From positions 1-64,000 of the forward strand of contig JAKFUG010000006.1 of the NCBI GenBank assembly GCA_021732785.1: 64,000 nt of DNA, given 5' to 3'. Of the stretch, positions 1 through 64,000 are shown in pieces (the first letter of the stretch is position 1; each line of letters begins with the position of its first letter). A model generated the notes under the pieces. It did not search any database. It was not told the origin of the DNA and was given only the letters and a program-made list of their open reading frames with translations. Source of the DNA: Planctomycetaceae bacterium (GTDB taxonomy: Bacteria > Planctomycetota > Planctomycetia > Planctomycetales > Planctomycetaceae). The position numbers and the translations under genes are program-made.

Positions 1-156
1 AAGCCGACACTCACGTTCTCCGACGCCATCACACTGGTCCGTCGGCAAATCTGGCACACCTGGGTTTTGCAAAGCCCCCGCCACGCCCACGCCTTTCACA
101 AACTCACACCCCAACAAAAACACACACTGCTGGAACTCGTCACGCAGGCACTGTGA
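1..156 (+). CDS. C-terminal end of a probable transposase (partial)
   Basis: An open frame enters from the left edge in frame 1 and stops at TGA 154-156, giving 51 residues. The visible part has the pattern FSDAITLVRRQIW followed by a KLTPQQKHTLLELV helix, which resembles the C-terminal tail of transposases I recall from planctomycete genomes; this is recall, not a search result. The gene start and catalytic core lie outside the window, so family and integrity cannot be judged. It would fit the accessory character of the next 4 kb. Alternative: the end of an unrelated protein. Confidence 0.45.
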   Translation, partial: KPTLTFSDAITLVRRQIWHTWVLQSPRHAHAFHKLTPQQKHTLLELVTQAL

Positions 157-306
157 TGGCCAAAGTCGAGCTGAGACGCTGTGGATAATCCGGGCTCGCC
201 ATTTTGAGTGGCGCGAAGTGCACATCCCGGCTAGTCTGATCCAAGACGACGCGCGGCATCCGCATGACGCGATTCCAGTTGCGTCGCTCGTCACGGAGAA
301 ACACGG

Positions 307-975
307 ATGTTGCTGCTCCTCGCCCATATTACGCAGAACGATCCTTACCGCTCGCCGGATTGGCGGTTTGAAAGGGCTCTGTATTGCTACCTCCGCGACT
401 TCCATCGTCATTGCAACGACGAAGACCTGCCCACGCGGCAGGCCGTCTGGGTGTTGCGGGGATGTCCCGAAGAATTGCAGCCTGAAGGAGTGTTGCGGAA
501 CCAGTCTGACGATGTTCGCGCGGGTATAAAGCTGATTGAATCACCGCCGGAAATCAATTATCTGCGGCAAGCATGGCTACTGTCCGGAATTCCGATCGGC
601 GAGGTTGCGACGCGGATGAATGAATCCACGACCGCAATCGATTGGTACGAACAGCTCTTCTTCGATGTTCGCCATCGCCGCAGCGACGAATCCGCGATCC
701 GCGATGCCGTGATTGGCCATCTGCCGCCACCAGGACGCCCGCGGCTTCGCTGGATCACCCTGCGAATCGCGTATGAGGTCGGACCAGACGCACTGGAGGC
801 CTACGCGCCTGCGCTGCAGACGCTCATCCGCCGCGGCAATTCGAAACCTGATGATTTTTGGCATTCACTGTCCGAGGGTTGTGAACTAGCCCAACTGGTC
901 AGCGCTCCGGATCTGCCGGATGACATCGGCGAACTCCTTGAGTTGTTGCCAGCACATTGTCAAGCCGCGACGTAA
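307..975 (+). CDS. Hypothetical protein, 222 aa, possible helix-turn-helix
   Basis: I do not recognise this protein. It is a soluble-looking 222-aa product without signal peptide or membrane segment. ATG 307 is chosen because a GGAG lies about nine bases upstream. The middle contains IPIGEVATRMNESTTAIDWYEQ (roughly residues 97-118), which has the spacing of a sigma-region-4-like helix-turn-helix, so a DNA-binding or phage-related role is possible. The first third is charged and aromatic (DWRFERALYCYLRDF). It stands alone between the transposase tail and an ORF on the other strand. A longer antisense frame exists but has atypical composition. Confidence 0.55.
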   Translation: MLLLLAHITQNDPYRSPDWRFERALYCYLRDFHRHCNDEDLPTRQAVWVLRGCPEELQPEGVLRNQSDDVRAGIKLIESPPEINYLRQAWLLSGIPIGEVATRMNESTTAIDWYEQLFFDVRHRRSDESAIRDAVIGHLPPPGRPRLRWITLRIAYEVGPDALEAYAPALQTLIRRGNSKPDDFWHSLSEGCELAQLVSAPDLPDDIGELLELLPAHCQAAT

Positions 976-1107
976 CCGCTGCGCAGATCGTTTATCGCTG
1001 AAAGCAAGCCTCACGCCTCCGGAAATGCACGTGCACACCGCGCACTTTTTCGGACGCGGTCTGCTTTTCGAAACTCCGGCAGTCGCACCGGCCGCACTGT
1101 GCGTAAC

Positions 1108-1131
1108 ATTTCTTTGACGTCAAAGCAATCT
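1108..1131. repeat. Imperfect palindrome, copy 1 (core TTTGACGTCAAA)
   Basis: A 24-bp element with the self-complementary core CTTTGACGTCAAAG. It differs from copy 2 at 1939-1962 by a single base. It lies in non-coding DNA 3' of the minus-strand ORF 1174-1761. There is no T-tract, so it is not an obvious terminator. Confidence 0.7.
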
Positions 1132-1173
1132 ATACCAAACAAAACATGGCGGGCCATTTCTCTCGCGATATTT

Positions 1174-1761
1174 CTATTTTGAAGCGACCGACTCATGGCC
1201 GATCTTCTGCAGCGTCGCTAGTCTCTCACCACATTGTGCCAAGCGATCTATGAGGGCACTTTTCTGCTTCGACGTCAGAGCAGTCCACTGGGGCTGTAAT
1301 GCTTCACTCGTGAAAATGCATTCCAAAACGGAAACGGCGGCTTCGATGGCACGGACTCCCGCGCCGACTAACGGCGGCCGTCGTCCTCCCTTCGACTGAG
1401 CGCCCGGCTGCTTACTCAATTCCTCACGCAATGTCTGCACTGCCAGCATCACAAAGCGAAATCGACATTTGTTCGCGGACGCGATGCCGCGGTAACCTGG
1501 TGGCACGGAAGATGAAAAAGTCGCTTTGCACCGCGGTTTGTGGCGATTCTGCTCCTTCCGCGTCCAACTTTTGAATTCCAGCTCGACCGATGCGTCGTTG
1601 CTTAGCCTCCAAAAGCCCATCGGCAGGCAAATCGGACATTTTTTCGTCGCGCGCAACTCGCCGCGTCGCTTCCGGGTCGGATTTGTACCGACTTGGGACG
1701 GAGTCCGAAGCAGCGTCAACAACGAAACATGGCCAGCGACCACACTTCCAGAAGCACGCAA
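1174..1761 (-). CDS. Hypothetical ORF, 195 aa, between two palindromes
   Basis: Open frame on the minus strand with a convincing C-terminal half (about residues 103-195) containing a helical region TLREELSKQPG and ALTSKQKSALIDRLAQCGERL. The N-terminal half is less convincing and a different minus frame overlaps it, so the true start is uncertain; it may lie near VMLAVQTLREEL (around 1446). No family recognised. It is bracketed by near-identical TTTGACGTCAAA palindromes at 1108 and 1937. It could equally be a decayed gene. Confidence 0.35.
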   Translation of the reverse strand: MRASGSVVAGHVSLLTLLRTPSQVGTNPTRKRRGELRATKKCPICLPMGFWRLSNDASVELEFKSWTRKEQNRHKPRCKATFSSSVPPGYRGIASANKCRFRFVMLAVQTLREELSKQPGAQSKGGRRPPLVGAGVRAIEAAVSVLECIFTSEALQPQWTALTSKQKSALIDRLAQCGERLATLQKIGHESVASK

Positions 1762-2359
1762 TTACGGAGACAGAGGGCCGCCGGTGTGCTACTCCCTGCA
1801 GCCCGAAGCCATTCCACAACGCCAACTGGACGCGCGCATTCGCCGAAGGCCTGGATTACGCCGCGATGAACCGCAGCGAGACCGTCCGGCGCTGCTTGCC
1901 AAAACTCTCGTGAAAGTGACCGCAAATGTGGCAAATAGATTTCTTTGACGTCAAAGAAATCTTGGTTATGGAGAGCGCACAGAAGCCATTTTTAGCGAAT
2001 CATTCGCTCCGTTTTCGGCTGGCGGAGAGCCGGAGTAATGAATTGAGGGCGAAACCCGGTCATAAACACTGAACCGCCTTGTTGCCTTTCCCGCGTCTCT
2101 TTTCTGCGGCAGGTGACCGTCCTGACTGCTAATCGGCGGTCAGGAATGCGTGGACGGTGAGGTGTGTGCGAACGGACGAGACGGATTCGCGATTCAGGGA
2201 CCTGCGATCGGCATTACCGCTTCGCCAACAATCGGCTGACGGCATTTCCCTCGGTTGATCCCGCTGACCTTCATTCCGGGCGCAGCAACTCCTGCTCGCT
2301 GATTCTCCCGGCCCGCGTCCGTCGCATGTGATTTCCTTCTGTCTGCTCGCGCCGGTGCG
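1762..2359. other. Intergenic region, no gene seen
   Basis: Apart from the perfect palindrome at 1937-1962 I see no gene here. Open frames on both strands are short and mutually overlapping, with no ribosome-binding sites of note. Confidence 0.5.
1937..1962. repeat. Perfect 26-bp palindrome, copy 2 (core TTTGACGTCAAA)
   Basis: Each base of 1937-1962 pairs with its mirror partner around the central ACGT, giving a perfect 13-bp half-site. Copy 1 is at 1108-1131 with one difference over 24 bp. The copies are 831 bp apart and bracket the minus-strand ORF 1174-1761. Such sites suit a dimeric regulator or a small element boundary; which one is unknown. Confidence 0.8.
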
Positions 2360-2391
2360 GGAGCGGCTTTGTGTTTCCCACAAGCCGCTCC
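2360..2391 (+). promoter_or_regulatory. 5' leader hairpin before the sigma-like gene
   Basis: GGAGCGGCTTTGTG (2360-2373) and CACAAGCCGCTCC (2379-2391) pair with one bulged base around a short loop. The hairpin ends 33 bases before the ATG at 2425, so it could affect translation or be an upstream terminator; it lacks a T-tract. Confidence 0.4.
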
Positions 2392-2424
2392 TGTCGCGGG
2401 GCGGTCATTTTGAGGAGTCGCCCC

Positions 2425-3063
2425 ATGAGTTGTTCACTTTCTGCATGCACGAAAACCGCAGCCGCTGTTTCCGCTACGTCGGACTGGCAATCTGCTTTCG
2501 AAGCGCTGTTGCCAGCGGTCCGGGGGCAAGTGCGTTTCGCGATCCGGCATCTCATCGGCGATGCACAGGAAGAAGCGCAACAGGAAATCATTGCCACCGT
2601 GTGTCTGATGTTCGCCCGATTGCACCGGCAGGGGCGTGCCGAAGACGCCGCCGCGAGTAGTTTGGTACGGTTTGCGGTGAAGCGTTACCGCATTGGCCGC
2701 CGGATGGCCGAACGGACGAATGTCGGCGACGCCATGTCTCCCGCATATCGAGCACGCCGGGGCGTGCGGGTGGAATCACTTGTCAATGAAACGTCGAAGG
2801 ATCGCTCGTGGGAAGACCTGCTGGTGGAAGACCGCCGTGTTTCGCCTGCGGATCTGGCGGCGAGTCGCCTGGATTTCCGAGCCTTTATGGCGACGCTCGA
2901 CCGCCGTCGCCGGCAGATTGCGGAAATGCTTGGAAGCGGGGAGACAACGCAGAGTGCCGCGCGGCTGTTTGGATTGAGTCCGGGACGAATCAGTCAGCTC
3001 CGGCGAGAATTCAAAATCGCGTGGGACGGATTCATCGGTAACGTGGAATCGGCCGCCGCGTGA
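2425..3063 (+). CDS. Sigma-70-like / ECF-like transcription factor, 212 aa
   Basis: The C-terminal region (about residues 145-205) reads FMATLDRRRRQIAEMLGSG, then TTQSAARLFGLSPGRISQLRREF, the helix-turn-helix layout of sigma region 4. The N-terminal part has a helical region with QEIIATVCLMFARL, compatible with a divergent region 2. I chose ATG 2425, preceded by GAGGAG about seven bases upstream, over the longer frame from 2371, which would run through the leader hairpin. No anti-sigma gene is adjacent. It likely directs RNA polymerase to a small regulon, but the weak region 2 leaves open that it is only a sigma-like DNA-binding protein. Confidence 0.7.
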   Translation: MSCSLSACTKTAAAVSATSDWQSAFEALLPAVRGQVRFAIRHLIGDAQEEAQQEIIATVCLMFARLHRQGRAEDAAASSLVRFAVKRYRIGRRMAERTNVGDAMSPAYRARRGVRVESLVNETSKDRSWEDLLVEDRRVSPADLAASRLDFRAFMATLDRRRRQIAEMLGSGETTQSAARLFGLSPGRISQLRREFKIAWDGFIGNVESAAA

Positions 3064-3105
3064 ATCGCATCGGAAACAGTGATCGGGGAGGACCGCCGTA
3101 ACTGG

Positions 3106-3133
3106 GCGGGTCTGCCCTTCGGGGCAGATTCGC
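3106..3133 (+). terminator. UUCG-tetraloop hairpin after the sigma-like gene
   Basis: TCTGCCC (3111-3117), loop TTCG, GGGCAGA (3122-3128) form a perfect seven-pair stem, extendable by GCG/CGC beyond a two-base mismatch. It lies about 45 bases after the stop at 3063. UUCG loops are unusually stable. The following tract is only moderately T-rich, so termination is a guess. Confidence 0.4.
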
Positions 3134-3406
3134 CTGAACGGCTTCTTCTTAGCCATCAGACGGCAATTCATCATCCGCTTTTCATGCCGCTGGTCACACG
3201 GCCCGCCTTATCGGCATTTTCATCAGCACTTCAGCGCCATGATAAATGAAGAAACAAGTCCTTTCCCGGTACTTGAAGACGCATTCAATCTGTCAGCAAA
3301 TCGATGATGAACCCTCTTCGGATCGGCCAGCGATGTCGGTACAAGCACCCGGTCGTCGAAACTTGGACCGGTGATGGCGGGACGCTACACTCTCTTCTCG
3401 CTCCTA

Positions 3407-4048
3407 ATGTCCTTCCGCGGTTCCACAATTGCAATCAAGAAATCCGATCTTTACTCGTCCCTCTGGGCGTCTTGCGATAAATTGCCTGGCGGCATGGATG
3501 CCAGCCAGTACAAGGACTACGTCCTGTTCATGCTGTTCATCAAATACATCTCCGATAAATACGCCGACTATGACGGCTTCGAGCCGCCGGTTGTCATCCC
3601 GAAGGGTTCCAGTTTCAAAGATATGATCGCTCTCAAGGGAAAGAGCGACATCGGCGACGAGATCAACACGCAAATCATTCAGCCGCTGATCAATGCTAAT
3701 ACTCGCCTGGCCCGCAGTGACTTCCCGGACTTCAACGATCCGAACAAGCTCGGCGAAGGCCAGGCGATGGTGGATCGTCTCACCAATCTCGTCGGTATCT
3801 TTCAGAAGCCGGAACTGGACTTCTCGCAGAACCGGGCTGAGCACGACGACATTCTCGGCGATGCGTACGAATACCTGATGCGGCACTTCGCCACCGAGAG
3901 CGGCAAGAGTAAGGGGCAGTTCTACACTCCGTCCGAAGTCAGCCGCGTCATTGCCCAGGTCATCGGCATCTCCCCGACGAACACCGTGGCCAAGACCACC
4001 GCTTACGATCCCACTTGCGGCTCGGGTTCGCGCATTGATGAGTTGTGA
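3407..4048 (+). pseudogene. hsdM: hsdM, type I restriction-modification methyltransferase, truncated
   Basis: The 213-aa product matches the N-terminal helical domain of HsdM (SDLYSSLWASCDKLPGG, QYKDYVLFMLFIKYISDKY) and enters the methyltransferase fold (DAYEYLMRHFA, KGQFYTPSEVSRVI). It reaches motif I, DPTCGSGS, then leaves the family after that Ser and ends six codons later. HsdM proteins are normally 500 residues or more, so the catalytic NPPF motif IV and the C-terminus are absent and the protein cannot methylate DNA. No hsdS or hsdR is next to it; the following gene is an unrelated minus-strand TPR gene. ATG 3407 opens the conserved segment; the frame can extend to 3371. The clean break suggests a deletion or rearrangement. 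Confidence 0.85.
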
Positions 4049-4078
4049 AAGCGTGCCATCGAGATCATCGTTGAATTG

Positions 4079-5287
4079 TCAGGGACGCGGGCGCGAACTC
4101 ATCGTCGCGCCACGACGCCATGCGCTCGCTTTTTCGGTGTTGCCGAGCTCTTCATTGAGTTCCGCGAGTTTCAGCTTCAAATCGCGATTGTAAAGATCGT
4201 TTCGCAACCGATTTTCAAGGACGAGAATCTCGGCCCCAATCTGGTTCAATTCGCGGCTGCGTTTCCAATGCACTGCGGCTCGTTGCTCCTCTTTTTGCTT
4301 CTGATACGCTTGAGCCAGTAAGTAGTGGGATTGCTGATCGAAGTCATTCTTCTGGACGGCTTCCGAAAGATCGGCAATGGCTCCCGGGAGATCGCCCAAG
4401 TCGAACCGGCATCGTCCTCGCAACGCCCGGGCTTTGAACCAACCGGAATCGGCAGCGAGCAATTCGTCCAGAATCGCAATGGCCTCTGCGGGGTGGCCTT
4501 CGCGCTGCAGCAACTCGGCGTTCATCGCCTGCACCACTTTCAACGAGGCAGGATCGCGCGTGGTTTGGAGCAGCGAGTCACAATGCTCACGCGCTTGCGG
4601 CAATTCTCCCAGCAGTAGTTCGAGTTGAATCAGTTGGGCCCGCACGCGGTGGGATTCTACCGGCGGAAGTGGACGTTGCAGGGCTTCTCGATAGGCTTGG
4701 ACTGCGAGATTGGGAACGCCCCGTTCGTGATAGAGACTCGAACAGACCAGCCAGGGAAAGGCATCGTCGGGTGCGAGCCTGGCATAATCCTCGCAGAGTT
4801 GAAGGACTCGCCCTTCGGGCTCTTCGCCGTTCTCCTGGGTGTAGAGCGCATAAATGAGCAGTTTCAGCTTGAGCGGATGTTGACGGACACGTTGTTCCGC
4901 CGACAGCAGGATGTGCGCCGCCAAGCCGCTGTGGCCGGCGGCTTGAGCCTGTTCCGCGAGCTGCGTGAGCTGGTCGAAATCGCATTGCTCCGGATGCGGA
5001 AGGGCGTCGAAACGCGAGCGGGCTGCATCGAGTCGGTTGAATCGCAACAGCAACTGGCATTCGTAGAGCTGTGCGTCCGGGAACTCGCCATGGGCCGATT
5101 CAATCAGTGCGCGGACCGCCGCAAGCTGTGTCTTCGGCGAGTCCTTCGAAGTTCGCAACCGTGCCAATTGCCGCTGCGGTGTTTCTGTCCCCATCCGGTA
5201 CAGCATCGCACTGATGAGAACCACCGCGCTTAGACCAAGGACGATCCCGATGCGAACTCGGAGTTGCGATGATGATTTGATGGTCAT
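4079..5287 (-). CDS. Membrane-anchored TPR protein, 402 aa
   Basis: One transmembrane segment (about residues 12-30, IGIVLGLSAVVLISAMLY) is followed by helical pairs typical of tetratricopeptide repeats, for example AKALRGRC-like segments ending in ...FDLGDLPGAIADLSEAV and HYLLAQAYQKQKEEQRAAVHW. TPR domains bind partner proteins; here they probably lie outside the cytoplasm. The start is 48 bases downstream of the ASPIC/UnbV gene (5336-7213) on the same strand, so the two are probably one transcript. I see no clear Shine-Dalgarno. The gene converges with the truncated hsdM, with only 30 bases between. Confidence 0.85.
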   Translation of the reverse strand: MTIKSSSQLRVRIGIVLGLSAVVLISAMLYRMGTETPQRQLARLRTSKDSPKTQLAAVRALIESAHGEFPDAQLYECQLLLRFNRLDAARSRFDALPHPEQCDFDQLTQLAEQAQAAGHSGLAAHILLSAEQRVRQHPLKLKLLIYALYTQENGEEPEGRVLQLCEDYARLAPDDAFPWLVCSSLYHERGVPNLAVQAYREALQRPLPPVESHRVRAQLIQLELLLGELPQAREHCDSLLQTTRDPASLKVVQAMNAELLQREGHPAEAIAILDELLAADSGWFKARALRGRCRFDLGDLPGAIADLSEAVQKNDFDQQSHYLLAQAYQKQKEEQRAAVHWKRSRELNQIGAEILVLENRLRNDLYNRDLKLKLAELNEELGNTEKASAWRRGATMSSRPRP

Positions 5288-5335
5288 CGGACTTTAAGGT
5301 GGAGTGAGATTCGGACTGTCCGGAATTCGCCGGCC

Positions 5336-7213
5336 TTACAATGGTTCTCCGCGTCCCTCAATGAGTGCGTTGGTGTGGTTGGGTTGCAGGTTCCGAAACC
5401 GTTCCTGCTTGCCGTTCAGCCAGCGAACGGTGCAATCTCCCGCGGAATTTTCATCAATGGGGAAAAGGATGCGGCGATCGAATTGCGACAGGTATCCTGC
5501 CCCGCCGCGAACGTGCCGGACCAGTTCCCGCCCGGCATATTTTGATGTCACCACGGCCCCGGTCGCAAACGGATCGGAACTCGTTCCGTGCAAACAAACG
5601 CTGACCCACTTCTTCGGCGTCAGGCGATTTTTCAAAATCGTGACCGGTGAATTCTGATGCACGATGACGAGGTCCGGAGCGCCGTCGTTATCCAGGTCGC
5701 CCACGGCACCGCCACGGGCCACATGATGCACGCTGAAGTACGGTCCCCCTTTGTCCGAACAATTTTCAAACCGTTGCCCGTTCTGGTTTCGAAACAGGAA
5801 CTGCGGCTGCTCGTACGGACTTTGGCCCGTGTGGTACATGACATGGCCATTCAAGACGAAGAGGTCCTGCCAGCCATCACTGTCGAAGTCGAACCAGCCG
5901 GTGCCGAACGCCACATAGGGGCGGCAAACATCCTCGAGCCCGATGTGCGCTGCCACCGAAAACGTGTCGTCGCCTGAGTTGCGATAGAGCGTGTTGTCTT
6001 CCAGTTGATAGTTGGCGACGAACAAATCGCCGCGGCCGTCGCCATCGTAGTCGCCGAAATCAACACCCATGCTCCCTTGCGGAGCCCCATTGGCATCGAG
6101 CGCCGTGCCCGATTGCAGGCCTTGCTCCACAAAGGTTCCCCGGCCATCTCCCAGATAGAGAAAGTTGGGCGTGAAGTCGTTGCCGACATACAGATCGAGC
6201 GTGCCGTTGCCGTTGATGTCCGCCGCGACCGCCCCCAGGCCTTTTCCGTCGCTGCGAAGCCCCGCGGTGGTCGTCGTCTCGACGAATGTCCCGTCACCCC
6301 GATTGCGATAGAGGCGATCGGGCGCGGGGGGATATTGCCAGATTCCGCAGATGTCGCGAATGCCGCGCAAATCTTCGCCGCAGTTGCGATCTTCCCGAAG
6401 ATCGAAAGTCACATACCCCGTCACAAATAAATCGGGGAGTCCATCGGAATCAAAATCCCCCCACACACTCGCGGCGTGCAGACCGGCATCCTTGACGATT
6501 TCGGATTCGGTCCAATCCTGAAAAGTCCCATCGCCTTGATTGCAGAAGAACCGACAATGAGGATACCCCGTGATGAAGACATCGGGGTGACCATCGCAGT
6601 TGAAGTCGCAGACGCTGCATCCCACGGTATACGACGATGATGTCGCGACCCCGGCCGAAGCAGCGACCTCGGTGAATTGAAAGTCACCTCGATTGCGATA
6701 CAAGGCGCTTGGCAATCCGCCAATCACCATCGGGCTGCCGGCAAGCGTGCCTCCCCCGATGAGAAAGATATCCAGGATGGCATCGTTGTCGAAATCGAAG
6801 AGCGCGACTCCGCCGCCTATGGATTCCAACAGGGTGAATTTGTTGCCTTCACGGCCATTGCGATAGGTGAAATCGATGCCCGTTGGAGGCTGCAGAAACC
6901 AGTCGTCGGGCCGTGCCGCGAGGGGAGGCTGCGACGGTGTCGATTTGCTGGAAGGGGTCGTCAGCGCCCATGGATCAGGCCGCGATGTCGCAACGGACTG
7001 ATGCGGGGAGGATTTCGGCGTCATCACGGAAGCATCTGGACCGCACCCCGCAGGAACACCGGCGAGAAACAGGATCGCAAGACGCGATAACCACTTGATG
7101 ACAGAAGTCTGGCCCCGCACAAACACAGACAGGGGTCCCTGCTTTCGGCCTGCGATGCTCCCCATGAGATACAAGGCTCTGCTGGTGGCGCGGTGACGGG
7201 CGATGCGTCGCAT
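5336..7213 (-). CDS. FG-GAP/VCBS repeat protein with C-terminal ASPIC/UnbV domain, 625 aa
   Basis: Repeated calcium-binding-like motifs such as DFDNDAILDIFLIGG, DFNCDGHPDVFITGY, DFDSDGLPDLFVTGY and DYDGDGRGDLFVANY indicate a secreted beta-propeller. The last 90 residues match ASPIC/UnbV (GAVVTSKYAGRELVRHV, GGAGYLSQ, VRWLNG), as in CRTAC1-like proteins. A hydrophobic segment ending in GVPAGC (about residues 42-57) looks like a lipoprotein signal, but it lies unusually far from the first ATG; ATG 7165 is an alternative start. ATG 7213 lies six bases after the upstream lipoprotein stop, suggesting translational coupling. Function is unknown; such proteins are thought to be surface adhesion or binding proteins. 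Confidence 0.9.
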   Translation of the reverse strand: MRRIARHRATSRALYLMGSIAGRKQGPLSVFVRGQTSVIKWLSRLAILFLAGVPAGCGPDASVMTPKSSPHQSVATSRPDPWALTTPSSKSTPSQPPLAARPDDWFLQPPTGIDFTYRNGREGNKFTLLESIGGGVALFDFDNDAILDIFLIGGGTLAGSPMVIGGLPSALYRNRGDFQFTEVAASAGVATSSSYTVGCSVCDFNCDGHPDVFITGYPHCRFFCNQGDGTFQDWTESEIVKDAGLHAASVWGDFDSDGLPDLFVTGYVTFDLREDRNCGEDLRGIRDICGIWQYPPAPDRLYRNRGDGTFVETTTTAGLRSDGKGLGAVAADINGNGTLDLYVGNDFTPNFLYLGDGRGTFVEQGLQSGTALDANGAPQGSMGVDFGDYDGDGRGDLFVANYQLEDNTLYRNSGDDTFSVAAHIGLEDVCRPYVAFGTGWFDFDSDGWQDLFVLNGHVMYHTGQSPYEQPQFLFRNQNGQRFENCSDKGGPYFSVHHVARGGAVGDLDNDGAPDLVIVHQNSPVTILKNRLTPKKWVSVCLHGTSSDPFATGAVVTSKYAGRELVRHVRGGAGYLSQFDRRILFPIDENSAGDCTVRWLNGKQERFRNLQPNHTNALIEGRGEPL

Positions 7214-7219
7214 CAGGCA

Positions 7220-7690
7220 TTACGGCGTCAGGTCAAAATCTGCCTTGTTGGGGCCTTTTTTCACTGGGAATTCGAGCCCGCTCGTCAGCGCCGACGAGTA
7301 AGAAGCGGCAAACGGAAGTTTGGGTTTCGTTTTGGATTTGATGGCCTTGGTCATATCGCCAACGTTTGTGGTCATCTGTTCGGTCGTCATCGTGCCGGAT
7401 GAGGAATTGGTCGTGGGCGGCAGAACGGTCGCCGTATACGTAACGGCGGGCAATTCGGTTTTCCCATTGTACAGCAAAGAGTATTCACCGCTGGCATTGA
7501 CCGTCCCGCTGGCGGAGTAGTTCGTACCCTCCTTGGACTGGAAAACGACGTGCGAGCCTTCAGGGGCAGGAGCCCCTTTCACGGTCACTTTGCCCGAGAC
7601 GGTACCGCGATCTCCGGTGAACCCGTCACCGCCACGGCTACATCCCATTAGGACGACAACGGAAAGCAGGACGAGCAGATGTCGAGGCAT
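7220..7690 (-). CDS. Small lipoprotein with carboxypeptidase regulatory-like fold, 156 aa
   Basis: The N-terminus PRHLLVLLSVVVLMGCS is a lipoprotein signal with lipobox LMGC (Cys about residue 17). The mature part starts with VSGKVTVKGAPAPEGSHVVF and continues with a beta-rich pattern (GTVNASGEYSLLYNGK), the layout of transthyretin/carboxypeptidase-regulatory domains common downstream of DUF1559 genes in planctomycetes. ATG 7690 is preferred over a TTG at 7711 because GGAGA lies about ten bases upstream and the signal peptide starts cleanly. It is followed after six bases by the ASPIC/UnbV gene. Confidence 0.85.
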   Translation of the reverse strand: MPRHLLVLLSVVVLMGCSRGGDGFTGDRGTVSGKVTVKGAPAPEGSHVVFQSKEGTNYSASGTVNASGEYSLLYNGKTELPAVTYTATVLPPTTNSSSGTMTTEQMTTNVGDMTKAIKSKTKPKLPFAASYSSALTSGLEFPVKKGPNKADFDLTP

Positions 7691-7812
7691 AGTTGGATTG
7701 TCTCCGATCAATTGTGACGTTTAGTCGGGAAGCGGCCATGCTGCCCGATGGCGCAGCGTTTTGATTCTATCGAATGCGGTCAACGGGACCAGCGACCCAG
7801 TTCACGAAAAAA

Positions 7813-7845
7813 CTCTTGGGGGTTTGACTGGCAAACCCCCAAGAG
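7813..7845 (-). terminator. Rho-independent terminator of the DUF1559 gene
   Basis: CTCTTGGGGGTTTG (7813-7826) and its exact complement (7832-7845) form a perfect 14-bp stem around a five-base loop. Positions 7807-7812 are six A on the plus strand, so the minus transcript ends in U6 right after the stem. It lies 78 bases after the stop of the minus-strand DUF1559 gene and before the lipoprotein gene. Confidence 0.92.
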
Positions 7846-7923
7846 CACCAGTCGCTCTTGACGAACCGATTAGGTCTTCGGCTTCCGGAGCACCCAAACC
7901 TATGCCGCCTTGTGAACCCCGGT

Positions 7924-8889
7924 TTAGAAGTCGCCGACGGTTTGCAGATCGGCAGCGATGCAGAGATAGGTCAACGTCGTCATGTTGATGTTTTCCGAGA
8001 TAAAGCGGACCGTTCCATCTCCCATCAGAACATGCACGCCACCCGTGTGAGCGGAGTTCAACGGCGTGTTGTTCCGCTGGTGTTCCGTGCCCGAGATGAC
8101 TGCTTCCAAACCCAGGCTGCGAGAGTTCGGTGCATAGCGAATCGTCGTCACACCGCCACCACCGACCCAGGGTCCCCACGTGTTGTGCGTTCCCATCGCC
8201 CAGCCCCAAGTCGCACCGGGACGAGCGTCGGCCTTCATTGTGCCAGCCGCATTTTGCGTCCAGTTGCTTTCTTCACCCACCATCACCGTGTTCGACAGCC
8301 CATCGGTGCAATCACGCATCCGGGCGCAGTCGTTGTTGAGGATCAAACCGGCTCGGGAAACGATCCCCCAGTCGCCGACGGCCCACGCATAGTCGGTCCC
8401 GTTCGCCGGTTGGTAGTTACCAAGCGGTGCCGCACCGTTGACCCCCATGTAAGACGGAGCGGGCAAGCAGGGGTTGGCAAAGCGATTCATGAACGTCGGG
8501 ATCGGATTCGACGGGCAAATCATCCAGGCGATCTGCTTGCCTTCATAGTTGGCGGCATTGGCCCCGCCCGCGCCGTCGTGCCAACCCGAATCCGGCGTGA
8601 AAATCCATTGGTTGAACAACGGAGCCTGATCGGCATACGGGAGGATCGAAACGACCCAGTTGCGCCCCCAACCGTTCTGCATCCCATTGCCGGGCAAGCG
8701 GTTAAAGGTGTCGTGATAGTTGTGGATCGACAACCCGTACTGCTTCAGGTTGTTCTTGCACTGTGTCCGGCGGGCCGCTTCGCGCGCCTGCTGCACAGCC
8801 GGCAACAGCAAGGCAATGAGAATCGCGATGATCGCAATGACCACCAGCAATTCAATGAGGGTAAATCCGCGTTTCTTGACCTGGCGCAT
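7924..8889 (-). CDS. DUF1559 domain protein with prepilin-type N-terminus, 321 aa
   Basis: The N-terminus [20 protein letters not shown] is a type IV pilin/pseudopilin leader (prepilin peptidase cuts after the Gly, methylating Phe), followed by [17 protein letters not shown], characteristic of the planctomycete DUF1559 family. The C-terminal signature [18 protein letters not shown] (H-x9-DG) is present. DUF1559 proteins are very abundant in this phylum and are thought to form secreted pseudopilin-like structures. ATG 8889 is preceded by GGGAGA about nine bases upstream; the frame extends to 9018 without leader character. A strong terminator follows at 7813-7845. Confidence 0.97.
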
Positions 8890-9315
8890 TCTGAGTCTCC
8901 CAAAGGAAATGAAGTGAGGACACCGAACAAATATCGCGACCCGCACAGAACGGGAATGGGAACGATCTCCACACGAGCCAAGCTCAGTATCCCGCCTGGC
9001 AAGCGATTTTGTCGTCATAATCTACGACAACTGACGGAATTGGAAACAATTTGCGAGAACGTGAAACGAGAGGTGACAGATAGGTCTAGTTCGATATTAC
9101 GGACGAGGGGAAGAGAGTGCAACTGAATCCCGCGCGCCGCAAGCCTAAAAATGTTTTTTTTGCGTGAAAGAGGGTTCTTCTCAGACATCGACCGATCTGC
9201 AACCCCAGCACCAATGAAACAAGGCCCCACTTTCGATCCGGCATTCCACGCTTTCCCCTTACAATTTTACCCGGTGATGGGGCACAACGTTCCCACACCA
9301 TTGGCAGCTCGTTGT
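8890..9315. other. Intergenic region between two minus-strand genes
   Basis: This 426-bp stretch separates the stop of the large TPR/FG-GAP gene from the DUF1559 start. It should hold the DUF1559 promoter, but I cannot point to a convincing -35/-10 pair. A run of eight T occurs near 9153. No gene is seen. Confidence 0.5.
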
Positions 9316-12252
9316 TCAATGGGCGCGAAAACCGGAAACGGCGACTGGCGTTCGTTGTTCGACAAGCACCCATTCCCGATCCCCTTCGAGGGGCCCCACC
9401 TGCTGTTTCTCACCCGAGGGCCAAAGAATTTCGATCCTGTCGACAACGGGGTTTGCGCCCAAACCGCACGTCAGCCGCCGCTCGTTCGATGCCTGAAAGC
9501 CGTCACCGGCCGTGAGTTGCAGCGTTGTGCTCTGATTTCCTGCAAACACCCGCACCCGCGTTCCGATGGCATCGCGAGCGGAGTTCACCGCGACCAGTCG
9601 CAGTGCCAGAAAATGAGCCGGTGTATCCGTCCGGTTGGCCAACAGGGCCGCCGGTTCATTCAGATGGGAAATGCAAACATCGGCTCGTCCATCCCGGTTC
9701 CAGTCGAGTTTCGCCAAGGCCCGGCCGTGACGCGGTCGTTCAAAAAACGGCCCCAGTTCGTGTGCGGGGACCTCCACAAAGTGAGCGTTTCCCCCGTTTC
9801 GAAAGAATTGAGCAGGCATTGGATAAGGAATGGTCGCACTCATCGGGTCATGAACATGGCCATTAGTGAGGATGAGGTCCGCATTTCCATCTAAATCGGC
9901 ATCCAGGAACTGGGTTCCCCATCCGAGCATCTCAAACCCCGGCTCCGCAAGTCCGGCGGAAGATGACTGATCCTGAAAGGAACCATCCATTTCCTGTCGA
10001 AACAGGTCATTCGTCTGGCGATAGAAATTGGTGACAAAGAGATCCAGCCGCCCGTCGTGATTATAGTCGTCCGCGGCAACTCCCATGCAGGCTTTGGCTA
10101 ACCCCTGATGGTCATAGGCCAGCCCGGCGAGCATCGCGCGCTCTTCAAATTGAGGAACCTTCGACGATTCCGTGCGATTCTGAAAGAAGAAATTGGCGGT
10201 CATATCGTTGCCGACAAACAGGCTCAGCCGCTGCGAACCATCGAAATCGGCGGCGATCACGCCCAGTCCACGGCCTTCTTCCGCGTTCAAACCGCTGGTG
10301 GCGGCCATCTCCTGGAACTGGCCGTTGCCCAAATTCAGGTAGAATCGATCGGGTTCCGCCGGATATTGGAGGGGGCTGCAACGGGGCCGCACCCGTTTGT
10401 TGCACGGTTTGAAGATGGTTTCGCCGCCGAGATAGGTCACGACATAAAGATCGGGCAAGCCATCCTGGTTGAAGTCGGCCATGACGGCGCTGGACGTCCA
10501 CCCACCGGCCTGCGTTCCGGAAACGGCGGTGACATCGGAAAACGTGCCGTCGCCGTTGTTGTGAAGCATCTGGTTGCGACCGACGTTTCCGACATAGAGA
10601 TCCGGAAAGCCGTCGTTGTCGAAATCCCCCACGGTGACGCCCTGACCATAACCGATGTCGGTCAGCCCCGCCGCCGTTGTGACATTCTCAAAGGCAAGGG
10701 GCGAATCCGCGGCGTTCGGGTCTCCCCGATTGCGGAAAAACTGATCGGTCGCCTTGCCGTCGAAAGTCGCTGGCGGCAGGCGGCCTCCCTGCGTGAAATA
10801 GACGTCGGGCCAATGATCGCCGTCATAATCCAGCACGGCGACACCGCCGCCGTTCATTTCAATCATCGATTCCCAATCACCAGTACTCGCCCCATTGTCG
10901 TACTGAAACTTGAGACCGACCGCGTCCGCATCGTCCTGAAAGGAAATGCGGGCTTGGAAGGGGACCGCAGGAGCCGGCGATGCGTCTGGCGAATTCGTCA
11001 CACGGCGAGGCAACGGGAAGCGCGACAGATCAATGTGCTGTGCGGGATCGAGTGTGGGCACTGTCAACGATGATCTACACATGAGGATCGGCGATAAGCG
11101 GGCAAGCGTCTCGCGCGCCCACTGCGGCGGACGACTCGGTTCGCGCAACGCCACTTCACACCAGCCAGCGGCTTCCCCTAGTCGGCCGAGTGATTCCAGT
11201 TCGTTCACGAGCGCAGGGAGCGCTGCAAGATTGAGCTTTTCGGACTGAGATGCAATTGTCAGCGAGAGCGACGACAATTGCTGCGCGCGTTTGGCGAACG
11301 CCTGGGATGACTCGACTTGATGGAGGGCCGCGAGGGATTGGGACAGAAGGTAATTGGCGCGTAATCCGTTCGGATTCAGTCGCCACGACTCCCAATAACA
11401 GCGAGCCGCACTCTCGATTTGTTCGTGGTGTGCAGCGGCCAAACCCCTTGTCACCCAGATTTCCGGATGCGTCTGAGTTGTCGACGGCATCCGTTCGCAG
11501 GCGTGTTCGAACTCATTCCATTGCCCCGTTTCCACGAGCAGTTTCGCGAGCAGAATCTGTGCATCGACGACATCCGGATGTTGTACCACAACGGGCTCAA
11601 GTTGCTTCAAAGCCGCCGTGAACTGCCTGTCGCGCCAAGCCTGTTGGGCGAGCGCCAATCGCGGCAAAGATTCCTGTGGCATTATCTTGAGAGCCTGCTG
11701 TGCGGACTCCGCGGCTTGCTGAAATCCCAGCTCGGGATTGGCAAAAACCAGCAAATAATTCGAATTGATGATGCTCGACTGGAGGCGTTTCGCGACCGCT
11801 TCGTGCGCTTCCCAGCTTCGCCCTTCCAGCATCAGCAGGAAGATCCATTGATCCCAGGCGACAGCATCGCCCGGCGTCGCCGCGATGGAGTTGCGGAGAC
11901 ATTTTTCGGCTCGGAGGACATCCCCGGCATGGATGGCGAGGCGTCCCAGATCCCGCTGCGCCACGCCGAAGAGATGCGAATCTTGCTGTGTGACTCGCTT
12001 CAGAAAGCTCTGCGCTGCCTCGGGGTCGCGTAACGCCAGGCTGCTCGATCCCGCCACCGCCAATGCCCGATCTGATGTCGGATCAAACTTCAAGACCCTT
12101 TGAGAAAGCGCTTTCGCCTGACGATAGTCTCCGCGACCCCACGCCAGTTCCGCCTGGACGATGTCGCGAGTCGAGGCGAAATAGATCAGGCCGACGCACA
12201 AGGATGCGAACAGCAGCGCACCCTTCGCCGGTGACAACAGCCGCGCGGTCAT
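9316..12252 (-). CDS. TPR + FG-GAP + ASPIC/UnbV protein, 978 aa
   Basis: After an N-terminal membrane segment (GALLFASLCVGLIYFAS, about residues 10-27), residues 40-370 form tetratricopeptide-like helices. Residues about 440-880 carry FG-GAP motifs such as DYDGDHWPDVYFTQGG, DFDNDGFPDLYVGN, DYNHDGRLDLFVTNF and DLDGNADLILTNGHV. The end (GTRVRVFAGN, GDGFQASNERRLTCGLG, EILWPSGEKQQVG) is ASPIC/UnbV. ATG 12252 overlaps the stop of the small upstream gene by four bases (ATGA). The protein is a paralogue of the divergent gene at 12800-15724 and of 5336-7213. It is likely anchored and extracytoplasmic; function unknown. Confidence 0.9.
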   Translation of the reverse strand: MTARLLSPAKGALLFASLCVGLIYFASTRDIVQAELAWGRGDYRQAKALSQRVLKFDPTSDRALAVAGSSSLALRDPEAAQSFLKRVTQQDSHLFGVAQRDLGRLAIHAGDVLRAEKCLRNSIAATPGDAVAWDQWIFLLMLEGRSWEAHEAVAKRLQSSIINSNYLLVFANPELGFQQAAESAQQALKIMPQESLPRLALAQQAWRDRQFTAALKQLEPVVVQHPDVVDAQILLAKLLVETGQWNEFEHACERMPSTTQTHPEIWVTRGLAAAHHEQIESAARCYWESWRLNPNGLRANYLLSQSLAALHQVESSQAFAKRAQQLSSLSLTIASQSEKLNLAALPALVNELESLGRLGEAAGWCEVALREPSRPPQWARETLARLSPILMCRSSLTVPTLDPAQHIDLSRFPLPRRVTNSPDASPAPAVPFQARISFQDDADAVGLKFQYDNGASTGDWESMIEMNGGGVAVLDYDGDHWPDVYFTQGGRLPPATFDGKATDQFFRNRGDPNAADSPLAFENVTTAAGLTDIGYGQGVTVGDFDNDGFPDLYVGNVGRNQMLHNNGDGTFSDVTAVSGTQAGGWTSSAVMADFNQDGLPDLYVVTYLGGETIFKPCNKRVRPRCSPLQYPAEPDRFYLNLGNGQFQEMAATSGLNAEEGRGLGVIAADFDGSQRLSLFVGNDMTANFFFQNRTESSKVPQFEERAMLAGLAYDHQGLAKACMGVAADDYNHDGRLDLFVTNFYRQTNDLFRQEMDGSFQDQSSSAGLAEPGFEMLGWGTQFLDADLDGNADLILTNGHVHDPMSATIPYPMPAQFFRNGGNAHFVEVPAHELGPFFERPRHGRALAKLDWNRDGRADVCISHLNEPAALLANRTDTPAHFLALRLVAVNSARDAIGTRVRVFAGNQSTTLQLTAGDGFQASNERRLTCGLGANPVVDRIEILWPSGEKQQVGPLEGDREWVLVEQRTPVAVSGFRAH

Positions 12253-12434
12253 GTCGCTTTCCGGTCGGCAAAAAATCCCCACACGAGCAGAGCCACTCCG
12301 GTCAAGCCACATACCGCCGCGACCGGGAGCAGAATGGTCTGGGCGAACGAGTGATAAGGAAAACCGATCAGAAACGCGTTCGAAAATGCTTGCTCAGCCG
12401 CAAGAATCAAGACGGCCCCCGTCAATGCGCGCAT
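12249..12434 (-). CDS. Small two-helix membrane protein, 61 aa
   Basis: The 61-residue product has two hydrophobic stretches, roughly residues 3-24 and 31-55 (TILLPVAAVCGLTGVALLVWGFF), with a charged DRKAT tail. It is accepted as a gene because its stop overlaps the ATG of the 978-aa TPR/FG-GAP gene in a TCAT (ATGA on the coding strand) arrangement, the usual sign of translational coupling. It may help insert or anchor its partner. No family recognised. Confidence 0.65.
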   Translation of the reverse strand: MRALTGAVLILAAEQAFSNAFLIGFPYHSFAQTILLPVAAVCGLTGVALLVWGFFADRKAT

Positions 12435-12799
12435 GCGTCGGATCCTTCATTTCCATCGGGCCGTTCACAGGTGAATGTTCCCTCAAATTACGGCTTGCCC
12501 GCTCGGATCGCAACAACAGATCGCTTATTTCGGCAAGGCTGTGACGAACACGTTCTCGTGGCTGGCACGCGACATCGGGAGATCGGGCGAGGGGTTGTTA
12601 TCGAAAATGGTTGCGATGATGATGGATGCGATCTGCCGCCTCTTTCTGCCTTCGTCAGCGACCGATCTGACCCGGTCAACGAAATGGAATTGTCGTGATT
12701 CTCGACGCAACAGAGACGTCCGCTATCGTGATTCATGGCAATTCGAGAGCGCGGCCGTTATCGCCCATGCCGCGCGAGGATCAACCTTTTGCCTCTGGC
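12435..12799. other. Divergent intergenic region
   Basis: Shared upstream region of the minus-strand 61-aa/978-aa pair and the plus-strand 974-aa paralogue. Both promoters must lie here, but no clear hexamers or operators were recognised. The open frame of the plus gene extends back to a GTG at 12695, so the last 105 bases could be coding. Confidence 0.5.
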
Positions 12800-15724
12800 A
12801 TGCAGGGATCTTCCGCACCGCGATGGTTGTCCGCCTCTGTGTTTCTGCTGGTGTTGATCGGATGTTCGGGATCGTCTGTCGAGACGTTGTCATCGGCACG
12901 GTTAAAACTCAAGGCCGGGCAATTCGAGCAAGCGGAAGTGGCAGCACAACAGGGAATTGCCAGCGGCAAACAAGTCGATGCCTGGCGTGTCCTTGCCGCG
13001 GAAATCGATGTCCGGCAGGACCGCAATCAGGCGGGCCTCGCGCATTTGCGCCAGTTGTCGGTCCATCCCGATGCGGATTGCGCGACGCGGCTGGTGGATC
13101 TCGGCCAATTAGCCTTCGATCATGGATTTGCCGAAGCGGCGGAACTCGCGTTCCGCGCGGCTTTGACCGCCGTCCCGGATGAACCTGCGGCCACATTCAA
13201 CCTGGGCTTTCTTCTGGGCTTTGAGGGCCGCAGTTGGGAAGCGGCGCGCTATCAATTCGCGACGGTTCAAAGTGGACAATTCACCCCACAACACTTGGTT
13301 TTGCTGGGTGCCGGTGTCCCGGTGGTGGAGCATCCGGAAATGCTGGAACGATTCCTGAAAGCCGTGCCGGACGATTCCTTGCCCCGTCTGGCAGAAGCGC
13401 GAGCGGCGATTCGAAGTGAACGATTTGCCGTCGCCGAAGAAATCCTGCAGCAAATCGTCGCACAGGATCCGCAATGTGGGGAAGCGCAGGGACAACTCGG
13501 GCGATTGTATGAAGCGGGTGATCCCGCGGTCTTTCAGAAATGGAACGCACAGGTTCCCGCCAGTGCGGAATTCCATCCCGAGGTGTGGGTCGCACGGGGA
13601 ATATGGGCCCGACAGCAGGACCAACTGACGGGAGCCGCTCGCTGTCTTTGGGAAGCGGTTCAGCGCGATCCGAATCATCGCGTCGCCCATTTTCAGCTTG
13701 GACAAGTCCTCATGGCGATGAACCGCTCCCAGGAAGCCGACGCGTTTTTGAATCGCGCGAAGCAATTACAAGAACTCGCCGCGCTGGTGGATAACATCCT
13801 TCAAAACCCAGACGACGCCGAGCGCATGCGACGGGCGATGGAACTGACGGAAGAATTGCATCGCCCTGTGGAAGCCTGGGCATGGGCGATGGCCGCAGTG
13901 CAGGTCGACCGTTCGAATTGGTGGGCCAAAGTGGCACAGAATCGTTTGCAGCCGGCGGCGAACGCCGCGACTTCTCAAGTCACCGAGAACGGCTGGCTCG
14001 CGCACACTTATGATTTCTCCACGTTGCCCCTGCCCGACTTTTCGCGATTCGTCACGCCCATCCGTAGTCCAGATGCGGTTGCCTCGTCCGACTCCGCAAC
14101 GATTCGTTTTGAAGACGAAGCACCGGCATCGGGTTTAAACTTCGTGTACCACAGCCGCGGACCCCACGAGACCGGGGCGATGCGGATGTACGAAACGACC
14201 GGCGGCGGAGTCGCCGTGCTGGATTACGACGGCGACCATTTTCCGGATCTCATTTTCACTCAAGCCGGAGCCGTCGTGCCTGCTGAGCAACCCCCGGACT
14301 GGACCGATCGGTGCTTTCGCAACATGGGAGGGACCGGTTGGCAGGACATTAGCCAATGGGCCGGTCTCGCGGATGTCGATTATGGTCAAGGAGCCACCTC
14401 CGGCGATTTTGACAACGATGGTTTTGTCGATCTCTACGTTGCCAATCTCGGAAAGAATCGGCTCTATCATAATCAGGGCGATGGCACGTTCCTCGATGTC
14501 ACACAGACCGCGGGAATGGTCGATGAACGATGGACAACCAGTTGTCTCATGGCCGACCTGAACGGCGATGGCCTGCCGGATCTCTACGATGTGAATTATC
14601 TTTCGCGCGCGGATGCGATCCGGGCAACGTGCCATGAAGGCCAGGAACTGAAACGCTGCAGCCCCGATACGTTTGCAGCCGAACAGGACCAATTGTTTCT
14701 GAATCTCGGGGACGGCCGGTTTCGCGATGTGACGGCGAACTCCGGGATTGAACGCCCCCTCGGAAAAGGGCTCGGCATCATTGCCGCAGATTTCGACGGT
14801 TCATCGCGACTCAGCCTTTTCGTTGCTAATGATGCCGTGCCCAATTTCTTCTTCGTCAATCAAACGCCGGTGGGTGGAACCGAACCGGTGTTTGTCGAGA
14901 ATGGTTTGCAAACGGGCCTCGCCGTGGATGGTGCCGGACTCCCACAAGCCTCGATGGGTGTTGCGGCCGGAGACATGGATGGCGATCGATTGCTCGACTT
15001 GTTCGTCACGAATTTCTATGAGGAATCGAATACGCTCTATCTTCAGCGGCACGGCCACATGTTCGAGGACGCAACGCGCCGCGCGGGACTTCGCGAACCC
15101 AGTTGGCGCATGCTCGGCTTCGGTACACAGTGTCTCGATGCCGATCTCGATGGCTGGCTCGACCTGATCATCACGAACGGTCATGTCCTCGATCTGTCCG
15201 CAAAAGGAATTTCCTTTCGGATGCGACCGCAATTCTTTCACAACTCCGGTCGCGGTCAATTCCGTGAACTTCCCGGACAACCGTTGGGAGCCTATTTCCA
15301 GCGGGAATATCTCGGACGGGGATTGGCGAGATTCGACTGGAATCGGGATGGCTTGCCGGACTTCGTGGTCTCCAATATCAACATGCAAGCCTCCCTCGTC
15401 ACCAATCGGTCTACCACAACGGGAAATTCCTTCGCGGTTCGACTGGTGGGCACTCAAGGTTCCCGAGACGCCATCGGTGCTGAAGTCACGCTGCATGTCG
15501 GCGACCACGTCTGGTCGCAACAACTCGTGAGTGGCGACGGATATCAATGCCGGAATGAAAACCGCATCGTCTTGGGTGTTGGTCCAGCGACCCACATCGA
15601 TCGCTGGTCGGTTCGCTGGCCATCGGGGATCACGACGGAATATGGCGGGATCGCAGCCAATGTCGAAGTGATTGCAACCGAAAACAAAGCCATGCCGCTG
15701 ATCCTGCAAGGGTCGCGAGAATGA
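12800..15724 (+). CDS. Lipoprotein with TPR, FG-GAP and ASPIC/UnbV domains, 974 aa
   Basis: From ATG 12800 the protein begins with a compact lipoprotein signal (RWLSASVFLLVLIGCSG, lipobox LIGC). TPR-like helices follow (AGQFEQAEVAAQQGIASG, GLAHLRQLSVHPDADCATRL), then FG-GAP motifs (DYDGDHFPDLIFTQAG, DFDNDGFVDLYVANLG, DMDGDRLLDLFVTNFY, DLDGWLDLIITNGHV) and a terminal ASPIC/UnbV domain (GAEVTLHVGDHVWSQ, GDGYQCRNENRIVLGVG, VRWPSG). Longer starts at 12767 and 12695 would put an acidic, unlikely leader ahead of the signal. It is the divergent paralogue of 9316-12252, but lipid-anchored rather than helix-anchored. Confidence 0.9.
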   Translation: MQGSSAPRWLSASVFLLVLIGCSGSSVETLSSARLKLKAGQFEQAEVAAQQGIASGKQVDAWRVLAAEIDVRQDRNQAGLAHLRQLSVHPDADCATRLVDLGQLAFDHGFAEAAELAFRAALTAVPDEPAATFNLGFLLGFEGRSWEAARYQFATVQSGQFTPQHLVLLGAGVPVVEHPEMLERFLKAVPDDSLPRLAEARAAIRSERFAVAEEILQQIVAQDPQCGEAQGQLGRLYEAGDPAVFQKWNAQVPASAEFHPEVWVARGIWARQQDQLTGAARCLWEAVQRDPNHRVAHFQLGQVLMAMNRSQEADAFLNRAKQLQELAALVDNILQNPDDAERMRRAMELTEELHRPVEAWAWAMAAVQVDRSNWWAKVAQNRLQPAANAATSQVTENGWLAHTYDFSTLPLPDFSRFVTPIRSPDAVASSDSATIRFEDEAPASGLNFVYHSRGPHETGAMRMYETTGGGVAVLDYDGDHFPDLIFTQAGAVVPAEQPPDWTDRCFRNMGGTGWQDISQWAGLADVDYGQGATSGDFDNDGFVDLYVANLGKNRLYHNQGDGTFLDVTQTAGMVDERWTTSCLMADLNGDGLPDLYDVNYLSRADAIRATCHEGQELKRCSPDTFAAEQDQLFLNLGDGRFRDVTANSGIERPLGKGLGIIAADFDGSSRLSLFVANDAVPNFFFVNQTPVGGTEPVFVENGLQTGLAVDGAGLPQASMGVAAGDMDGDRLLDLFVTNFYEESNTLYLQRHGHMFEDATRRAGLREPSWRMLGFGTQCLDADLDGWLDLIITNGHVLDLSAKGISFRMRPQFFHNSGRGQFRELPGQPLGAYFQREYLGRGLARFDWNRDGLPDFVVSNINMQASLVTNRSTTTGNSFAVRLVGTQGSRDAIGAEVTLHVGDHVWSQQLVSGDGYQCRNENRIVLGVGPATHIDRWSVRWPSGITTEYGGIAANVEVIATENKAMPLILQGSRE

Positions 15725-15753
15725 TTGCCGCGAATCCGAACCTCGCCTTGTCC

Positions 15754-15946
15754 AGGAGCCTGTCTCCGTAATCGCTGCGCTCTGGACAAATCACGGAAAT
15801 TGTCCTCCAATGCGTGGCGGCGTGGGTGGGTTGTTGGTCGGGTTGTTGGTCGGGGTGGTGTTGGGGAGGCGGAGCGGTGAGCGAGAAAGTGTATCGTCCG
15901 TGGCGGCCGGATCAGGCGTGGTTGATGCCGCCGTCGCAAGCAATTG
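15754..15946 (+). mobile_element. Relic of the IS found at 17956-19530 (left end, internal part lost)
   Basis: Position 15754 starts AGGAGCCTGTC, the terminal inverted repeat of the complete IS, followed by a matching subterminal region ending in GCGCTCTGGACAA. A GTG at 15877 opens VSEKVYRPWRPDQAWLMPPS, the transposase N-terminus, which then breaks into unrelated sequence near 15940. The element is oriented plus and is inactive. Confidence 0.85.
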
Positions 15947-15972
15947 AAGCCCGTACCTCTCTGTCCAATGCT

Positions 15973-16728
15973 TCATGAATCACGGTGGTACGGTAAATAC
16001 TCCGATCTTCGAGCACACACATCGACAAACCGTTTGATCAGATCGAGGCTTAATGCGCCGTCACTCCGCTCGGGATGCCACTGAACGCCGACATAGAAAT
16101 GCCGCAGCGGGTCGTCGATCGCTTCGATCACTCCATCGGGTGAGGTGGCAACGACCAGCAGTCGGCCCGCGTTATTGACCGCTTGATGATGTGAAGACAC
16201 CACAGTCTGGCTGGAAAGGTCTTCGCTCGAAAGCCTCAGCAGGTGATCCGTTGAAGCGAGTAAAGCCGAAGTCGCGATTCCGATGACGATCGCGTGTCGA
16301 TAATTGTTCTGATGGACTTCGACCGCATTTACGAGCGTATCTGGCAGGTGCTGGTTCATTCGCCCCCCCGCATGCAGTGCCATGATCTGCATCCCGAGGC
16401 ACACGCCCAGAACCGGACGATGCGGCTTCCGCGTCAAGGCGTCGAGAAGCGCGAGTTCAAACTCTTGGCGTCGCGGCTCTATGCAGCGGGACAGAGGATG
16501 TGCCGGAACGCCAAAGGCCTCGGTTCGTGCATCGTCGCCTCCCGTGAGCAATAGGCCATCGCAGAGGTCGACGTAGTAAGTCGCCGACTCAACTTCCTGC
16601 GGTAGCATCACGGGCAATCCGCCCGCTTCAACGACCCTGCGGCAGTAGGCCAGATTGCACTCATATTTGCCGCTGGCGATGCTGTTCTCAACATTGTCGA
16701 CGGTAATGCCAATCACAGGACGTGTCAT
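15973..16728 (-). CDS. Peptidase C26 / gamma-glutamyl-gamma-aminobutyrate hydrolase-like protein, 251 aa
   Basis: A class I glutamine-amidotransferase fold with the nucleophile motif GVCLGMQ (Cys about residue 108), SSHHQAVN and the catalytic QWHPE near the C-terminus. LLLTGGDD near residue 60 and the start RPVIGITVD are typical of the PuuD/peptidase C26 family, which hydrolyses gamma-glutamyl amides in the cytoplasm, for example in putrescine degradation. No other polyamine gene is nearby, so the substrate is open. The length matches the family. It ends about 27 bases from the IS relic. Confidence 0.93.
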   Translation of the reverse strand: MTRPVIGITVDNVENSIASGKYECNLAYCRRVVEAGGLPVMLPQEVESATYYVDLCDGLLLTGGDDARTEAFGVPAHPLSRCIEPRRQEFELALLDALTRKPHRPVLGVCLGMQIMALHAGGRMNQHLPDTLVNAVEVHQNNYRHAIVIGIATSALLASTDHLLRLSSEDLSSQTVVSSHHQAVNNAGRLLVVATSPDGVIEAIDDPLRHFYVGVQWHPERSDGALSLDLIKRFVDVCARRSEYLPYHRDS

Positions 16729-17196
16729 GTCGATGATTCTACCGCTCGCCGACGACGCGGGTTTGCGTTAGTCGTGAGCCGATCGTGTTTTTCGCGGTGT
16801 GGCGCCCAGCGATTGAAGGCATCTCAGATCATAGCGGTTTCAACAGCTTTCATCGCTGCTCACAATGGTTAGCGACCTCGCCGGAATGGTCGACTTTCGC
16901 CGTGATGTGCGAATATCTCTTTACCATGAACTTCCCGACACAGACGAAATCAACCAGCAGAGTAACGAACAGCAGGCATCCCCCCAACCGGAGCGGCGAA
17001 CTGACGCACGAAGCACAGCGTTCATCATGCTTACCTTGCTCCGCTTCGCGTACAGGAAAGCCAGAGTCGCCGTCTATTTGTTGGCGGCGGTGTGAAAGTG
17101 TGGCGCTCGCCGAGCAGAAGCGGAACTTCGCGAAGGTGACCGAACTGCTGGCGCAGTGTGCTACCCTGGAACGCCAACTCCAAGCCACCGAAAACG
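16729..17196. other. Region with decayed or unrecognised coding fragments
   Basis: Several short frames overlap here on both strands. The plus frame ending at 17204 has a plausible coiled-coil tail (VALAEQKRNFAKVTELLAQC) but no credible N-terminus, suggesting the end of a gene whose beginning was lost. I do not call a gene. Confidence 0.4.
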
Positions 17197-17442
17197 ATGG
17201 CTAAACGCTTGTTGCTGAGAAAGCACTTCTATAACGCTTGGGTCAGCATCATCCGGGGACCTTATTCGCAAGGCCTCATCAATTCGGAACGTGGGCTTCA
17301 AGTGCAGTACTGCATTGCCCTTTTCGAGCAGTTCAAGAAGTCAACGGTGTCGCGACGGCTTTTCATCGAACCTTCGATGAAGTTGCAAGGCGACCGTTCA
17401 GTTGTTCTTGCCGATCCGTTAGAATCTGGGCTTCCTCTTTAA
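17197..17442 (+). CDS. Hypothetical protein, 81 aa
   Basis: ATG 17197 lies inside the end of an upstream frame whose stop is at 17202-17204, an arrangement suggesting former translational coupling. The 81-aa product (KRLLLRKHFYNAWVSII, INSERGLQVQYCIALFEQF, RRLFIEPSM) has the look of a real globular protein, but I do not recognise the family. It precedes an IS relic, so it may be a surviving piece of a larger accessory gene. Confidence 0.4.
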   Translation: MAKRLLLRKHFYNAWVSIIRGPYSQGLINSERGLQVQYCIALFEQFKKSTVSRRLFIEPSMKLQGDRSVVLADPLESGLPL

Positions 17443-17505
17443 GGCAAGCAATGAGCAAATACCGTCGTCATTTCCGGGACACGGTTGAAGATCGTGATCC
17501 GAATG

Positions 17506-17955
17506 TTATGTGGATGGACGTCGGCGAAACTCGCTGATCGCACGGAAGTCGGGCGGATCCTCTCCCACGATCACCCGGCAGGCGACATCCTGTTCGCACC
17601 GCGACATGATCTTCCGCGACGACCGCATCCCGGTGGCATAGTTGAAGATCAAGAGCGTCAACATCATCCGCGGATGAAACGGCGGAAATCCCCGCAGTTT
17701 TCGCTCATAGTACGCCGTGATCGAACTGACGTCGAGTTCCCGCACGGCATCCATCAAGAAATAGACCAGGTGCCCTTCTGGCAACCAGTCCCTGGGAGCC
17801 CGTCTTGGTAATCCGCGAGCAGCGCTGATACAGATTGTCTCGACGTTTTGGGCGTCGCGGGACAGTTGGATTTGGTGGGCAGGGAGGTTGGCGTGAACGA
17901 GAAAGTGTATCGTCCGTGGCAGCCGGACCAGACGTGGCTGTTGCCACCATCTCCC
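17506..17955. mobile_element. Rearranged relic of the same IS family
   Basis: Positions 17506-17784 encode on the minus strand residues equivalent to PEGHLVYFLMDAVREL through DPPDFRAISEFRRR of the intact transposase. Positions 17893-17955 encode the matching N-terminus (VNEKVYRPWQPDQTWLLPPS) on the plus strand, so the two parts are inverted relative to each other. A CTCCCAGG sequence occurs at both break points. The complete IS begins at 17956, directly after the N-terminal piece. Confidence 0.8.
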
Positions 17956-19530
17956 AGGAGCCTGTCCGCGTAATTGAAGCCAGCGGGTTTGGTGTGATTT
18001 TTCGGGGGAGTGATCGCGGCGTGGGGGCTGGTGGCCGAGCCGCCGTGGGGCGGCCTACGCCATCGCGTGGCGGAAGAGTTTCAGCAGGTTGTGCGTCAGG
18101 CACACCAGTTGCCATTCGGCCTGCATCTTCTTCAGGCCCCGCAGCGCAAACTGGCGAAAACCGCCACCCTGTTTGATCTGGCCGAACACCGGTTCGACCT
18201 GACCCTTGCGTTTCTTGTACGTCGCTCGGCCCGTTTTCGTCCGCAGCGATCGGGCCATTCGCTGCTTCGGTGTGAGTGACTGCGGAATCCGTCCCCGCGG
18301 CACCGGTGGCAGTTCTTCATGATGCTTCAACCGCTGCGTGGCGATGTACGGCGTGATGTCGTGGGACTCGACGCACTGTGTGTTCGCGTCGCTGTAGTAC
18401 CCCGCATCGGCGACCAATGTGTGCGGTCGTTGCTTCACTTCGGCATCAGTCAGATTGGCTTCCATCTGCTCGAGCAGCGGTGCCACCTGTTGCACGTCGT
18501 TCGCCTGCTGCGTGACATCGGCCGCGAGGATGAACTGTGCTTCGTCGACCAGGATCTGCGCGTTGCCGCACTGATCCCAGCCCTTGTTCGACGCTTTCAT
18601 GATCCGTGAATCGGGATCGGTGAAGTTGTACTGCGCTTTCGGATCGGGTTTCACGCAATCCAGATTGATCGTCTGCGGTTCCTTTCCCTCGGCTTCACGA
18701 ACCGCATTCTGCGCCGCATTGTCTGCCGCGGCTTTCGTTCGCGCTTCCGCTTCCAACGCCGCCTTCGCTTCGCGAATCCGTTTCAACCGCGACTCCCGCC
18801 GTTGCAGTTCCGCCGGCAGTTCGTCCCCCCGACGATTCGCCCCGTGCTGTGCGTCTTCCGCCTGATCGTCCGCTTCCGCTTGAGCCAAGAGCTCGCGAAT
18901 CTCCTGTTGTAAACGGACTTCTTCGGTCTGCATGCGGTCGTAGCTCATCGCCTTGTGACGAGAAGCATTCGCCTTGATCTTCGTCCCGTCGAGTGCGAGC
19001 CGTCCGACCCTCAACAAGCCCGACGCCGACGCCAGCTTCAACACTTCGACGAACAGCGTTTCAAACGTGGCGAGGTGTCGGCGGCGAAACTCGCTGATCG
19101 CACGGAAGTCGGGCGGATCCTCTCCCACGATCACCCGGCACGCCACATCCTGCTCGCACCGCTGCATGATCTTCCGCGAGGAGCGCGTCCCGGTGGCATA
19201 GCTGAAGATGAGGAGCGTCAGCATCATCCGGGGGTGAAACGGCGGATAACCTCGCAATTCCCGCTCGTAGTACGCCGTGATCGAACTGATGTCGAGTTCC
19301 CGCACAGCATCCATCAGGAAGTAAACCAGATGCCCTTCCGGCAACCAGTCCCGCGGTGACGGCGGCAACAACCACGCCTGCTCCGGCTGCCATGTCCGAT
19401 ACACCTTCTCGCTCACCGCCAACCTCCCTGCCCAACACCACCCCAACCAACAACCCACCCACGCCGACACGCATTGGAGGAGAATTTCACTCTCTTGTCC
19501 AGAGCGCGATGATTACAGGGACAGGCTCCT
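17956..19530 (-). mobile_element. Complete insertion sequence (IS1182-like), 1575 bp
   Basis: Both ends start AGGAGCCTGTCC and continue with GTAAT after two variable bases, giving about 17 matches over 19 terminal bases. One intact transposase gene fills the element. No convincing target duplication is visible (left flank ...CTCCC, right flank AGCTC...). The right end interrupts the minus-strand gene 19531-20162; the left end abuts an older relic of the same family. Confidence 0.88.
18055..19416 (-). CDS. IS1182-like DDE transposase, 453 aa
   Basis: The N-terminal region (HLVYFLMDAVRELDISS, YHPRMMLTLLIFSYA-like, CRVIVGEDPPDFRAISEFRRRH) is the DUF772-type domain of these transposases. The catalytic part has ALDGTKIKANASRH (first Asp, about residue 160) and LVADAGYYSDANTQ (second Asp), with YKKRKGQVEPVFGQIKQ holding the Glu. 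A long charged helical insertion (about 185-250) lies between. GTG 19416 is chosen because AGGGAGG lies about eight bases upstream and relics at 15877 and 17893 also start there. It catalyses cut-and-paste movement of its own element and appears intact. Confidence 0.92.
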   Translation of the reverse strand: MSEKVYRTWQPEQAWLLPPSPRDWLPEGHLVYFLMDAVRELDISSITAYYERELRGYPPFHPRMMLTLLIFSYATGTRSSRKIMQRCEQDVACRVIVGEDPPDFRAISEFRRRHLATFETLFVEVLKLASASGLLRVGRLALDGTKIKANASRHKAMSYDRMQTEEVRLQQEIRELLAQAEADDQAEDAQHGANRRGDELPAELQRRESRLKRIREAKAALEAEARTKAAADNAAQNAVREAEGKEPQTINLDCVKPDPKAQYNFTDPDSRIMKASNKGWDQCGNAQILVDEAQFILAADVTQQANDVQQVAPLLEQMEANLTDAEVKQRPHTLVADAGYYSDANTQCVESHDITPYIATQRLKHHEELPPVPRGRIPQSLTPKQRMARSLRTKTGRATYKKRKGQVEPVFGQIKQGGGFRQFALRGLKKMQAEWQLVCLTHNLLKLFRHAMA

Positions 19531-20162
19531 AGCTCGACCTTCTGACGGGTTTCATCACTCATCCCCGTGCGTGTTGCTGGCTTGTCTGGACGAGCCGCAG
19601 CCGCCTTCTCCGCCGCCTGTCGCAATTCCAGCGCCATTTGAGTCGCCAGCGTCACGAGCAACGGGCCAACTTGAATAACAGCCTCGTCAATCATCTGCTC
19701 AATTTCAGGCCATCGTTTGTCCTCGCGCACCGCGTCAAACCTGGACGGATCGCATAGGCCGTCCAGCCACACGGAGTATTGACTCCATGTCCAGACGAAG
19801 GACTCCGCGACGGACACGATGGATTCGCTGTAGCTCGCCGCCGGTTGTGCGCTTCCGATCTTGATCGGTGCGGACTGATAGGGTCGAACCGGCAATGCCA
19901 TGATGGCGCGGCGGGCATAGGCGGCCTGAAATGCGATACGCTTCCAATCCGCCGGAAGCGACTCCAACATGCCGTCTCGCATGACATCCGGTATGCGGCT
20001 TTCTGGATGCCGGGCCATCCAGATGAAGTCGGCTTCAGCAGAGGCCGTTTTCAGCAGTTCAACGATGGTTCCGCAGACAACTTCCGCGACTTGGTACGGG
20101 TCGCCCGTTGTCGGGAGTGGCGCAGAATGGCCATCCAGCGTTGCTTGAGCGAGAAAATGCAT
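19531..20162 (-). pseudogene. Unrecognised gene interrupted by the IS
   Basis: From ATG 20162 the frame runs about 210 residues and meets the IS at 19530; beyond that it reads into IS sequence. The product is helical and soluble (VAEVVCGTIVELLKTASA, AESFVWTWSQYSVWL, MALELRQAAEKAAAARPDK). I do not recognise a family. It lies 84 bases downstream of the tyrosine recombinase on the same strand (a GTG start at 20207 would leave 39), suggesting an accessory gene of the same mobile unit. The missing 3' part is not found on the other side of the IS. Confidence 0.6.
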
Positions 20163-20246
20163 CGTTCCGGCCTTCCGATGTTGCCGGGATTCCGAATCGA
20201 AAGGCACGCGGGCAGGGCGTTCGGATTCGCCTTTTCGGGAGCTAAC

Positions 20247-21380
20247 CTAGCCCGCGGTTGTCTCATTGTACTTCGTTGGTGACGAGTCCCCATTGAGATG
20301 CTGTGCCGCCTCAACGGCTTGCCGTTCGGCCGATCGGCTGTAGTGCAATGTCATCGCCGCTTCACTATGTCCCAAAAGATGCTGTGCCTTTTCAAGCCCA
20401 ATATCATCAACCAGGCGGGCCGCAACAGAATGCCGGAGTTGGTGCGGACAGAACGGCATGACGTTTGCCCGGAGACAGGCACGATGTACGGCTGGCGTGT
20501 AATTATCTCGACGGATAGGGAATAATCTCGCGGTCGGATCATTGGTCAGATGCCGTTTTAGAATCGCCTGCGCGGTTTCATTGAAGACCAAAAACCGGCG
20601 TTTGCCCTTGCGGGCGCTTTTGTGTTCGTGCAGTTCCGCAATCCAACAGTCTTTCCGCCGTTCGATCATTTCGCCGGTCAACTTCAGTATCTCACCAGGG
20701 CGAGCGCCGGTCAGCAGTTGCAGGTCGAGAAGATCACGGTACTTCGGTTTCAGTTGGGCACGGACGGCGTCAACGTCGCTTTGTGGGACTGCCAAGCGGG
20801 GCTCTGGTTCGGTCGCCGTGGTTTCGCCGATCGCCAACGATGGAACGGTTTCCAAAGCCGTTACAACGGACGTAGGAACCATCTCCCAAGAGACACCCCA
20901 GCGAAAGATTTGCCGAATCCGTTTTGCTTGCCGGTTCACGGTCGGACGAGACCACGGCTTCCGCGGCTTCCGATTCCCCTTCGCGTCTACGGCATCAGGA
21001 TCGCCGTTCACCATCTGATCTCGCATCGTGCGGAATCGAAGCGGCCCGAACTCATCAACGAAGGTTTCGCCGAACAGCGGACGCAGCACTTTCATCGCCG
21101 CGCGGAAGCAATGAGATTCACCTTCAGAGCGCCGCGACAATTCGCGGGTGGCGAATGCCAACAGCAGTTCATTGACCGTCAACCGTGGCTTATTTGCGGC
21201 GGGTGATGATGCCACTGCCACACAGGCGGCCAACTCGTCCAGAACCTTGGCGTATTCTCGCTTCGATTCTGGCGAATTGAAGACCCACAGATACCGGGGT
21301 TTTCGATCGACATAACAGACCGCCTGACCACTACCGCGGTGGTGACAGTAGCGAGGCAAAGACGATTTCGGACGGGCCAT
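20247..21380 (-). CDS. Tyrosine recombinase / integrase, 377 aa
   Basis: The catalytic residues of the phage-integrase family are visible: Arg in LLTGARPGEIL, Lys in HEHKSARKGKRRF, HQLRHSVAARL, LLGHSEAAMTLHYS with the nucleophilic Tyr. The N-terminal part has a SAM-like core-binding region (LTVNELLLAFATRELSRRS). It catalyses site-specific DNA strand exchange, usually to integrate or excise an element. ATG 21380 (ARPKSSLPRYCHHRGSG) is preferred over the frame start at 21422, which adds an unlikely leader. The next gene downstream is cut by the IS. No attachment site was recognised. Confidence 0.92.
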   Translation of the reverse strand: MARPKSSLPRYCHHRGSGQAVCYVDRKPRYLWVFNSPESKREYAKVLDELAACVAVASSPAANKPRLTVNELLLAFATRELSRRSEGESHCFRAAMKVLRPLFGETFVDEFGPLRFRTMRDQMVNGDPDAVDAKGNRKPRKPWSRPTVNRQAKRIRQIFRWGVSWEMVPTSVVTALETVPSLAIGETTATEPEPRLAVPQSDVDAVRAQLKPKYRDLLDLQLLTGARPGEILKLTGEMIERRKDCWIAELHEHKSARKGKRRFLVFNETAQAILKRHLTNDPTARLFPIRRDNYTPAVHRACLRANVMPFCPHQLRHSVAARLVDDIGLEKAQHLLGHSEAAMTLHYSRSAERQAVEAAQHLNGDSSPTKYNETTAG

Positions 21381-21822
21381 AAAAGCAAACTCCGCGTCAC
21401 TGTCAGTAGGAACTACTAACAATCACGCGGCGTTTCTTGCGTCTGTCGATTTTCTGGCCGTGTCGCAAACCCTTGCAAAAAAATTACTTGCGATTTAGTG
21501 GAGGCGGGAGGACACCAATAGAACTTTTTCTTACCGGGGTCAGTGGCTTTGAATCCTCGACAACTTTGCTGGTTCGATCGCTCGTCACACTGGGGTAAAG
21601 TTTCTTTTGAATTGTCGCAAATAACTTTCTGGTAACAACTTGAGACGATCGCTTTGGGATGAAGACGCAGTGATTTCAGGGACACAAGTTTCATTGGGAG
21701 TTTGATGCCAATGTTGTGACGACGGATTCGTGTGCCGCTATGCCACCGAGCATTTGCAAAGAATTCGCGTTCTTCGTGTAAGGCTGCCGGATTTTGAGCG
21801 TGTAACATGTTAGGAAACGACC
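21381..21822. other. Divergent intergenic region between recombinase and ECF sigma gene
   Basis: About 440 bp without a credible gene. It must hold promoters for the recombinase and for the sigma/kinase operon. It marks a boundary between the mobile region and the signalling cluster, so an attachment site could lie here, but I found no repeat to prove it. Confidence 0.5.
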
Positions 21823-22425
21823 ATGACGCTCACCCCGACAACCCGTGCGAGTTTGCTGCTGCGGCTTCGCGATCCCAAAGATCACGACGCTTGGGTGGAG
21901 TTCGTATCTCTCTATGAGCCAGTGGTTTACTGTGTCTTGCGAAGAGCTGGCTTGCAGGATGCTGACGCCCTCGAAATGTTGCAGGAGCTGTTTCTGGCGG
22001 TGAACCGAAACATCGGACGCTGGGAGCATGGGGCGGAACGTGGTTCATTTCGGGGTTGGTTGCGTCGAGTGACCCGGAACTTAGTCGTCTCCTGGGTGCG
22101 GCGGCAGAAGCGACAGGTGACGACTTCGTCCCTCGATCTCGATTCGTTGTTGGAGTCGCCGCCGGCAGTCGATGGTCCCGAGACGGATGAGTTTGATCGG
22201 GAACTTCGGCGAGCGCTGTTTCACCTGGCATCGGAACAGGTCCGGGGCGAAGTGCGTCCTCAGACATGGCAGGCTTTTTGGGAAGTCGCCGTCTCGGGGA
22301 CTTCCGTTGCGGAGGCCGCCACCAAACTGGGGATGACGGCCGGAGCAGTGTGTGTCGCCAAGTGTCGCATCATCGCGCGGCTCCGCGCAGTCGTCGCAGA
22401 AATCGACATGGAGAAGAGAACATGA
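21823..22425 (+). CDS. ECF-type sigma factor, 200 aa, coupled to a kinase
   Basis: Region 2 is visible as DALEMLQELFLAVNRNIGRW followed by FRGWLRRVTRNLVVSWVRRQ, and region 4 as QAFWEVAVSGTSVAEAATKL then AGAVCVAKCRIIARLR. The product would direct RNA polymerase to a dedicated promoter set. Its stop (22423-22425) overlaps the kinase start at 22422 in ATGA, implying translational coupling. The downstream protein begins with a zinc-binding anti-sigma-like motif, so the kinase probably controls this sigma factor. It is a paralogue of 33088-33702. Confidence 0.95.
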   Translation: MTLTPTTRASLLLRLRDPKDHDAWVEFVSLYEPVVYCVLRRAGLQDADALEMLQELFLAVNRNIGRWEHGAERGSFRGWLRRVTRNLVVSWVRRQKRQVTTSSLDLDSLLESPPAVDGPETDEFDRELRRALFHLASEQVRGEVRPQTWQAFWEVAVSGTSVAEAATKLGMTAGAVCVAKCRIIARLRAVVAEIDMEKRT

Positions 22426-25400
22426 ACAGTCTGTGCTCTCACGAACGGTTGGAACTCGCACTGGCGGGGTCGCTCAATGCTGACGACGAAGCGACGCTGC
22501 ATCTCCACCTGGAAGAGTGCGAGTTGTGTTTCGCGGAAATGGAGCGGCTTTCGGGAGGCGAGCAAGCCAGCCGCGAGATCGCCGCGATGCTCATGCCCAA
22601 TGAGTTCTACGATGCCGCGCCGCTGCGCGAGGAATGCTCCACGGCCGACTTCGTCGTCGATCACCTGGAGCCGTCCGATGACCCGGCGGTTCTGGGGCGG
22701 CTGGGTGGTTATGACGTGCTCGACATCATTGGTCGCGGCGGCATGGGCGTAGTGCTCAAGGGATTCGACCGCGAACTCAAGCGGTTCGTGGCCATCAAGG
22801 CGTTGGCTCCGCACCTCGCTCACAGTGCGCTGGCGAGAAAGCGGTTTGCTCGTGAGGCCCAAGCGGCGGCGGCGGTGGTCAACCTGCACGTCATTGCCAT
22901 TCATCAGGTTCAACCCAACGGGCAACTGCCGTTTCTGGTCATGCCACTGCTGACTGGCGAATCGCTCGCGCAGCGGCTGAAAGCGCGAGGGACATTGGAG
23001 CTGAAGGAGATTCTCCGCATCGGGATGCAGGCGGCCGAAGGACTCGCGGCGGCTCACGGGCAAGGGCTGATCCATCGCGATGTGAAACCGGCGAACATAC
23101 TGCTCGAAAAGGGAGTGGAACGCGCGGTGCTGACGGACTTCGGTTTGGCACGGGCCGCCGATGATATTTCGATGACGCGGTTGGGCGTCATCGCAGGAAC
23201 TCCGGAGTACATGTCGCCGGAGCAGGCCCGCGGTGAGGCGCTCGATGGCCGCTCGGATCTGTTCAGTCTGGGCTGCGTGCTGTACGAGATGGCGACCGGC
23301 GTGTCGCCGTTCCGCACCGATTCGACGATGGCCACGTTGCGGCGGATCGTCGATGAGCAGCCCGCCGCGATGGCCTCGCTCGTTCCCGAACTGCCGCCGT
23401 GGTTCAGCCACATCGTCGAGCGATTGCTGTCGAAAGACCCGACTCAGCGTTTTGCCTCCGCGAGCGAAGTCAGCCAATTGCTGGAGCAATGCCTGTCGCA
23501 TCTTCAGCAACCCACGTCCGTAACTCTGCCCGCGTCCCTTGTCCGTCACGCCGCTGGCCGCCGTTCGATTTTCAACATCACTCGGAAAGGAGTGTTCGCC
23601 ATGCTCGGAACGATTGGAATGACTTTGTTGGGGCTGGTGCTGCTGCAAGCAACGGAAGCGCCCGACATCAGCGGACAATGGACCAGCGACGAATGGGGGA
23701 CCGTGGTTCTTGAAGCGAAAGGGTCCGGAGAGTACGAGGGGACTTTCACCGGCACCGGCAAGGACAAACTGGCCCCGAGTAATGACCCACTCCGTGGGCC
23801 AGGTGCTGGCTCCGCTCTCCCTGGTGCTCCCGGTGCTGGCTTAGATCCCGCCGGTGGTTATCCCGGTGGTGCCGGTCTCCTTGGCATGCCCGGTGCCGGT
23901 CTCCTTGGTATGCCCGGTGCTCCCGGTGGTGCCGTTCTCCCTGGTATTCCCGGTGATCCCGGTGCCGGCTCCGTTCCACCTGGTGGTCCAGGTGACCTCC
24001 CCAATGGTCTTAGTGTCAGGTCCAAGTCGGGGCCTGACGCGCTCAACAGCTCCAACAAGACCAATCCTGGCGGAAGTGCTGGTCGGATGGGGGGCCCACT
24101 TGGAAGTGGTGGTGTCACAACTCCTGGCAGGATGTCTGGCGAGATGTCTGGCCCAATTTGGAGTGGTGGTGTCGCAACTCCTGGCGGGATGTCTGGCGAG
24201 ACGTCTGGCCAAATTTGGAGTGGTGGTGTCGCAACTCCTGGCAGGATGTCTGGCGGGTTGTCTGGCCAAATTTGGAGTGGTGGTGTCGCAACTCCTGGCA
24301 GGATGTCTGGCGGGTTGTCTGGCTCACCTAGCCTAGCAAACCCCGGCAAAGGCAAATCAGGCACCTTGCAGTTGAAGTGGTCACGACTCGAACGCCGCTT
24401 CAACGGGACTTGGGGAACGGGCGCAGATCGCCGTGGCACCATGTCGCTACGGCTGGTGGACAAGGAAATTCGCGGCGGATGGACGACAGACGAAGGCGCT
24501 CAACTGGAATCTGGTACTCCACTGCTCGGCGATCTGTTGTGGAAGCGAAGCGTGGTCAGCGTCCCGGACGGCGGTACTGTTTTACTAGGTGGCCTAGGAG
24601 TCCCGAAGACCGCCTACGCGGCTGCAAATTTACTAGGTGGCGTAGGGGGGCCGAAGACCGCCCGCGAAGCTGCGAAACCTTTAGATCGCCAGAACGCCCG
24701 CGCCGTTGTCGAAGCCTTTGTGGCGGCGGCACTTTCTGGCGATGGCGAGACGGTCATCACTCTCGCGAAGCTCAATCGAAGGGATCCGAAACGCCCCACC
24801 GAGCGAATCGAAGACAACATCAAGTTTTTCCCAGATCGCGAACACCTGCCGATGACGTCGGTCCATGTGAACGACGCCGAGAATCCAACGGACGCAATTG
24901 CAATTTCCAAACAATTCAAATGGGAACACCCGCAGAGCGAGCGAAAGACAGATGTCGTTGCGTGGTTCACACTCAGCATGAGTGAAGCAGGTTGGATTGT
25001 CACGAACATCTCCTTCGAGTGGATAGAAAGTACCGATGGCCTGTTGAAGAAGTTCCTCGAAGCCAATCCGAAATCAATCAGCGTGCCGCCGTTGACGAAA
25101 AGGCCAGCGAGCAATCAGTTTCACGATTTGCAAGGCGTGTGGGAATACATTTCTGTCGAGGCAGATGGCGTGGTCACGGAATACAAGACGCCTGTATCTT
25201 CCGAAGTGTTGTCCATCACCGACAATCTGTGGAAGATGAATAGTCTCATGGGTAGCGTCAATCGCGTCGAAATCGATGGCCGTAATCTCACTTTCCACGG
25301 CAAGACGTCAACCGGCAGTGCGAGCGGCGTTGGCGGAGATGTACCATCCATTGCATATGGAATCTATACGCTGGATGACGATTCGCTCGGCTTTTGCATG

Positions 25401-26315
25401 ACCCCGTTTGTACCAAGCTCACAAGTTGGCACCGGAGCAGATGCATTCGGGGGACCAGTTATCAAGCACCCACAGAATTTTGAAACCAAGGGGACGCAGA
25501 ATCTCGCCTACCGACTTCGTAGGTCCGCAGCGAAAGTCTCTGCAATCGAACAGCCTCTCGATCGCCAGAACTCTCGCGCAGTCGTCGAGGCCTTCGTTGC
25601 GGCGGCAATTGCAGGCGATGCGATGAAACTCCCGCCCGTGGATGGCCCGTCCGTGCATCCGAGGCTCGCCGATGACCGCTACACGAAGAGCGGCGTGCCG
25701 CTCGCGGAGCAAACTTGGCCCATGCCGCCGTGGGGCGCGGAGAAGGACGGGCTGAGCGCCGGCCTCCGCGTCATCGGCGACGCACGCATCGGCGGCGAGG
25801 TGAAGGTAGAACTGTGGGTGCGGAATTCCAGCGCGAAGGATGTGAAGTTTTCGCAGTGCCTGCGCGCGGATGTCGGGCTCTCCGTCGTGGCGAAAGACAA
25901 GGACGGGAAGGAGCACTCCGCGGACATCACGTCATTCGACGGGAAACCTGTTTTCGATCACCTGTTGCTGCCGCCGGGGCATGGCGTGAAGGTGAAGGAG
26001 TTCTCGGTGAAGTTCGGTGCGGGGAAGAACGATAAATTGGAATCGGGTTGGGTGAATCTCCAACTCACGCCGGGCGACTACAAGCTGCGCGCGGTGTGGA
26101 GCGACACCACTTCGCGGGGTGCCGCTGAAGGCGAGTGGACCGGAAAACTCACGACGGGCGAAGTGGCGTTCAAACTCGCTGCGGCGGATGCGGGCGCGGA
26201 TGCCGGGAAGCCTGCCGCCAAGCCGCCGGGCGCAAACATCGTCAAGCTCCCCGACGACCAATACGTGAAGTCGGGCTTCCCGGTGGATGAACTGGCTGGC
26301 GAGGGCGTGATGTGA
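22422..26315 (+). CDS. Ser/Thr protein kinase with anti-sigma motif and modular ectodomain, 1297 aa
   Basis: Residues 5-45 carry a zf-HC2-like His/Cys motif (HLHLEECELCFAEM). The kinase domain (about 95-380) has GRGGMGVVLKG, AIKAL, HRDVKPANILL, DFGLARA and GTPEYMSPEQ, so it should be active. A membrane segment (GTIGMTLLGLVLLQ, about 390-411) separates it from the ectodomain: an ISGQWTSDEWGTVVLEAKG module (about 417), a collagen-like Gly-rich stretch (about 454-530), four 19-residue repeats (about 560-637), an NTF2-like LDRQNARAVVEAF module (about 753), a lipocalin-like LQGVWEYISVE module (about 903), a second LDRQNSRAVVEAF start (about 1045) and a terminal beta-rich domain. It probably senses envelope conditions and signals to the coupled ECF factor. 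Confidence 0.95.
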   Translation: MNSLCSHERLELALAGSLNADDEATLHLHLEECELCFAEMERLSGGEQASREIAAMLMPNEFYDAAPLREECSTADFVVDHLEPSDDPAVLGRLGGYDVLDIIGRGGMGVVLKGFDRELKRFVAIKALAPHLAHSALARKRFAREAQAAAAVVNLHVIAIHQVQPNGQLPFLVMPLLTGESLAQRLKARGTLELKEILRIGMQAAEGLAAAHGQGLIHRDVKPANILLEKGVERAVLTDFGLARAADDISMTRLGVIAGTPEYMSPEQARGEALDGRSDLFSLGCVLYEMATGVSPFRTDSTMATLRRIVDEQPAAMASLVPELPPWFSHIVERLLSKDPTQRFASASEVSQLLEQCLSHLQQPTSVTLPASLVRHAAGRRSIFNITRKGVFAMLGTIGMTLLGLVLLQATEAPDISGQWTSDEWGTVVLEAKGSGEYEGTFTGTGKDKLAPSNDPLRGPGAGSALPGAPGAGLDPAGGYPGGAGLLGMPGAGLLGMPGAPGGAVLPGIPGDPGAGSVPPGGPGDLPNGLSVRSKSGPDALNSSNKTNPGGSAGRMGGPLGSGGVTTPGRMSGEMSGPIWSGGVATPGGMSGETSGQIWSGGVATPGRMSGGLSGQIWSGGVATPGRMSGGLSGSPSLANPGKGKSGTLQLKWSRLERRFNGTWGTGADRRGTMSLRLVDKEIRGGWTTDEGAQLESGTPLLGDLLWKRSVVSVPDGGTVLLGGLGVPKTAYAAANLLGGVGGPKTAREAAKPLDRQNARAVVEAFVAAALSGDGETVITLAKLNRRDPKRPTERIEDNIKFFPDREHLPMTSVHVNDAENPTDAIAISKQFKWEHPQSERKTDVVAWFTLSMSEAGWIVTNISFEWIESTDGLLKKFLEANPKSISVPPLTKRPASNQFHDLQGVWEYISVEADGVVTEYKTPVSSEVLSITDNLWKMNSLMGSVNRVEIDGRNLTFHGKTSTGSASGVGGDVPSIAYGIYTLDDDSLGFCMTPFVPSSQVGTGADAFGGPVIKHPQNFETKGTQNLAYRLRRSAAKVSAIEQPLDRQNSRAVVEAFVAAAIAGDAMKLPPVDGPSVHPRLADDRYTKSGVPLAEQTWPMPPWGAEKDGLSAGLRVIGDARIGGEVKVELWVRNSSAKDVKFSQCLRADVGLSVVAKDKDGKEHSADITSFDGKPVFDHLLLPPGHGVKVKEFSVKFGAGKNDKLESGWVNLQLTPGDYKLRAVWSDTTSRGAAEGEWTGKLTTGEVAFKLAAADAGADAGKPAAKPPGANIVKLPDDQYVKSGFPVDELAGEGVM
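23795..24005 (+). repeat. Collagen-like Gly-Xaa-Yaa coding stretch
   Basis: This segment of the 1297-aa kinase gene encodes about 70 residues dominated by PGA, PGG and LGMPGA triplets, with 27-bp near-identical DNA repeats around GCCGGTCTCCTTGGCATGCC. It sits just outside the membrane and could form a flexible or trimeric stalk. Confidence 0.8.
24102..24329 (+). repeat. Four tandem 57-bp repeats (19-aa units) in the kinase ectodomain
   Basis: The phrase CAACTCCTGGC recurs at 24118, 24175, 24232 and 24289, exactly 57 bp apart. The encoded unit is SGGVATPGRMSGGLSGQIW with small changes between copies. The reading frame is kept, so copy number can vary without breaking the kinase. Confidence 0.93.
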
Positions 26316-26693
26316 AACGACGTGCAAAACCGTCTGTCGCTTGGATATCCGTCACCGTTTGTGGCTTGCGCTTCACGGCTGAACTCCCACTGGATCGAAT
26401 CATAGGCGTAACGCACCGTGCCTATGACCGTCAAGGGATGACGCCGCTGCGAAAAAAGTCGTCCGACTCTTACTGACAAGTCACAGCCGAAGTGCGGATC
26501 TTACGGCCAAGAGAAGATTTTGATGCACGGCATTTCACCGGGTCGGCGTCGAACTAATTCTGTCCTCTTGGTGTGATTCGAACATTCTTATTGAAAATGT
26601 TGATCGCCGTTGAACCTCCGCCAGGTCTGCTCCGACACTTGAAGTAGCGAGCAGGCGAAGGGCCGGATCGCCGATTCGTTCGAGGGGGAGTAC
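26316..26693. other. Intergenic region before the second ECF operon
   Basis: About 380 bp without a credible gene. It should contain the promoter of the ECF/membrane-protein/protease operon; no clear motif was recognised. Confidence 0.5.
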
Positions 26694-27251
26694 ATGCAGA
26701 GCCACGCGAGATTGGCACGAGACGAGTGGCTGGCACTCGCATGTCAGCGCGGGCAGCCAGAGGCGTTCGAGGAGCTTATTCGGGAAATGGAGCGACCCTT
26801 ACTTTACTATGCGACCAAACTCCTCCGGGACGACGAGCGGGCGATTGATGTCCTGCAAGAGATTTGGCTTCAGGCTTTTCGGTCGATCCGCCGACTGGAA
26901 GAGCCCAGTCGTCTGCGCCCCTGGCTTTACCGAATTGCCCACGGACTCGTGGTGGACCGAATTCGACACGACGTGTCCCAGTCGCAGGCCGAACTGACGC
27001 GAGCAGTCATGGATAACGCCGTTGCCGAGGAACCGTTCCGGGCTGAGGACGCAGCCGCGATCCATTGTGCCCTGGACTCGCTCGATGCCAAACACCGAGA
27101 GGTACTTATTCTCCACTTCCTGGAGGACCTGCCCTTCGCGGACATAGCGGGAGTTATTGGCTGCCCTGTCGGCACCGTCAAGTCTCGCGTTTTTTATGCC
27201 AAGCAGGCTCTACGAGAGATTTTGCTCCGAGGTGGTTATGAATCCCAATGA
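26694..27251 (+). CDS. ECF-type sigma factor, 185 aa, protease operon
   Basis: Typical ECF organisation: region 2 with LLYYATKLLRDDERAIDVLQ, EIWLQAFRSIRRL and LRPWLYRIAHGLVVDRIR; region 4 with LDAKHREVLILHFLEDLPFA, DIAGVIGCPVGTVKSRVFYA. It is closer to canonical ECF factors than the two kinase-linked ones in this window. The frame overlaps the next gene by 14 bases, and that gene encodes a membrane protein likely to act as its anti-sigma partner. The third gene is a secreted protease, so the operon resembles a sigma-E-type envelope stress unit, although the protease need not act on the anti-sigma factor. Confidence 0.95.
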   Translation: MQSHARLARDEWLALACQRGQPEAFEELIREMERPLLYYATKLLRDDERAIDVLQEIWLQAFRSIRRLEEPSRLRPWLYRIAHGLVVDRIRHDVSQSQAELTRAVMDNAVAEEPFRAEDAAAIHCALDSLDAKHREVLILHFLEDLPFADIAGVIGCPVGTVKSRVFYAKQALREILLRGGYESQ

Positions 27252-27663
27252 CGAACTGTTGCGAGACCGTCTGATGGCCCAACAGGAACCGAATCCCGAG
27301 AAGCTCGCCCGCTACCGCGAGGCGGTAGAAGCCATGCTTGGGCAACAGCGTCGGCACAAGTGGTGGGCCGACGCTGTCCGCGCAGTTTTGACAACCGTGG
27401 GAGCGATTGTCCTTTTCCCGCTCGCGATCCTCTTCGGGCTGATGTTCATGTACCTCTTGGTGGGCGGGGCAACCCTCATCGAGGCATGGTGTCCTGCCAC
27501 GGCTGGGCTTTTGTGCCTCGCCGGGGCCGTCGTCCTAGTGCGGTGGTTCTTCTCCAGGCGCGCGGACGACTTGCTCATGGAAGTCAAGCGGTTACAAGCC
27601 CAAGGGTTCGAGTTCGAGGATAAATTGCAGCGTCATGAGGACCATAAGCAGAAAGGACGATAA
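27238..27663 (+). CDS. Membrane protein, probable anti-sigma partner, 141 aa
   Basis: The N-terminal cytoplasmic part (residues 1-40, DELLRDRLMAQQEPNPEKL) precedes two hydrophobic segments (about 46-78, VLTTVGAIVLFPLAILFGL, and 86-105, ATAGLLCLAGAVVLVRWFF) and a charged C-terminal helix (LLMEVKRLQAQGFEFEDKLQ). No known anti-sigma motif is seen, but its position, overlapping the sigma gene by 14 bases and the protease start by one base (TAATG), makes a regulatory membrane partner likely. ATG 27238 fits the overlap and a GAGG-like site upstream. Confidence 0.8.
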   Translation: MNPNDELLRDRLMAQQEPNPEKLARYREAVEAMLGQQRRHKWWADAVRAVLTTVGAIVLFPLAILFGLMFMYLLVGGATLIEAWCPATAGLLCLAGAVVLVRWFFSRRADDLLMEVKRLQAQGFEFEDKLQRHEDHKQKGR

Positions 27664-30446
27664 TGATGTCTGGCCAGATTAGTAGGTTGTGCTTCCTTGT
27701 GACGCTGCTCGGATGCTGCTCGCCGATGATTGCGCTCGGTCAGGCTGAGAAACCAAGCCAAGCGAATCCGACTGACGCCGCATTGCTCCAAGGACTGCAA
27801 CAGCATGTCCGTGCTGCGGCAAAGAAAGCCATACCGTCCGTTGTCGCTGTCGCTCAGGCATCGAAGCCGCGAAGTCTGAAGCATCACCAGCCGTTCGCTT
27901 CTGGCGTGATCATCACCCCCGACGGTTTGATCCTTTCGCAATACCACGTTAGCCACATGCTGGATCCCAACGATTCCAACAAAAGCAGTAAACCCGGTGA
28001 GCGTGTGAAGGTGATCCTTCATGACGGGGAAGAACTAGAGGCGGAACTCCTTGGTGCTGATCGCACTTATGAACTCTCGCTGCTCCGCCTTGTGAAGCCA
28101 GGCTCGTATCCACACTCGCCATTGCACGAGGACGTCGTTGTACGAGCCGGCGATTTCGTGTTGCAGCTGGGCCATTCGCTAGGCTTTCAGCAAGGTCGTG
28201 GGCCTGTCGTCCGGCTCGGCCGTGTCTTAGTGCATCAAGAGGACACGTTCGTAACCGATTGTCAGGTCACAGGTGGCGACTCGGGAGGTCCCTGTTTTAG
28301 TCTCGATGGCCGTTTGGTAGGGTTGATCCGCAGTGATGTTGGACTTCAAACGCTGAACGAATTGGCCGCAGGCACCATGACCAAGCGAATCTATGCGCTC
28401 CCGGCCTGTTCGACTTGTCCTCTCATCCATTCACGCCTGGAATCGATGCAGCGCAAGGTGTTGTCGCCTCGGGAGGATACAGCCGCGGGGACATTGTTTG
28501 GCCAACTCCGGAATGCCGAGACGATCCCGGCGAAGCAGTGGACGCAGGGCGGGGAGACAGGGAAGGCCTACAAAGAAGTCATCAAGAGGGCGCGATCAAG
28601 CGTCGTAGCAATTCAAGATGGAGACGACATGGTTGCGTTTGGTACCATCGTGGGCGCTGACGGGTGGATCATGACGAAGGCCAGCGAACTGCCGCTGGAG
28701 CCGAGGTGCCTGTTGCCGGACGGCAAGGTCGTTGCTGCTCAGGTCAATGGCGTGGACCCCGCCTTTGACCTTGCACTCCTCAAGGTTTCCGTCACCGGCC
28801 TGCGTCCTATCGAGTGGAGCGACGACGCATCGCCACCTGCGGGGACGATCCTGGCCGTACCCGATACTCAGGAATTGCCGCTGTCGGTCGGCATTGTGAG
28901 CGTATCGCGCCGTGAATTACAGGGACCGTTTCCGAAGAAAATGATTCCGCGCCCGAAGCAGTCGGCGGCGTTGCCCGAGTTGCTTGGCAGCCCCGTGCCA
29001 GGGCGCGGTTATTGGGTCGAGTACGTGGAAGGGCACGCCGCTGCTGCTGAGATTCAACTCGGCGACATCATCTTGACCATTGGCGGCGCGCCCATCCGCA
29101 GTCATCAGGATTTCGCAAACTGCCTCAAAAGTCGGTGGTCGGGGGAACGCGTACCGGTACGCGTTCTGCGCGCCGGTAAGGAGCTTCAATTGACCTTACG
29201 ACTACATGCCGAGGCGGAGCTGCCGATTAATTATCGTAACGATGATTTCCCGACCATCTTCGAGCACGACGCACCATTGTTACCCCACGAGTGTGGTGGG
29301 CCGGTCGTTGGACTGGATAGCAAGGCGTTCGGTATCACGATTGCTCGTGTGGGGTCACACGGCTGCATGGCAATCCCCGGTGATCGGATTCAAGACCTTT
29401 TGCCCGACCTAAAATCCGGCAATCTGGCGACTAACTGGGTCAAGCCCGTGGAATTGGATACAGGCTCTGGCAAAGCTCCGGAGCCGAAGGTCGGCAAACC
29501 CGTCTCCCTCACTCTGGACCAACTAAAGCAGCGTCTCACGGAGCGTGCTCAACGGTTCAAGAGCTTGCTGGTTGACTACGAAATCCTCGGCGAAACACAT
29601 GTCGCTCCGCAACTTCTGGCTGCCTGGAACATGGGCGAATTTCGGGACTACCAAGAACGGCATCGCGTCGCTTTTTCAGGAGCCAAACGCTATTCACAGC
29701 GGTCGTTTCCTGCCGTTGTGTTTCACGTCATCCCCGCTGATCAGATTACCCCAGACCCGTGTGCCCCACCAGAAGTCGCGGAGATGATTGAACGTCAGAG
29801 GCAAAACGCAGCGAACGAGAAAGCCCAGGGGAGTTCACGCCACCTGTTTGCGCGAACCTTCGCCGAGGACGAGCGCTACGTCTTCGACGGCAGTGAGTGC
29901 TTTCGCTGGGACTTCCGCAAGAAGTGGGAGAAGGTTCCTGCCAACTACTTCCACTCCTCTGGTATGTACCTTGGTGCGTTGGGGCTGCGGCCGCCCGACC
30001 CTCAACCGAGAGCGAATCGGCGAGAGTCGCAACAGCAGTTCTCTTTTCCCGACAACTTTTCCCTCTATGCAAACTGCCGTCTCCTACCCAATGAAGAGTT
30101 CGCGGACGGCACAGCTTGCGTAGTGGTGGAAGCCGAGCGCGAGGTCGAAGTAGACGGCAAGCGAGACAAGCATGCTGACAAATTCTGGTTTGATCCGGCA
30201 CTCGGTTACACGCTCCGGAGGTGGGAAAAGCGTGTGAACGGTTCCATCGAAGACGTACGAGCCTGTTCGGAATACGAGGAGTTCGCGCCGGGTTGTTGGC
30301 TTCCCTGGAAAACCACTTGGACTCGCTTCACACCGCCCTGGGTTGCGCCGGAATATCGCAATCAACCAGCGTTTACCTACGACATGAGACTCCGTAAAGC
30401 TCGGGTCAATGACGTAAGCGACGATGTATTCAAACCGACACCATGA
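27663..30446 (+). CDS. Secreted HtrA-like double trypsin protease with PDZ-like and C-terminal domains, 927 aa
   Basis: A signal peptide (LCFLVTLLGCCSPMIALGQ) leads into a trypsin-like domain with QYHVS (His) and TGGDSGGP (Ser). The usual Asp motif reads DRTYELSLL, so the triad is not textbook. A second trypsin-like domain begins near residue 305 (SSVVAIQDGDDMVAFGTIVG) with DPAFDLALLKV, but the His site reads TKASEL and the Ser site HECGGPVVGLD, so it is probably inactive. A PDZ-like segment (VEYVEGHAAAAEIQLGDII) lies between. The last third (from LTLDQLKQRLTERAQRF, about residue 620) resembles LolA-like domains of the neighbouring secreted proteins. It likely acts in envelope quality control. 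Confidence 0.9.
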   Translation: MMSGQISRLCFLVTLLGCCSPMIALGQAEKPSQANPTDAALLQGLQQHVRAAAKKAIPSVVAVAQASKPRSLKHHQPFASGVIITPDGLILSQYHVSHMLDPNDSNKSSKPGERVKVILHDGEELEAELLGADRTYELSLLRLVKPGSYPHSPLHEDVVVRAGDFVLQLGHSLGFQQGRGPVVRLGRVLVHQEDTFVTDCQVTGGDSGGPCFSLDGRLVGLIRSDVGLQTLNELAAGTMTKRIYALPACSTCPLIHSRLESMQRKVLSPREDTAAGTLFGQLRNAETIPAKQWTQGGETGKAYKEVIKRARSSVVAIQDGDDMVAFGTIVGADGWIMTKASELPLEPRCLLPDGKVVAAQVNGVDPAFDLALLKVSVTGLRPIEWSDDASPPAGTILAVPDTQELPLSVGIVSVSRRELQGPFPKKMIPRPKQSAALPELLGSPVPGRGYWVEYVEGHAAAAEIQLGDIILTIGGAPIRSHQDFANCLKSRWSGERVPVRVLRAGKELQLTLRLHAEAELPINYRNDDFPTIFEHDAPLLPHECGGPVVGLDSKAFGITIARVGSHGCMAIPGDRIQDLLPDLKSGNLATNWVKPVELDTGSGKAPEPKVGKPVSLTLDQLKQRLTERAQRFKSLLVDYEILGETHVAPQLLAAWNMGEFRDYQERHRVAFSGAKRYSQRSFPAVVFHVIPADQITPDPCAPPEVAEMIERQRQNAANEKAQGSSRHLFARTFAEDERYVFDGSECFRWDFRKKWEKVPANYFHSSGMYLGALGLRPPDPQPRANRRESQQQFSFPDNFSLYANCRLLPNEEFADGTACVVVEAEREVEVDGKRDKHADKFWFDPALGYTLRRWEKRVNGSIEDVRACSEYEEFAPGCWLPWKTTWTRFTPPWVAPEYRNQPAFTYDMRLRKARVNDVSDDVFKPTP

Positions 30447-30494
30447 CCGCGAGACCTCGTTTGACGCTGGGATTAGGTCGCGGCAACCACTGCC

Positions 30495-30641
30495 ATGATC
30501 CTCAACTTCGAAAACCTTGAATCCCTGTGTCTTGGAGATGTCAGGATCAGTCCAGCGGCCATTGAGAAACTCAAGGAGCGAATTCAAAATCAAACCTCCG
30601 ACAAACAACTGCGATGGGCATACCGACAGCGAAAGCAATGA
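30495..30641 (+). pseudogene. Orphan C-terminal fragment of the LRR-type secreted protein
   Basis: These 48 codons (ILNFENLESLCLGDVRISPA to QLRWAYRQRKQ) match the last 48 codons of the 306-aa protein at 55484-56404 with only a few changes. No signal peptide or upstream repeats exist here, so it is a detached C-terminal piece 26 kb from its relative. An ATG in frame at 30495 leaves expression possible but unlikely. Confidence 0.85.
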
Positions 30642-30765
30642 TCCACACTAAAGGTGTCACCTACTCTTCCGCCTGTCTGTCACCCCTTGCTCTCGCAGAT
30701 AACCACACATGATTCAGGACCATTCCTTGTCGCATTTCCTCAAGAGACATGACGCGCTGGACACC

Positions 30766-31959
30766 ATGCGGAACATGATCATGGCAATTGCTGTCTCATC
30801 GCTTTGCAGTCAATTCGCACTTGGGCAGGGCTCAGGAGAGCGACAAACCAATGCGCTGTTCGAGAATCACGCGGCTTGGAACGCTGTCTACGAATCGGTT
30901 CGTCCGAAAGACGACAATGAATTGTCGTCATGGAAATATGATTCGTCTGTGCAAAGCGTCTTCGATACCGCCCTGGAAGACTCTGCTGCCTTGCGATCGC
31001 AACGCCCGATTGTTCGGCTGTTGATGCAGCGTTCGGCGTGGTACGCCTTCGATTCCCTGGCGAGTGAACTCAATTATCACGACGAAGCGAATCAATCTTT
31101 GCGGGTGCGACTCACAAAAGTGATTGCTGCTTCTGCCTTAACCGCCGACGAGATCAAGCAGTTGCCCAACACCTATGTTGCGAAGGCGTTTGACGATGAC
31201 AAGCAGCGCAATCCCGCGTTTGATCTCGATCTGCCTGCTGATCTGCTGCAACCAGAGGGCGAGTGGCTTCAGCTATCGCACAAGAACATCAATCGAATTG
31301 GCCTGACGCATGAGATGAGTCGTCGGGGCCGCAGCGAGTTCTTGCTGTTTGTGCGGTTCCCCAGTGGACGAAAACAGGCCGAGGAGTATCTCAAAGGCCA
31401 CAACGATGTTTCCGCCGTGGAATCGCGTCGGCGAGATGCGATTCTGAACTTTCGCATAGTCCGGAACGAGGCCATGCCGCCGAGCCCCATATTCCCTGCC
31501 GGGGCGCAAGCGGTGTTGCTCGAACGCATGCTCGCCATTTCGGATCAAGGCGTGCCAACGGCAACGCCCGTCACCAAGTCGGTGGCCTTCCTCGATTCCA
31601 AACGGGCGGTGAATTCCGCGAATGGGAATCTCCATCCGGTCCGCAGTGCCGCGTTCGAGTTGTCGACAGAAGCGTTGCTTGGTAAGGACTCAACGGCCTA
31701 CTTACGTCGGCTGAAGGATACGGAGCCATTCAACGGAGAAACGCGATTTCCAAATGGTCTTCAAAGCTGCGTCGGGTGCCATGGCGGCAACGGGCTTGTC
31801 TCGTTAAGTGGCGGCATTGCGACAATGGAAGTTCCGCCAAGTCGAGCTGTTGACATCGTACGCAACGGGACCGCCTCGGCCACCGCCACTTGGAAAATGC
31901 GCAGGCACGATTTCGGGCTCCTGCGCGGAATGCTCGAAGTTCTGAAGGAAAGAAAGTGA
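30766..31959 (+). CDS. Secreted protein with one c-type heme motif, 397 aa
   Basis: The N-terminus RNMIMAIAVSSLCSQFALGQ is a signal peptide, which supports ATG 30766 (an ATG at 30709 adds an unlikely leader). Near the C-terminus SCVGCHGGNGL gives a single CxxCH heme attachment site, with a Met (ATMEVPP) about 15 residues later as a possible axial ligand. The rest is helical and beta-mixed without a family I recognise. Planctomycetes often fuse or pair cytochrome-c-like segments with domains of unknown function; a periplasmic redox role is an inference. Confidence 0.8.
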   Translation: MRNMIMAIAVSSLCSQFALGQGSGERQTNALFENHAAWNAVYESVRPKDDNELSSWKYDSSVQSVFDTALEDSAALRSQRPIVRLLMQRSAWYAFDSLASELNYHDEANQSLRVRLTKVIAASALTADEIKQLPNTYVAKAFDDDKQRNPAFDLDLPADLLQPEGEWLQLSHKNINRIGLTHEMSRRGRSEFLLFVRFPSGRKQAEEYLKGHNDVSAVESRRRDAILNFRIVRNEAMPPSPIFPAGAQAVLLERMLAISDQGVPTATPVTKSVAFLDSKRAVNSANGNLHPVRSAAFELSTEALLGKDSTAYLRRLKDTEPFNGETRFPNGLQSCVGCHGGNGLVSLSGGIATMEVPPSRAVDIVRNGTASATATWKMRRHDFGLLRGMLEVLKERK

Positions 31960-32253
31960 TGTCGAATTCGGGCGATCCGCGAGACGCAGGGAGGAATCAA
32001 AGTCGTCAGGAACCGAAAACATTCGGACGGGGTGCCGTTGATCGAATAGAACTAAGAAATCATCGACCTGAATCGCGTTCCATTAACCTAGAGCGGTTCC
32101 ATTGTAGGTCTAGCGCTATCTGGGTGGGTCGGTTAGATTAGGGGCCATCCCAAGGAAGTGGTCTGATGGAATGCTACAGTGCAGAAGTTCGCGGCGAGGT
32201 ACTCGCCGCGTGCGATGCGAAGTGTGAAGTATTGCCCAAAGATCGGTGAATTC
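31960..32253. other. Intergenic region with a short copy of the dispersed repeat
   Basis: Holds repeat copy 32012-32050 (ACCGAAAACATTCGG, then GGTGCCGTTGATCGAATAGA), which matches 56802-56840. No gene is seen. Confidence 0.6.
32012..32050 (+). repeat. Dispersed intergenic repeat, short form, copy 1
   Basis: About 39 bp matching 56802-56840 with few differences. The left part, ACCGAAAACATTCGG, is the core also found at 32744, 43493 and 60176. Confidence 0.75.
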
Positions 32254-32619
32254 ATGTCAAGAAACCCCGCATTGATGTCATGGTTGAGTTGGGCGTTTCT
32301 CTGTGTGGTCGCCGTTTGGTCCCTCGTGCTCATTGTCGGACTCTTCTACTCGCTCCGTCGTTTCATCACTGAACCACGCGAGGCAAAACTTGTGGCGGCG
32401 GCATGCATTCTCGAATTGATCTACATCGGACAGATGATGTTTGGGGATGTCGTGGTCCTGCTCGTCCCAGTTCTTCCCGTTGCGGTCGTGGAAATCCTAA
32501 GTGCTTCACGATCGACGTATCTTCTCGCCATCCATCCCGTGTCATGGGGTCTCGTTCTGCTGGCGGTCTTCGGGCGGAAACGAGAGAGGTATCTGGTTGA
32601 AGAGAATCGCAAAACCTAA
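32254..32619 (+). CDS. Hypothetical multi-pass membrane protein, 121 aa
   Basis: Starting at ATG 32254 the protein has hydrophobic segments at about residues 8-33 (LSWAFLCVVAVWSLVLIVGL), 45-75 (VVVLLVPVLPVAVV) and 90-108 (VSWGLVLLAVF), ending in a charged tail. Upstream in-frame ATGs at 32179 would add a basic stretch. No family recognised and no strong ribosome-binding site. It stands between two intergenic repeat copies. Confidence 0.6.
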   Translation: MSRNPALMSWLSWAFLCVVAVWSLVLIVGLFYSLRRFITEPREAKLVAAACILELIYIGQMMFGDVVVLLVPVLPVAVVEILSASRSTYLLAIHPVSWGLVLLAVFGRKRERYLVEENRKT

Positions 32620-32743
32620 TACTACAGCGCACGTTGTGGTGTTATCCGGGTCGGCAGTGGGGGATTGTCGAGATCGGGATGCCGAGTTTGTACAGGAGTC
32701 GTCGTCGGGTTTTGATGTGCGGGATAAACAAAGGTGTCATATA

Positions 32744-32835
32744 AACAAAGGTGTCAGGAACTGAAAACATTCGGCTCCACACTTATTTCCACCTGACTGC
32801 CCCGCAACCGATGAGATCGGCAAGCGGTCGCTCGG
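32744..32835 (+). repeat. Dispersed intergenic repeat, long form, copy 1
   Basis: Begins AACAAAGGTGTCAGGAACTG, continues GAAAACATTCGGCTCCAC and GAGATCGGCAAGCGGTCG. The same order of blocks is found at 60176-60275 and, in its first half, at 43493-43561. Confidence 0.8.
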
Positions 32836-32880
32836 TTTCGCCCGATCATGTCCGCCGGTCAGTCCACCCAATCGAGATAG

Positions 32881-33025
32881 GTCTCGTGTGACGATCCGGC
32901 TCGGGATTTCCTCGCTTCCCGCGCGAGGCACGCTCGTTGTTCGTCGGCAGAGGACGGCGTTTGGCGGCGGTGACGCAGCGTGACTCGCTGGTTGTCCCAA
33001 CCCCGTTCCGCCCGGCAATTTCGCG
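32881..33025 (+). repeat. Duplicated upstream block, copy 1
   Basis: Shared landmarks with 43564-43717 in the same order: GTCTCGTGTG, CGAGGCACGC, GCGGCGGTGACGCAGCG, GACTCGCTG and CCGTTCCGCCCGGCA. Here it precedes an ECF sigma gene by about 60 bases; there it precedes a BlaI-type gene by about 220. Confidence 0.8.
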
Positions 33026-33087
33026 GAATTGCAAATTCGGGTGTAAGAATTCGGGGATTCGTGGATGATTCTTCATAGGAGAAGAAC

Positions 33088-33702
33088 ATGCCCGAGTTTC
33101 CGGAAACCAGCCACAGCCTCATCGCCAGGGTCAAAGACCTTGGTGATGGAGCGGCGTGGACGGAGTTTCTGGGAATTTACCAGCCGGTGGTTTTTCGGAT
33201 GGCCCGGCGGCGGGGCTTGCAGGACTCCGACGCGCAAGACGTTATGCAGCAGGTGTTTCTGTCGATCTACAAGTCGATCGAGGGCTGGATTCCGGGAGAC
33301 TTGCAGCCGCCGTTTCGGGCCTGGTTGACGACGATCGCTCGCAATGCGATCACGAAAGCACTGACTCGGCGACCTCGCGACGCGGCCACCGGTTCGACCT
33401 CGATGGTGGAGCTGCTGGATGCTCAGCCCGATCCGCAGGAAACCACCGCCGAGATTTTGGCGGAAGCCCGGAAAGAACTGATCCGCTGGGCCACCGAGCA
33501 GATTCGCTCCGAGTTCAGCGAAGCGACCTGGAACGCCTTTTGGCGGACGGCCATTGAAGGCGTGCCGATCGCCGAAGTTGCGAAATCAACGGGACGCTCC
33601 GCCGGGGCGGTGTATGTCGCGCGGTATCGAGTGATCGCCCGGTTGAAGGAAAAAGTTTTGGAAGTCTCGCAACTCTGGGACTTGCAGGAGAATCAATCAT
33701 GA
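33088..33702 (+). CDS. ECF-type sigma factor, 204 aa, coupled to the giant kinase
   Basis: Region 2 shows GLQDSDAQDVMQQVFLSIYK and FRAWLTTIARNAITKAL; region 4 shows NAFWRTAIEGVPIAEVAKST and SAGAVYVARYRVIARLKEK. AGGAG lies eight bases upstream of ATG 33088. The stop overlaps the kinase ATG at 33699 (ATGA). It is a clear paralogue of 21823-22425 and belongs to the same planctomycete type of kinase-linked ECF factors. A duplicated upstream block shared with the BlaI-type gene lies directly in front and may hold a common control element. Confidence 0.96.
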   Translation: MPEFPETSHSLIARVKDLGDGAAWTEFLGIYQPVVFRMARRRGLQDSDAQDVMQQVFLSIYKSIEGWIPGDLQPPFRAWLTTIARNAITKALTRRPRDAATGSTSMVELLDAQPDPQETTAEILAEARKELIRWATEQIRSEFSEATWNAFWRTAIEGVPIAEVAKSTGRSAGAVYVARYRVIARLKEKVLEVSQLWDLQENQS

Positions 33703-36700
33703 CCATTCAGAATCCGCAAACGTGCTTGTCGGCCGAACTGCTGCGGCAGTTGTCTCATGACGAGCTATCTCCCGAAGAGTTGAAGGACGTGGAAGACCAT
33801 GTCAGCGACTGCGAACGCTGCCGACAACTGCTGGAAGTCCCGCAGTCCGATTCGCAGTGGCAGGACGAAATCGTCCCGATCCTTCGCACTCCGTTGGAAT
33901 CACCGCACGTTGCGGGCGATCACGACGAACGAGGCTGCGAAGGCGAATCACTGGAGTCCATCCTGCGGTTGCTGGGACCGACGGACGACCCGCACATGCT
34001 GGGTCGGATCGGTTCCTATGAAGTCGTCGGCGTGATTGGCCGAGGCGGCATGGGGGTTGTTTTCAAAGCCTATGAAGGCGCTCTGAATCGGTTTGTGGCG
34101 ATCAAGATGCTGCTGCCTCATCTGGCTGCTTCAGGAGCGGCTCGCAAACGGTTCGCTCGCGAAGGGAAAGCGGCTGCGGCGGTGATTGATGACAACGTCA
34201 TGCCGATCTACAGCGTGGCCGAATGGCAGGGAGTGCCGTACCTCGTCACGCAGTATTCACGCGGCGCGACGCTTGAGAAACGCATTCGGGATCAAGGGCC
34301 GCTGGAGCTGAAGGAGATCCTGCGGATCGGAATGCAAACGGCTCGCGGACTGGCGGCCGCTCATGCGCAGGGGCTCGTGCATCGCGATGTGAAGCCGTCG
34401 AACATCTTGCTCGACGGCACGGTCGAGCGAGCGCTGTTGACCGACTTCGGGCTGGCTCGTGCGGTCGATGACGCCAGCATCACGCGGACGGGGATTATTG
34501 CCGGAACTCCGCAGTACATGTCGCCCGAACAGGCGCGCGGCGGCAGCGTCGATGCTCGATCGGACCTGTTTGGCCTGGGCTGCGTGCTGTACGCGATGTG
34601 TACCGGCCGCCCGCCGTTTCGAGCGGACAGCAGCTACGCCATTCTGCGAATGATCACCGATGACGAGCCCCGTTCGATTCGTGAAGTCAACCCGGACATT
34701 CCTGAGTGGCTCTGCCTGCTGATCTTGCGGCTAATGGCCAAATCGCCCGATGCCCGCTTCGGAAACGCGCTGGAAGTCGCAGCCCTGCTTGAGCAGTGCC
34801 TGGCTCATGTGCAGCAACCCACGTCCGTGCCGCTGCCAGCTTCGCTTGTTCCTCACTCTATGGAAAGTTTTATGAAGTCCAGTGAACCAATCGAGTGTGA
34901 GCCACGCATTCCGTGGTATTGGGCCGTTGCGTTGCTCATCCCCATCGGAGTCGTCGTCGTCGGGTCAACCTTCGCGCTGTTGCTGCTGTACTACGGCGGC
35001 AGCCAGCCGCTTCCACCCGAGGCGAGAATCCCCGTCACTGTGGCGTTCCCGATCAGTGCGATCGCCTCTTTCTGGCTGTGGCGCTGGGCGTTGCAAAGCC
35101 TTTTGATGCGTCTGGCTCAAGGGCAGCAGCCCACGTCTATACCACTGCCAGCGTCCCTGGTGAATCACGTCGCTGGCCGCCGTTCGATTTTCACTGTCAC
35201 TCGGAAAGGAGTGCTCGCCATGCTCGGAACGATCGGAATGACTTTGCTGGGGATGGCGCTGTGGCAAGCGACGGAAGCGCCCGAAATCAGCGGTCAATGG
35301 ACCAGCGACGAATGGGGCACCGTGGTTCTCGAAGCCAAGGGGTCCGGAGAGTACGAGGGGACTTTCACCGGCACCGGTAGCGACAAACCGGCAACGGACG
35401 ATCCTGCCAGACTGTTTGACGGTGGAGCGCTCCTCAGACCTGTTCCCGACATTGCTATTCGCAAAGGTAAATCGGGCACCGTGCGTTTGAAGTGGTCGCG
35501 AGTCGAACGCCGCTTCAACGGCACCTGGAGAAACGACGTTGATCCCACCAGCTTGAGCAAAGAATTGATCAAAAAAAGCGTGCTCGAATCGAAACTATCG
35601 GTCAGTGGCACGCAGGAAACGGCTGATGATCGCACCGGCAGAATGTCGCTGCGGCTGGTAGACAATGAAATCCGCGGCGCGTGGACGACGAGCAAAGACG
35701 CTCAAAGGAAATCTGGTACTCCACGACTCGCTGATCTGACATGGATCAGAACCGTACTTCCACAAACACGGCCGGTTGAGAACGAAGCGAAGGCTGCGAA
35801 GCGAAGTACCTCTCCCAAAAGCGCGCACATCGGTGGCAACGTTGATTCAGTCATGGTGGTTCATGACGATGTGGACCCACACTATGCCTTCTATTATCCC
35901 GGCGAGTTCGGAACCTCCTCCAGTGGTTCGCAGAACACTCAATCGCTCAGTTGGATGGATGAAGGCAGCATCACACTCAAAGGCGGAAGAACCTTTGGCT
36001 ACCACCGCGAGTCTACTGATCCGTTCCATTTGCGCGTGAATGGCAAGGAATACGACCTACGGCAGGGCCGCGTGCTCGAACTGCGTAGCGACGACTCGGT
36101 GGAGCAGCTCAAGCTATTCCCCACGCTCTCGACGGCAAACACTCCGGCGGCACTGGCGAAGCTCATCACTTCAACGCGCGGGATGAACGAGGAGCCGTTC
36201 ACCTTGGAGAAAACCCGTCTGCAATTGGAGGCCGCCGAAGCTCAACTGCGTGATCTCCTTAAAACACATGCGCCGACACATGCGCTCGTCGTGGAGGTCA
36301 GCCGGTCGGTCGAAGCATTGCAACATAGAATCAAAGAATTGACCAAGCATCCGGGTGGGGCTGCCGGCGAGGCTGCGAAGCCTTTAGACCGCAAAGATCT
36401 CGACCCAAAGTCTCTCTCCGCCGCCGCGAAGCGATTCAATTCCGATACGGCCGAAGTGCGCAGCAAGATCTTCGCTCCGCCAATTCCGGATCTGACTGTG
36501 GAACGACTATGCGAAGGCTTTCGCCAATCGGCAACCTACTATCGCGGCCTGGGCAAACGGCAAGTTGCCGACGCACTCGAGAAGATTGCGGTGAGCGGTG
36601 AATTGCCGAACGAAGCGATAGGCGACTTGATCGGTTCAGATTTCCATGCTCAGGATAAAATGGGCAGGACCATTTCTCGACAGGTTGTGCCGGCATTGTT

Positions 36701-39700
36701 CCTGCCGGATGACACCACATCAACTGGACGCAGTTTGGTCGTCCTGCGGCCGTTGGAATTGATTTACCGGAAAGATGGCCCTGTCTCGAAGGACTATGGC
36801 GATCAGTTCGCTCAGGGTACCCCAATGGCCCCAGGAGGTGAACAGCCTTTAGATCGCAAGTTGCCCCCTTTCGCGATTGACGAAGACGAAGACAGCCGAG
36901 GCTCTGATAGTCCTCAGATACTGATGAAACACATTGCCGATTGCCAAACTCGTGGTGATGACGCGGGCGTGCTTCGGTGCTGGACGGATCAACCAATCAA
37001 ACAGCTCGCTACAACCTACTTGTTAATGTCGATAGCATCGCTGGATGACTTCGAAACCAATACCGAGGCGAAACGACCGGCTGGCTATGAAGATCAAATG
37101 ACGGGGCTGAAAGAGTTACTTCGCGATGAGGTCAAAGACCTTCAGGCAATCAAGCCCTTGATCGCTCACCCGCTTACCCAGCAGGTCATCAAGGAGTTGG
37201 GCAAGGACTTTGCGGTCTTGGGAAACGCAACAACGAACAGCCCGTCTGTCAAAACCCTGACGGGGGTCATGTCAGAACAGCTTGCCGACCCACGAAGGTT
37301 TGTCAAGAAGTTCCGCAAGGTCGTGCAAACAGATGGGGGCCCGAAGGACAATGAGAAAATCACGGTTTTCGATTACAGGATCGAGCTGACGGATGACAAA
37401 GCCCTCGCGACGCACAAGTCCAATCGCTGGATCATGGGGTTGATCAAGACACAAAGTGGTTGGCAGATCAATGAACCATGGCGTGAAGCTGATGCGAAAA
37501 GTGTTTTAGATGCGAAAAATGTTCCAGGACTTGATGAGACATTAGATCGCAACAACGCCCGCGCCGTTGTCGAAGCCTTTGTGGTGGAGGCGCTGGCCCG
37601 CGATGGCGAGGCGGTCAAGACACTGACAAGGGGGCAACAACCCGAAATCGTTGCGGCACCTTTCCTTGACCTGAAAATCGCTGGGCTGCCTATTCAGTCC
37701 GTGTATGTGAATGATGTCACCAAGCCAACAAGAGCGCTGGCCACTTCGGATGTTGTGAAACTCGAAGGACGCGATGGCTTCCTGGTGTTCAGTCTGAGCA
37801 TGAGCGACTTTGGCTGGTTTATCACAGACATCCACTTCGAGTCCGAAGAGAGTGCCGAACGCGAGCTGAAGAAGTTCCTCGAAGCCAACCCGAAGTCGAT
37901 CAGCGTGCCTCGGCAAGCCAACAGCGAGGCTGCGAAGTCAGCGACAGGCTCGGCTGACGCACCGCCAAACACAAAAATGTCTATGTCCACACGCGTCAAG
38001 CTCTTCACCACCGGCGACGGCAAGAAGGTCGCGTGTTCGCCGGACGGTAAGCTGATTGCAGTCGCGAGTGGTGGCAAGGCATTCCCCGCAGCCGAAGGCT
38101 GGAAACGAACGGTGGAGATTCTGGACGCCGAAACGGGGAAGACCGCAGTCTCGATATCGCTCACCACCCAGGATGAAGACGCACTCCTTGCCGCGACCGA
38201 AGGACCGCGCGACTTCGAGGTCGGGACGCTCGCATTTTCACCCGATGGAACCCTGCTGGCCGTCGGGACCGGCTTGGGACAAGTCAAATTGTTCGAGTCG
38301 CGGACAGGCAAGCTGGTCCTGTCGTTGGACGATGAAGCGGCAAGACTTGCGGATCAAAAGACCCCAGAGAAACTGAAGTCGCTCAAGCGAGCCATGGGAA
38401 GCGTCGGCTCGTTGGCATTTTCCCCAAGCGGCAAACTGCTGGCGACGAGTGGCGGGTCGTTTGATGACGCCGCGCCCAATTGGGGCGGCGTCCATGAGTT
38501 GGGAGAACTGGCCACCGGGCCCGGGCGGCTCAAAGTGTGGGCAGTGCAGTCCGGGACGCTACGCAACGATCTCGTGGGGCATAGCCATGCAAACGCGGTC
38601 GCGTTTTCGGCAGACGGGGCCTATTTGGCGAGCGTGGGGAGTTGGCAGGGTGGCGGTGGCAGCGATCATGGAAGCGGCGTCATCCTGTGGGCTCCGAACA
38701 CGGGTATCAAGCTTCGCACCTTCCCGGTCAACACGAATGGCGGCACCTGGTCGGTCGCCTTTTCACCGAAAGACAAACTGATGGCGATCAGCTCACGGAC
38801 TTTTGACAAGGACAATGACACCAGCACGAGTTCCATCTGCCTGCTCCGCACTGCGACGGGCATTTTGGAATGGAAACAAACGGTCTCCGGTTGGGGGCAC
38901 CCGGTGGCCTTCACGCCTGATGGAAAGAGTGTCGGTGTGCTGTGCGGCGGAGAAGCGATCCGGTTCTTCGACACAGAGACAGGGACATTGAAACACCACC
39001 TCGGATTGGCAGACCCCTGGAAGGAAGCACGATGGAACGACTTCGCGCTACTGTCCCAAGGCAGGCTGGCCATCGCTGGAGCGGACAACTTACGACAAGG
39101 GAAAGTCGAGATTTGGGACTTCACTGGTCCCAACATCAAGGCTTCAGCAATCGAGAAGCCTTTAGACCGCCACAACGCCCGCGCGGTCGTCGAAGCCTTC
39201 GTGGCGGCGATGATTTCCGGCGATTACTTGACGGCCAAGACAATTATTGGTGGTCCACCGCCCTATAACACAATGGAACTTTTTGGAGACCTCGCTCAGT
39301 TGCCCGTTCAGTCCGTGTATGTGAATGACTCCGCCAATCCAACAAGAGCGCTGGCCACGTCGGAATTATTCAAGTTCTCAAAGAGTGATCAGCGTGGTGA
39401 ATTCATGGTGTATTTCAGGCTCAGCATGCGCGAATCCGGTTGGATTCTTAAGGACATTCTCTGGGGGTCGGAAGAGCATGTCGACCGCGAGTTGAAGAAG
39501 TTCCTCGAAGCCAACCCGAACGCGATCAGCGTGCCTCCGCAAGGCCAAGCTCAACCACGCGCGGCGCGTGTAAACCCACTCGTCGGTCATTGGAAGTTGG
39601 TTAAGCTTGCGGACATGCCAGTTGATCAATTGGCGGGTGCGACGGTGGTGATCGATGAGCATCGCTTTAAGATGCATGTGCCGTCGCAAAAGGGACTGTA

Positions 39701-41528
39701 TGCCGATTGGCGCTACTCGCTCGGTGCGAACGGTGATCTCGATCTCTTCGATGCTGATGATGCGAAAGGGGAATCAACTTCGCGAGCCAAGTATTCGCTT
39801 AAAGGAAAAGCTCTGTGCTTGGCATTGAATGCGAAGAAGGCCGACCTTCCACGACCGGTGTCAGCAACCGGCGAAGTTCCGCAGGAAGGTGTGCAGTACA
39901 TTGTTCTTGAATCGGATGAAGAAGCGCAGTCGAGCGAAGCGGCAAAGGCCCCCGACGCCGGTCGTGGAACACGCGAAGGCCATCCACAAGCTCCAGAACA
40001 ACCTGCGCTGAGCAAGACGTTGAAACAACTTCAAGGCGAATGGCGAGTCACCCGTCAAATCCACGCGAACGGCGAAGAAGAAGGCCGGTCCGGTAACTCA
40101 ATTTTGGAGTTTAACGGTAACCGCATCGTCAAGCATGGAGGCGAACCTGGTGATGCGATGCTGATTCAGGCCGACGAGTCTCATTCACCCGTGCGTGTTG
40201 AGATCGCCCTGGGATCTACGCAAGATTCTGTGCTTGGTCTGCTGAGTGTTGAAGGTGACATGCTGATTCTCTGCTACGGGAAACATCAAAAAACACCCGC
40301 TCCCGAAAGTCGTCCTGAGAAGCTTCAATGGGTCTCCGGTGTCTGGTACATGGAACTGCAACGAGTGAAGCCCGGCGAGACGATCGTTCCTTTGAAACCA
40401 AAGAGCCAATCTCAGCCGCAGGCAGCACCTTCGAATCAAGCTTCACCGAATGCGATCAGCGTGCCTTCGCAAGCCAGCAGCGAGGCTGCGCGGCCAGCGA
40501 CAGCCGCACCTCTAAAAGTAGCCGACACCGGAAAGCTGGAACTCGAAGTGAAGGAGCCTGAAAAGTTGCCGCCGGAGAAGGAACCCTTCACCGCCTGGGG
40601 CAAGGAAGTCGGCGGCCTGCAAGCGGGCTTTTGCATAACCAACGCGGATGACATTCACATCAGCGGAAACGTCAAAGCAGTCGTGAAATTGCGGAACGTC
40701 AGCAAAGAGACGATCAGTGCCTCGGCCGTGCCTTTGTGGGTGCTGATGAGTCCTCCGAAGGTTGTTGATTCGCAGGGCAAGCCTGTCCGCACCACAGATG
40801 GGCCGTATCCGTTGCTCGGCTTCAAACTGAAACAACTGACTCTAAAGCCGAGCGAGGCGGTTGATGTCGACAAGACCGAAATTCCCGTTGCGGAATTGAA
40901 TCAAGAGGTGAAAGTGGCGGCGGGTAAGGTGCCTGATCGACGAATCATCCACGTTGAGCCAGGAAAGTACAAAGTCAACTGGACAGAAAGTTTTGTGCAA
41001 GAACATGGTGAACTAGCAACAGGTACCGTCGAATTCGAGGTGAAGGCCGCGAAGGAACCCTTCACTGCCTGGGGCAAGGAAGTCGGCGGTCTGCAAGCGG
41101 GCTATTGCATTACAAACGCGAATGACATTCACATCGGTGGGAGGGTCAATGCGGTCGTTAAACTGCGGAACGTTAGCAAGGAAACGATCAGCGTTTCGGC
41201 TTGGCCCTTGTGGTTTGTGAGCCCTGACAGGGTTGTTGATTCGCTGGATCAGAGTGTCCGCGCCACGAATCCGCTGGTGACGTCTTTCGAAATCATTCCT
41301 GCCAAACTCACTTTGAAACCGGGCCAGACAGTTGATGTGGGCAAGGCCAACATGAACGTGGTGGCACTGAATCAAGATGTGAAGGTGCCGGGAGGGATGG
41401 TCTCGATGCACACGATCCACGTTGAACCCGGAAAGTACAAAGTCAATTGCATCGGTTTTGTGCAAGAGCATTCCGCCCTTGGAACAGGAACTGTGGAATT
41501 CGAGGTGAAGGCCGTGGAGAAACCGTAA
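33699..41528 (+). CDS. Giant Ser/Thr kinase with WD40-like and repeated sensor modules, 2609 aa
   Basis: A zf-HC2-like motif (DHVSDCERCRQLLEV) opens the protein. The kinase domain (about 100-370) has GRGGMGVVFKA, AIKML, HRDVKPSNILL, DFGLARA, GTPQYMSPEQ. Three membrane segments follow (about 404-434, 444-466, 505-527). The ectodomain contains: ISGQWTSDEWG module (530); a module shared with the BlaR1-like protein (SAHIGGNVDS to EYDLRQGRVLEL, about 707-800); NTF2-like LDRNNARAVVEAF (1282) and LDRHNARAVVEAF (1822); WD40-like blades (about 1431-1811, FSPDGTLLAVGTG, FSPSGKLLATSGG); two lipocalin-like modules (1960, 2108); and two EPFTAWGKEVGGLQAG modules (2294, 2453). It is about double the size of its paralogue and probably integrates several envelope signals. 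Confidence 0.95.
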   Translation: MTIQNPQTCLSAELLRQLSHDELSPEELKDVEDHVSDCERCRQLLEVPQSDSQWQDEIVPILRTPLESPHVAGDHDERGCEGESLESILRLLGPTDDPHMLGRIGSYEVVGVIGRGGMGVVFKAYEGALNRFVAIKMLLPHLAASGAARKRFAREGKAAAAVIDDNVMPIYSVAEWQGVPYLVTQYSRGATLEKRIRDQGPLELKEILRIGMQTARGLAAAHAQGLVHRDVKPSNILLDGTVERALLTDFGLARAVDDASITRTGIIAGTPQYMSPEQARGGSVDARSDLFGLGCVLYAMCTGRPPFRADSSYAILRMITDDEPRSIREVNPDIPEWLCLLILRLMAKSPDARFGNALEVAALLEQCLAHVQQPTSVPLPASLVPHSMESFMKSSEPIECEPRIPWYWAVALLIPIGVVVVGSTFALLLLYYGGSQPLPPEARIPVTVAFPISAIASFWLWRWALQSLLMRLAQGQQPTSIPLPASLVNHVAGRRSIFTVTRKGVLAMLGTIGMTLLGMALWQATEAPEISGQWTSDEWGTVVLEAKGSGEYEGTFTGTGSDKPATDDPARLFDGGALLRPVPDIAIRKGKSGTVRLKWSRVERRFNGTWRNDVDPTSLSKELIKKSVLESKLSVSGTQETADDRTGRMSLRLVDNEIRGAWTTSKDAQRKSGTPRLADLTWIRTVLPQTRPVENEAKAAKRSTSPKSAHIGGNVDSVMVVHDDVDPHYAFYYPGEFGTSSSGSQNTQSLSWMDEGSITLKGGRTFGYHRESTDPFHLRVNGKEYDLRQGRVLELRSDDSVEQLKLFPTLSTANTPAALAKLITSTRGMNEEPFTLEKTRLQLEAAEAQLRDLLKTHAPTHALVVEVSRSVEALQHRIKELTKHPGGAAGEAAKPLDRKDLDPKSLSAAAKRFNSDTAEVRSKIFAPPIPDLTVERLCEGFRQSATYYRGLGKRQVADALEKIAVSGELPNEAIGDLIGSDFHAQDKMGRTISRQVVPALFLPDDTTSTGRSLVVLRPLELIYRKDGPVSKDYGDQFAQGTPMAPGGEQPLDRKLPPFAIDEDEDSRGSDSPQILMKHIADCQTRGDDAGVLRCWTDQPIKQLATTYLLMSIASLDDFETNTEAKRPAGYEDQMTGLKELLRDEVKDLQAIKPLIAHPLTQQVIKELGKDFAVLGNATTNSPSVKTLTGVMSEQLADPRRFVKKFRKVVQTDGGPKDNEKITVFDYRIELTDDKALATHKSNRWIMGLIKTQSGWQINEPWREADAKSVLDAKNVPGLDETLDRNNARAVVEAFVVEALARDGEAVKTLTRGQQPEIVAAPFLDLKIAGLPIQSVYVNDVTKPTRALATSDVVKLEGRDGFLVFSLSMSDFGWFITDIHFESEESAERELKKFLEANPKSISVPRQANSEAAKSATGSADAPPNTKMSMSTRVKLFTTGDGKKVACSPDGKLIAVASGGKAFPAAEGWKRTVEILDAETGKTAVSISLTTQDEDALLAATEGPRDFEVGTLAFSPDGTLLAVGTGLGQVKLFESRTGKLVLSLDDEAARLADQKTPEKLKSLKRAMGSVGSLAFSPSGKLLATSGGSFDDAAPNWGGVHELGELATGPGRLKVWAVQSGTLRNDLVGHSHANAVAFSADGAYLASVGSWQGGGGSDHGSGVILWAPNTGIKLRTFPVNTNGGTWSVAFSPKDKLMAISSRTFDKDNDTSTSSICLLRTATGILEWKQTVSGWGHPVAFTPDGKSVGVLCGGEAIRFFDTETGTLKHHLGLADPWKEARWNDFALLSQGRLAIAGADNLRQGKVEIWDFTGPNIKASAIEKPLDRHNARAVVEAFVAAMISGDYLTAKTIIGGPPPYNTMELFGDLAQLPVQSVYVNDSANPTRALATSELFKFSKSDQRGEFMVYFRLSMRESGWILKDILWGSEEHVDRELKKFLEANPNAISVPPQGQAQPRAARVNPLVGHWKLVKLADMPVDQLAGATVVIDEHRFKMHVPSQKGLYADWRYSLGANGDLDLFDADDAKGESTSRAKYSLKGKALCLALNAKKADLPRPVSATGEVPQEGVQYIVLESDEEAQSSEAAKAPDAGRGTREGHPQAPEQPALSKTLKQLQGEWRVTRQIHANGEEEGRSGNSILEFNGNRIVKHGGEPGDAMLIQADESHSPVRVEIALGSTQDSVLGLLSVEGDMLILCYGKHQKTPAPESRPEKLQWVSGVWYMELQRVKPGETIVPLKPKSQSQPQAAPSNQASPNAISVPSQASSEAARPATAAPLKVADTGKLELEVKEPEKLPPEKEPFTAWGKEVGGLQAGFCITNADDIHISGNVKAVVKLRNVSKETISASAVPLWVLMSPPKVVDSQGKPVRTTDGPYPLLGFKLKQLTLKPSEAVDVDKTEIPVAELNQEVKVAAGKVPDRRIIHVEPGKYKVNWTESFVQEHGELATGTVEFEVKAAKEPFTAWGKEVGGLQAGYCITNANDIHIGGRVNAVVKLRNVSKETISVSAWPLWFVSPDRVVDSLDQSVRATNPLVTSFEIIPAKLTLKPGQTVDVGKANMNVVALNQDVKVPGGMVSMHTIHVEPGKYKVNCIGFVQEHSALGTGTVEFEVKAVEKP

Positions 41529-41570
41529 GCAAGCAAGGCATTCAACATCGAAGACGCCTTCACCACTTTT

Positions 41571-41589
41571 AGGAGTCATTTCAATGAAG
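41571..41589 (+). promoter_or_regulatory. Shared translation-start leader (AGGAGTCATTTC-N-ATGAAG)
   Basis: AGGAGTCATTTCAATGAAGC places AGGAG eight to nine bases before the ATG. Nearly the same 19 bases occur before the genes at 50420, 51839, 53591 and 55484, and with AAGAG before 52745. It is a ribosome-binding site copied together with the start of the signal peptide. Confidence 0.85.
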
Positions 41590-42771
41590 CGAACAGCAGC
41601 GATTTGTGTCGCCCTCGTGTTGTCCTTGGTCAGTTCGGTTTATGCGATTTTCACAGTGACCGATACGGGGACGTGGCCCAAGAGTTGGCCAGCGGAACTG
41701 GAGCCACTGCGAAAGCAATCGCGCACATTCGAGGGTCCGAAACAACCCCTGATGCACTACGCGATCCCATTCACCAAGCGGGATGAGTTTGAGTCAGCCT
41801 GGCCGCATCTCCTGAAGATCAAGTCCAATGGAGCCCCCATCGTTCTGAGGCGGGGTCCGAGTTTCTGGCTGGGTGACAAGGCCACCGCCGGGGTTTGCGT
41901 CCACACTCCGCCTGCGGGTCAAGACCCGATCGCCGACGGAAAGGATGCGAAGGGCAACTGGGAAAAGACCATCTCCATCGAGCTGATCGTGGACGGCGCG
42001 ATCATCGACCTGAACCGCATTCCTTTACCCGCAGATACCCCGATCATCGACGAGCGATTCAAGAACGGAGCAATCGACGAAACGCCAGTGGCCAAGAACA
42101 AGGCCGAAGACCTGTTCCGCCAGATGGAACAGGCGTGCGTTCACGCCAAGTCGGCCAATGTCGCGTTCTCTGGAAAATTTCAGGGAGCAACCGACGGCGA
42201 ACTCAAAGGGAGTTTGTTGCTGGCGACCGGCAACAAGTTCCGCCTGGAGATGAAGGGGGATCTGGCTCTCGGCACAGATGGCATACAGCCGGTCCCGGTC
42301 AATGTGGCGATGGTTTGCGATGGGAAACAGAGCAGGACGGCCAGCCTCGATCCACAAATACCTTCGCAGGTCGTGGATGTGACCAACAATTACGACACCG
42401 AGATGCGTCTGAAGTTGGCTCGCGCTGGGATTCTCGGCCCGATGTTTATGTTGGCGGAAAATGTGCCGCCAGGCGAGAAGCCTCGCGAGTTTGACGCGGA
42501 GAAGCAGCTTGGCCTCAGCGACTTCCAGTTGGGCGAAAACCAAATCATCGGCGAACAACAGGCCCTGACCATCCACCACAAACTTCACAATCGAAACTAC
42601 ACGGAACCACTCATGGTCACCGTCTGGCTGGATGCGAAAACGAAACTTCCATTGAAGCGCGAGATCACCACGAAACAGGATCAGCGGGCGATCACACTGA
42701 CCGAGACCTACCCGACTCTGACGCTGGACGAGAAAGTCGATGACCAGCAGTTCGAACTGCCGAAGCCGTAA
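41584..42771 (+). CDS. Secreted constant-N / LolA-like-C protein, copy 1, 395 aa
   Basis: Signal peptide KRTAAICVALVLSLVSSVYA. The constant N-module (about residues 21-157: TWPKSWPAELEPLRKQSRTF, PFTKRDEFESAWPHLLKIK, GPSFWLGDKATAG, PIIDERFK) is shared with 51839, 53591 and 55484, almost identical at DNA level. The C-module (about 165-395: NVAFSGKFQG, MVCDGKQSRTASL, LTIHHKLHNRNYTEPLMV, TLTLDEKVDDQQFELPKP) resembles LolA/DUF2092-type half-barrels that bind lipids or hydrophobic ligands. A nearly identical full copy is at 53591. Probably envelope-located; role unknown. Confidence 0.9.
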   Translation: MKRTAAICVALVLSLVSSVYAIFTVTDTGTWPKSWPAELEPLRKQSRTFEGPKQPLMHYAIPFTKRDEFESAWPHLLKIKSNGAPIVLRRGPSFWLGDKATAGVCVHTPPAGQDPIADGKDAKGNWEKTISIELIVDGAIIDLNRIPLPADTPIIDERFKNGAIDETPVAKNKAEDLFRQMEQACVHAKSANVAFSGKFQGATDGELKGSLLLATGNKFRLEMKGDLALGTDGIQPVPVNVAMVCDGKQSRTASLDPQIPSQVVDVTNNYDTEMRLKLARAGILGPMFMLAENVPPGEKPREFDAEKQLGLSDFQLGENQIIGEQQALTIHHKLHNRNYTEPLMVTVWLDAKTKLPLKREITTKQDQRAITLTETYPTLTLDEKVDDQQFELPKP

Positions 42772-42892
42772 GCAAGCAAGACCGGGATAGCCCCGATTGC
42801 GCCGACGAAACACCCCACCTTGCATGGAGTCATCACGGAGCGATCCATGAAAACCAATCGCCCACAGCCGCCGCAACAGGATCGTAAGAATC

Positions 42893-43258
42893 ATGCCGCA
42901 ACCAAACGGACTCCACGCCACAAGACGCACAAAAGCGGTCGCGATGCTCGCTGCCGCAATCGTCTGCGCGCTTTCCGCATTTCCACCACGAATAGCTTCC
43001 AATGAAGTGCAATTCCCTGAAGTGCCGCGCAGCTTTTTATTTGGGGACGTGAATGTTGCCACCGTTGTGGTGCGTGATGGCCAATACGGTAGCTCTCCAA
43101 TGACAGCCCGCATCGCTTGCCGCATCGAAATGGCTCGCCTTGCAACCGAATGGGTCGTCGTGCTTTCGGCCGCAACTGTGGCCGCATTGCTCTTGCACAT
43201 GCGTGCATTGCAACCCTCGGATGAAGAAAGCGGAGAAACAACGGCAAAGGACGCCTGA
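42893..43258 (+). CDS. Hypothetical membrane protein, 121 aa
   Basis: Two hydrophobic stretches (about residues 15-31, AVAMLAAAIVCALSAF, and 85-103, WVVVLSAATVAALLLHM) flank a small extracytoplasmic-looking loop (FLFGDVNVATVVVRDGQYG). The 46 bases before it (42847 onward) begin ATGAAAACCAATCGCCCACA, matching the start of the 105-aa gene at 56456, but that frame stops at 43005. So the gene may be a frameshifted relative of that family or a new gene using an internal ATG. No function known. Confidence 0.5.
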   Translation: MPQPNGLHATRRTKAVAMLAAAIVCALSAFPPRIASNEVQFPEVPRSFLFGDVNVATVVVRDGQYGSSPMTARIACRIEMARLATEWVVVLSAATVAALLLHMRALQPSDEESGETTAKDA

Positions 43259-43314
43259 TGGTCTGACGCGCCGCTGTTAGCTGCTCAACCATTCGATCGA
43301 GAAGCAATGAACCA

Positions 43315-43481
43315 TTACCCGCAGATACCCCGATCATTGATGAGCGATTCAAGGGCGGAGCAATCGCGGTGCCCATCGCGAAGGATGCAAAGTGGAACCC
43401 GCCGCAGGTCGCGCACAAGTCGTTGTTGTCACCAGCAACGGTGGCGTTTGGCGAGCGGCTGTCGAGTCGTTTTTGTTTTGA
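43315..43481 (+). pseudogene. Chimeric remnant: end of the constant N-module joined to another gene's tail
   Basis: 43315-43367 encodes LPADTPIIDERFK plus GGAI, the end of the constant N-module. Downstream, in a different frame, AQVVVVTSNGGVWRAAVESF ending LF and TGA at 43479 matches the C-terminus of the 105-aa protein at 56456-56773 (IVVVTNNAGEWRAAVE). The two parts are out of frame, so this is a broken recombination product. Confidence 0.8.
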
Positions 43482-43492
43482 CCCGTGTCACC

Positions 43493-43561
43493 GAAACAAA
43501 CGTGTCGGAAACCGAGAACATTTCGGTTCCACCCACAGTTCCCCTCGACTGCTTCGCGACC
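43493..43561 (+). repeat. Dispersed intergenic repeat, long form, copy 2
   Basis: Contains CGTGTCGGAAACCGAGAACA then TTTCGGTTCCACCCACAG; GGAAACCGA and TTTCGGTTCC can pair as a hairpin. It is almost identical to 60182-60240 for about 58 bases and follows directly on a gene tail that also has a relative before the copy at 56802. Confidence 0.85.
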
Positions 43562-43563
43562 CG

Positions 43564-43717
43564 GTCTCGTGTGGCGACCCGGCTACGATTCCCCCTCACT
43601 GCCCATGCGAGGCACGCCCGCAGATCGTCAGCCAGGGGACAGCAAAACGGCGTCGTGTAGCGGCGGTGACACAGCGGGACTCGCTGCTGGCCCCCACCCG
43701 TTCCGCCCGGCATTTGT
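43564..43717 (+). repeat. Duplicated upstream block, copy 2
   Basis: Same landmarks as 32881-33025 (GTCTCGTGTG, CGAGGCACGC, GCGGCGGTGACACAGCG, GACTCGCTG, CCGTTCCGCCCGGCA), with about 10 bases extra in the middle. It lies before the BlaI-type repressor gene. Confidence 0.8.
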
Positions 43718-43855
43718 CGTGAAAAACTGAGCGGAATGCGTAACACGGCGCGGTGTCGGTTGTGTGACTCTTTGGAAAGTCCATGACACCAACACGCACA
43801 GATTTGCGACGACGCGGTAAGATTTTAGCGCAACTGGGATTGTTCTCACGCGGCT

Positions 43856-43877
43856 GTGCGTTATATTATTAGCGCAC
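43856..43877. promoter_or_regulatory. Candidate BlaI-type operator
   Basis: Half-sites GTGCG-n-TA and TA-n-CGCAC form a 22-bp imperfect palindrome with an AT-rich centre (TATATTAT), 64 bases before the BlaI-type start. A further half-site TTTTAGCGCA is at 43823-43832. BlaI/MecI dimers bind dyads overlapping their own promoter; the assignment here is by position and symmetry only. Confidence 0.5.
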
Positions 43878-43940
43878 GGCAATGCCATTCAGGCGGAGTG
43901 CCGAACGAGAACGAGAACACTGGCGCGGGAGGAACTGCTC

Positions 43941-44324
43941 ATGCCTGATTCGTCTGATCTGAGTCGCCGCGAGCGGCAGATTATGGATGCCGTCTTTGCG
44001 CTCGGGGAGGCGACTGTCAATCAAGTCGTCGAAACCATTCCGTCGCCGCCGACGCCGATGGCGGTTCGCAGGATGATGCACATTCTGGAAGAGAAGGGGC
44101 ATCTGCGACGGCGCGAGAGCGGACGCGAGGTGATCTATGTGCCTCGCCAGACCAAGGGCAAAGCGGGGCGTCTCGCGTTCGAGCAAGTGCTGGAGACGTT
44201 CTTTGGCGGTTCGCTTGAAGAGGCTCTCGCGGCGCATCTGCATTCGCGGAAGGACCAGGTGTCAGCCGACGAACGTGAGCGGCTGATTGCGTTGATCGAA
44301 CAAGCTCAGCAGGAGGGCCGGTAA
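43941..44324 (+). CDS. BlaI/MecI-family transcriptional repressor, 127 aa
   Basis: The winged-helix pattern is clear: LSRRERQIMDAVFALGEATVN, then PTPMAVRRMMHILEEKGHL, then REVIYVPRQTKGKAGR, and a C-terminal dimerisation helix with VLETFFGGSLEEALAAHL. Length fits the family. In staphylococci such repressors are cut when a coupled BlaR1/MecR1 receptor is activated; here the BlaR1-like gene starts one base after the stop. GGAGGAAC lies about ten bases before ATG 43941. A palindrome at 43856-43877 may be its operator. The regulated genes are probably this pair and perhaps the secreted-protein genes downstream. Confidence 0.95.
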   Translation: MPDSSDLSRRERQIMDAVFALGEATVNQVVETIPSPPTPMAVRRMMHILEEKGHLRRRESGREVIYVPRQTKGKAGRLAFEQVLETFFGGSLEEALAAHLHSRKDQVSADERERLIALIEQAQQEGR

Positions 44325-44325
44325 C

Positions 44326-47300
44326 ATGAATCGCACGATATTGACCGTGGCTGGGGTGTTGAGCGCGTCGAGCCTGCTGTTGGTGGATTCCGCCATCAAA
44401 GGGACGGTGCTGCTTGCGCTTGCGGCTGTTGTGGCCTTGATCCTGAGACGCGACTCGGCGGCGACTCGACATCTGGTGTGGCTGCTGGCGATTGTCGCAA
44501 TGCTGGTGGTGCCGCTGTTGTCGGCGATGTTGCCGCAATGGCGCGTGCTGCCGGCTTGGATGAGTTCATCGAGACCGGTTGTTGCGGATATCAGTCCGCC
44601 GTCAATCTCCAAGTCCCCAGGTGGAGTGATTGAATCGCCTGAGAGAGCGGCACCAGTGGAAGTCGAGCGGCCATCGGCAACGGTCTTTCAGCCGGCCACT
44701 GTGTTGCCGGATTCGCAGCCCGCATTGGCGACACCGGAAGCTGTTCCAGCGCCGGCGGTGCGGAGTTGGAATTGGATCAATGCGTTGCCGCTGGTGTGGG
44801 CGATTGGTTTTGCCGTGCTCATGCTGCGGCTGTCGGCCGCGCGATGGATGCTCTGGAATTCCGAACGGCTCGCGACGGTCGTATGTAGGCGAGTTGCTCC
44901 GCAGCTCGCATTCGAGTCGCGGAGCGACTCGGCTACGGCGCACGACCCCATCGTAACAGCGATGGAAGCCATCTGCTCGCAACTTGGAATCGTTCGCCCG
45001 GTCGCTCTGCTCATTCACCCGGACAAGACGATTCCCGTGGTCTGGGGCATTTTTCGTTGTCGGCTGATGCTCCCCGCGGCGGCGCGACAGTGGAGCGACG
45101 AGCAACTGCAATCTGTGCTGCTGCACGAACTGGCTCACATCAAACGCCGTGACACCATCGTGCAACTGCTGGCACAGGTCGCGTGTGCTCTGCACTGGTT
45201 CAATCCGTTGGTGTGGTTCGCCGCCTGGCGACTGGATGTGGAACGGGAGCGGTCCTGCGACGATCTGGTGTTGGCGAGCGGCATCAGGCCGTCCGCTTAC
45301 GCGGGGCATTTGCTCGATGTCGTCACGGGGCTCTCGCCAGCCCGTTGGACGCAAGCCTGTGGTTTGGCGATGGCTCGCCAGTCGTCGCTCGAAGGCCGTC
45401 TGACCGCCGTGCTCGGCAAGGATCTCAATCGTCGCGACGTGTCCGTGGCCCTCGCGGGACTGGCGCTGGCCATTGCGGTGGGTATCGCGGTCCCCATCGC
45501 GATGCTCCGTGCGGCGGATGAGAAATGGAATCCGCACCAAGCCGCGCACATCGGCACGAACGACTTCTCCGCCTATTGCGTCCACAGCGGGAAGGACGCT
45601 TCGTTCGTCATCGCTTATCACGGCGACTTCGGCTCGGCGACCGAGAGTGTCACGAATCCCAAGACGCGCACTTGGACCGACTCTGGCACGATTACCGCGA
45701 AGAAACCCGGCATCGCGCTCAGCTTTCATCGCACAAACACTGCGCCAGGCAAACTCAGCATCACGACCGCACCCGCCGAAGGCCGCGACCTCAGCAAGCC
45801 CGCGCCGCCTCCTCGCGAGTTCGGGCAGAAGGAATACGACCTCGCGAAGGGCCGCGTGTTTCTGCTCAGCGACAATGGCAATGTCCGTCAGCTCGACATC
45901 GCCACTCCCGACGTCACTGACCAGGCATCCGCGAAAAAACTCGCCGCGCTCATCGCCGCCATCCCGCCGCAGGATCGCGAGGATGTGGCGTTGACGCCGA
46001 ACCACACCGGCAAACTCGCGCCGGAGACTATCGCGAGACTTAAATGGGGCGAGCCGGTGAGCGGCCTCCGCATGGCGCTCGCGTATCCGCCAGCACTCGG
46101 TGACGCGCTGCTCGGCAAGAAGCCGCATTTCGAACTCGTTGTGCAAAACGTGTCGGAGAAAGAGGTTCATTTCCTCGCGAGCGATGAAGCTCCCAACCCG
46201 CGGAGATTGCTGATCCGCGAAGGAGAGCGCATCGTCCAGGGGCTTTCCGATCCGGAATTGTCGGCGGCGGATTGGAAGCTGCAGCCGGGCCAGTGCGGCG
46301 TGCTCCGCCTGTATACGAAAGAGGAGCGCAACAAAGCCGGCACGATCCCAAGCTCAGCCATCGAAAGCGACCTGAGCAAGATTGGCCGCTACCACGCCAT
46401 CGTGCAGATGGAGATCGCGAAAGCGCCGCCGGGTGCGTGGACGGGCAAGCTCGTCACTGGACAGTCACGCGGCTCCGCAGACGTGGCAGCCGCGCCGGCT
46501 CCGATGCACAAGGACGCCCGTGCGTATTACGAAGTCTGGCAGCGCTACGCGCGGGCGAATGGCGACATTCCCGGCGCGCTGGTCGGCGAACTGGCGGCGG
46601 CGGTGAGGCAGTTCATCAAATACAACCCGACTTGGGAGACGGTGCCGAAGCTCAACGCCCTGCTCCCGCGTCTCGACGTCACACGCGACTGGAAACCTGC
46701 CGACGCCATCGCGCTGCTCGATGAAGTGGCGGGCATTCAGGATTCGCCGATTAAGGCGGCACCGTGGAGGGGAATGAGACACACGATTCGCCAAGGCGAG
46801 GCGCTGCCGAAAAAGTTCACCGATGCGACGTGGGGCGAATCGCAGCCGAATGGACTGCGCGCGGCGTGGGTGCTGGAGCCGAACGCGACGGAACATCGCA
46901 TCGGCGCGGCGCTCAAGGCGCGGCTGCTCGTACAGAACACGGGGAGCGTCTCCGTCGTGCTCCAAGTGCCGACGTGGCATCAAGGCTGGGTGAAGGCCCG
47001 CGACGCGAAGGGCAAGGAGGTCGAAGCCTCCGGCCTCGAGTGGACGACGCTCGCGCAGCTTGTTCCCGTGCGTCTCGCACCGGGCGAGTACATCGAAATC
47101 AACACACCCGGCATCGGCTTTGGACCGCGTGCGGGAATGGGGCCGTGGGCCGGGCCGCGCGTTGGCTCGAATGTGCTCGCGAAGGCAGGCGACGAACTGA
47201 CGCTCACGCACGGCCTCGTGCCGCTCGACGGTAGCGAAGTTGGCGTCAGCGAAGACGACCCACACGTCTCCGGGCCGGGCTGGTGGCTGGCGCACGTCAG

Positions 47301-50300
47301 GTCGCGCCTCAATCGCGAACTCCCGTTGCCCGCCGACGCCGCTGAGCGCACGCGTCTGCTCGACCGCGCAGTGCGCGAGCTAGTTGCCACTGCCCCCTCA
47401 GCGGAAGAAACCACCGCATTCATCGCCGACAAGACTCCGGATGCTCTCGATGCGCTGGCCAATCGCCTCGTCGCTCGCGTGGATGTGGTGTCGTTCAGCG
47501 GCAAGCTGCCGACTGCTCCGGCGAAGTTCCGCGTGCTCGCCGCCGACGTGAACGCCGACAAGCAACCGCGCGTCGTGCTCGGCCCCGGCGAGTATCCGCT
47601 GAGCAAGGGGACGGCCGATCGCGGCGCGGCGACGTTGAAAATCGTTGGCAGGTCGATTGGCAATCGCCACACGAACGACGCTCAACTTTTGTTCGAGGCC
47701 ACCGAGGCGACCGGAAAGCTACCACCGGACTCTCACAAACTCGAAGTCCCCGACGGCCGGGGCACATGGGCCATCGTCTGCCGCCCCGGTTCAGGCGTCT
47801 TTTATCTGCTGAGCAAAGGCACGGTGCGGAAGATCGACTACAGCAACCCGCGGAAAGTCACCGACACACTGGCGAACGACCTCCCCGCCGAGTTCCGCGA
47901 CGAAGTGAAGCGCCAGCTCGACATACACGAAATCTCCGCCGCACAGCAGGCGGAAATTTTCGAGAAGCCAGCCGCTCCGGCAGCAACGCCCGACTCGAAG
48001 ACTGGCGCGAATGCACCGGCCAAGGACGAAGCTCAGCCAGCTTCTGAAGCGCCGAAAACGCCGGAGAAGGAACCCTTCACCGCCTGGGGCAAGGAAGTCG
48101 GCGGCCTGCAAGCGGGCTTGGGCTTCAAAGCGGGCGAGAAGCGAGTTTACACCCACGGCGATGCTGCCACATTGCAGGGTGAGACAGCCACACTAGTCGT
48201 TCGGCTTCGTAACGTCGGCAAGGAGGAAATCAAGTTTCAGTACCTCCGCCAATACTTCATTGAGAACCCGCCCACCGTGACGGATGCCAAGGGCAAATTG
48301 AAGCAGCTCGGCAAGGTCTCCGCTTTCGGAGAACACATTCCGCAAGAAGTGAAGCTGGCGCCGGGGAAGGAAATCGAGCTTTACGAATGGAAGCCATATC
48401 TCGGATCGGGAAACGAAGAAGGAATGCCACAATATCCCTACATATTTGGGGCTGGAAAGTTCCAGGTTCAGTATGAGAAGGTTTTCGGAAACTCATCGGC
48501 AGGCACAATCAAGCTCGATCCCGCACTGGAAAATCTCGCCACAGGACAGTTGGAATTGGAGGTGAAAGCTCCTGAGAAGGCGCCGGTGGAAAAAGAACCC
48601 TTCACCGCCTGGGGCGAACCCATCGGCGGTCTGCAAGCGGGTTTCGGCTTTCTTCCCGGCCAGCAGCGGGCCTACAGCCACGGCGAAACGGTTCGACTGG
48701 TCGTCCGGGTTCGCAACGTCGGCAAGGAGGAGGTCAAGTTCCAGTACTACCCCACATTCCTCTCCGAGAACTCGCCAACTGTGCTAGACGAAACAGGCAA
48801 GCGAGTTTCCCTCCGCCGTAACACGCTTCGCCTAGTGCGCCAAGTTCCCAAGGAAGTGAACTTGGCGGTGGGGAAGGAAATCGAACTCTACGAGCGAGAG
48901 CTGCGTCTGGCTTCCGGAAACGAAGACGCAGGCGAGCTGAAAACCCGAGACATTTTTCCAACAGGGAAGTTTCTGATTCAACACGAGCAGGTTATTGGCA
49001 CCCCATTGCAAGGCTACTCAGCGCAAGCCTCCGACAAGTATGACCCCACTCTGGAAGAACTCGCCACCGGGAAGTTGGAACTGGTCGTCAAAGAGGTCCC
49101 AGCCAAGCACGACGAAACTCTCGCTGCCGACGAGCAAGCTAGGAGACACAAAGAGCAGCTCCAAGGAAGCTGGCAAGTCGTCGAAGCCGATATCGGTGGA
49201 ACGCATGCTCCGAGGGAACGCAGCAAGGAACAAGTTTGGACATTCGTTCGCGACAAGCTTGCCTTCGATTTCGGCGACGGCGATCCGATGGAAATGACCT
49301 ATCGCATCGACGAGAAGCAAGAGCCGGCGACGATCGACCTGTCCCCCCTTGGCCCGCGCGAAAAGGGGAATCTGTACAAGGGCATTTACGAGCTTGACGG
49401 CGATCAACTGAAGGTCCATTTCACCCGCAGTTCCGCGGCCGACTCCCGGCCTACGGAGTTCAAGCCAAGCGGAAAAAATCGCGGCATGCGGTACTTCGTC
49501 CTGAAGCGGGCTCCCAAACCCGATGCGCCAGTCGAAGTCAATCCGAAATCGATCAGCGCCACTCCGATGGGCGGCCCTTCGACGTTATCCGTAGTTACTA
49601 CAGCCGACGATGCCGATCACGTCTTTCGGAATGCCATCAAGGCCATCACCGAGAACTATGCCCGCATTCCGAAGTTGTCCGTCACAATTGAGGAACTCAG
49701 CATCAGTCCGTCGGTTGAAAAGCGGGAGACGAAGACCTCAGTCACCGATGAAATCTCGATCAGCGCCACGGCAGCGCCCGTATTCGTTAGCCGCTCGATC
49801 GTGAAACTCAATGGCGCTGACTTGACTTGCGATCGTTATGAAAGAGTCGGCAATGAATTGAGCTTAAGCTCAACGATCTCGCGAACGGGTAAAACGTGGA
49901 CCTTCCATGAGCATGCCACGAATGTGAAACGCACGAAATCAACAAAGGAGATGGGGAGTTACTTGCCGATTGACCCGCGAGAATTCGGTGGACTCGATCA
50001 ACGTTTCGGATTACTGGAACAAATGCGGCGGTCCAAGGCACTTTCTCTGCGCAAGCAGGGAGACATCACCACGATCGAGACCGAGATCACCGATCCGCCG
50101 GAGTACGGCTACGATCCCAAACAGCGATTCACCTACGCGCTTGATGCCTCCAGGAACTATTTGCCGATCAGCGTCATTCGACACTATGGCGACGGCTCGC
50201 TGAATACCTTGACCGAGTTCACTTACCAAGAAGTGCAACTTGGCAAAGCGTGGTTCATGAAGTCAATTTCCACAAAGTACTTCCTGCAGGAAGTTGCCGC

Positions 50301-50382
50301 GAAGGATGCGCAATCAAAGGGCTGGCATCAGTTTCTTTTGCACAACGTGGTTGAGCCCATTCAGGTCGAACCAATGAAGTAA
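44326..50382 (+). CDS. BlaR1/M56-like membrane protease receptor with giant modular ectodomain, 2018 aa
   Basis: Residues 1-400 are BlaR1-like: membrane segments (VLLALAAVVALIL, LLAIVAMLVVPLLS, ALPLVWAIGFAVLML), zinc-protease motif HELAHIKRRD (about 268) and ERERSCDDLVL holding the third ligand, then a last membrane segment (VALAGLALAIAVGIAVPI). Instead of a penicillin-binding sensor there are about 1600 residues of modules: one shared with the giant kinase (AHIGTNDFSAYCVHSG, about 407), weaker WGE...GLR modules (571, 835), two strong EPFTAWG...GGLQAG modules (1248, 1422), a lipocalin-like LQGSWQVVEADIGG (1609), and a LolA-like C-terminal domain (about 1762-2018). It likely cleaves or triggers loss of the BlaI-type repressor on sensing an unknown ligand. 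Confidence 0.93.
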   Translation: MNRTILTVAGVLSASSLLLVDSAIKGTVLLALAAVVALILRRDSAATRHLVWLLAIVAMLVVPLLSAMLPQWRVLPAWMSSSRPVVADISPPSISKSPGGVIESPERAAPVEVERPSATVFQPATVLPDSQPALATPEAVPAPAVRSWNWINALPLVWAIGFAVLMLRLSAARWMLWNSERLATVVCRRVAPQLAFESRSDSATAHDPIVTAMEAICSQLGIVRPVALLIHPDKTIPVVWGIFRCRLMLPAAARQWSDEQLQSVLLHELAHIKRRDTIVQLLAQVACALHWFNPLVWFAAWRLDVERERSCDDLVLASGIRPSAYAGHLLDVVTGLSPARWTQACGLAMARQSSLEGRLTAVLGKDLNRRDVSVALAGLALAIAVGIAVPIAMLRAADEKWNPHQAAHIGTNDFSAYCVHSGKDASFVIAYHGDFGSATESVTNPKTRTWTDSGTITAKKPGIALSFHRTNTAPGKLSITTAPAEGRDLSKPAPPPREFGQKEYDLAKGRVFLLSDNGNVRQLDIATPDVTDQASAKKLAALIAAIPPQDREDVALTPNHTGKLAPETIARLKWGEPVSGLRMALAYPPALGDALLGKKPHFELVVQNVSEKEVHFLASDEAPNPRRLLIREGERIVQGLSDPELSAADWKLQPGQCGVLRLYTKEERNKAGTIPSSAIESDLSKIGRYHAIVQMEIAKAPPGAWTGKLVTGQSRGSADVAAAPAPMHKDARAYYEVWQRYARANGDIPGALVGELAAAVRQFIKYNPTWETVPKLNALLPRLDVTRDWKPADAIALLDEVAGIQDSPIKAAPWRGMRHTIRQGEALPKKFTDATWGESQPNGLRAAWVLEPNATEHRIGAALKARLLVQNTGSVSVVLQVPTWHQGWVKARDAKGKEVEASGLEWTTLAQLVPVRLAPGEYIEINTPGIGFGPRAGMGPWAGPRVGSNVLAKAGDELTLTHGLVPLDGSEVGVSEDDPHVSGPGWWLAHVRSRLNRELPLPADAAERTRLLDRAVRELVATAPSAEETTAFIADKTPDALDALANRLVARVDVVSFSGKLPTAPAKFRVLAADVNADKQPRVVLGPGEYPLSKGTADRGAATLKIVGRSIGNRHTNDAQLLFEATEATGKLPPDSHKLEVPDGRGTWAIVCRPGSGVFYLLSKGTVRKIDYSNPRKVTDTLANDLPAEFRDEVKRQLDIHEISAAQQAEIFEKPAAPAATPDSKTGANAPAKDEAQPASEAPKTPEKEPFTAWGKEVGGLQAGLGFKAGEKRVYTHGDAATLQGETATLVVRLRNVGKEEIKFQYLRQYFIENPPTVTDAKGKLKQLGKVSAFGEHIPQEVKLAPGKEIELYEWKPYLGSGNEEGMPQYPYIFGAGKFQVQYEKVFGNSSAGTIKLDPALENLATGQLELEVKAPEKAPVEKEPFTAWGEPIGGLQAGFGFLPGQQRAYSHGETVRLVVRVRNVGKEEVKFQYYPTFLSENSPTVLDETGKRVSLRRNTLRLVRQVPKEVNLAVGKEIELYERELRLASGNEDAGELKTRDIFPTGKFLIQHEQVIGTPLQGYSAQASDKYDPTLEELATGKLELVVKEVPAKHDETLAADEQARRHKEQLQGSWQVVEADIGGTHAPRERSKEQVWTFVRDKLAFDFGDGDPMEMTYRIDEKQEPATIDLSPLGPREKGNLYKGIYELDGDQLKVHFTRSSAADSRPTEFKPSGKNRGMRYFVLKRAPKPDAPVEVNPKSISATPMGGPSTLSVVTTADDADHVFRNAIKAITENYARIPKLSVTIEELSISPSVEKRETKTSVTDEISISATAAPVFVSRSIVKLNGADLTCDRYERVGNELSLSSTISRTGKTWTFHEHATNVKRTKSTKEMGSYLPIDPREFGGLDQRFGLLEQMRRSKALSLRKQGDITTIETEITDPPEYGYDPKQRFTYALDASRNYLPISVIRHYGDGSLNTLTEFTYQEVQLGKAWFMKSISTKYFLQEVAAKDAQSKGWHQFLLHNVVEPIQVEPMK

Positions 50383-50419
50383 TTCACCTGTCCTTCCACC
50401 ATCTTCAGGAGTCATTTCA

Positions 50420-51748
50420 ATGAAGAGAACATCAACGACACTCGTTGCCTTCACGTTGCTTGTTGTCTATTCGGCCGTTGTGGCGGGGCAAGATTCGGCC
50501 AGCAACATTCGCATTGCTGGAAAATGTGTTGATGAGAAAGGAATGCCCGTCGCGGAGGCCACCGTCGACCTCTACCTCAACACCGATTCAACCAAGAGCC
50601 TGAAAACGACGCAGACTCGACCGGATGGCTCATTTGACCTTGGAGACTTTCCTGACCCGGAACTGAATCCTGGAAAGGACGTGAACTACAAAGTCGTCGG
50701 GAGCAAGGCAGGAAAGTCAGTCAACTACGTGGCGGTACTCGCCCCTGCTCAGAAAGCGAACGCGCTGGACCTGGTACTCGGTGTTCCAGCCCAACTCGAA
50801 GGCATCGTGACAGGCCCCGATGGATCGCCATTACAGAACGCACGAGTCCGAGTTGCTGGCTATCCCTGGATCGATGGCGTGCATGGTGCGATCACAAACA
50901 AGTCGGGTGAATATGTGCTGGAGGGAATTCCGGCACTCGAACATCCCGGCTTTGGTCGTCAAGCAATCCCCAATGCGCCCGGGTTACCCGGGTTATTTGA
51001 ACTCCACCCCCTCGCAAGCAAATTCCTGATGGTGGACCATCCGGAATTGGGGTCTGTCCAGCCGAAGTTCGCTCAATGCCCCGCGACCATTGATGTTCAC
51101 TTCAATGAGCCCGCACAGATGACCGGACGAATTGTCGATGGACATGGAAAGCCCATCGGAGGCGTCAAAGTGACTGCCAGGCCGTCCCAGGCACCCGCTC
51201 ATCGGGTGGCACTTTTACGCGCGATGAATTCGGGAATCAGTCAGGGAACAGCAACGACAGACGTCGATGGCCAATATGCCATCGTGCTTCAACACAGCGG
51301 CGCTGTTGAAATCAACGTGATTGATCAACAGCATTTTGCGAAAACCGTTTCCGATGTCGTCGTGCAAGCCGGAGAAACTGTGCCGGTCCCGGACATCGTT
51401 GCCATCGGAGCCGCGTTTGTGACGGGACGCATTGTGGATGTGGATACCGACAACACGGTGGCTTGCCCGAAAGGAGTCCGTTTGCACGTCTATGTGATGG
51501 GAGAAGGAGCATTGACGAGCACTCGCGTTCGTCCCGATGGAACCTATCGCCTGCCAGTCCTGCCGGGGACGAGCTATGCGTACTTTTCCTCGAAAACGTT
51601 GGACGAATTGACAAAGACCTGGGACGTACTTGAACACCCTACTCCCGTCACCGCCAAGAACTATCCGGTCACAGTGGCCGCCGATCGCTCCATCGAAATC
51701 AACTTTCCGGTCAAATTGAAAAAACCAAAACGGGGAGACGATCGCTAG
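50420..51748 (+). CDS. Secreted protein with carboxypeptidase regulatory-like repeats, 442 aa
   Basis: Signal peptide KRTSTTLVAFTLLVVYSAVVAG starting from the shared AGGAGTCATTTC leader. At least three beta-sandwich repeats of the carboxypeptidase-regulatory type follow: GKCVDEKGMPVAEATVDL, GIVTGPDGSPLQNARVRVAG and GRIVDGHGKPIGGVKVTARP, each ending in a GxYxL-type strand (DGSFDLGDF, SGEYVLEGI, DGQYAIVL). Such domains are usually structural or ligand-binding parts of envelope proteins. It lacks the constant N-module of its neighbours although it shares their leader, so it may be a co-regulated partner of the BlaR1-like protein. Confidence 0.88.
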   Translation: MKRTSTTLVAFTLLVVYSAVVAGQDSASNIRIAGKCVDEKGMPVAEATVDLYLNTDSTKSLKTTQTRPDGSFDLGDFPDPELNPGKDVNYKVVGSKAGKSVNYVAVLAPAQKANALDLVLGVPAQLEGIVTGPDGSPLQNARVRVAGYPWIDGVHGAITNKSGEYVLEGIPALEHPGFGRQAIPNAPGLPGLFELHPLASKFLMVDHPELGSVQPKFAQCPATIDVHFNEPAQMTGRIVDGHGKPIGGVKVTARPSQAPAHRVALLRAMNSGISQGTATTDVDGQYAIVLQHSGAVEINVIDQQHFAKTVSDVVVQAGETVPVPDIVAIGAAFVTGRIVDVDTDNTVACPKGVRLHVYVMGEGALTSTRVRPDGTYRLPVLPGTSYAYFSSKTLDELTKTWDVLEHPTPVTAKNYPVTVAADRSIEINFPVKLKKPKRGDDR

Positions 51749-51838
51749 TGCTTGCGGAGCGAATGCGAACAACAACGCGGCACCCGCCGCAACTGAGCAG
51801 TAGCAGGCGACCTTTTACCACTTTTAGGAGTCATTTCG

Positions 51839-52684
51839 ATGAAGAGAACAACAGCGATTTGTGTCGCCCTCGTGTATTCCTTGGTCAGTTCGGTTGATGC
51901 GGATTACACCTGGACCGATCAGGGGACGTGGCCCAAGAGTTGGCCAGCGGAACTGGAGCCACTGCGAAAGCAATCGCGCACTTTCGAGGGGCCGACGCTG
52001 CCCCTGCTACACCACGCAATTCCGTTCACCAAGCGTGATGAGTTTGAGTCAGCCTGGCCGCATCTCCTGAAGATCAAGTCCAAGGGAGCCCCGATCGTCC
52101 TGAGGCGGGGTCCGAGTTTCTGGCTGGGTGACAAGGCCACCGCAGGAGCTTGCGTCCACACTCCGCCTGCGGGCGAAGCCCCGATCGCCGACGGGAAGGA
52201 CGCGAAGGGCAACTGGGAAAAGACCATCTACATCGAGCTGATCGTGGACGGTGAGATCATCGACCTGAACCGCATTCCACTACCCCCCGACACACTCATT
52301 ATCGACGAGCGATTCAAGAACGCAGCAACCAGCGAAACGCCAGTGGCACGGTATTCCGGATCGATTGTCTCGCACGTCGATTCGTACGGGTCTGGCACTG
52401 GAGGCAGCCAACATTTGGCGACCTTGGGTCAGATGAACGCGGGATTTGACTACGGAGACTCATCAAAAACGGATTGGAAGGGAAGCATCAAATGGCGTTA
52501 TCTCCGGAAGGAGAGCAACTCTGATGTGTACAAGGTTGAATGGGCGTACAAACCAAAGGGCGGATCACCAACTCACAAAGTCGATGAACTTTCCTTCGAT
52601 GGAGTGAGTCCGGCTAAACTTGTCGTAAACGAACAGTGGGTCATTTCGATTGAGCCAGACCAGCCACCCGTCAAAGCAAAATAG
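51839..52684 (+). CDS. Secreted constant-N protein with a second type of C-module, 281 aa
   Basis: Shared leader and signal peptide (KRTTAICVALVYSLVSSVDA) and the constant N-module up to IIDERFKN. The C-module (about residues 170-281) is unlike the LolA-like one: GSIKWRYLRKESNSDVYKVE, KVDELSFDGVSPAKLVVNEQ and WVISIEP, a beta-rich segment. An orphan copy of this C-module lies at 53261-53530. The switch occurs right after the IIDERFK codons, where the other family members also diverge. The function is unknown; export is expected. Confidence 0.88.
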   Translation: MKRTTAICVALVYSLVSSVDADYTWTDQGTWPKSWPAELEPLRKQSRTFEGPTLPLLHHAIPFTKRDEFESAWPHLLKIKSKGAPIVLRRGPSFWLGDKATAGACVHTPPAGEAPIADGKDAKGNWEKTIYIELIVDGEIIDLNRIPLPPDTLIIDERFKNAATSETPVARYSGSIVSHVDSYGSGTGGSQHLATLGQMNAGFDYGDSSKTDWKGSIKWRYLRKESNSDVYKVEWAYKPKGGSPTHKVDELSFDGVSPAKLVVNEQWVISIEPDQPPVKAK

Positions 52685-52760
52685 GGTACCCGCCGAAGTT
52701 GAGAAGTCGCGGCCGACCTTTCACTACCTTGAAGAGTCATTTCGATGAAGAGAACAGCAG
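52406..52760 (+). repeat. Direct repeat of about 355 bp, copy 1
   Basis: Covers the C-module of the 281-aa gene, its stop, the spacer (CACCCGCC-like, GTTGAGAAGT, GACCTTTCACTACCTTGAAG) and the next leader with its ATGAAG. Copy 2 is at 53251-53606, offset 845-846 bp. The gene 52814-53227 lies between the copies. Confidence 0.88.
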
Positions 52761-52813
52761 TGTTCGCTGGCTACGCTTTCCCTATCACCCTGCAACTCAA
52801 AAAGGATGTGCCC

Positions 52814-53227
52814 ATGTTGACGTTAAGAATCCTTGCAACAGCCTGTGCCTTTGCTGCGTGCCTGAATTCGACAGTCGGATTCGCTGCCGAGGATCAGCGT
52901 TGGTCCGTTCAGATTGTCGATGATACTGCCATCGTGCGAGCGTCTGAGAAAACGGAATTCAAGTTTGTTCAGGCGACCGTGACCGCCTTGCAAGAATCAG
53001 GAATGGAGAAATTCACTCTTCGTGTCAACAAACCAACCGACAAGATCGGCGACACGAAGTTGACGTTCTCGATTCGAATTATTGATGGTTCGGCGGAGAT
53101 CACATCGTCAACCGACATCCCGTACAAGTATCTGGAGAAGACGATCAAGAAACTTAGTGATGCTGGTGTGCGCAAGATGAAGTTCGCGTCCACAGGAAGA
53201 TCAACAGACGAGGCAATACCGCGCTGA
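52814..53227 (+). CDS. Secreted ExbD-like periplasmic-domain protein, 137 aa
   Basis: ATG 52814 gives a good signal peptide (LRILATACAFAACLNSTVGF) with AAGGA about eight bases upstream. The mature part resembles the periplasmic domain of ExbD/TolR: VQATVTALQESGMEKFTLRV and IPYKYLEKTIKKLSDAGVRK. True ExbD proteins have an N-terminal membrane helix with a key Asp and work with ExbB; neither is present here, so it is a stand-alone domain. The frame also reads back to ATG 52745, which uses the copied family leader and looks like a fusion scar of the 355-bp duplication. Confidence 0.75.
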   Translation: MLTLRILATACAFAACLNSTVGFAAEDQRWSVQIVDDTAIVRASEKTEFKFVQATVTALQESGMEKFTLRVNKPTDKIGDTKLTFSIRIIDGSAEITSSTDIPYKYLEKTIKKLSDAGVRKMKFASTGRSTDEAIPR

Positions 53228-53250
53228 TATACGCCAGCGAACAAGGCGGT

Positions 53251-53606
53251 CAGCCGACATTTGGCGACCTTGGGTCAGATGGGCACGGGAATTACCTATG
53301 GAGGCTCATTAAAAACGCATTGGAAGGGAAGCATCAAATGGCGTTATCTCCGGAAGGAGAGCAACTCCGATGTGTACAAGGTTGAATGGGAGTACAAACC
53401 AACGGACGGATCACCAACTCACAAAGTCGATGAACTTTCCTTCGATGGTGTGAGTCCGGCTAAACTTGTCGTAAACGAACAGTGGGTCATTTCGATTGAG
53501 CCAGACCAGCCAACCGTCAAAGCAAAATAGGGCACCCGCCAAAGTTGAGAAGTAGCGGGCGACCTTTCACTACCTTGAAGAGTCATTTCAATGAAGCGAA
53601 CAGCAG
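53251..53606 (+). repeat. Direct repeat of about 355 bp, copy 2
   Basis: Matches 52406-52760 with few differences, including the C-module coding sequence, the spacer and the leader of the gene at 53591. Confidence 0.88.
53261..53530 (+). pseudogene. Orphan C-module of the 281-aa secreted protein
   Basis: The 89 residues match residues about 193-281 of the product of 51839-52684 (GSIKWRYLRKESNSDVYKVE, WVISIEPDQP). There is no signal peptide or N-module; ATG 53261 is an internal Met-like codon. It arose with the 355-bp direct duplication and is probably not a functional gene. Confidence 0.85.
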
Positions 53607-54778
53607 CGATTTGTGTCGCCCTCGTGTTGTCCTTGGTCAGTTCGGTTGATGCGGATTACACCTGGACCGATACGGGGACGTGGCCCAAGAGTTGGCCAGC
53701 GGAACTGGAGCCACTGCGAAAGCAATCGCGCACTTTTGAGGGGCCGACGCAGCCCCTGCTACACCACGCAATTCCGTTCACCAAGCGTGATGAGTTTGAG
53801 TCAGCCTGGCCGCATCTCCTGAAGATCAAGTCCCAGGGAGCCCCGATCGTCCTGAGGCGGGGGCCGAGTTTCTGGCTGGGTGACAAGGCCACCGCAGGGG
53901 TTTGCGTCCACACACCGCCAGCGGGCGAAGCCCCGATCGCCGACGGGAAGGATGCGAAGGGAAACTGGGAAAAGACCATCTCCATCGAGCTGATCGTGGA
54001 CGGCGCGATCATCGACCTGAACCGCATTCCTTTACCCGCAGATACCCCGATCATCGACGAGAGGTTTAAGAACGGAGCAATCGACGAAACGCCAGTGGCC
54101 AAGAACAAGGCCGAAGACCTGTTCCGCCAGATGGAATGGGCGTGCGTTGAGGCCAAGTCGGCCAATGTCGCGTTCTCTGGAAAATTTCAGGGAGCAATCG
54201 ACGGCGAACTCAAAGGGAGTTTGTTGCTGGCGACCGGCAACAAGTTCCGCCTGGAGATGAAGGGGGATCTGGCTCTCGGCACAGATGGCATACAGCCGGT
54301 CCCGGTCAATGTGGCGATGGTTTGCGATGGGAAACAGAGCAGGACGGCCAGCCTCGATCCACAAATACCTTCGCAGGTCGTGGATGTGACAAACAATTAC
54401 GACACCGAGATGCGTCTGAAGTTGGCTCGCGCTGGGATTCTCGGCCCGATGTTTATGTTGGCGGAAAATGTGCCGCCAGGCGAGAAGCCTCGCGAGTTTA
54501 ACGCGGAGAAGCAGCTTGGCGTCAGCGACTTCCAGTTGGGCGAAAACCAAATCATCGACGACCAACAGGCCCTGACCATCCACCACAAACTTCACAATCC
54601 AAACTACACGGAACCACTCACGGTCACCGTCTGGCTGGATGCCACAACGAAACTTCCTCTGAAGCGCGAGATCACCCTGAAGCAGGATAATCGGGCGATC
54701 ACACTGACCGAGACGTACCCGACTCTGACGCTGGACGAGAAAGTCGATGACCAGCGGTTCGAACTGCCGAAGCCGTAA
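53591..54778 (+). CDS. Secreted constant-N / LolA-like-C protein, copy 2, 395 aa
   Basis: Same length and architecture as 41584-42771: signal peptide (KRTAAICVALVLSLVSSVDA), constant N-module ending in IIDERFKNGAIDETPVAKNK, and the LolA-like C-module (MVCDGKQSRTASL, LARAGILGPMFMLAENVPPG, LTIHHKLHNPNYTEPLTV). The two differ by a limited number of substitutions over 395 residues. The region after the signal is closer to 51839 (ADYTWTDTG) than to 41584 (AIFTVTDTG), which indicates gene conversion within the family. Confidence 0.9.
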   Translation: MKRTAAICVALVLSLVSSVDADYTWTDTGTWPKSWPAELEPLRKQSRTFEGPTQPLLHHAIPFTKRDEFESAWPHLLKIKSQGAPIVLRRGPSFWLGDKATAGVCVHTPPAGEAPIADGKDAKGNWEKTISIELIVDGAIIDLNRIPLPADTPIIDERFKNGAIDETPVAKNKAEDLFRQMEWACVEAKSANVAFSGKFQGAIDGELKGSLLLATGNKFRLEMKGDLALGTDGIQPVPVNVAMVCDGKQSRTASLDPQIPSQVVDVTNNYDTEMRLKLARAGILGPMFMLAENVPPGEKPREFNAEKQLGVSDFQLGENQIIDDQQALTIHHKLHNPNYTEPLTVTVWLDATTKLPLKREITLKQDNRAITLTETYPTLTLDEKVDDQRFELPKP

Positions 54779-54843
54779 GAAAGCAAGGCATTGAACAACG
54801 GTGACACCATTCCTCACGCCGGAAACATTCCTGGAGAAGAAGC

Positions 54844-55374
54844 ATGCAGTTTACGCTACGCAGAATGTTTGGAGCAGTCACAGTCGTTGCCGTCGTTGTG
54901 ACGCTGTTGATGTATTTCACGAAGGAGTATCGCCACCAGTTGGCGATCCGATCCGATCTCCAAACGATGGGCGCGTATGCCGTCCGCTTCGGACCAGGCG
55001 GTGCCATCCAGGCGTCATTTCATGATCCCGTCGCTTCTCCGGGAATCGCAAAATATCGAGAGATTGCGGTGTTGGACTTTAAGGAAGCGCATGTGACCAC
55101 CGCCTCGCTCGACAACCTGTCTGGCTTGGAGAGGGTCGGCGTCGTCGTATTTTCCTTGAGCGATGTTCGCGATGAACACCTGCCGCAATTGAAAAGGATC
55201 GGCAAGGTTCGCCATCTCTCCCTGAACAACACAAAAGTCACCGACGCCTGCGTTGACGCGCTCATCGACCTGTCCGATTTGGAGTCTGTAACAACGGCGA
55301 ATACCTTGATCACGCAAACTGGCCTGGAACGACTGCGCGACGCAAGACCTTCACTGAAAGTGGTGACTCAATGA
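54844..55374 (+). CDS. Membrane-anchored leucine-rich-repeat protein, 176 aa
   Basis: The start QFTLRRMFGAVTVVAVVVTL is an N-terminal membrane helix after a short basic cytoplasmic tail, a form common in small planctomycete proteins. Residues about 85-175 contain LRR-like repeats (LDNLSGLERVGVVVFSLS, LPQLKRIGKVRHLSLNNTKV, LIDLSDLESVTTANTLIT). GGAGAAGAAGC lies before ATG 54844. The LRR type is related to the C-module of the next gene, 55484-56404, so it may have supplied or received that module. Confidence 0.85.
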   Translation: MQFTLRRMFGAVTVVAVVVTLLMYFTKEYRHQLAIRSDLQTMGAYAVRFGPGGAIQASFHDPVASPGIAKYREIAVLDFKEAHVTTASLDNLSGLERVGVVVFSLSDVRDEHLPQLKRIGKVRHLSLNNTKVTDACVDALIDLSDLESVTTANTLITQTGLERLRDARPSLKVVTQ

Positions 55375-55483
55375 ACCTCACCTCGGCAAGCCGAGAAACC
55401 GAACGCGGTGAATCCAGCACACTGAGTATGTCAACGAACAGCGGAGCACAAGCGGATTGCCACCACAGTCAGGAGTCATTTCA

Positions 55484-56404
55484 ATGAAGAGAGCAGCAGC
55501 GATCTGTGTCACCATCGTGTTTTCCTTGGTCAGTACAACTCATGCCCTTTTCACAGTGACAGATTCCGGGACGTGGCCCAAGAGTTGGCCAGCGGAACTG
55601 GAGCCACTGCGAAAGCAATCGCGCACATTCGAGGGTCCGAAACAACCCCTGCAGCACTACGCAATTCCGTTCACCAAGCGGGATGAGTTTGAGTCAGCCT
55701 GGCCGCATCTCCTGAAGATCAAGTCCCAGGGAGCCCCGATCGTCCTGAGGCGGGGTCCGAGTTTCTGGCTGGGTGACAAGGCCACCGCAGGGGTTTGCGT
55801 CCACACGCCTCCTGCGGGTCAAGACCCGATCGCCGACGGGAAGGATGCGAAGGGAAACTGGGAAAAGACCATCTCCATCGAGCTGATCGTGGACGGCGAG
55901 ATCATCGACCTGAACCGCATTCCTTTACCCGCAGATACCCCGATCATCGACGAGAGGTTCAAGGAAGTACCGCTGGGAATTGTTGCGCGCGCTGAGGCAA
56001 CCAATTTGCAACGCTCAGGCGGAAAGCTTGAGCCCCGAGTTGTGCGGGATGAGAACGGCCATGTCACTCGCCTCGCGCTCAACGACATGAAGTTGTCGCC
56101 CGAGGATGCGGCCGACCTCGGCAAGTTGGAACATCTTCAATCCATTGTTCTGTTTCGGACGGGCTTCACCGACGGCGATTTGGAAAAGTTGACGGCCTGC
56201 CGGAAGCTCAAGCACCTGAACCTGACGAGCACCGAAGTGACGGATGATGCCATCGAGATGATCCTCAAATTTGAAAACCTGGAATCCCTGTGTCTCGGAG
56301 ATGTCCGGATTAGTCCCGCGGCCATGGAGAAACTCAAGCAGCGAAATCGAAATCAAACTTCCGACAAACAACTGCGATGGGGATACCGACAGCGAAAGCA
56401 ATGA
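55484..56404 (+). CDS. Secreted constant-N protein with LRR C-module, 306 aa
   Basis: Shared leader AGGAGTCATTTC before ATG 55484, signal peptide KRAAAICVTIVFSLVSTTHA, and the constant N-module to IIDERFK. The C-module (about 165-306) is leucine-rich-repeat type: VTRLALNDMKLSPEDAADLG, LEHLQSIVLFRTGFTDGDL, CRKLKHLNLTSTEVTDDAI, NLESLCLGDVRISPAAMEKL. A detached copy of its last 48 codons is at 30495-30641. It is the third C-terminal type found behind the same N-module. Protein binding at the cell surface is plausible. Confidence 0.88.
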   Translation: MKRAAAICVTIVFSLVSTTHALFTVTDSGTWPKSWPAELEPLRKQSRTFEGPKQPLQHYAIPFTKRDEFESAWPHLLKIKSQGAPIVLRRGPSFWLGDKATAGVCVHTPPAGQDPIADGKDAKGNWEKTISIELIVDGEIIDLNRIPLPADTPIIDERFKEVPLGIVARAEATNLQRSGGKLEPRVVRDENGHVTRLALNDMKLSPEDAADLGKLEHLQSIVLFRTGFTDGDLEKLTACRKLKHLNLTSTEVTDDAIEMILKFENLESLCLGDVRISPAAMEKLKQRNRNQTSDKQLRWGYRQRKQ

Positions 56405-56455
56405 TCCGCAGGGGGCGACCGGTCGAACCAATCTTCAGTCATCACGGAGCAACCC

Positions 56456-56773
56456 ATGAAAACCAATCGCCCACAGACGAGTCAGTCGATGCGCCGCACA
56501 CTGTTTGCCGCCGCTCTCGCTGTGATTGTCCTCGCTGCCATTGTGATCGGACGGCGTCACGGCACACCGAGTCCTTTGACGCCGCAGGAAACGCGTGAAG
56601 TGATCGCAGCCATCAGCCAGATCGCGCCAGGCTCAAAGGTCGCGAGTGTGCGGCGAGACCCCGATGGCAAGGTCCGCGCTTTTCTTCCCGGCGACCCAGA
56701 AGGCGGGCAAATCGTTGTTGTCACGAACAACGCTGGCGAATGGCGAGCGGCTGTCGAGATGGTTTTGTTTTGA
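56456..56773 (+). CDS. Hypothetical small membrane-anchored protein, 105 aa
   Basis: An N-terminal membrane segment (about residues 14-32, LFAAALAVIVLAAIVIG) precedes a short extracytoplasmic domain (VIAAISQIAPGSKVASVRRD, IVVVTNNAGEWRAAVE). The start region ATGAAAACCAATCGCCCACA and the preceding AGTCATCACGGAGC recur at 42830-42866, and its C-terminus recurs in the remnant ending at 43481. So parts of a second copy lie around 43 kb. No function known. Confidence 0.75.
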   Translation: MKTNRPQTSQSMRRTLFAAALAVIVLAAIVIGRRHGTPSPLTPQETREVIAAISQIAPGSKVASVRRDPDGKVRAFLPGDPEGGQIVVVTNNAGEWRAAVEMVLF

Positions 56774-56801
56774 CCCTTGTCAGCGAAATAAGCGATTCGG
56801 C

Positions 56802-56840
56802 ACCGAGAACATTCGGTCGGCGTGCCGTTAATCGAATAGA
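56802..56840 (+). repeat. Dispersed intergenic repeat, short form, copy 2
   Basis: ACCGAGAACATTCGGTCGG followed by CGTGCCGTTAATCGAATAGA, matching 32012-32050. It lies between the 105-aa gene and the fourth ECF gene. Confidence 0.75.
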
Positions 56841-56899
56841 CTGGGAACCAGATCGGTGACTCGTCGGGTTGTTGGACTTGCGTGGGAGATTGCTGCTTT

Positions 56900-57460
56900 G
56901 TGACTGATGTGACTGCGATTTTGAATGCGATTGAAGCCGGGCATGCGCGGACGGACGAGTTGCTGCCGCTGGTGTACGAGGAGCTTCGACGACTGGCTCT
57001 GGCGAAAATGCGGCACGAACGGCCGGGCCATACGTTGCAAGCCACGGCGCTGGTCCATGAAGCGTTTCTTCGTCTGCTGGGGGACGAGCAGGCGACTTGG
57101 CAGAATCGTCGCCATTTTTTTGGAGCGGCCGCCATCGCGATGCAGCGAATTCTCGTCGAGCAGGCTCGTGAGCGTCAGCAACAAAAACGTGGTGGAGACT
57201 TCCAGCGCGTCGAGCTGATCGATGTTGCGGTGGCCGATCGTGAGCTGCCGTCCGACACGAACCTGCTGGCCCTGAATGAGGCTCTCAAGCGACTCGAACA
57301 GGAAGATCCGGCAAAGGCTGAGCTTGTCCGGCTGCGGTATTTCGCCGGCCTCACCGAAGAAGAAGCGGCTCTGGCTCTGAACATCTCCCGTGCCACGGCC
57401 TCGCGTTGGTGGACGTTTGCAAAAGCCTGGCTTTTTCAACGTGTTCAGGGGAAGGATTAG
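56900..57460 (+). CDS. ECF-like sigma factor of the planctomycete long-region type, 186 aa
   Basis: The product starts TDVTAILNAIEAGHARTDEL and has RRLALAKMRHERPGHTLQAT, ALVHEAFLRLLGDE and FFGAAAIAMQRILVEQARER, the pattern I associate with the TIGR02999-type sigma factors, with region 4 in VRLRYFAGLTEEEAALALNI and SRATASRWWTFAKAWL. GTG 56900 is chosen over GTG 56882 because the family usually begins at TDVT and GGGAG lies about ten bases upstream. It precedes the 854-aa kinase by 127 bases rather than overlapping it, unlike the other two sigma/kinase pairs. Confidence 0.92.
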   Translation: MTDVTAILNAIEAGHARTDELLPLVYEELRRLALAKMRHERPGHTLQATALVHEAFLRLLGDEQATWQNRRHFFGAAAIAMQRILVEQARERQQQKRGGDFQRVELIDVAVADRELPSDTNLLALNEALKRLEQEDPAKAELVRLRYFAGLTEEEAALALNISRATASRWWTFAKAWLFQRVQGKD

Positions 57461-57587
57461 ACCGTAACAACCAGCCGGCCAACCGATCCCGTGTCAAGTT
57501 GCGAGTATTTCAAAGATTCTGTGAGGCGCGCGTGGTCACAATCTCGCATGGCTGTGAGAGTCAACCAGCCTCTTACGGGAGAACACC

Positions 57588-60152
57588 ATGTCCGCAGCAG
57601 AAAACTCAAATGATTCAACAGCTCAACCCGATCCGGCATCGGTGCGTTTGGAGCCAACGGTGAGCGATGGCGATCCCAATTCCGGCGCGTCGGTTTCTCC
57701 CAATTCCATCGAAGGGCTTTTTCTTCGGGCGTTGCGGCTGGAAACTCCCGCCGAGCGTGACGTCTTGATTCGCGATGCGTGTGGCAATGATCTTGAGCGA
57801 ATCCAACGCGTCACCGCACTCCTGCGAGCCTATGAAGACGCCGGTAGTTTTCTCGAAACTCCCGTGGGCGGATTGCGAGCGACTCAAGAAAGTTCGCTGA
57901 GCTTCTTGTTACCGTCCGACAAGGAAGGTGTTCTGGGAACGATTGGCCCCTACGAAGTGCTCGAAGAAATCGGGCGCGGCGGCATGGGCGTTGTCATGCG
58001 AGCCGTCGATCCGAAACTGAACCGGGTCGTTGCCGTAAAAGCCCTACTGCCGGAATTGGCGGCGAATCCCAATTCTCGACGACGCTTCTTGAGAGAAGCT
58101 CAGGCAGCGGCCGCGATCAGTCATCCGCACGTCGTCGCGATCTACGCCGTCGATGATGCGCATCAGGATGTTGCGGGAAAACCCGTGCCGCCGTATCTCG
58201 TCATGGAATGCGTCAACGGCCAATCCTTGCAACAGAAGCTGGACCGAGTTGGTCCGCTGCGACTGGCGGAGATTCTGCGAATCAGTCGGCAAATCGGAGA
58301 AGGGCTGGCGGCCGCGCACAAGCAAGGGGTCATCCATCGCGACATCAAGCCGGCCAACATCCTGCTTGAGAACGGCGTCGAACGGGTCAAAATCACGGAC
58401 TTTGGATTGGCTCGTGTGATCGACGACATGACCGTGACTCGAACAGGTGAAGTGTGTGGTACGCCGCAGTACATGTCCCCAGAACAAGCCAGCGGAGAGC
58501 GCGTCGATCAGCGCAGTGACCTGTTCAGCCTCGGTTGCGTGATGTACGCCATGTGTACCGGCCACAGTCCGTTTCGCGGCGATAGCATTGCTCATGTGAT
58601 CAAGCGAGTCACTCAAGATACACCTCGCCACATTGCCGACCAAAATCCTGAGATTCCATCATGGCTGACTGACATCATCAATTCGCTCTTGCAGAAGAAT
58701 GCCGAGCATCGTTTTCAATCTGCCGACGGTTTGGTGGCGATTCTGGATCAGCACCTGTCACGCATTCAGCACCCGACCGAATCGGGCTCGCACTCGGCAA
58801 TCAATCAACAAGTTCCAATCGGCAATGCTGCTACGGCCGCCCAAAGGGAACCGAAAACAACTGGCCCGTCTGTGCCCGAGTTTGCGGCGATTTCGTTCCT
58901 TGAACGATCGCCTCAAGTCCTCGTGCCTACTTGGATGCGCAGGACCAGTCGAGTTTTCGTCATGGTCTGTGTGATCGTTTGGATGCTCTTTGGCCTCTCC
59001 GCTATGGACGGCGGCCTGGGCATTGGAATAGGCGAGTTTGTCATCCTATCGTTTCTGAATCTCGGTCCGATCCTGATGGCAGTCATTTTGTTTCGACCGA
59101 AAGTTTCTCGCGAAGTCATGGCAATCGCTCTGTTTTTGGGATTAGGCCCGCTGGGTTTATTGATCTATCTATGGATCAAAGATCATTTGAAGGTAGCCGA
59201 TAGCTCGACTGAGCATTCATCGCCGAAAACTTCAGGACCGCCAGTCAGGTCTCCGGTTGAAACCTCGGCTTCCGAACACGCGTCCTTGCAATTTGGTTCG
59301 ATGATCATGTCTGTCCCTTTGGCAAACGCTGTTCACTACACCGCCGTCAAGTCAATTGGTCACTTCTGGATACTGCTTGCTTTTGTAGGAGTGATCCTCT
59401 CGTTGGTCCTACATCCCACGCTGGATTATGCAGCCAACACGTTTCAGATGCTCAGTCAGGCACTCCAGTTTCCCGCATCGCTGTTCGGGATTTGGATCAT
59501 GATGATGCTAGGGACGAAAATCTTCCGCCCAAACCAAGTCCCGATGCGAACGTGGGCGTTGGTGAGCTCGTCGTCGTTCGTCTGCATGGCGCTTGGCTAT
59601 TTCTGGACCACCGTCGTTCGAATGCCGTTTTCGGGAAACCTAAACGAGATTTCATCGCGAACGCTCATGGGCGTCGCGATCCTTCCCACGATCATCAGCC
59701 TGATGTATTGCGGATACGTCTTCCGTGAAATCACAAAGAATCCGGAGAGTTTGCAAGGCTTGCAAAACCTCACCGGCCGCAACGCTCGGCTATCGCCTCT
59801 GAAGATGTTTGTACTCATTGTCTCTCTCCTCATGATCTTGGGGTTGGTTAGTATCTTTGTTTACGAGTCTCAGCCATCAACGGTGGATGGGAAGGGGATT
59901 GTCAGCGAACAGCGCCCTGTCCCGGACACCGTTAAAACGAAAGACACACCGTCCACCGCACCGACACTAGCGACACCCTACCCGGAGAAGACTGAAGTCG
60001 AACGATTGCTGCATCTCGCTAAGGAACAGGAGGCGAAGGGACTGTTTGAACGTGCATTGGACCTCGTGAATCAGGCACTACAACTCGACCCCAACAGTCC
60101 GTCCGCCACATCCATGAAAAGTCACCTGGAGAACATCCTCTCAAAGATTTGA
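57588..60152 (+). CDS. Ser/Thr protein kinase, multi-pass membrane, C-terminal TPR, 854 aa
   Basis: After an acidic N-terminal region (LETPAERDVLIRDACGND, about 50-70), the kinase domain (about 125-390) has GRGGMGVVMRA, AVKALL, HRDIKPANILL, DFGLARV, GTPQYMSPEQ. The second half contains about six to eight hydrophobic segments (VFVMVCVIVWMLFGL, FVILSFLNLGPILMAVILF, FWILLAFVGVILSLVL, MFVLIVSLLMILGLVSIF) and ends in a TPR-like motif (AKEQEAKGLFERALDLVNQA). Unlike the two larger kinases, it has no zinc anti-sigma motif and none of their ectodomain modules. GGGAGA precedes ATG 57588. Confidence 0.95.
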   Translation: MSAAENSNDSTAQPDPASVRLEPTVSDGDPNSGASVSPNSIEGLFLRALRLETPAERDVLIRDACGNDLERIQRVTALLRAYEDAGSFLETPVGGLRATQESSLSFLLPSDKEGVLGTIGPYEVLEEIGRGGMGVVMRAVDPKLNRVVAVKALLPELAANPNSRRRFLREAQAAAAISHPHVVAIYAVDDAHQDVAGKPVPPYLVMECVNGQSLQQKLDRVGPLRLAEILRISRQIGEGLAAAHKQGVIHRDIKPANILLENGVERVKITDFGLARVIDDMTVTRTGEVCGTPQYMSPEQASGERVDQRSDLFSLGCVMYAMCTGHSPFRGDSIAHVIKRVTQDTPRHIADQNPEIPSWLTDIINSLLQKNAEHRFQSADGLVAILDQHLSRIQHPTESGSHSAINQQVPIGNAATAAQREPKTTGPSVPEFAAISFLERSPQVLVPTWMRRTSRVFVMVCVIVWMLFGLSAMDGGLGIGIGEFVILSFLNLGPILMAVILFRPKVSREVMAIALFLGLGPLGLLIYLWIKDHLKVADSSTEHSSPKTSGPPVRSPVETSASEHASLQFGSMIMSVPLANAVHYTAVKSIGHFWILLAFVGVILSLVLHPTLDYAANTFQMLSQALQFPASLFGIWIMMMLGTKIFRPNQVPMRTWALVSSSSFVCMALGYFWTTVVRMPFSGNLNEISSRTLMGVAILPTIISLMYCGYVFREITKNPESLQGLQNLTGRNARLSPLKMFVLIVSLLMILGLVSIFVYESQPSTVDGKGIVSEQRPVPDTVKTKDTPSTAPTLATPYPEKTEVERLLHLAKEQEAKGLFERALDLVNQALQLDPNSPSATSMKSHLENILSKI

Positions 60153-60574
60153 AGTCCCTTTTGTCCCGCTGTTGGACGAAACAAAGGTGTCGGAAACCGA
60201 GAACATTTCGGTTCCACCCACAGTTCCCCTCGATTGCTTCACGACCGATGTGATCGGTAAGCGGTCGGTCCCCCCAACCGAGAGCGGTCTCGCAGTAATT
60301 TGCCAGATTGACAATCAGACTCCCTTGCACCTGAACTTAAGAAGTCCGCAGTTTGTTGCTGGACAAAAGACGTTGTCCTGCGCTATGGATGGGGGGCGGA
60401 AAAACTCACCAAGAACCAGATTCCTGCGGTTGCCGAGTGGGGAATATGGCTGCTCGCGTTGCCCAGCATGTTCTCGGCCATGCTGCCAGTCGGTTGACGG
60501 GATCGGTGAGCTACCAGCAAGGTCACGCGATGATGGGCGGAGCCAACGGATGATTGGCTTACCAATGGAGGAGC
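60153..60574. other. Intergenic region with a long-form dispersed repeat
   Basis: The first part (60176-60275) is the repeat; the rest, to the recombinase start, contains no credible gene. It is the boundary between the signalling cluster and the recombinase/CBASS segment. Confidence 0.55.
60176..60275 (+). repeat. Dispersed intergenic repeat, long form, copy 3
   Basis: ACAAAGGTGTCGGAAACCGA then GAACATTTCGGTTCCACCCA, CAGTTCCCCTCGATTGC and GATCGGTAAGCGGTCGG. It is nearly identical to 43493-43561 in its first half and parallels 32744-32835 throughout. Confidence 0.85.
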
Positions 60575-61555
60575 ATGGACGATCAAGATAAACGGATGAC
60601 GGAAGTGGGCGAGGTTTGGACCAGGCCAGTGGAGCTACTTCCGGCCCTGATTCGAGACGCAGGCGGAGCGGCTCAGTTTGCGTATGAAGAGTTTTTTTAC
60701 GGTCAGATTCGGAATCCATTCACGCGGAAAGCATATCTCCACAGCTTCCGTCTTTTTTCCGATTGGTGCATGTCAGGTGGATTGGAGTTGGTCCGCGTGA
60801 CACCAGCGGATGTCGGAAGATTTCTTGATTCATTGTCGGTTGCCTTGCCAACCAAGAAACTGCACTTGGCGGCACTGCGGCGGTTCTTCGACGGACTTGT
60901 CATGCGACATGTCCTGATTCTGAATCCGGCATTGTCAGTTCGCAGCGAGCGGTATCAGATGATCGAGGGGAAGACGCCAGAGATTTCGGTTGATCATGCC
61001 CGACGATTGCTGAAGGGCATCGACATGTCGCACGTCGTCGGCCTACGAGACTTTGCCGTCATTGGGATTCTGATCTATACGGCAGCCCGTGTCGGTGCCG
61101 TGGCGAAGTTGCGGCGTCGAGATTTCTATGAAACGGGAGACCAGTTCTGCCTGCGATTTCACGAAAAGGGTGGTAAGGTTCGAGAGATCCCTGTCCGCCA
61201 TGACCTACAGCTTGCGTTGTGCCGCTATCTGGATGCAACCGATCTCCGATTTGCCGACCCCGTGTCGCTGCTCTTTCGGACTGCGAATCGGCGAACCAAA
61301 CAGTTGACTCAGAATGGAATGACGGCGGATGACATGGCTCGGATGGTCAAGCGACGTCTCCTTGACGCCGGTCTGTCGTCGCGGTTGTCTCCCCATTCAT
61401 TTCGGGTAACAACGATCACGGATTTGCTGGAGCAAGGCGTTCCACTTGAGGATGTGCAATACCTGGCAGGGCACGCTGACCCACGAACGACGCGCCTCTA
61501 TGACCGCCGCAAACGCCGAGTGACTCGGAATATCGTGGAACGGATTTCGGTGTAG
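60575..61555 (+). CDS. Tyrosine recombinase (XerD/phage-integrase family), 326 aa
   Basis: The N-terminal SAM-like core-binding domain is visible (NPFTRKAYLHSFRLFSDWCM, LPTKKLHLAALRRFFDGLV). Catalytic residues appear in order: Arg in YTAARVGAVAKL, Lys in HEKGGKVREIPV, HSFRVTTITDLLEQG, and AGHADPRTTRLYDR with the nucleophilic Tyr. ATG 60575 has GGAGG five bases upstream; a TTG at 60554 is possible. It is not closely similar to the recombinase at 20247-21380. It converges with the CBASS operon and may have mobilised it, but no attachment sites were identified. Confidence 0.93.
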   Translation: MDDQDKRMTEVGEVWTRPVELLPALIRDAGGAAQFAYEEFFYGQIRNPFTRKAYLHSFRLFSDWCMSGGLELVRVTPADVGRFLDSLSVALPTKKLHLAALRRFFDGLVMRHVLILNPALSVRSERYQMIEGKTPEISVDHARRLLKGIDMSHVVGLRDFAVIGILIYTAARVGAVAKLRRRDFYETGDQFCLRFHEKGGKVREIPVRHDLQLALCRYLDATDLRFADPVSLLFRTANRRTKQLTQNGMTADDMARMVKRRLLDAGLSSRLSPHSFRVTTITDLLEQGVPLEDVQYLAGHADPRTTRLYDRRKRRVTRNIVERISV

Positions 61556-61608
61556 CACTTCGGCCGAGTTGATGGGATTGGCCCGCTTGGATTCCGCAAG
61601 GTTCGCAA

Positions 61609-61625
61609 TCGGGGCGCTGCCCCGA
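61609..61625. terminator. GC hairpin between convergent genes
   Basis: TCGGGGC, loop GCT, GCCCCGA: seven perfect pairs between the recombinase stop (61555) and the patatin stop (61716). No T-tract on either strand, so a terminator role is only suggested by position. Confidence 0.35.
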
Positions 61626-61715
61626 ACCCTGGGATTTTGGGAGGCATGGCTCGCATCGGAGTGATTGCCGGATCGAGTGCGCTGATGCGGGGCGTGCCAT
61701 TAACCAGAAAAGTTC

Positions 61716-62756
61716 TCACGCGGCATTGTGTGACGTGTATTCCTTCAGGTCGCTCGCAGAATGTGTTGGATCGACGGTGTGGCATGGCACAAACGGCATC
61801 GACCTATCGGAAAGAAATGTCAGTGCGATGTTCTCCGCAACTTGCCGTGCTGAATTCTCACCAAGTCCCTTGAGATCGGATACTTCGCAAGCATCATCTA
61901 ACGAGAATCGCCCCGACCGAGCCACAGCGTCAACGCGTACCAGGCGGTGACCTGTCATGGCGGATGCGAGTCCCAGCGTTCCTCGCACCTGGGCTTCCTG
62001 CAGGAGGTCGATGACGCCTCGATTCCATCTCAAGAGACCGCCGTTGCGACGGCGTCGATTCACATCAAATGGCTCACACGTCGTCCCGATGCTCAGGATA
62101 TCAATCTGGTCGATGGGCCAGCGCAGGGCCGTCATGGCTTCAATCAGGCCCACCATTGCCGGACAGTTTGCCCACACACCACCGTCAATAAATGCTCGGC
62201 CGTCGTGGTCTGTATAAGCATTGAAGTACGTCGGTGCTGCCGAGGTTGCGAGGGCCACGGTTGTGGCTGGTAGCTGATAGTCCATTCGGTACGCGGGACA
62301 ATGTGCTGTTTTGAAAAGTTGGATATCACCATTGAGCGCGTTGAACGCTGGGATCACCAGTCGATTTCGGGAGGCTCCGAAGTGTTGCCCGCCAAGAACC
62401 CTTTGCAATTCGCCTGCGAGGACTGTTTGCGAGTGCTTCGGTTGCATGACGTGGCGCCAGATTTCGGCAATCTTGCCTCGAATCCCGGCGGCGGGTGGAG
62501 GAAAAATCACGGGCCCCCGCTTGACGTACAGATCGACGATTTCACTCAAGGGGACTCCAAGCCCAATGGCGACCGCAATGATACCGCCAGTTGACGTACC
62601 GGTGATCAGATCAAAATGATCGCTGATGGACTTGCTGCTCAGTTTTTCCAAAGTATGAAGCACTGAGGCCGTGAAGGCTCCCTTCACGCCGCCCCCATCC
62701 AGTGACAGGATGCGATATCGTCGCCGTGAATTAGTTTCTTCGGAATCGTCGCTCAT
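61716..62756 (-). CDS. capV: CapV-type patatin-like phospholipase, CBASS effector, 346 aa
   Basis: Patatin hallmarks are complete: SLDGGGVKGAFTA oxyanion loop (residues 18-30), nucleophile elbow GTSTGG (Ser55) and the catalytic Asp in FIDGGVWANCP (Asp191). In CBASS, CapV degrades the inner membrane when its cyclic nucleotide binds, killing the infected cell. The start overlaps the end of the E2-like gene by 26 bases, so all three genes form one operon. Patatins also occur outside defence, but this gene order, CD-NTase, E2, patatin, supports the effector role. The length is typical. Confidence 0.93.
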   Translation of the reverse strand: MSDDSEETNSRRRYRILSLDGGGVKGAFTASVLHTLEKLSSKSISDHFDLITGTSTGGIIAVAIGLGVPLSEIVDLYVKRGPVIFPPPAAGIRGKIAEIWRHVMQPKHSQTVLAGELQRVLGGQHFGASRNRLVIPAFNALNGDIQLFKTAHCPAYRMDYQLPATTVALATSAAPTYFNAYTDHDGRAFIDGGVWANCPAMVGLIEAMTALRWPIDQIDILSIGTTCEPFDVNRRRRNGGLLRWNRGVIDLLQEAQVRGTLGLASAMTGHRLVRVDAVARSGRFSLDDACEVSDLKGLGENSARQVAENIALTFLSDRSMPFVPCHTVDPTHSASDLKEYTSHNAA

Positions 62757-63186
62757 AGCCCGCCTTTCGAATCGTTATGGGGATCTCGGGATGAATTCCA
62801 CCGCCGAGCCATTCTCCCGTCGCGTGCCAGACTTCGTAGAAGTAGAGCCACAGGGATGTCCAAGGGAGAATAGTGTGGGCAATGGGATCGTCCGGCTTCC
62901 ATTCGCCACCTCCCGGCAGGAACAAACAGAGCCGCTCCTGTGAGTACATGTGCGGTATCTTTTCGCCGCCAGCACCCTTTCGAAGTTCTGGATTCACAAC
63001 ACGAACTTCGGGGCTCCGACCGCCCCGCTGATTGACGCAGACCGTGTAAGTTGCGGAAAGCTCGGAGGGCCGAAGTTCGCCAACGGCGGACAATGTGGCA
63101 CCGCAAATCTTGCTGCGGAAGTTTGGCCACCACAGCCTGAGATACGCCAACTGCTCTCCCAAACCCAAGACACGTTGCGGAATCAA
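62731..63186 (-). CDS. Stand-alone E2-like protein of a short type II CBASS, 151 aa
   Basis: The core PHMYSQERLCLFLPGGGEW matches the E2 active-site layout (His-x-Tyr, then Cys87 in RLCLF, then Trp), and ILPWTSLWLYFYEVWHATGE with WLGGGIHP is the usual end of CBASS E2 proteins. In such operons the E2-like enzyme acts on the CD-NTase C-terminus and primes it, without a separate E1 or JAB gene. I start at TTG 63186: it overlaps the CD-NTase TGA by four bases, GGAG lies seven bases upstream, and the longer frame to 63423 has no E2 character upstream. The TTG start is unusual but consistent with coupling. Confidence 0.88.
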   Translation of the reverse strand: MIPQRVLGLGEQLAYLRLWWPNFRSKICGATLSAVGELRPSELSATYTVCVNQRGGRSPEVRVVNPELRKGAGGEKIPHMYSQERLCLFLPGGGEWKPDDPIAHTILPWTSLWLYFYEVWHATGEWLGGGIHPEIPITIRKAGYERRFRRN

Positions 63187-63998
63187 TCGTTGTCTCCATG
63201 GAAGTGATTCGACGGCATTCGCACGCTGGTCGCTGCCGAAATCGCTGCTGGAACCAACAGGCCCGACTGTGCCTGAACGTGCAATGAGCGATTGGTCCGG
63301 GGACGAACGACACTGCGATCGGCCAGCGACTTCACCGCATTGCGGACCGGCGATTCGCCAAAGAGTTCGGACAGTTCCTGCTCGATGGCGTGAATTCCGC
63401 GTAGCGCCTGCAATCGCTCCCAACGCTCCAGGAACGCCGTCACTGCGGTGCAGAAATCCCGATATGCGGTTGGATTAGAGTCCCATTTTTCACAGATGTT
63501 CTCGGACGAATGTGCCGGATTGGTCAACCGTAGGCGTTTTCCCGACTCGATTGTCTGGACGGTCGATTCGAGAATCGAATGCAGCGAGTCCGTGCAGAGT
63601 TGTTGCCCTCCATAGAAATGGCCACTGAGCGTCGTCAGGATGATTGACGGCGGAGCCAGGTTGGGGCGGTCGACATAATCGACATCCCGCCAACGTTTGA
63701 AGAGCTGCACGCTTCGTTTCAGCGCTGGCTTGGAGTGAACGGCCTCTTTTTCAGGGACCGGATCGACTTGGGCTCGCGCGTACTTGGCATTGAGCGTCCA
63801 GACTGGAATGCACAGATCTTCGAACCAGACCGCATAGTCCTGCGGATTCGTGGATTTCCACACGTTGTTCGCGGGGTGCTCAAGCGCGAGATCGGCATTC
63901 AGGTCCGGAACGAGAATGCAATTTCCACCGCAGGCGGAATCAGGAATCGCCGGAGCAATGTCGAGATGGAAATCACCGGCATATTCGAGCCGAATGCA
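63183..63998 (-). CDS. CD-NTase (cGAS/DncV-like nucleotidyltransferase), 5' end outside window
   Basis: The frame enters from the right edge; 271 residues are visible. EYAGDFHLDIAPAIP holds the third catalytic Asp of the nucleotidyltransferase fold, followed by the helical C-terminal half typical of CD-NTases (ALKRSVQLFKRWRDV, PNLAPPSIILTTLSGHFYGG). The first two catalytic Asp residues would lie beyond 64000. The enzyme makes a cyclic oligonucleotide on phage infection, activating the patatin. Its C-terminus (SVRMPSNHFHGDND) is where E2-linked CD-NTases are modified. The product and clade cannot be told from this part. Confidence 0.9.
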   Translation of the reverse strand, partial: CIRLEYAGDFHLDIAPAIPDSACGGNCILVPDLNADLALEHPANNVWKSTNPQDYAVWFEDLCIPVWTLNAKYARAQVDPVPEKEAVHSKPALKRSVQLFKRWRDVDYVDRPNLAPPSIILTTLSGHFYGGQQLCTDSLHSILESTVQTIESGKRLRLTNPAHSSENICEKWDSNPTAYRDFCTAVTAFLERWERLQALRGIHAIEQELSELFGESPVRNAVKSLADRSVVRPRTNRSLHVQAQSGLLVPAAISAATSVRMPSNHFHGDND

Positions 63999-64000
63999 AC

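What the first reader, a model, noticed from the sequence alone, without database searches (positions are those of the whole stretch)
22422..50382. Two kinases and a BlaR1-like receptor share one set of ectodomain modules
The 1297-aa kinase, the 2609-aa kinase and the 2018-aa BlaR1-like protein carry the same extracytoplasmic pieces: EPFTAWGKEVGGLQAG, AHIG...EYDLxxGRV, lipocalin-like LQGxW, SGQWTSDEWG and LDRxNARAVVEAF, plus the linker EANPKSISVP. Different cytoplasmic outputs (kinase plus ECF sigma, protease plus BlaI) thus read similar sensor parts. I know of no described system with this arrangement.
Basis: partly seen in the sequence, partly recalled or inferred. Interest (0 to 1): 0.8.

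Follow-up and report, generated by a model that had tools for sequence, protein, structure and literature searches.

The report
Sensor tails swapped between bacterial receptors
In a planctomycete-type bacterium, two kinase receptors and one BlaR1-like protease receptor lie near each other and share pieces of their presumed sensing tails that were moved by DNA recombination, which could let very different signalling outputs listen with related sensor parts.

Summary
The two kinases and the M56/BlaR1-like protein share extracytoplasmic-type modules pairwise, not as one set. An Ig-like 'FTAWG' module is in all three (diverged in kinase 1); EYDL and TIGR03067 (LQGxW) are significant in kinase 2 and the protease only; SGQW and the NTF2-like LDR module are in the kinases only. 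In this 6.7-Mb genome every match found to these five modules lies in these three genes. DNA shows how they are shared. Kinase 1 is a chimera: its ECF-kinase-membrane head is 85.8% identical over 2,026 bp to another genus's ECF-kinase with an unrelated tail, while its 3' end is 91.6% identical over 557 bp to a giant ORF colinear with the BlaR1-like ectodomain. A 61-bp module-entry seam is identical between kinase 2 and the protease, whereas the rest of those modules is at chance for synonymous codons. Elsewhere the module sits on M56 receptors, ECF sigma fusions and another ECF-linked kinase. Best reading: constant transducer heads, tails exchanged by recombination. Sensing is inferred. New variant of a known kind.

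The parts
21823..22425 (+). ECF sigma factor 1, start of the kinase-1 head
   Evidence: Sigma70_r2 E 2e-10; overlaps the kinase by ATGA at 22422
22422..26315 (+). Kinase 1 (P0001): HxxxCxxC segment, Ser/Thr kinase, one TM, split SGQW, LDR, weak TIGR03067-like stretch, LDR stump, WG
   Evidence: Pkinase E 1e-44; TM 442-460 and motif
21748..23773 (+). Kinase-1 head tract (ECF to start of SGQW), 85.8% nt identical over 2,026 bp to L137, whose tail is unrelated
   Evidence: dS 0.46 over the 22422-23770 part
23640..23834 (+). SGQW module, first half; second half at 24417-24557, split by Gly/Pro-rich tandem repeats
24669..25091 (+). LDR (NTF2-like) module
   Evidence: fold
25539..25625 (+). LDR stump ending at the tail junction
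25626..26182 (+). Kinase-1 3' tract with the WG module (25707-26171), 91.6% nt identical over 557 bp to L045
   Evidence: dS 0.15
26182..26347 (+). Continuation, 82.5% identical to a different place in the same L045 ORF, running past the kinase stop
33088..33702 (+). ECF sigma factor 2
   Evidence: Sigma70_r2 E 4e-13; overlaps kinase 2 by ATGA at 33699
33699..41528 (+). Kinase 2 (P0002): HxxxCxxC segment, kinase, TM region, SGQW, EYDL, LDR, WD40-type propeller, LDR, TIGR03067 x2, WG x2
35256..35768 (+). SGQW module of kinase 2
35790..36248 (+). EYDL module of kinase 2
37524..37913 (+). LDR module
39144..39539 (+). LDR module
39570..40307 (+). Two TIGR03067-like stretches (39570-39857, 40014-40307)
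   Evidence: (singly below cut-off)
40523..40880 (+). Kinase-2 tract 90.8% nt identical over 358 bp to the WG-array fragment L076
   Evidence: dS 0.24
40570..40630 (+). 61-nt seam identical to 48059-48119 in the M56 gene
40572..41510 (+). Two WG modules (40572-41045, 41049-41510)
43941..44324 (+). BlaI-type repressor
   Evidence: Penicillinase_R E 1.3e-24
44326..50382 (+). M56/BlaR1-like receptor (P0003): M56 domain, EYDL, WG x4 (one partial), TIGR03067, C-terminal part of unknown kind
   Evidence: HELAH at residue 267
45508..46008 (+). EYDL module
46021..46473 (+). WG module of M56 type; partial one at 46810-47190
48061..49092 (+). Two WG modules (48061-48567, 48589-49092) inside the clade rich in ECF-fusion modules
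49147..49464 (+). TIGR03067 domain
   Evidence: 83.4 bits

Best explanation
Three membrane receptors keep constant transducer heads and carry variable tails built from a small pool of modules. Two heads are ECF sigma + zinc-finger-like Ser/Thr kinase + TM + SGQW; one is BlaI + M56 protease. SHOWN by sequence: the modules are homologous; the kinase tails contain DNA closely related to long module-array genes of other genera; in relatives the same Ig-like module sits on M56 receptors, on ECF sigma factors fused to a TM, and on another ECF-linked kinase. INFERRED: (1) exchange occurs by recombination, helped by short conserved seams at module starts. (2) The tails lie outside the cytoplasm and bind ligands or partner proteins, the Ig-like module by protein contact, NTF2-like LDR and TIGR03067 perhaps as small-molecule pockets. 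(3) Tail engagement changes the kinase and frees or activates the neighbouring ECF factor, held by the N-terminal HxxxCxxC segment and/or modified by phosphorylation. (4) In the M56 receptor it activates the protease, which cuts BlaI and derepresses its targets. The outputs would then listen to overlapping, not identical, inputs.
For: Kinase 1 is a chimera: head 21748-23773 is 85.8% identical to L137 over 2,026 bp, where the tail is unrelated, and 3' tract 25626-26182 is 91.6% identical to L045, an ORF colinear with P0003 residues 630-1221 at 68%; the LDR stump ends at 25625; dS 0.46 for the head, 0.15 for the tail. Kinase 2 40523-40880 is 90.8% identical to WG-array fragment L076. Seam: 61/61 nt identical between kinase 2 and the M56 gene, flanks 13/60 and 18/60, chance of identical codons 2e-8 given the residues; over the four kinase x M56 pairs identical codons 50/59 (22.6 expected) in the seam, 47/121 (46.9 expected) elsewhere. 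Tree of 61 modules: at least 6 changes among STK, M56 and ECF outputs, 5 without the inferred M56 rows. Matches to the five modules in this genome lie only in these three genes.
Against: No function was tested. The M56 head of L045 lies beyond its contig start and was not found in that genome, so that donor class is inferred. Direction of transfer is not fixed; the tree is unrooted and output labels are clustered on it (shuffles as low in 0 of 200). Pooled over 388 module pairs the seam effect is mild (0.56 vs 0.47), and against M56 receptors of other genomes small (177/419 vs 141.4 expected). Hydropathy gave two TM peaks in kinase 2, which would put its tail inside unless a third weak segment counts. 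Kinase carriers of WG are few: 1 of 31 ORFs outside this genome.
Confidence: 0.6

Rival explanations
1. The modules are old, vertically inherited planctomycete surface domains; sharing reflects ancient ancestry and ordinary tandem duplication, without exchange between receptor classes.
For: Outside the seam the kinase-2 and M56 modules are at chance for synonymous codons, so they are old; output labels are clustered on the module tree.
Against: Kinase 1 has a head and a tail with different nearest relatives and different dS; 61-nt identical seam; M56-gene modules nest among ECF-fusion modules with 99/98 support.
Confidence: 0.12
2. The tails are structural or adhesive arrays (spacers, cell-surface contacts, partner docking) and do not carry input for signalling; exchange is neutral repeat turnover.
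For: Very long repeat-rich tails; the closest whole-domain fold matches of WG include adhesion-type Ig domains such as RbmA as well as BsuPI; WG also occurs on ORFs without a transducer found, 9 of 31; dN/dS of the kinase-1 tail (0.07/0.15) is higher than that of the head (0.07/0.46).
Against: The tails sit on heads that control transcription factors (ECF, BlaI), and most WG ORFs examined, 20 of 31, have a detected transducer domain.
Confidence: 0.2
3. The seam is conserved at synonymous sites because of selection or codon bias on that stretch, not because of recombination.
For: Seam codons are also more alike than expected against ECF fusions of other genomes (450/718 vs 276.7), where the rest is raised too (1188/2482 vs 949.6).
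Against: Against other M56 receptors the excess is small (177/419 vs 141.4); the long tracts of 557 and 358 bp reach far beyond the seam.
Confidence: 0.08

Closest known systems
BlaR1/MecR1-BlaI/MecI (M56 peptidase receptors)
   Same: M56 membrane protease with HExxH next to a Penicillinase_R repressor gene
   Different: No penicillin-binding/class D beta-lactamase sensor domain found; a tail of EYDL, WG and TIGR03067 modules instead
ECF sigma factors controlled by a neighbouring Ser/Thr kinase (EcfP/PknT, EcfK/PknS; PMC8999054 passages, PMC13147305 listing)
   Same: ECF gene directly upstream of a transmembrane Ser/Thr kinase
   Different: Kinases here carry an N-terminal HxxxCxxC segment and very long modular tails; control by phosphorylation not tested
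Planctomycete kinases and ECF factors with periplasmic WD40/TPR tails (PMC11032199, PMC8567305; passages)
   Same: Modular repeat tails on planctomycete transducers, with architectures thought to arise repeatedly
   Different: Here one module family crosses M56, ECF-kinase and ECF-fusion receptors, with the DNA joints still visible
Extracytoplasmic sensor domains shared by several receptor classes (CHASE-type; recalled, search listing only)
   Same: One sensor-type domain family on several outputs
   Different: Other domains and outputs; recent local chimeras

Membership tests
BlaR1/MecR1 (P0003) | M56 peptidase domain with HExxH | tested here: met
   PF05569 E 3e-31; HELAH at residue 267
BlaR1/MecR1 (P0003) | BlaI/MecI-type repressor next to it | tested here: met
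   43941-44324 Penicillinase_R E 1.3e-24
BlaR1/MecR1 (P0003) | C-terminal penicillin-binding / class D beta-lactamase-like sensor domain | tested here: not met
   No such family among the Pfam hits of P0003 at E<=1; blaR1_generic 72.5 bits against a cut-off of 400. So an M56 receptor, not BlaR1 proper
ECF-linked Ser/Thr kinase (P0001, P0002) | Kinase gene joined to an ECF sigma gene | tested here: met
   ATGA overlaps at 22422 and 33699
ECF-linked Ser/Thr kinase, EcfP/ECF43 type | ECF factor without the acidic DAED motif in sigma 2.2, activated by phosphorylation | tested here: inconclusive
   Read by eye: DALE and DAQD at that place, acidic residues partly kept; phosphorylation not testable
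Zinc-finger anti-sigma domain (zf-HC2) in the kinases | HxxxCxxC and zf-HC2 score | tested here: inconclusive
   Motif in P0001, P0002 and L066; PF13490 17.1 bits in P0002 against a cut-off of 22.2
TIGR03067 | Score over the curated cut-off | tested here: met
   P0003 77.8 bits and P0002 44.5 bits against 40.15; not met for P0001 (12.2 bits); P0002 stretches singly 32.3 and 23.5
BsuPI-like Ig fold (WG module) | Whole-domain fold match and family profile match | tested here: inconclusive
   3isy Z 8.0, 3.3 A, 115 of 117 residues, tied with other Ig-like rows; profile vs PDB E 0.0063; no Pfam family for a single module at E<=10
NTF2-like fold (LDR module) | Helices plus curved sheet of the NTF2/SnoaL type | tested here: inconclusive
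   Model pLDDT 80.4; lists dominated by NTF2/ketosteroid-isomerase/CaMKII-hub entries, best Z 8.0, 3.6 A, 104 aligned; no Pfam or PDB sequence hit

The most novel reading that the evidence does not exclude
Planctomycetes run a modular receptor system in which a short conserved DNA seam at the entrance of a module acts as a recombination patch, so that tail segments are moved repeatedly among three transducer classes (M56 protease + BlaI, ECF-linked kinase, membrane-anchored ECF sigma factor). This locus would be a natural receptor-diversification hotspot where one ectodomain array feeds several outputs.
Probability: 0.27. Interest if true: 0.8.

Novelty: new variant of a known kind. Interest (0 to 1): 0.6.

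Why it matters
Sensor sharing in bacteria is mostly inferred from old domain families. Here joints are still visible: a kinase gene whose head and tail have different nearest relatives and ages, and a 61-bp identical seam between a kinase and a protease receptor. That makes testable whether ectodomains can be transplanted between kinase, protease and sigma-factor outputs, and how planctomycetes build giant signalling proteins. It also gives tentative folds to two modules that no Pfam family matched (WG Ig/BsuPI-like, LDR NTF2-like).

Tried and rejected
Rejected: 'one set of modules in all three'. Literal motif matching was not enough either: P0001 has a WG module without the FTAWG string.

Tried: seam conservation pooled over module pairs gave a mild effect (0.56 vs 0.47 synonymous identity over 388 of 2,145 pairs). 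The strong effect is specific to kinase-2 x M56 pairs; those four pairs share modules and are not independent. I do not claim a universal seam.

Tried: island boundaries. The left flank 4.1-12.4 kb is syntenic with congener G002; synteny was lost after that and the right edge was not found. Whether the block is one acquired island stays open. GC along the window varies 0.54-0.65 with no clean step.

Tried: the M56 head of L045 in its genome G047; the best M56 relatives there are only 34-42% identical and on other contigs.

Tried: phylum search with the 45-row WG alignment: 6 of 294 genomes, own included, at E<=1e-8; where more than 12 candidates were found only 12 were scored, so this is a lower bound.

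The named-organism scan gave 43 pattern stretches and 7 confirmed loci; L078 holds the same ORF as L048 and was counted once. L051 and L052 are near-identical copies from one genome and were counted as two.

Own errors: a text filter dropped the long L077 ORF from the protein files used. The tree was rebuilt with it; the codon tests do not contain it. In one search the L076 fragment was labelled M56; it is 'other'. Modules under 110 residues, including that of L066, are not in the trees.

Of the sixteen extra own-genome stretches fetched only four were used. No membership was inferred from families missing in the fold lists.
Full report
WHAT WAS CLAIMED.

THE GENES. Kinase 1 (P0001, 22422-26315), kinase 2 (P0002, 33699-41528) and the M56 receptor (P0003, 44326-50382) are long open genes. 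Pfam gives Pkinase E 1e-44 and 3e-43 and Peptidase_M56 E 3e-31. Each kinase starts inside the end of an ECF sigma gene (ATGA overlaps at 22422 and 33699; sigma region 2). A BlaI-type repressor (Penicillinase_R E 1.3e-24) ends one base before the M56 gene. Both kinases carry an N-terminal HxxxCxxC motif as in zinc-finger anti-sigma factors (the likeness is recalled), with a sub-threshold zf-HC2 hit in kinase 2.

WHAT IS REALLY SHARED. The all-against-all comparison shows a patchwork. P0001-P0002: head, TM + SGQW, LDR. P0002-P0003: FTAWG blocks (called WG here) and the AHIG..EYDL block. P0001-P0003: no BLASTP hit at 1e-3. TIGR03067 (LQGxW) is significant in P0002 and P0003, not in P0001 (E 0.17). 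P0001 does have a diverged WG module, and a 27-nt linker match to P0003 (92.6%).

ONLY HERE IN THIS GENOME. The whole 6.69-Mb genome (99.63% complete) gave 6 WG, 4 LDR, 2 EYDL, 3 TIGR03067 and 4 SGQW matches, all in these three genes; a seventh WG, at 46810-47190, came up with the larger alignment. Four of these searches used sequences of the genes themselves, so presence there is by construction; the absence elsewhere, and the TIGR03067 result (an outside model), are the informative parts. Of two congeners, G001 (100% complete) and G002 (64% complete), neither has WG, LDR, EYDL or SGQW. Over relatives, own genome included: WG in 17 of 99, LDR in 3 of 99, EYDL in 1 of 59, SGQW in 4 of 99 (same calls).

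WHAT THE MODULE SITS ON ELSEWHERE. I opened the stretches around WG matches in other genomes and scanned with Pfam the ORFs without an M56 or kinase hit, except the two inferred ones. Of 31 WG-bearing ORFs, 10 are M56 receptors (L046, L047, L054, L058-L060, L062-L065), 9 are ECF sigma factors with a tail (L048-L053, L074, L075, L080), 1 is a kinase with an ECF gene next door (L066), 2 are long ORFs cut at a contig start and inferred to be M56 tails (L045, L077), and 9 have no transducer found (L055, L056, L057, L061, L067, L068, L076, L079 and a fragment in L075). In the ECF fusions scanned a hydrophobic segment lies between sigma domain and WG, with more than one candidate in L051 and L053 (L052 not scanned). 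The SGQW carriers in three other genomes (four ORFs, L137-L140) are all kinases, each with an ECF gene or ECF-like fragment next door: SGQW belongs to the kinase head.

KINASE 1 IS A CHIMERA. From 75 bp upstream of its ECF gene to the start of SGQW, 21748-23773, it is 85.8% identical over 2,026 bp to L137 (G033); after SGQW the L137 kinase runs into an unrelated tail of about 230 aa. At the other end, 25626-26182 is 91.6% identical over 557 bp to L045 (G047); homology then jumps to another part of the same L045 ORF (8687-8846) and runs past the kinase stop. The LDR stump ends at 25625, one base before this tract. The first part of the L045 ORF is colinear with P0003 residues 630-1221 at 68% identity. 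Nei-Gojobori dS is 0.46 for the head (22422-23770) against L137 and 0.15 for the tail against L045; dN is 0.067 and 0.071. Two parts of one gene have different relatives and different ages; the tail is under weaker constraint by this measure.

KINASE 2 AND THE M56 GENE. Kinase 2 40523-40880 is 90.8% identical to L076, a WG-array fragment in a Gemmataceae MAG (beside what looks by eye like transposase remains); dS 0.24. The match begins in what reads as the last strand of a WG module otherwise missing in kinase 2. Between kinase 2 and the M56 gene, 40570-40630 and 48059-48119 are identical over 61 nt, with 13/60 and 18/60 identity in the flanks; given the residues, the chance that all codons agree is 2e-8 under these genes' codon use. 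Over the four kinase x M56 module pairs, identical codons at shared residues are 50/59 in the seam (22.6 expected) and 47/121 elsewhere (46.9 expected). The modules are old, the seam is young. Results the other way: pooled over 388 pairs the seam effect is mild (0.56 vs 0.47), and against M56 receptors of other genomes small (177/419 vs 141.4).

MODULE TREE. A careful ML tree of 61 WG modules puts the two terminal M56-gene modules inside a 99/98 clade of 20 rows, 13 of them from ECF fusions. The kinase-1 module is sister (99/97) to an L045 module inside a 100/99 clade that otherwise holds M56 or inferred-M56 rows. The kinase-2 modules lie with the L076 fragment (100/100). The least number of changes among STK, M56 and ECF is 6, or 5 without the inferred M56 rows. 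Labels are still clustered (shuffles as low in 0 of 200), the tree is unrooted and several rows have long branches: exchange recurs, but is not free mixing.

FOLDS. WG: AlphaFold2 on 45 sequences, pLDDT 84.9, pTM 0.80, a beta sandwich. A whole-domain match is B. subtilis proteinase inhibitor BsuPI (3isy, Z 8.0, 3.3 A, 115 of 117 residues), tied with other Ig-like domains (top row 2x3a Z 8.5); the profile also finds 3isy by sequence at E 0.0063. LDR: pLDDT 80.4 on 5 sequences; lists dominated by NTF2-like structures (best Z 8.0, 3.6 A, 104 aligned). Z near 8 is modest, so both are fold suggestions. LDR-like domains also occur as short ORFs with a hydrophobic leader, read by eye, in L069 and L070, which fits an extracytoplasmic site.

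MECHANISM. Shown: homology, chimeric DNA, one module on several outputs. Inferred: tails outside the cytoplasm (kinase 2 needs a third TM that fell below my threshold), ligand or partner binding, kinase to ECF control, protease to BlaI control. The most economical model is constant heads with swapped tails. Sensing is untested; a structural role of the tails is the main rival.

LITERATURE. Ten searches ran: Planctomycetes+BlaR1+M56; Planctomycetes+ECF+protein kinase+anti-sigma+sigma factor; TIGR03067, 0 papers; Planctomycetes+ECF+C-terminal extension+Gemmata; sensor domain and domain shuffling; BlaR1+BlaI+M56+sensor domain (84); EcfP+PknT; extracellular sensory domain and CHASE; planctomycete kinase architecture and sigma factor; Planctomycetes+domain shuffling+signal transduction+paralog. 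PMC11032199 (abstract and passages) reports planctomycete kinases with periplasmic WD40/TPR tails and no well-supported clades of like architectures across species; it mentions no M56, BlaR1, BsuPI or gene conversion. PMC8567305 (passages) describes ECF factors with WD40 and paralogisation. PMC8999054 and PMC8103513 (passages) cover kinase-controlled and extended ECF factors. PMC7593790 (passages) covers BlaR1. None of these passages or listings describes one module family on BlaR1-type, ECF-kinase and ECF-fusion receptors. Jogler 2012, Wiegand 2020 and Mahajan 2020 (its DOI recalled) are not held and could contain related remarks.

VERDICT. A well-supported case of tail exchange between receptor classes: a new variant of known domain shuffling, with an unproven but testable signalling consequence.

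Noticed in passing
window 41584-42771, 51839-52684, 53591-54778, 55457-56404: Four genes share a nearly identical front part (300 nt at 90% identity) but have different back parts (DUF2092-like in 41584, LRR-like in 55457): a second mosaic family, lying right behind kinase 2 and behind the M56 gene.
   Followed up: partly
window 41584-42771 and L140 2912-8131: The DUF2092-like back part of the 395-aa protein resembles repeated segments in the tail of a G033 ECF-linked kinase (E 1e-18), so a separate protein here matches a receptor tail module there.
   Followed up: partly
L070 3262-3792 (-) and 9139-9672 (-): In G035 a relative of the four-copy front part and a stand-alone LDR-like protein lie about 6 kb apart.
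   Followed up: no
window 41524, 50360, 51779, 52685, 53531 (76-nt repeats): Five gene starts share a repeat across intergenic sequence, ribosome-binding region and first codons, another possible cassette seam.
   Followed up: no
window 23868-24323: Collagen-like Gly/Pro-rich and 57-nt tandem repeats (19-aa units) split the SGQW module of kinase 1; the module is nearly continuous in L137.
   Followed up: no
window 27663-30446: Protein with two trypsin-like stretches and a PDZ domain, behind another ECF-like gene (26694), between the two kinases.
   Followed up: no
window 17953-19533, 20247-21422 and 60554-61555: An IS-like element with many copies at contig ends of this genome and a phage-type integrase; the 60554 ORF reads by eye as a second tyrosine recombinase. 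They flank the block.
   Followed up: partly
window 30495-30647 vs 56258-56410; 52405-52704 vs 53251-53550: Further direct repeats of 91% and 94% identity in the same region.
   Followed up: no
window 56882-60152: A third kinase (57588-60152), 49-53% identical to the kinase domains of the two receptors, behind a sigma-like ORF (by eye); none of the module matches fell in it.
   Followed up: no
L076 8000-11600: WG-array fragment without a start or transducer, next to transposase-like reading frames (by eye): module DNA may travel with mobile elements.
   Followed up: no
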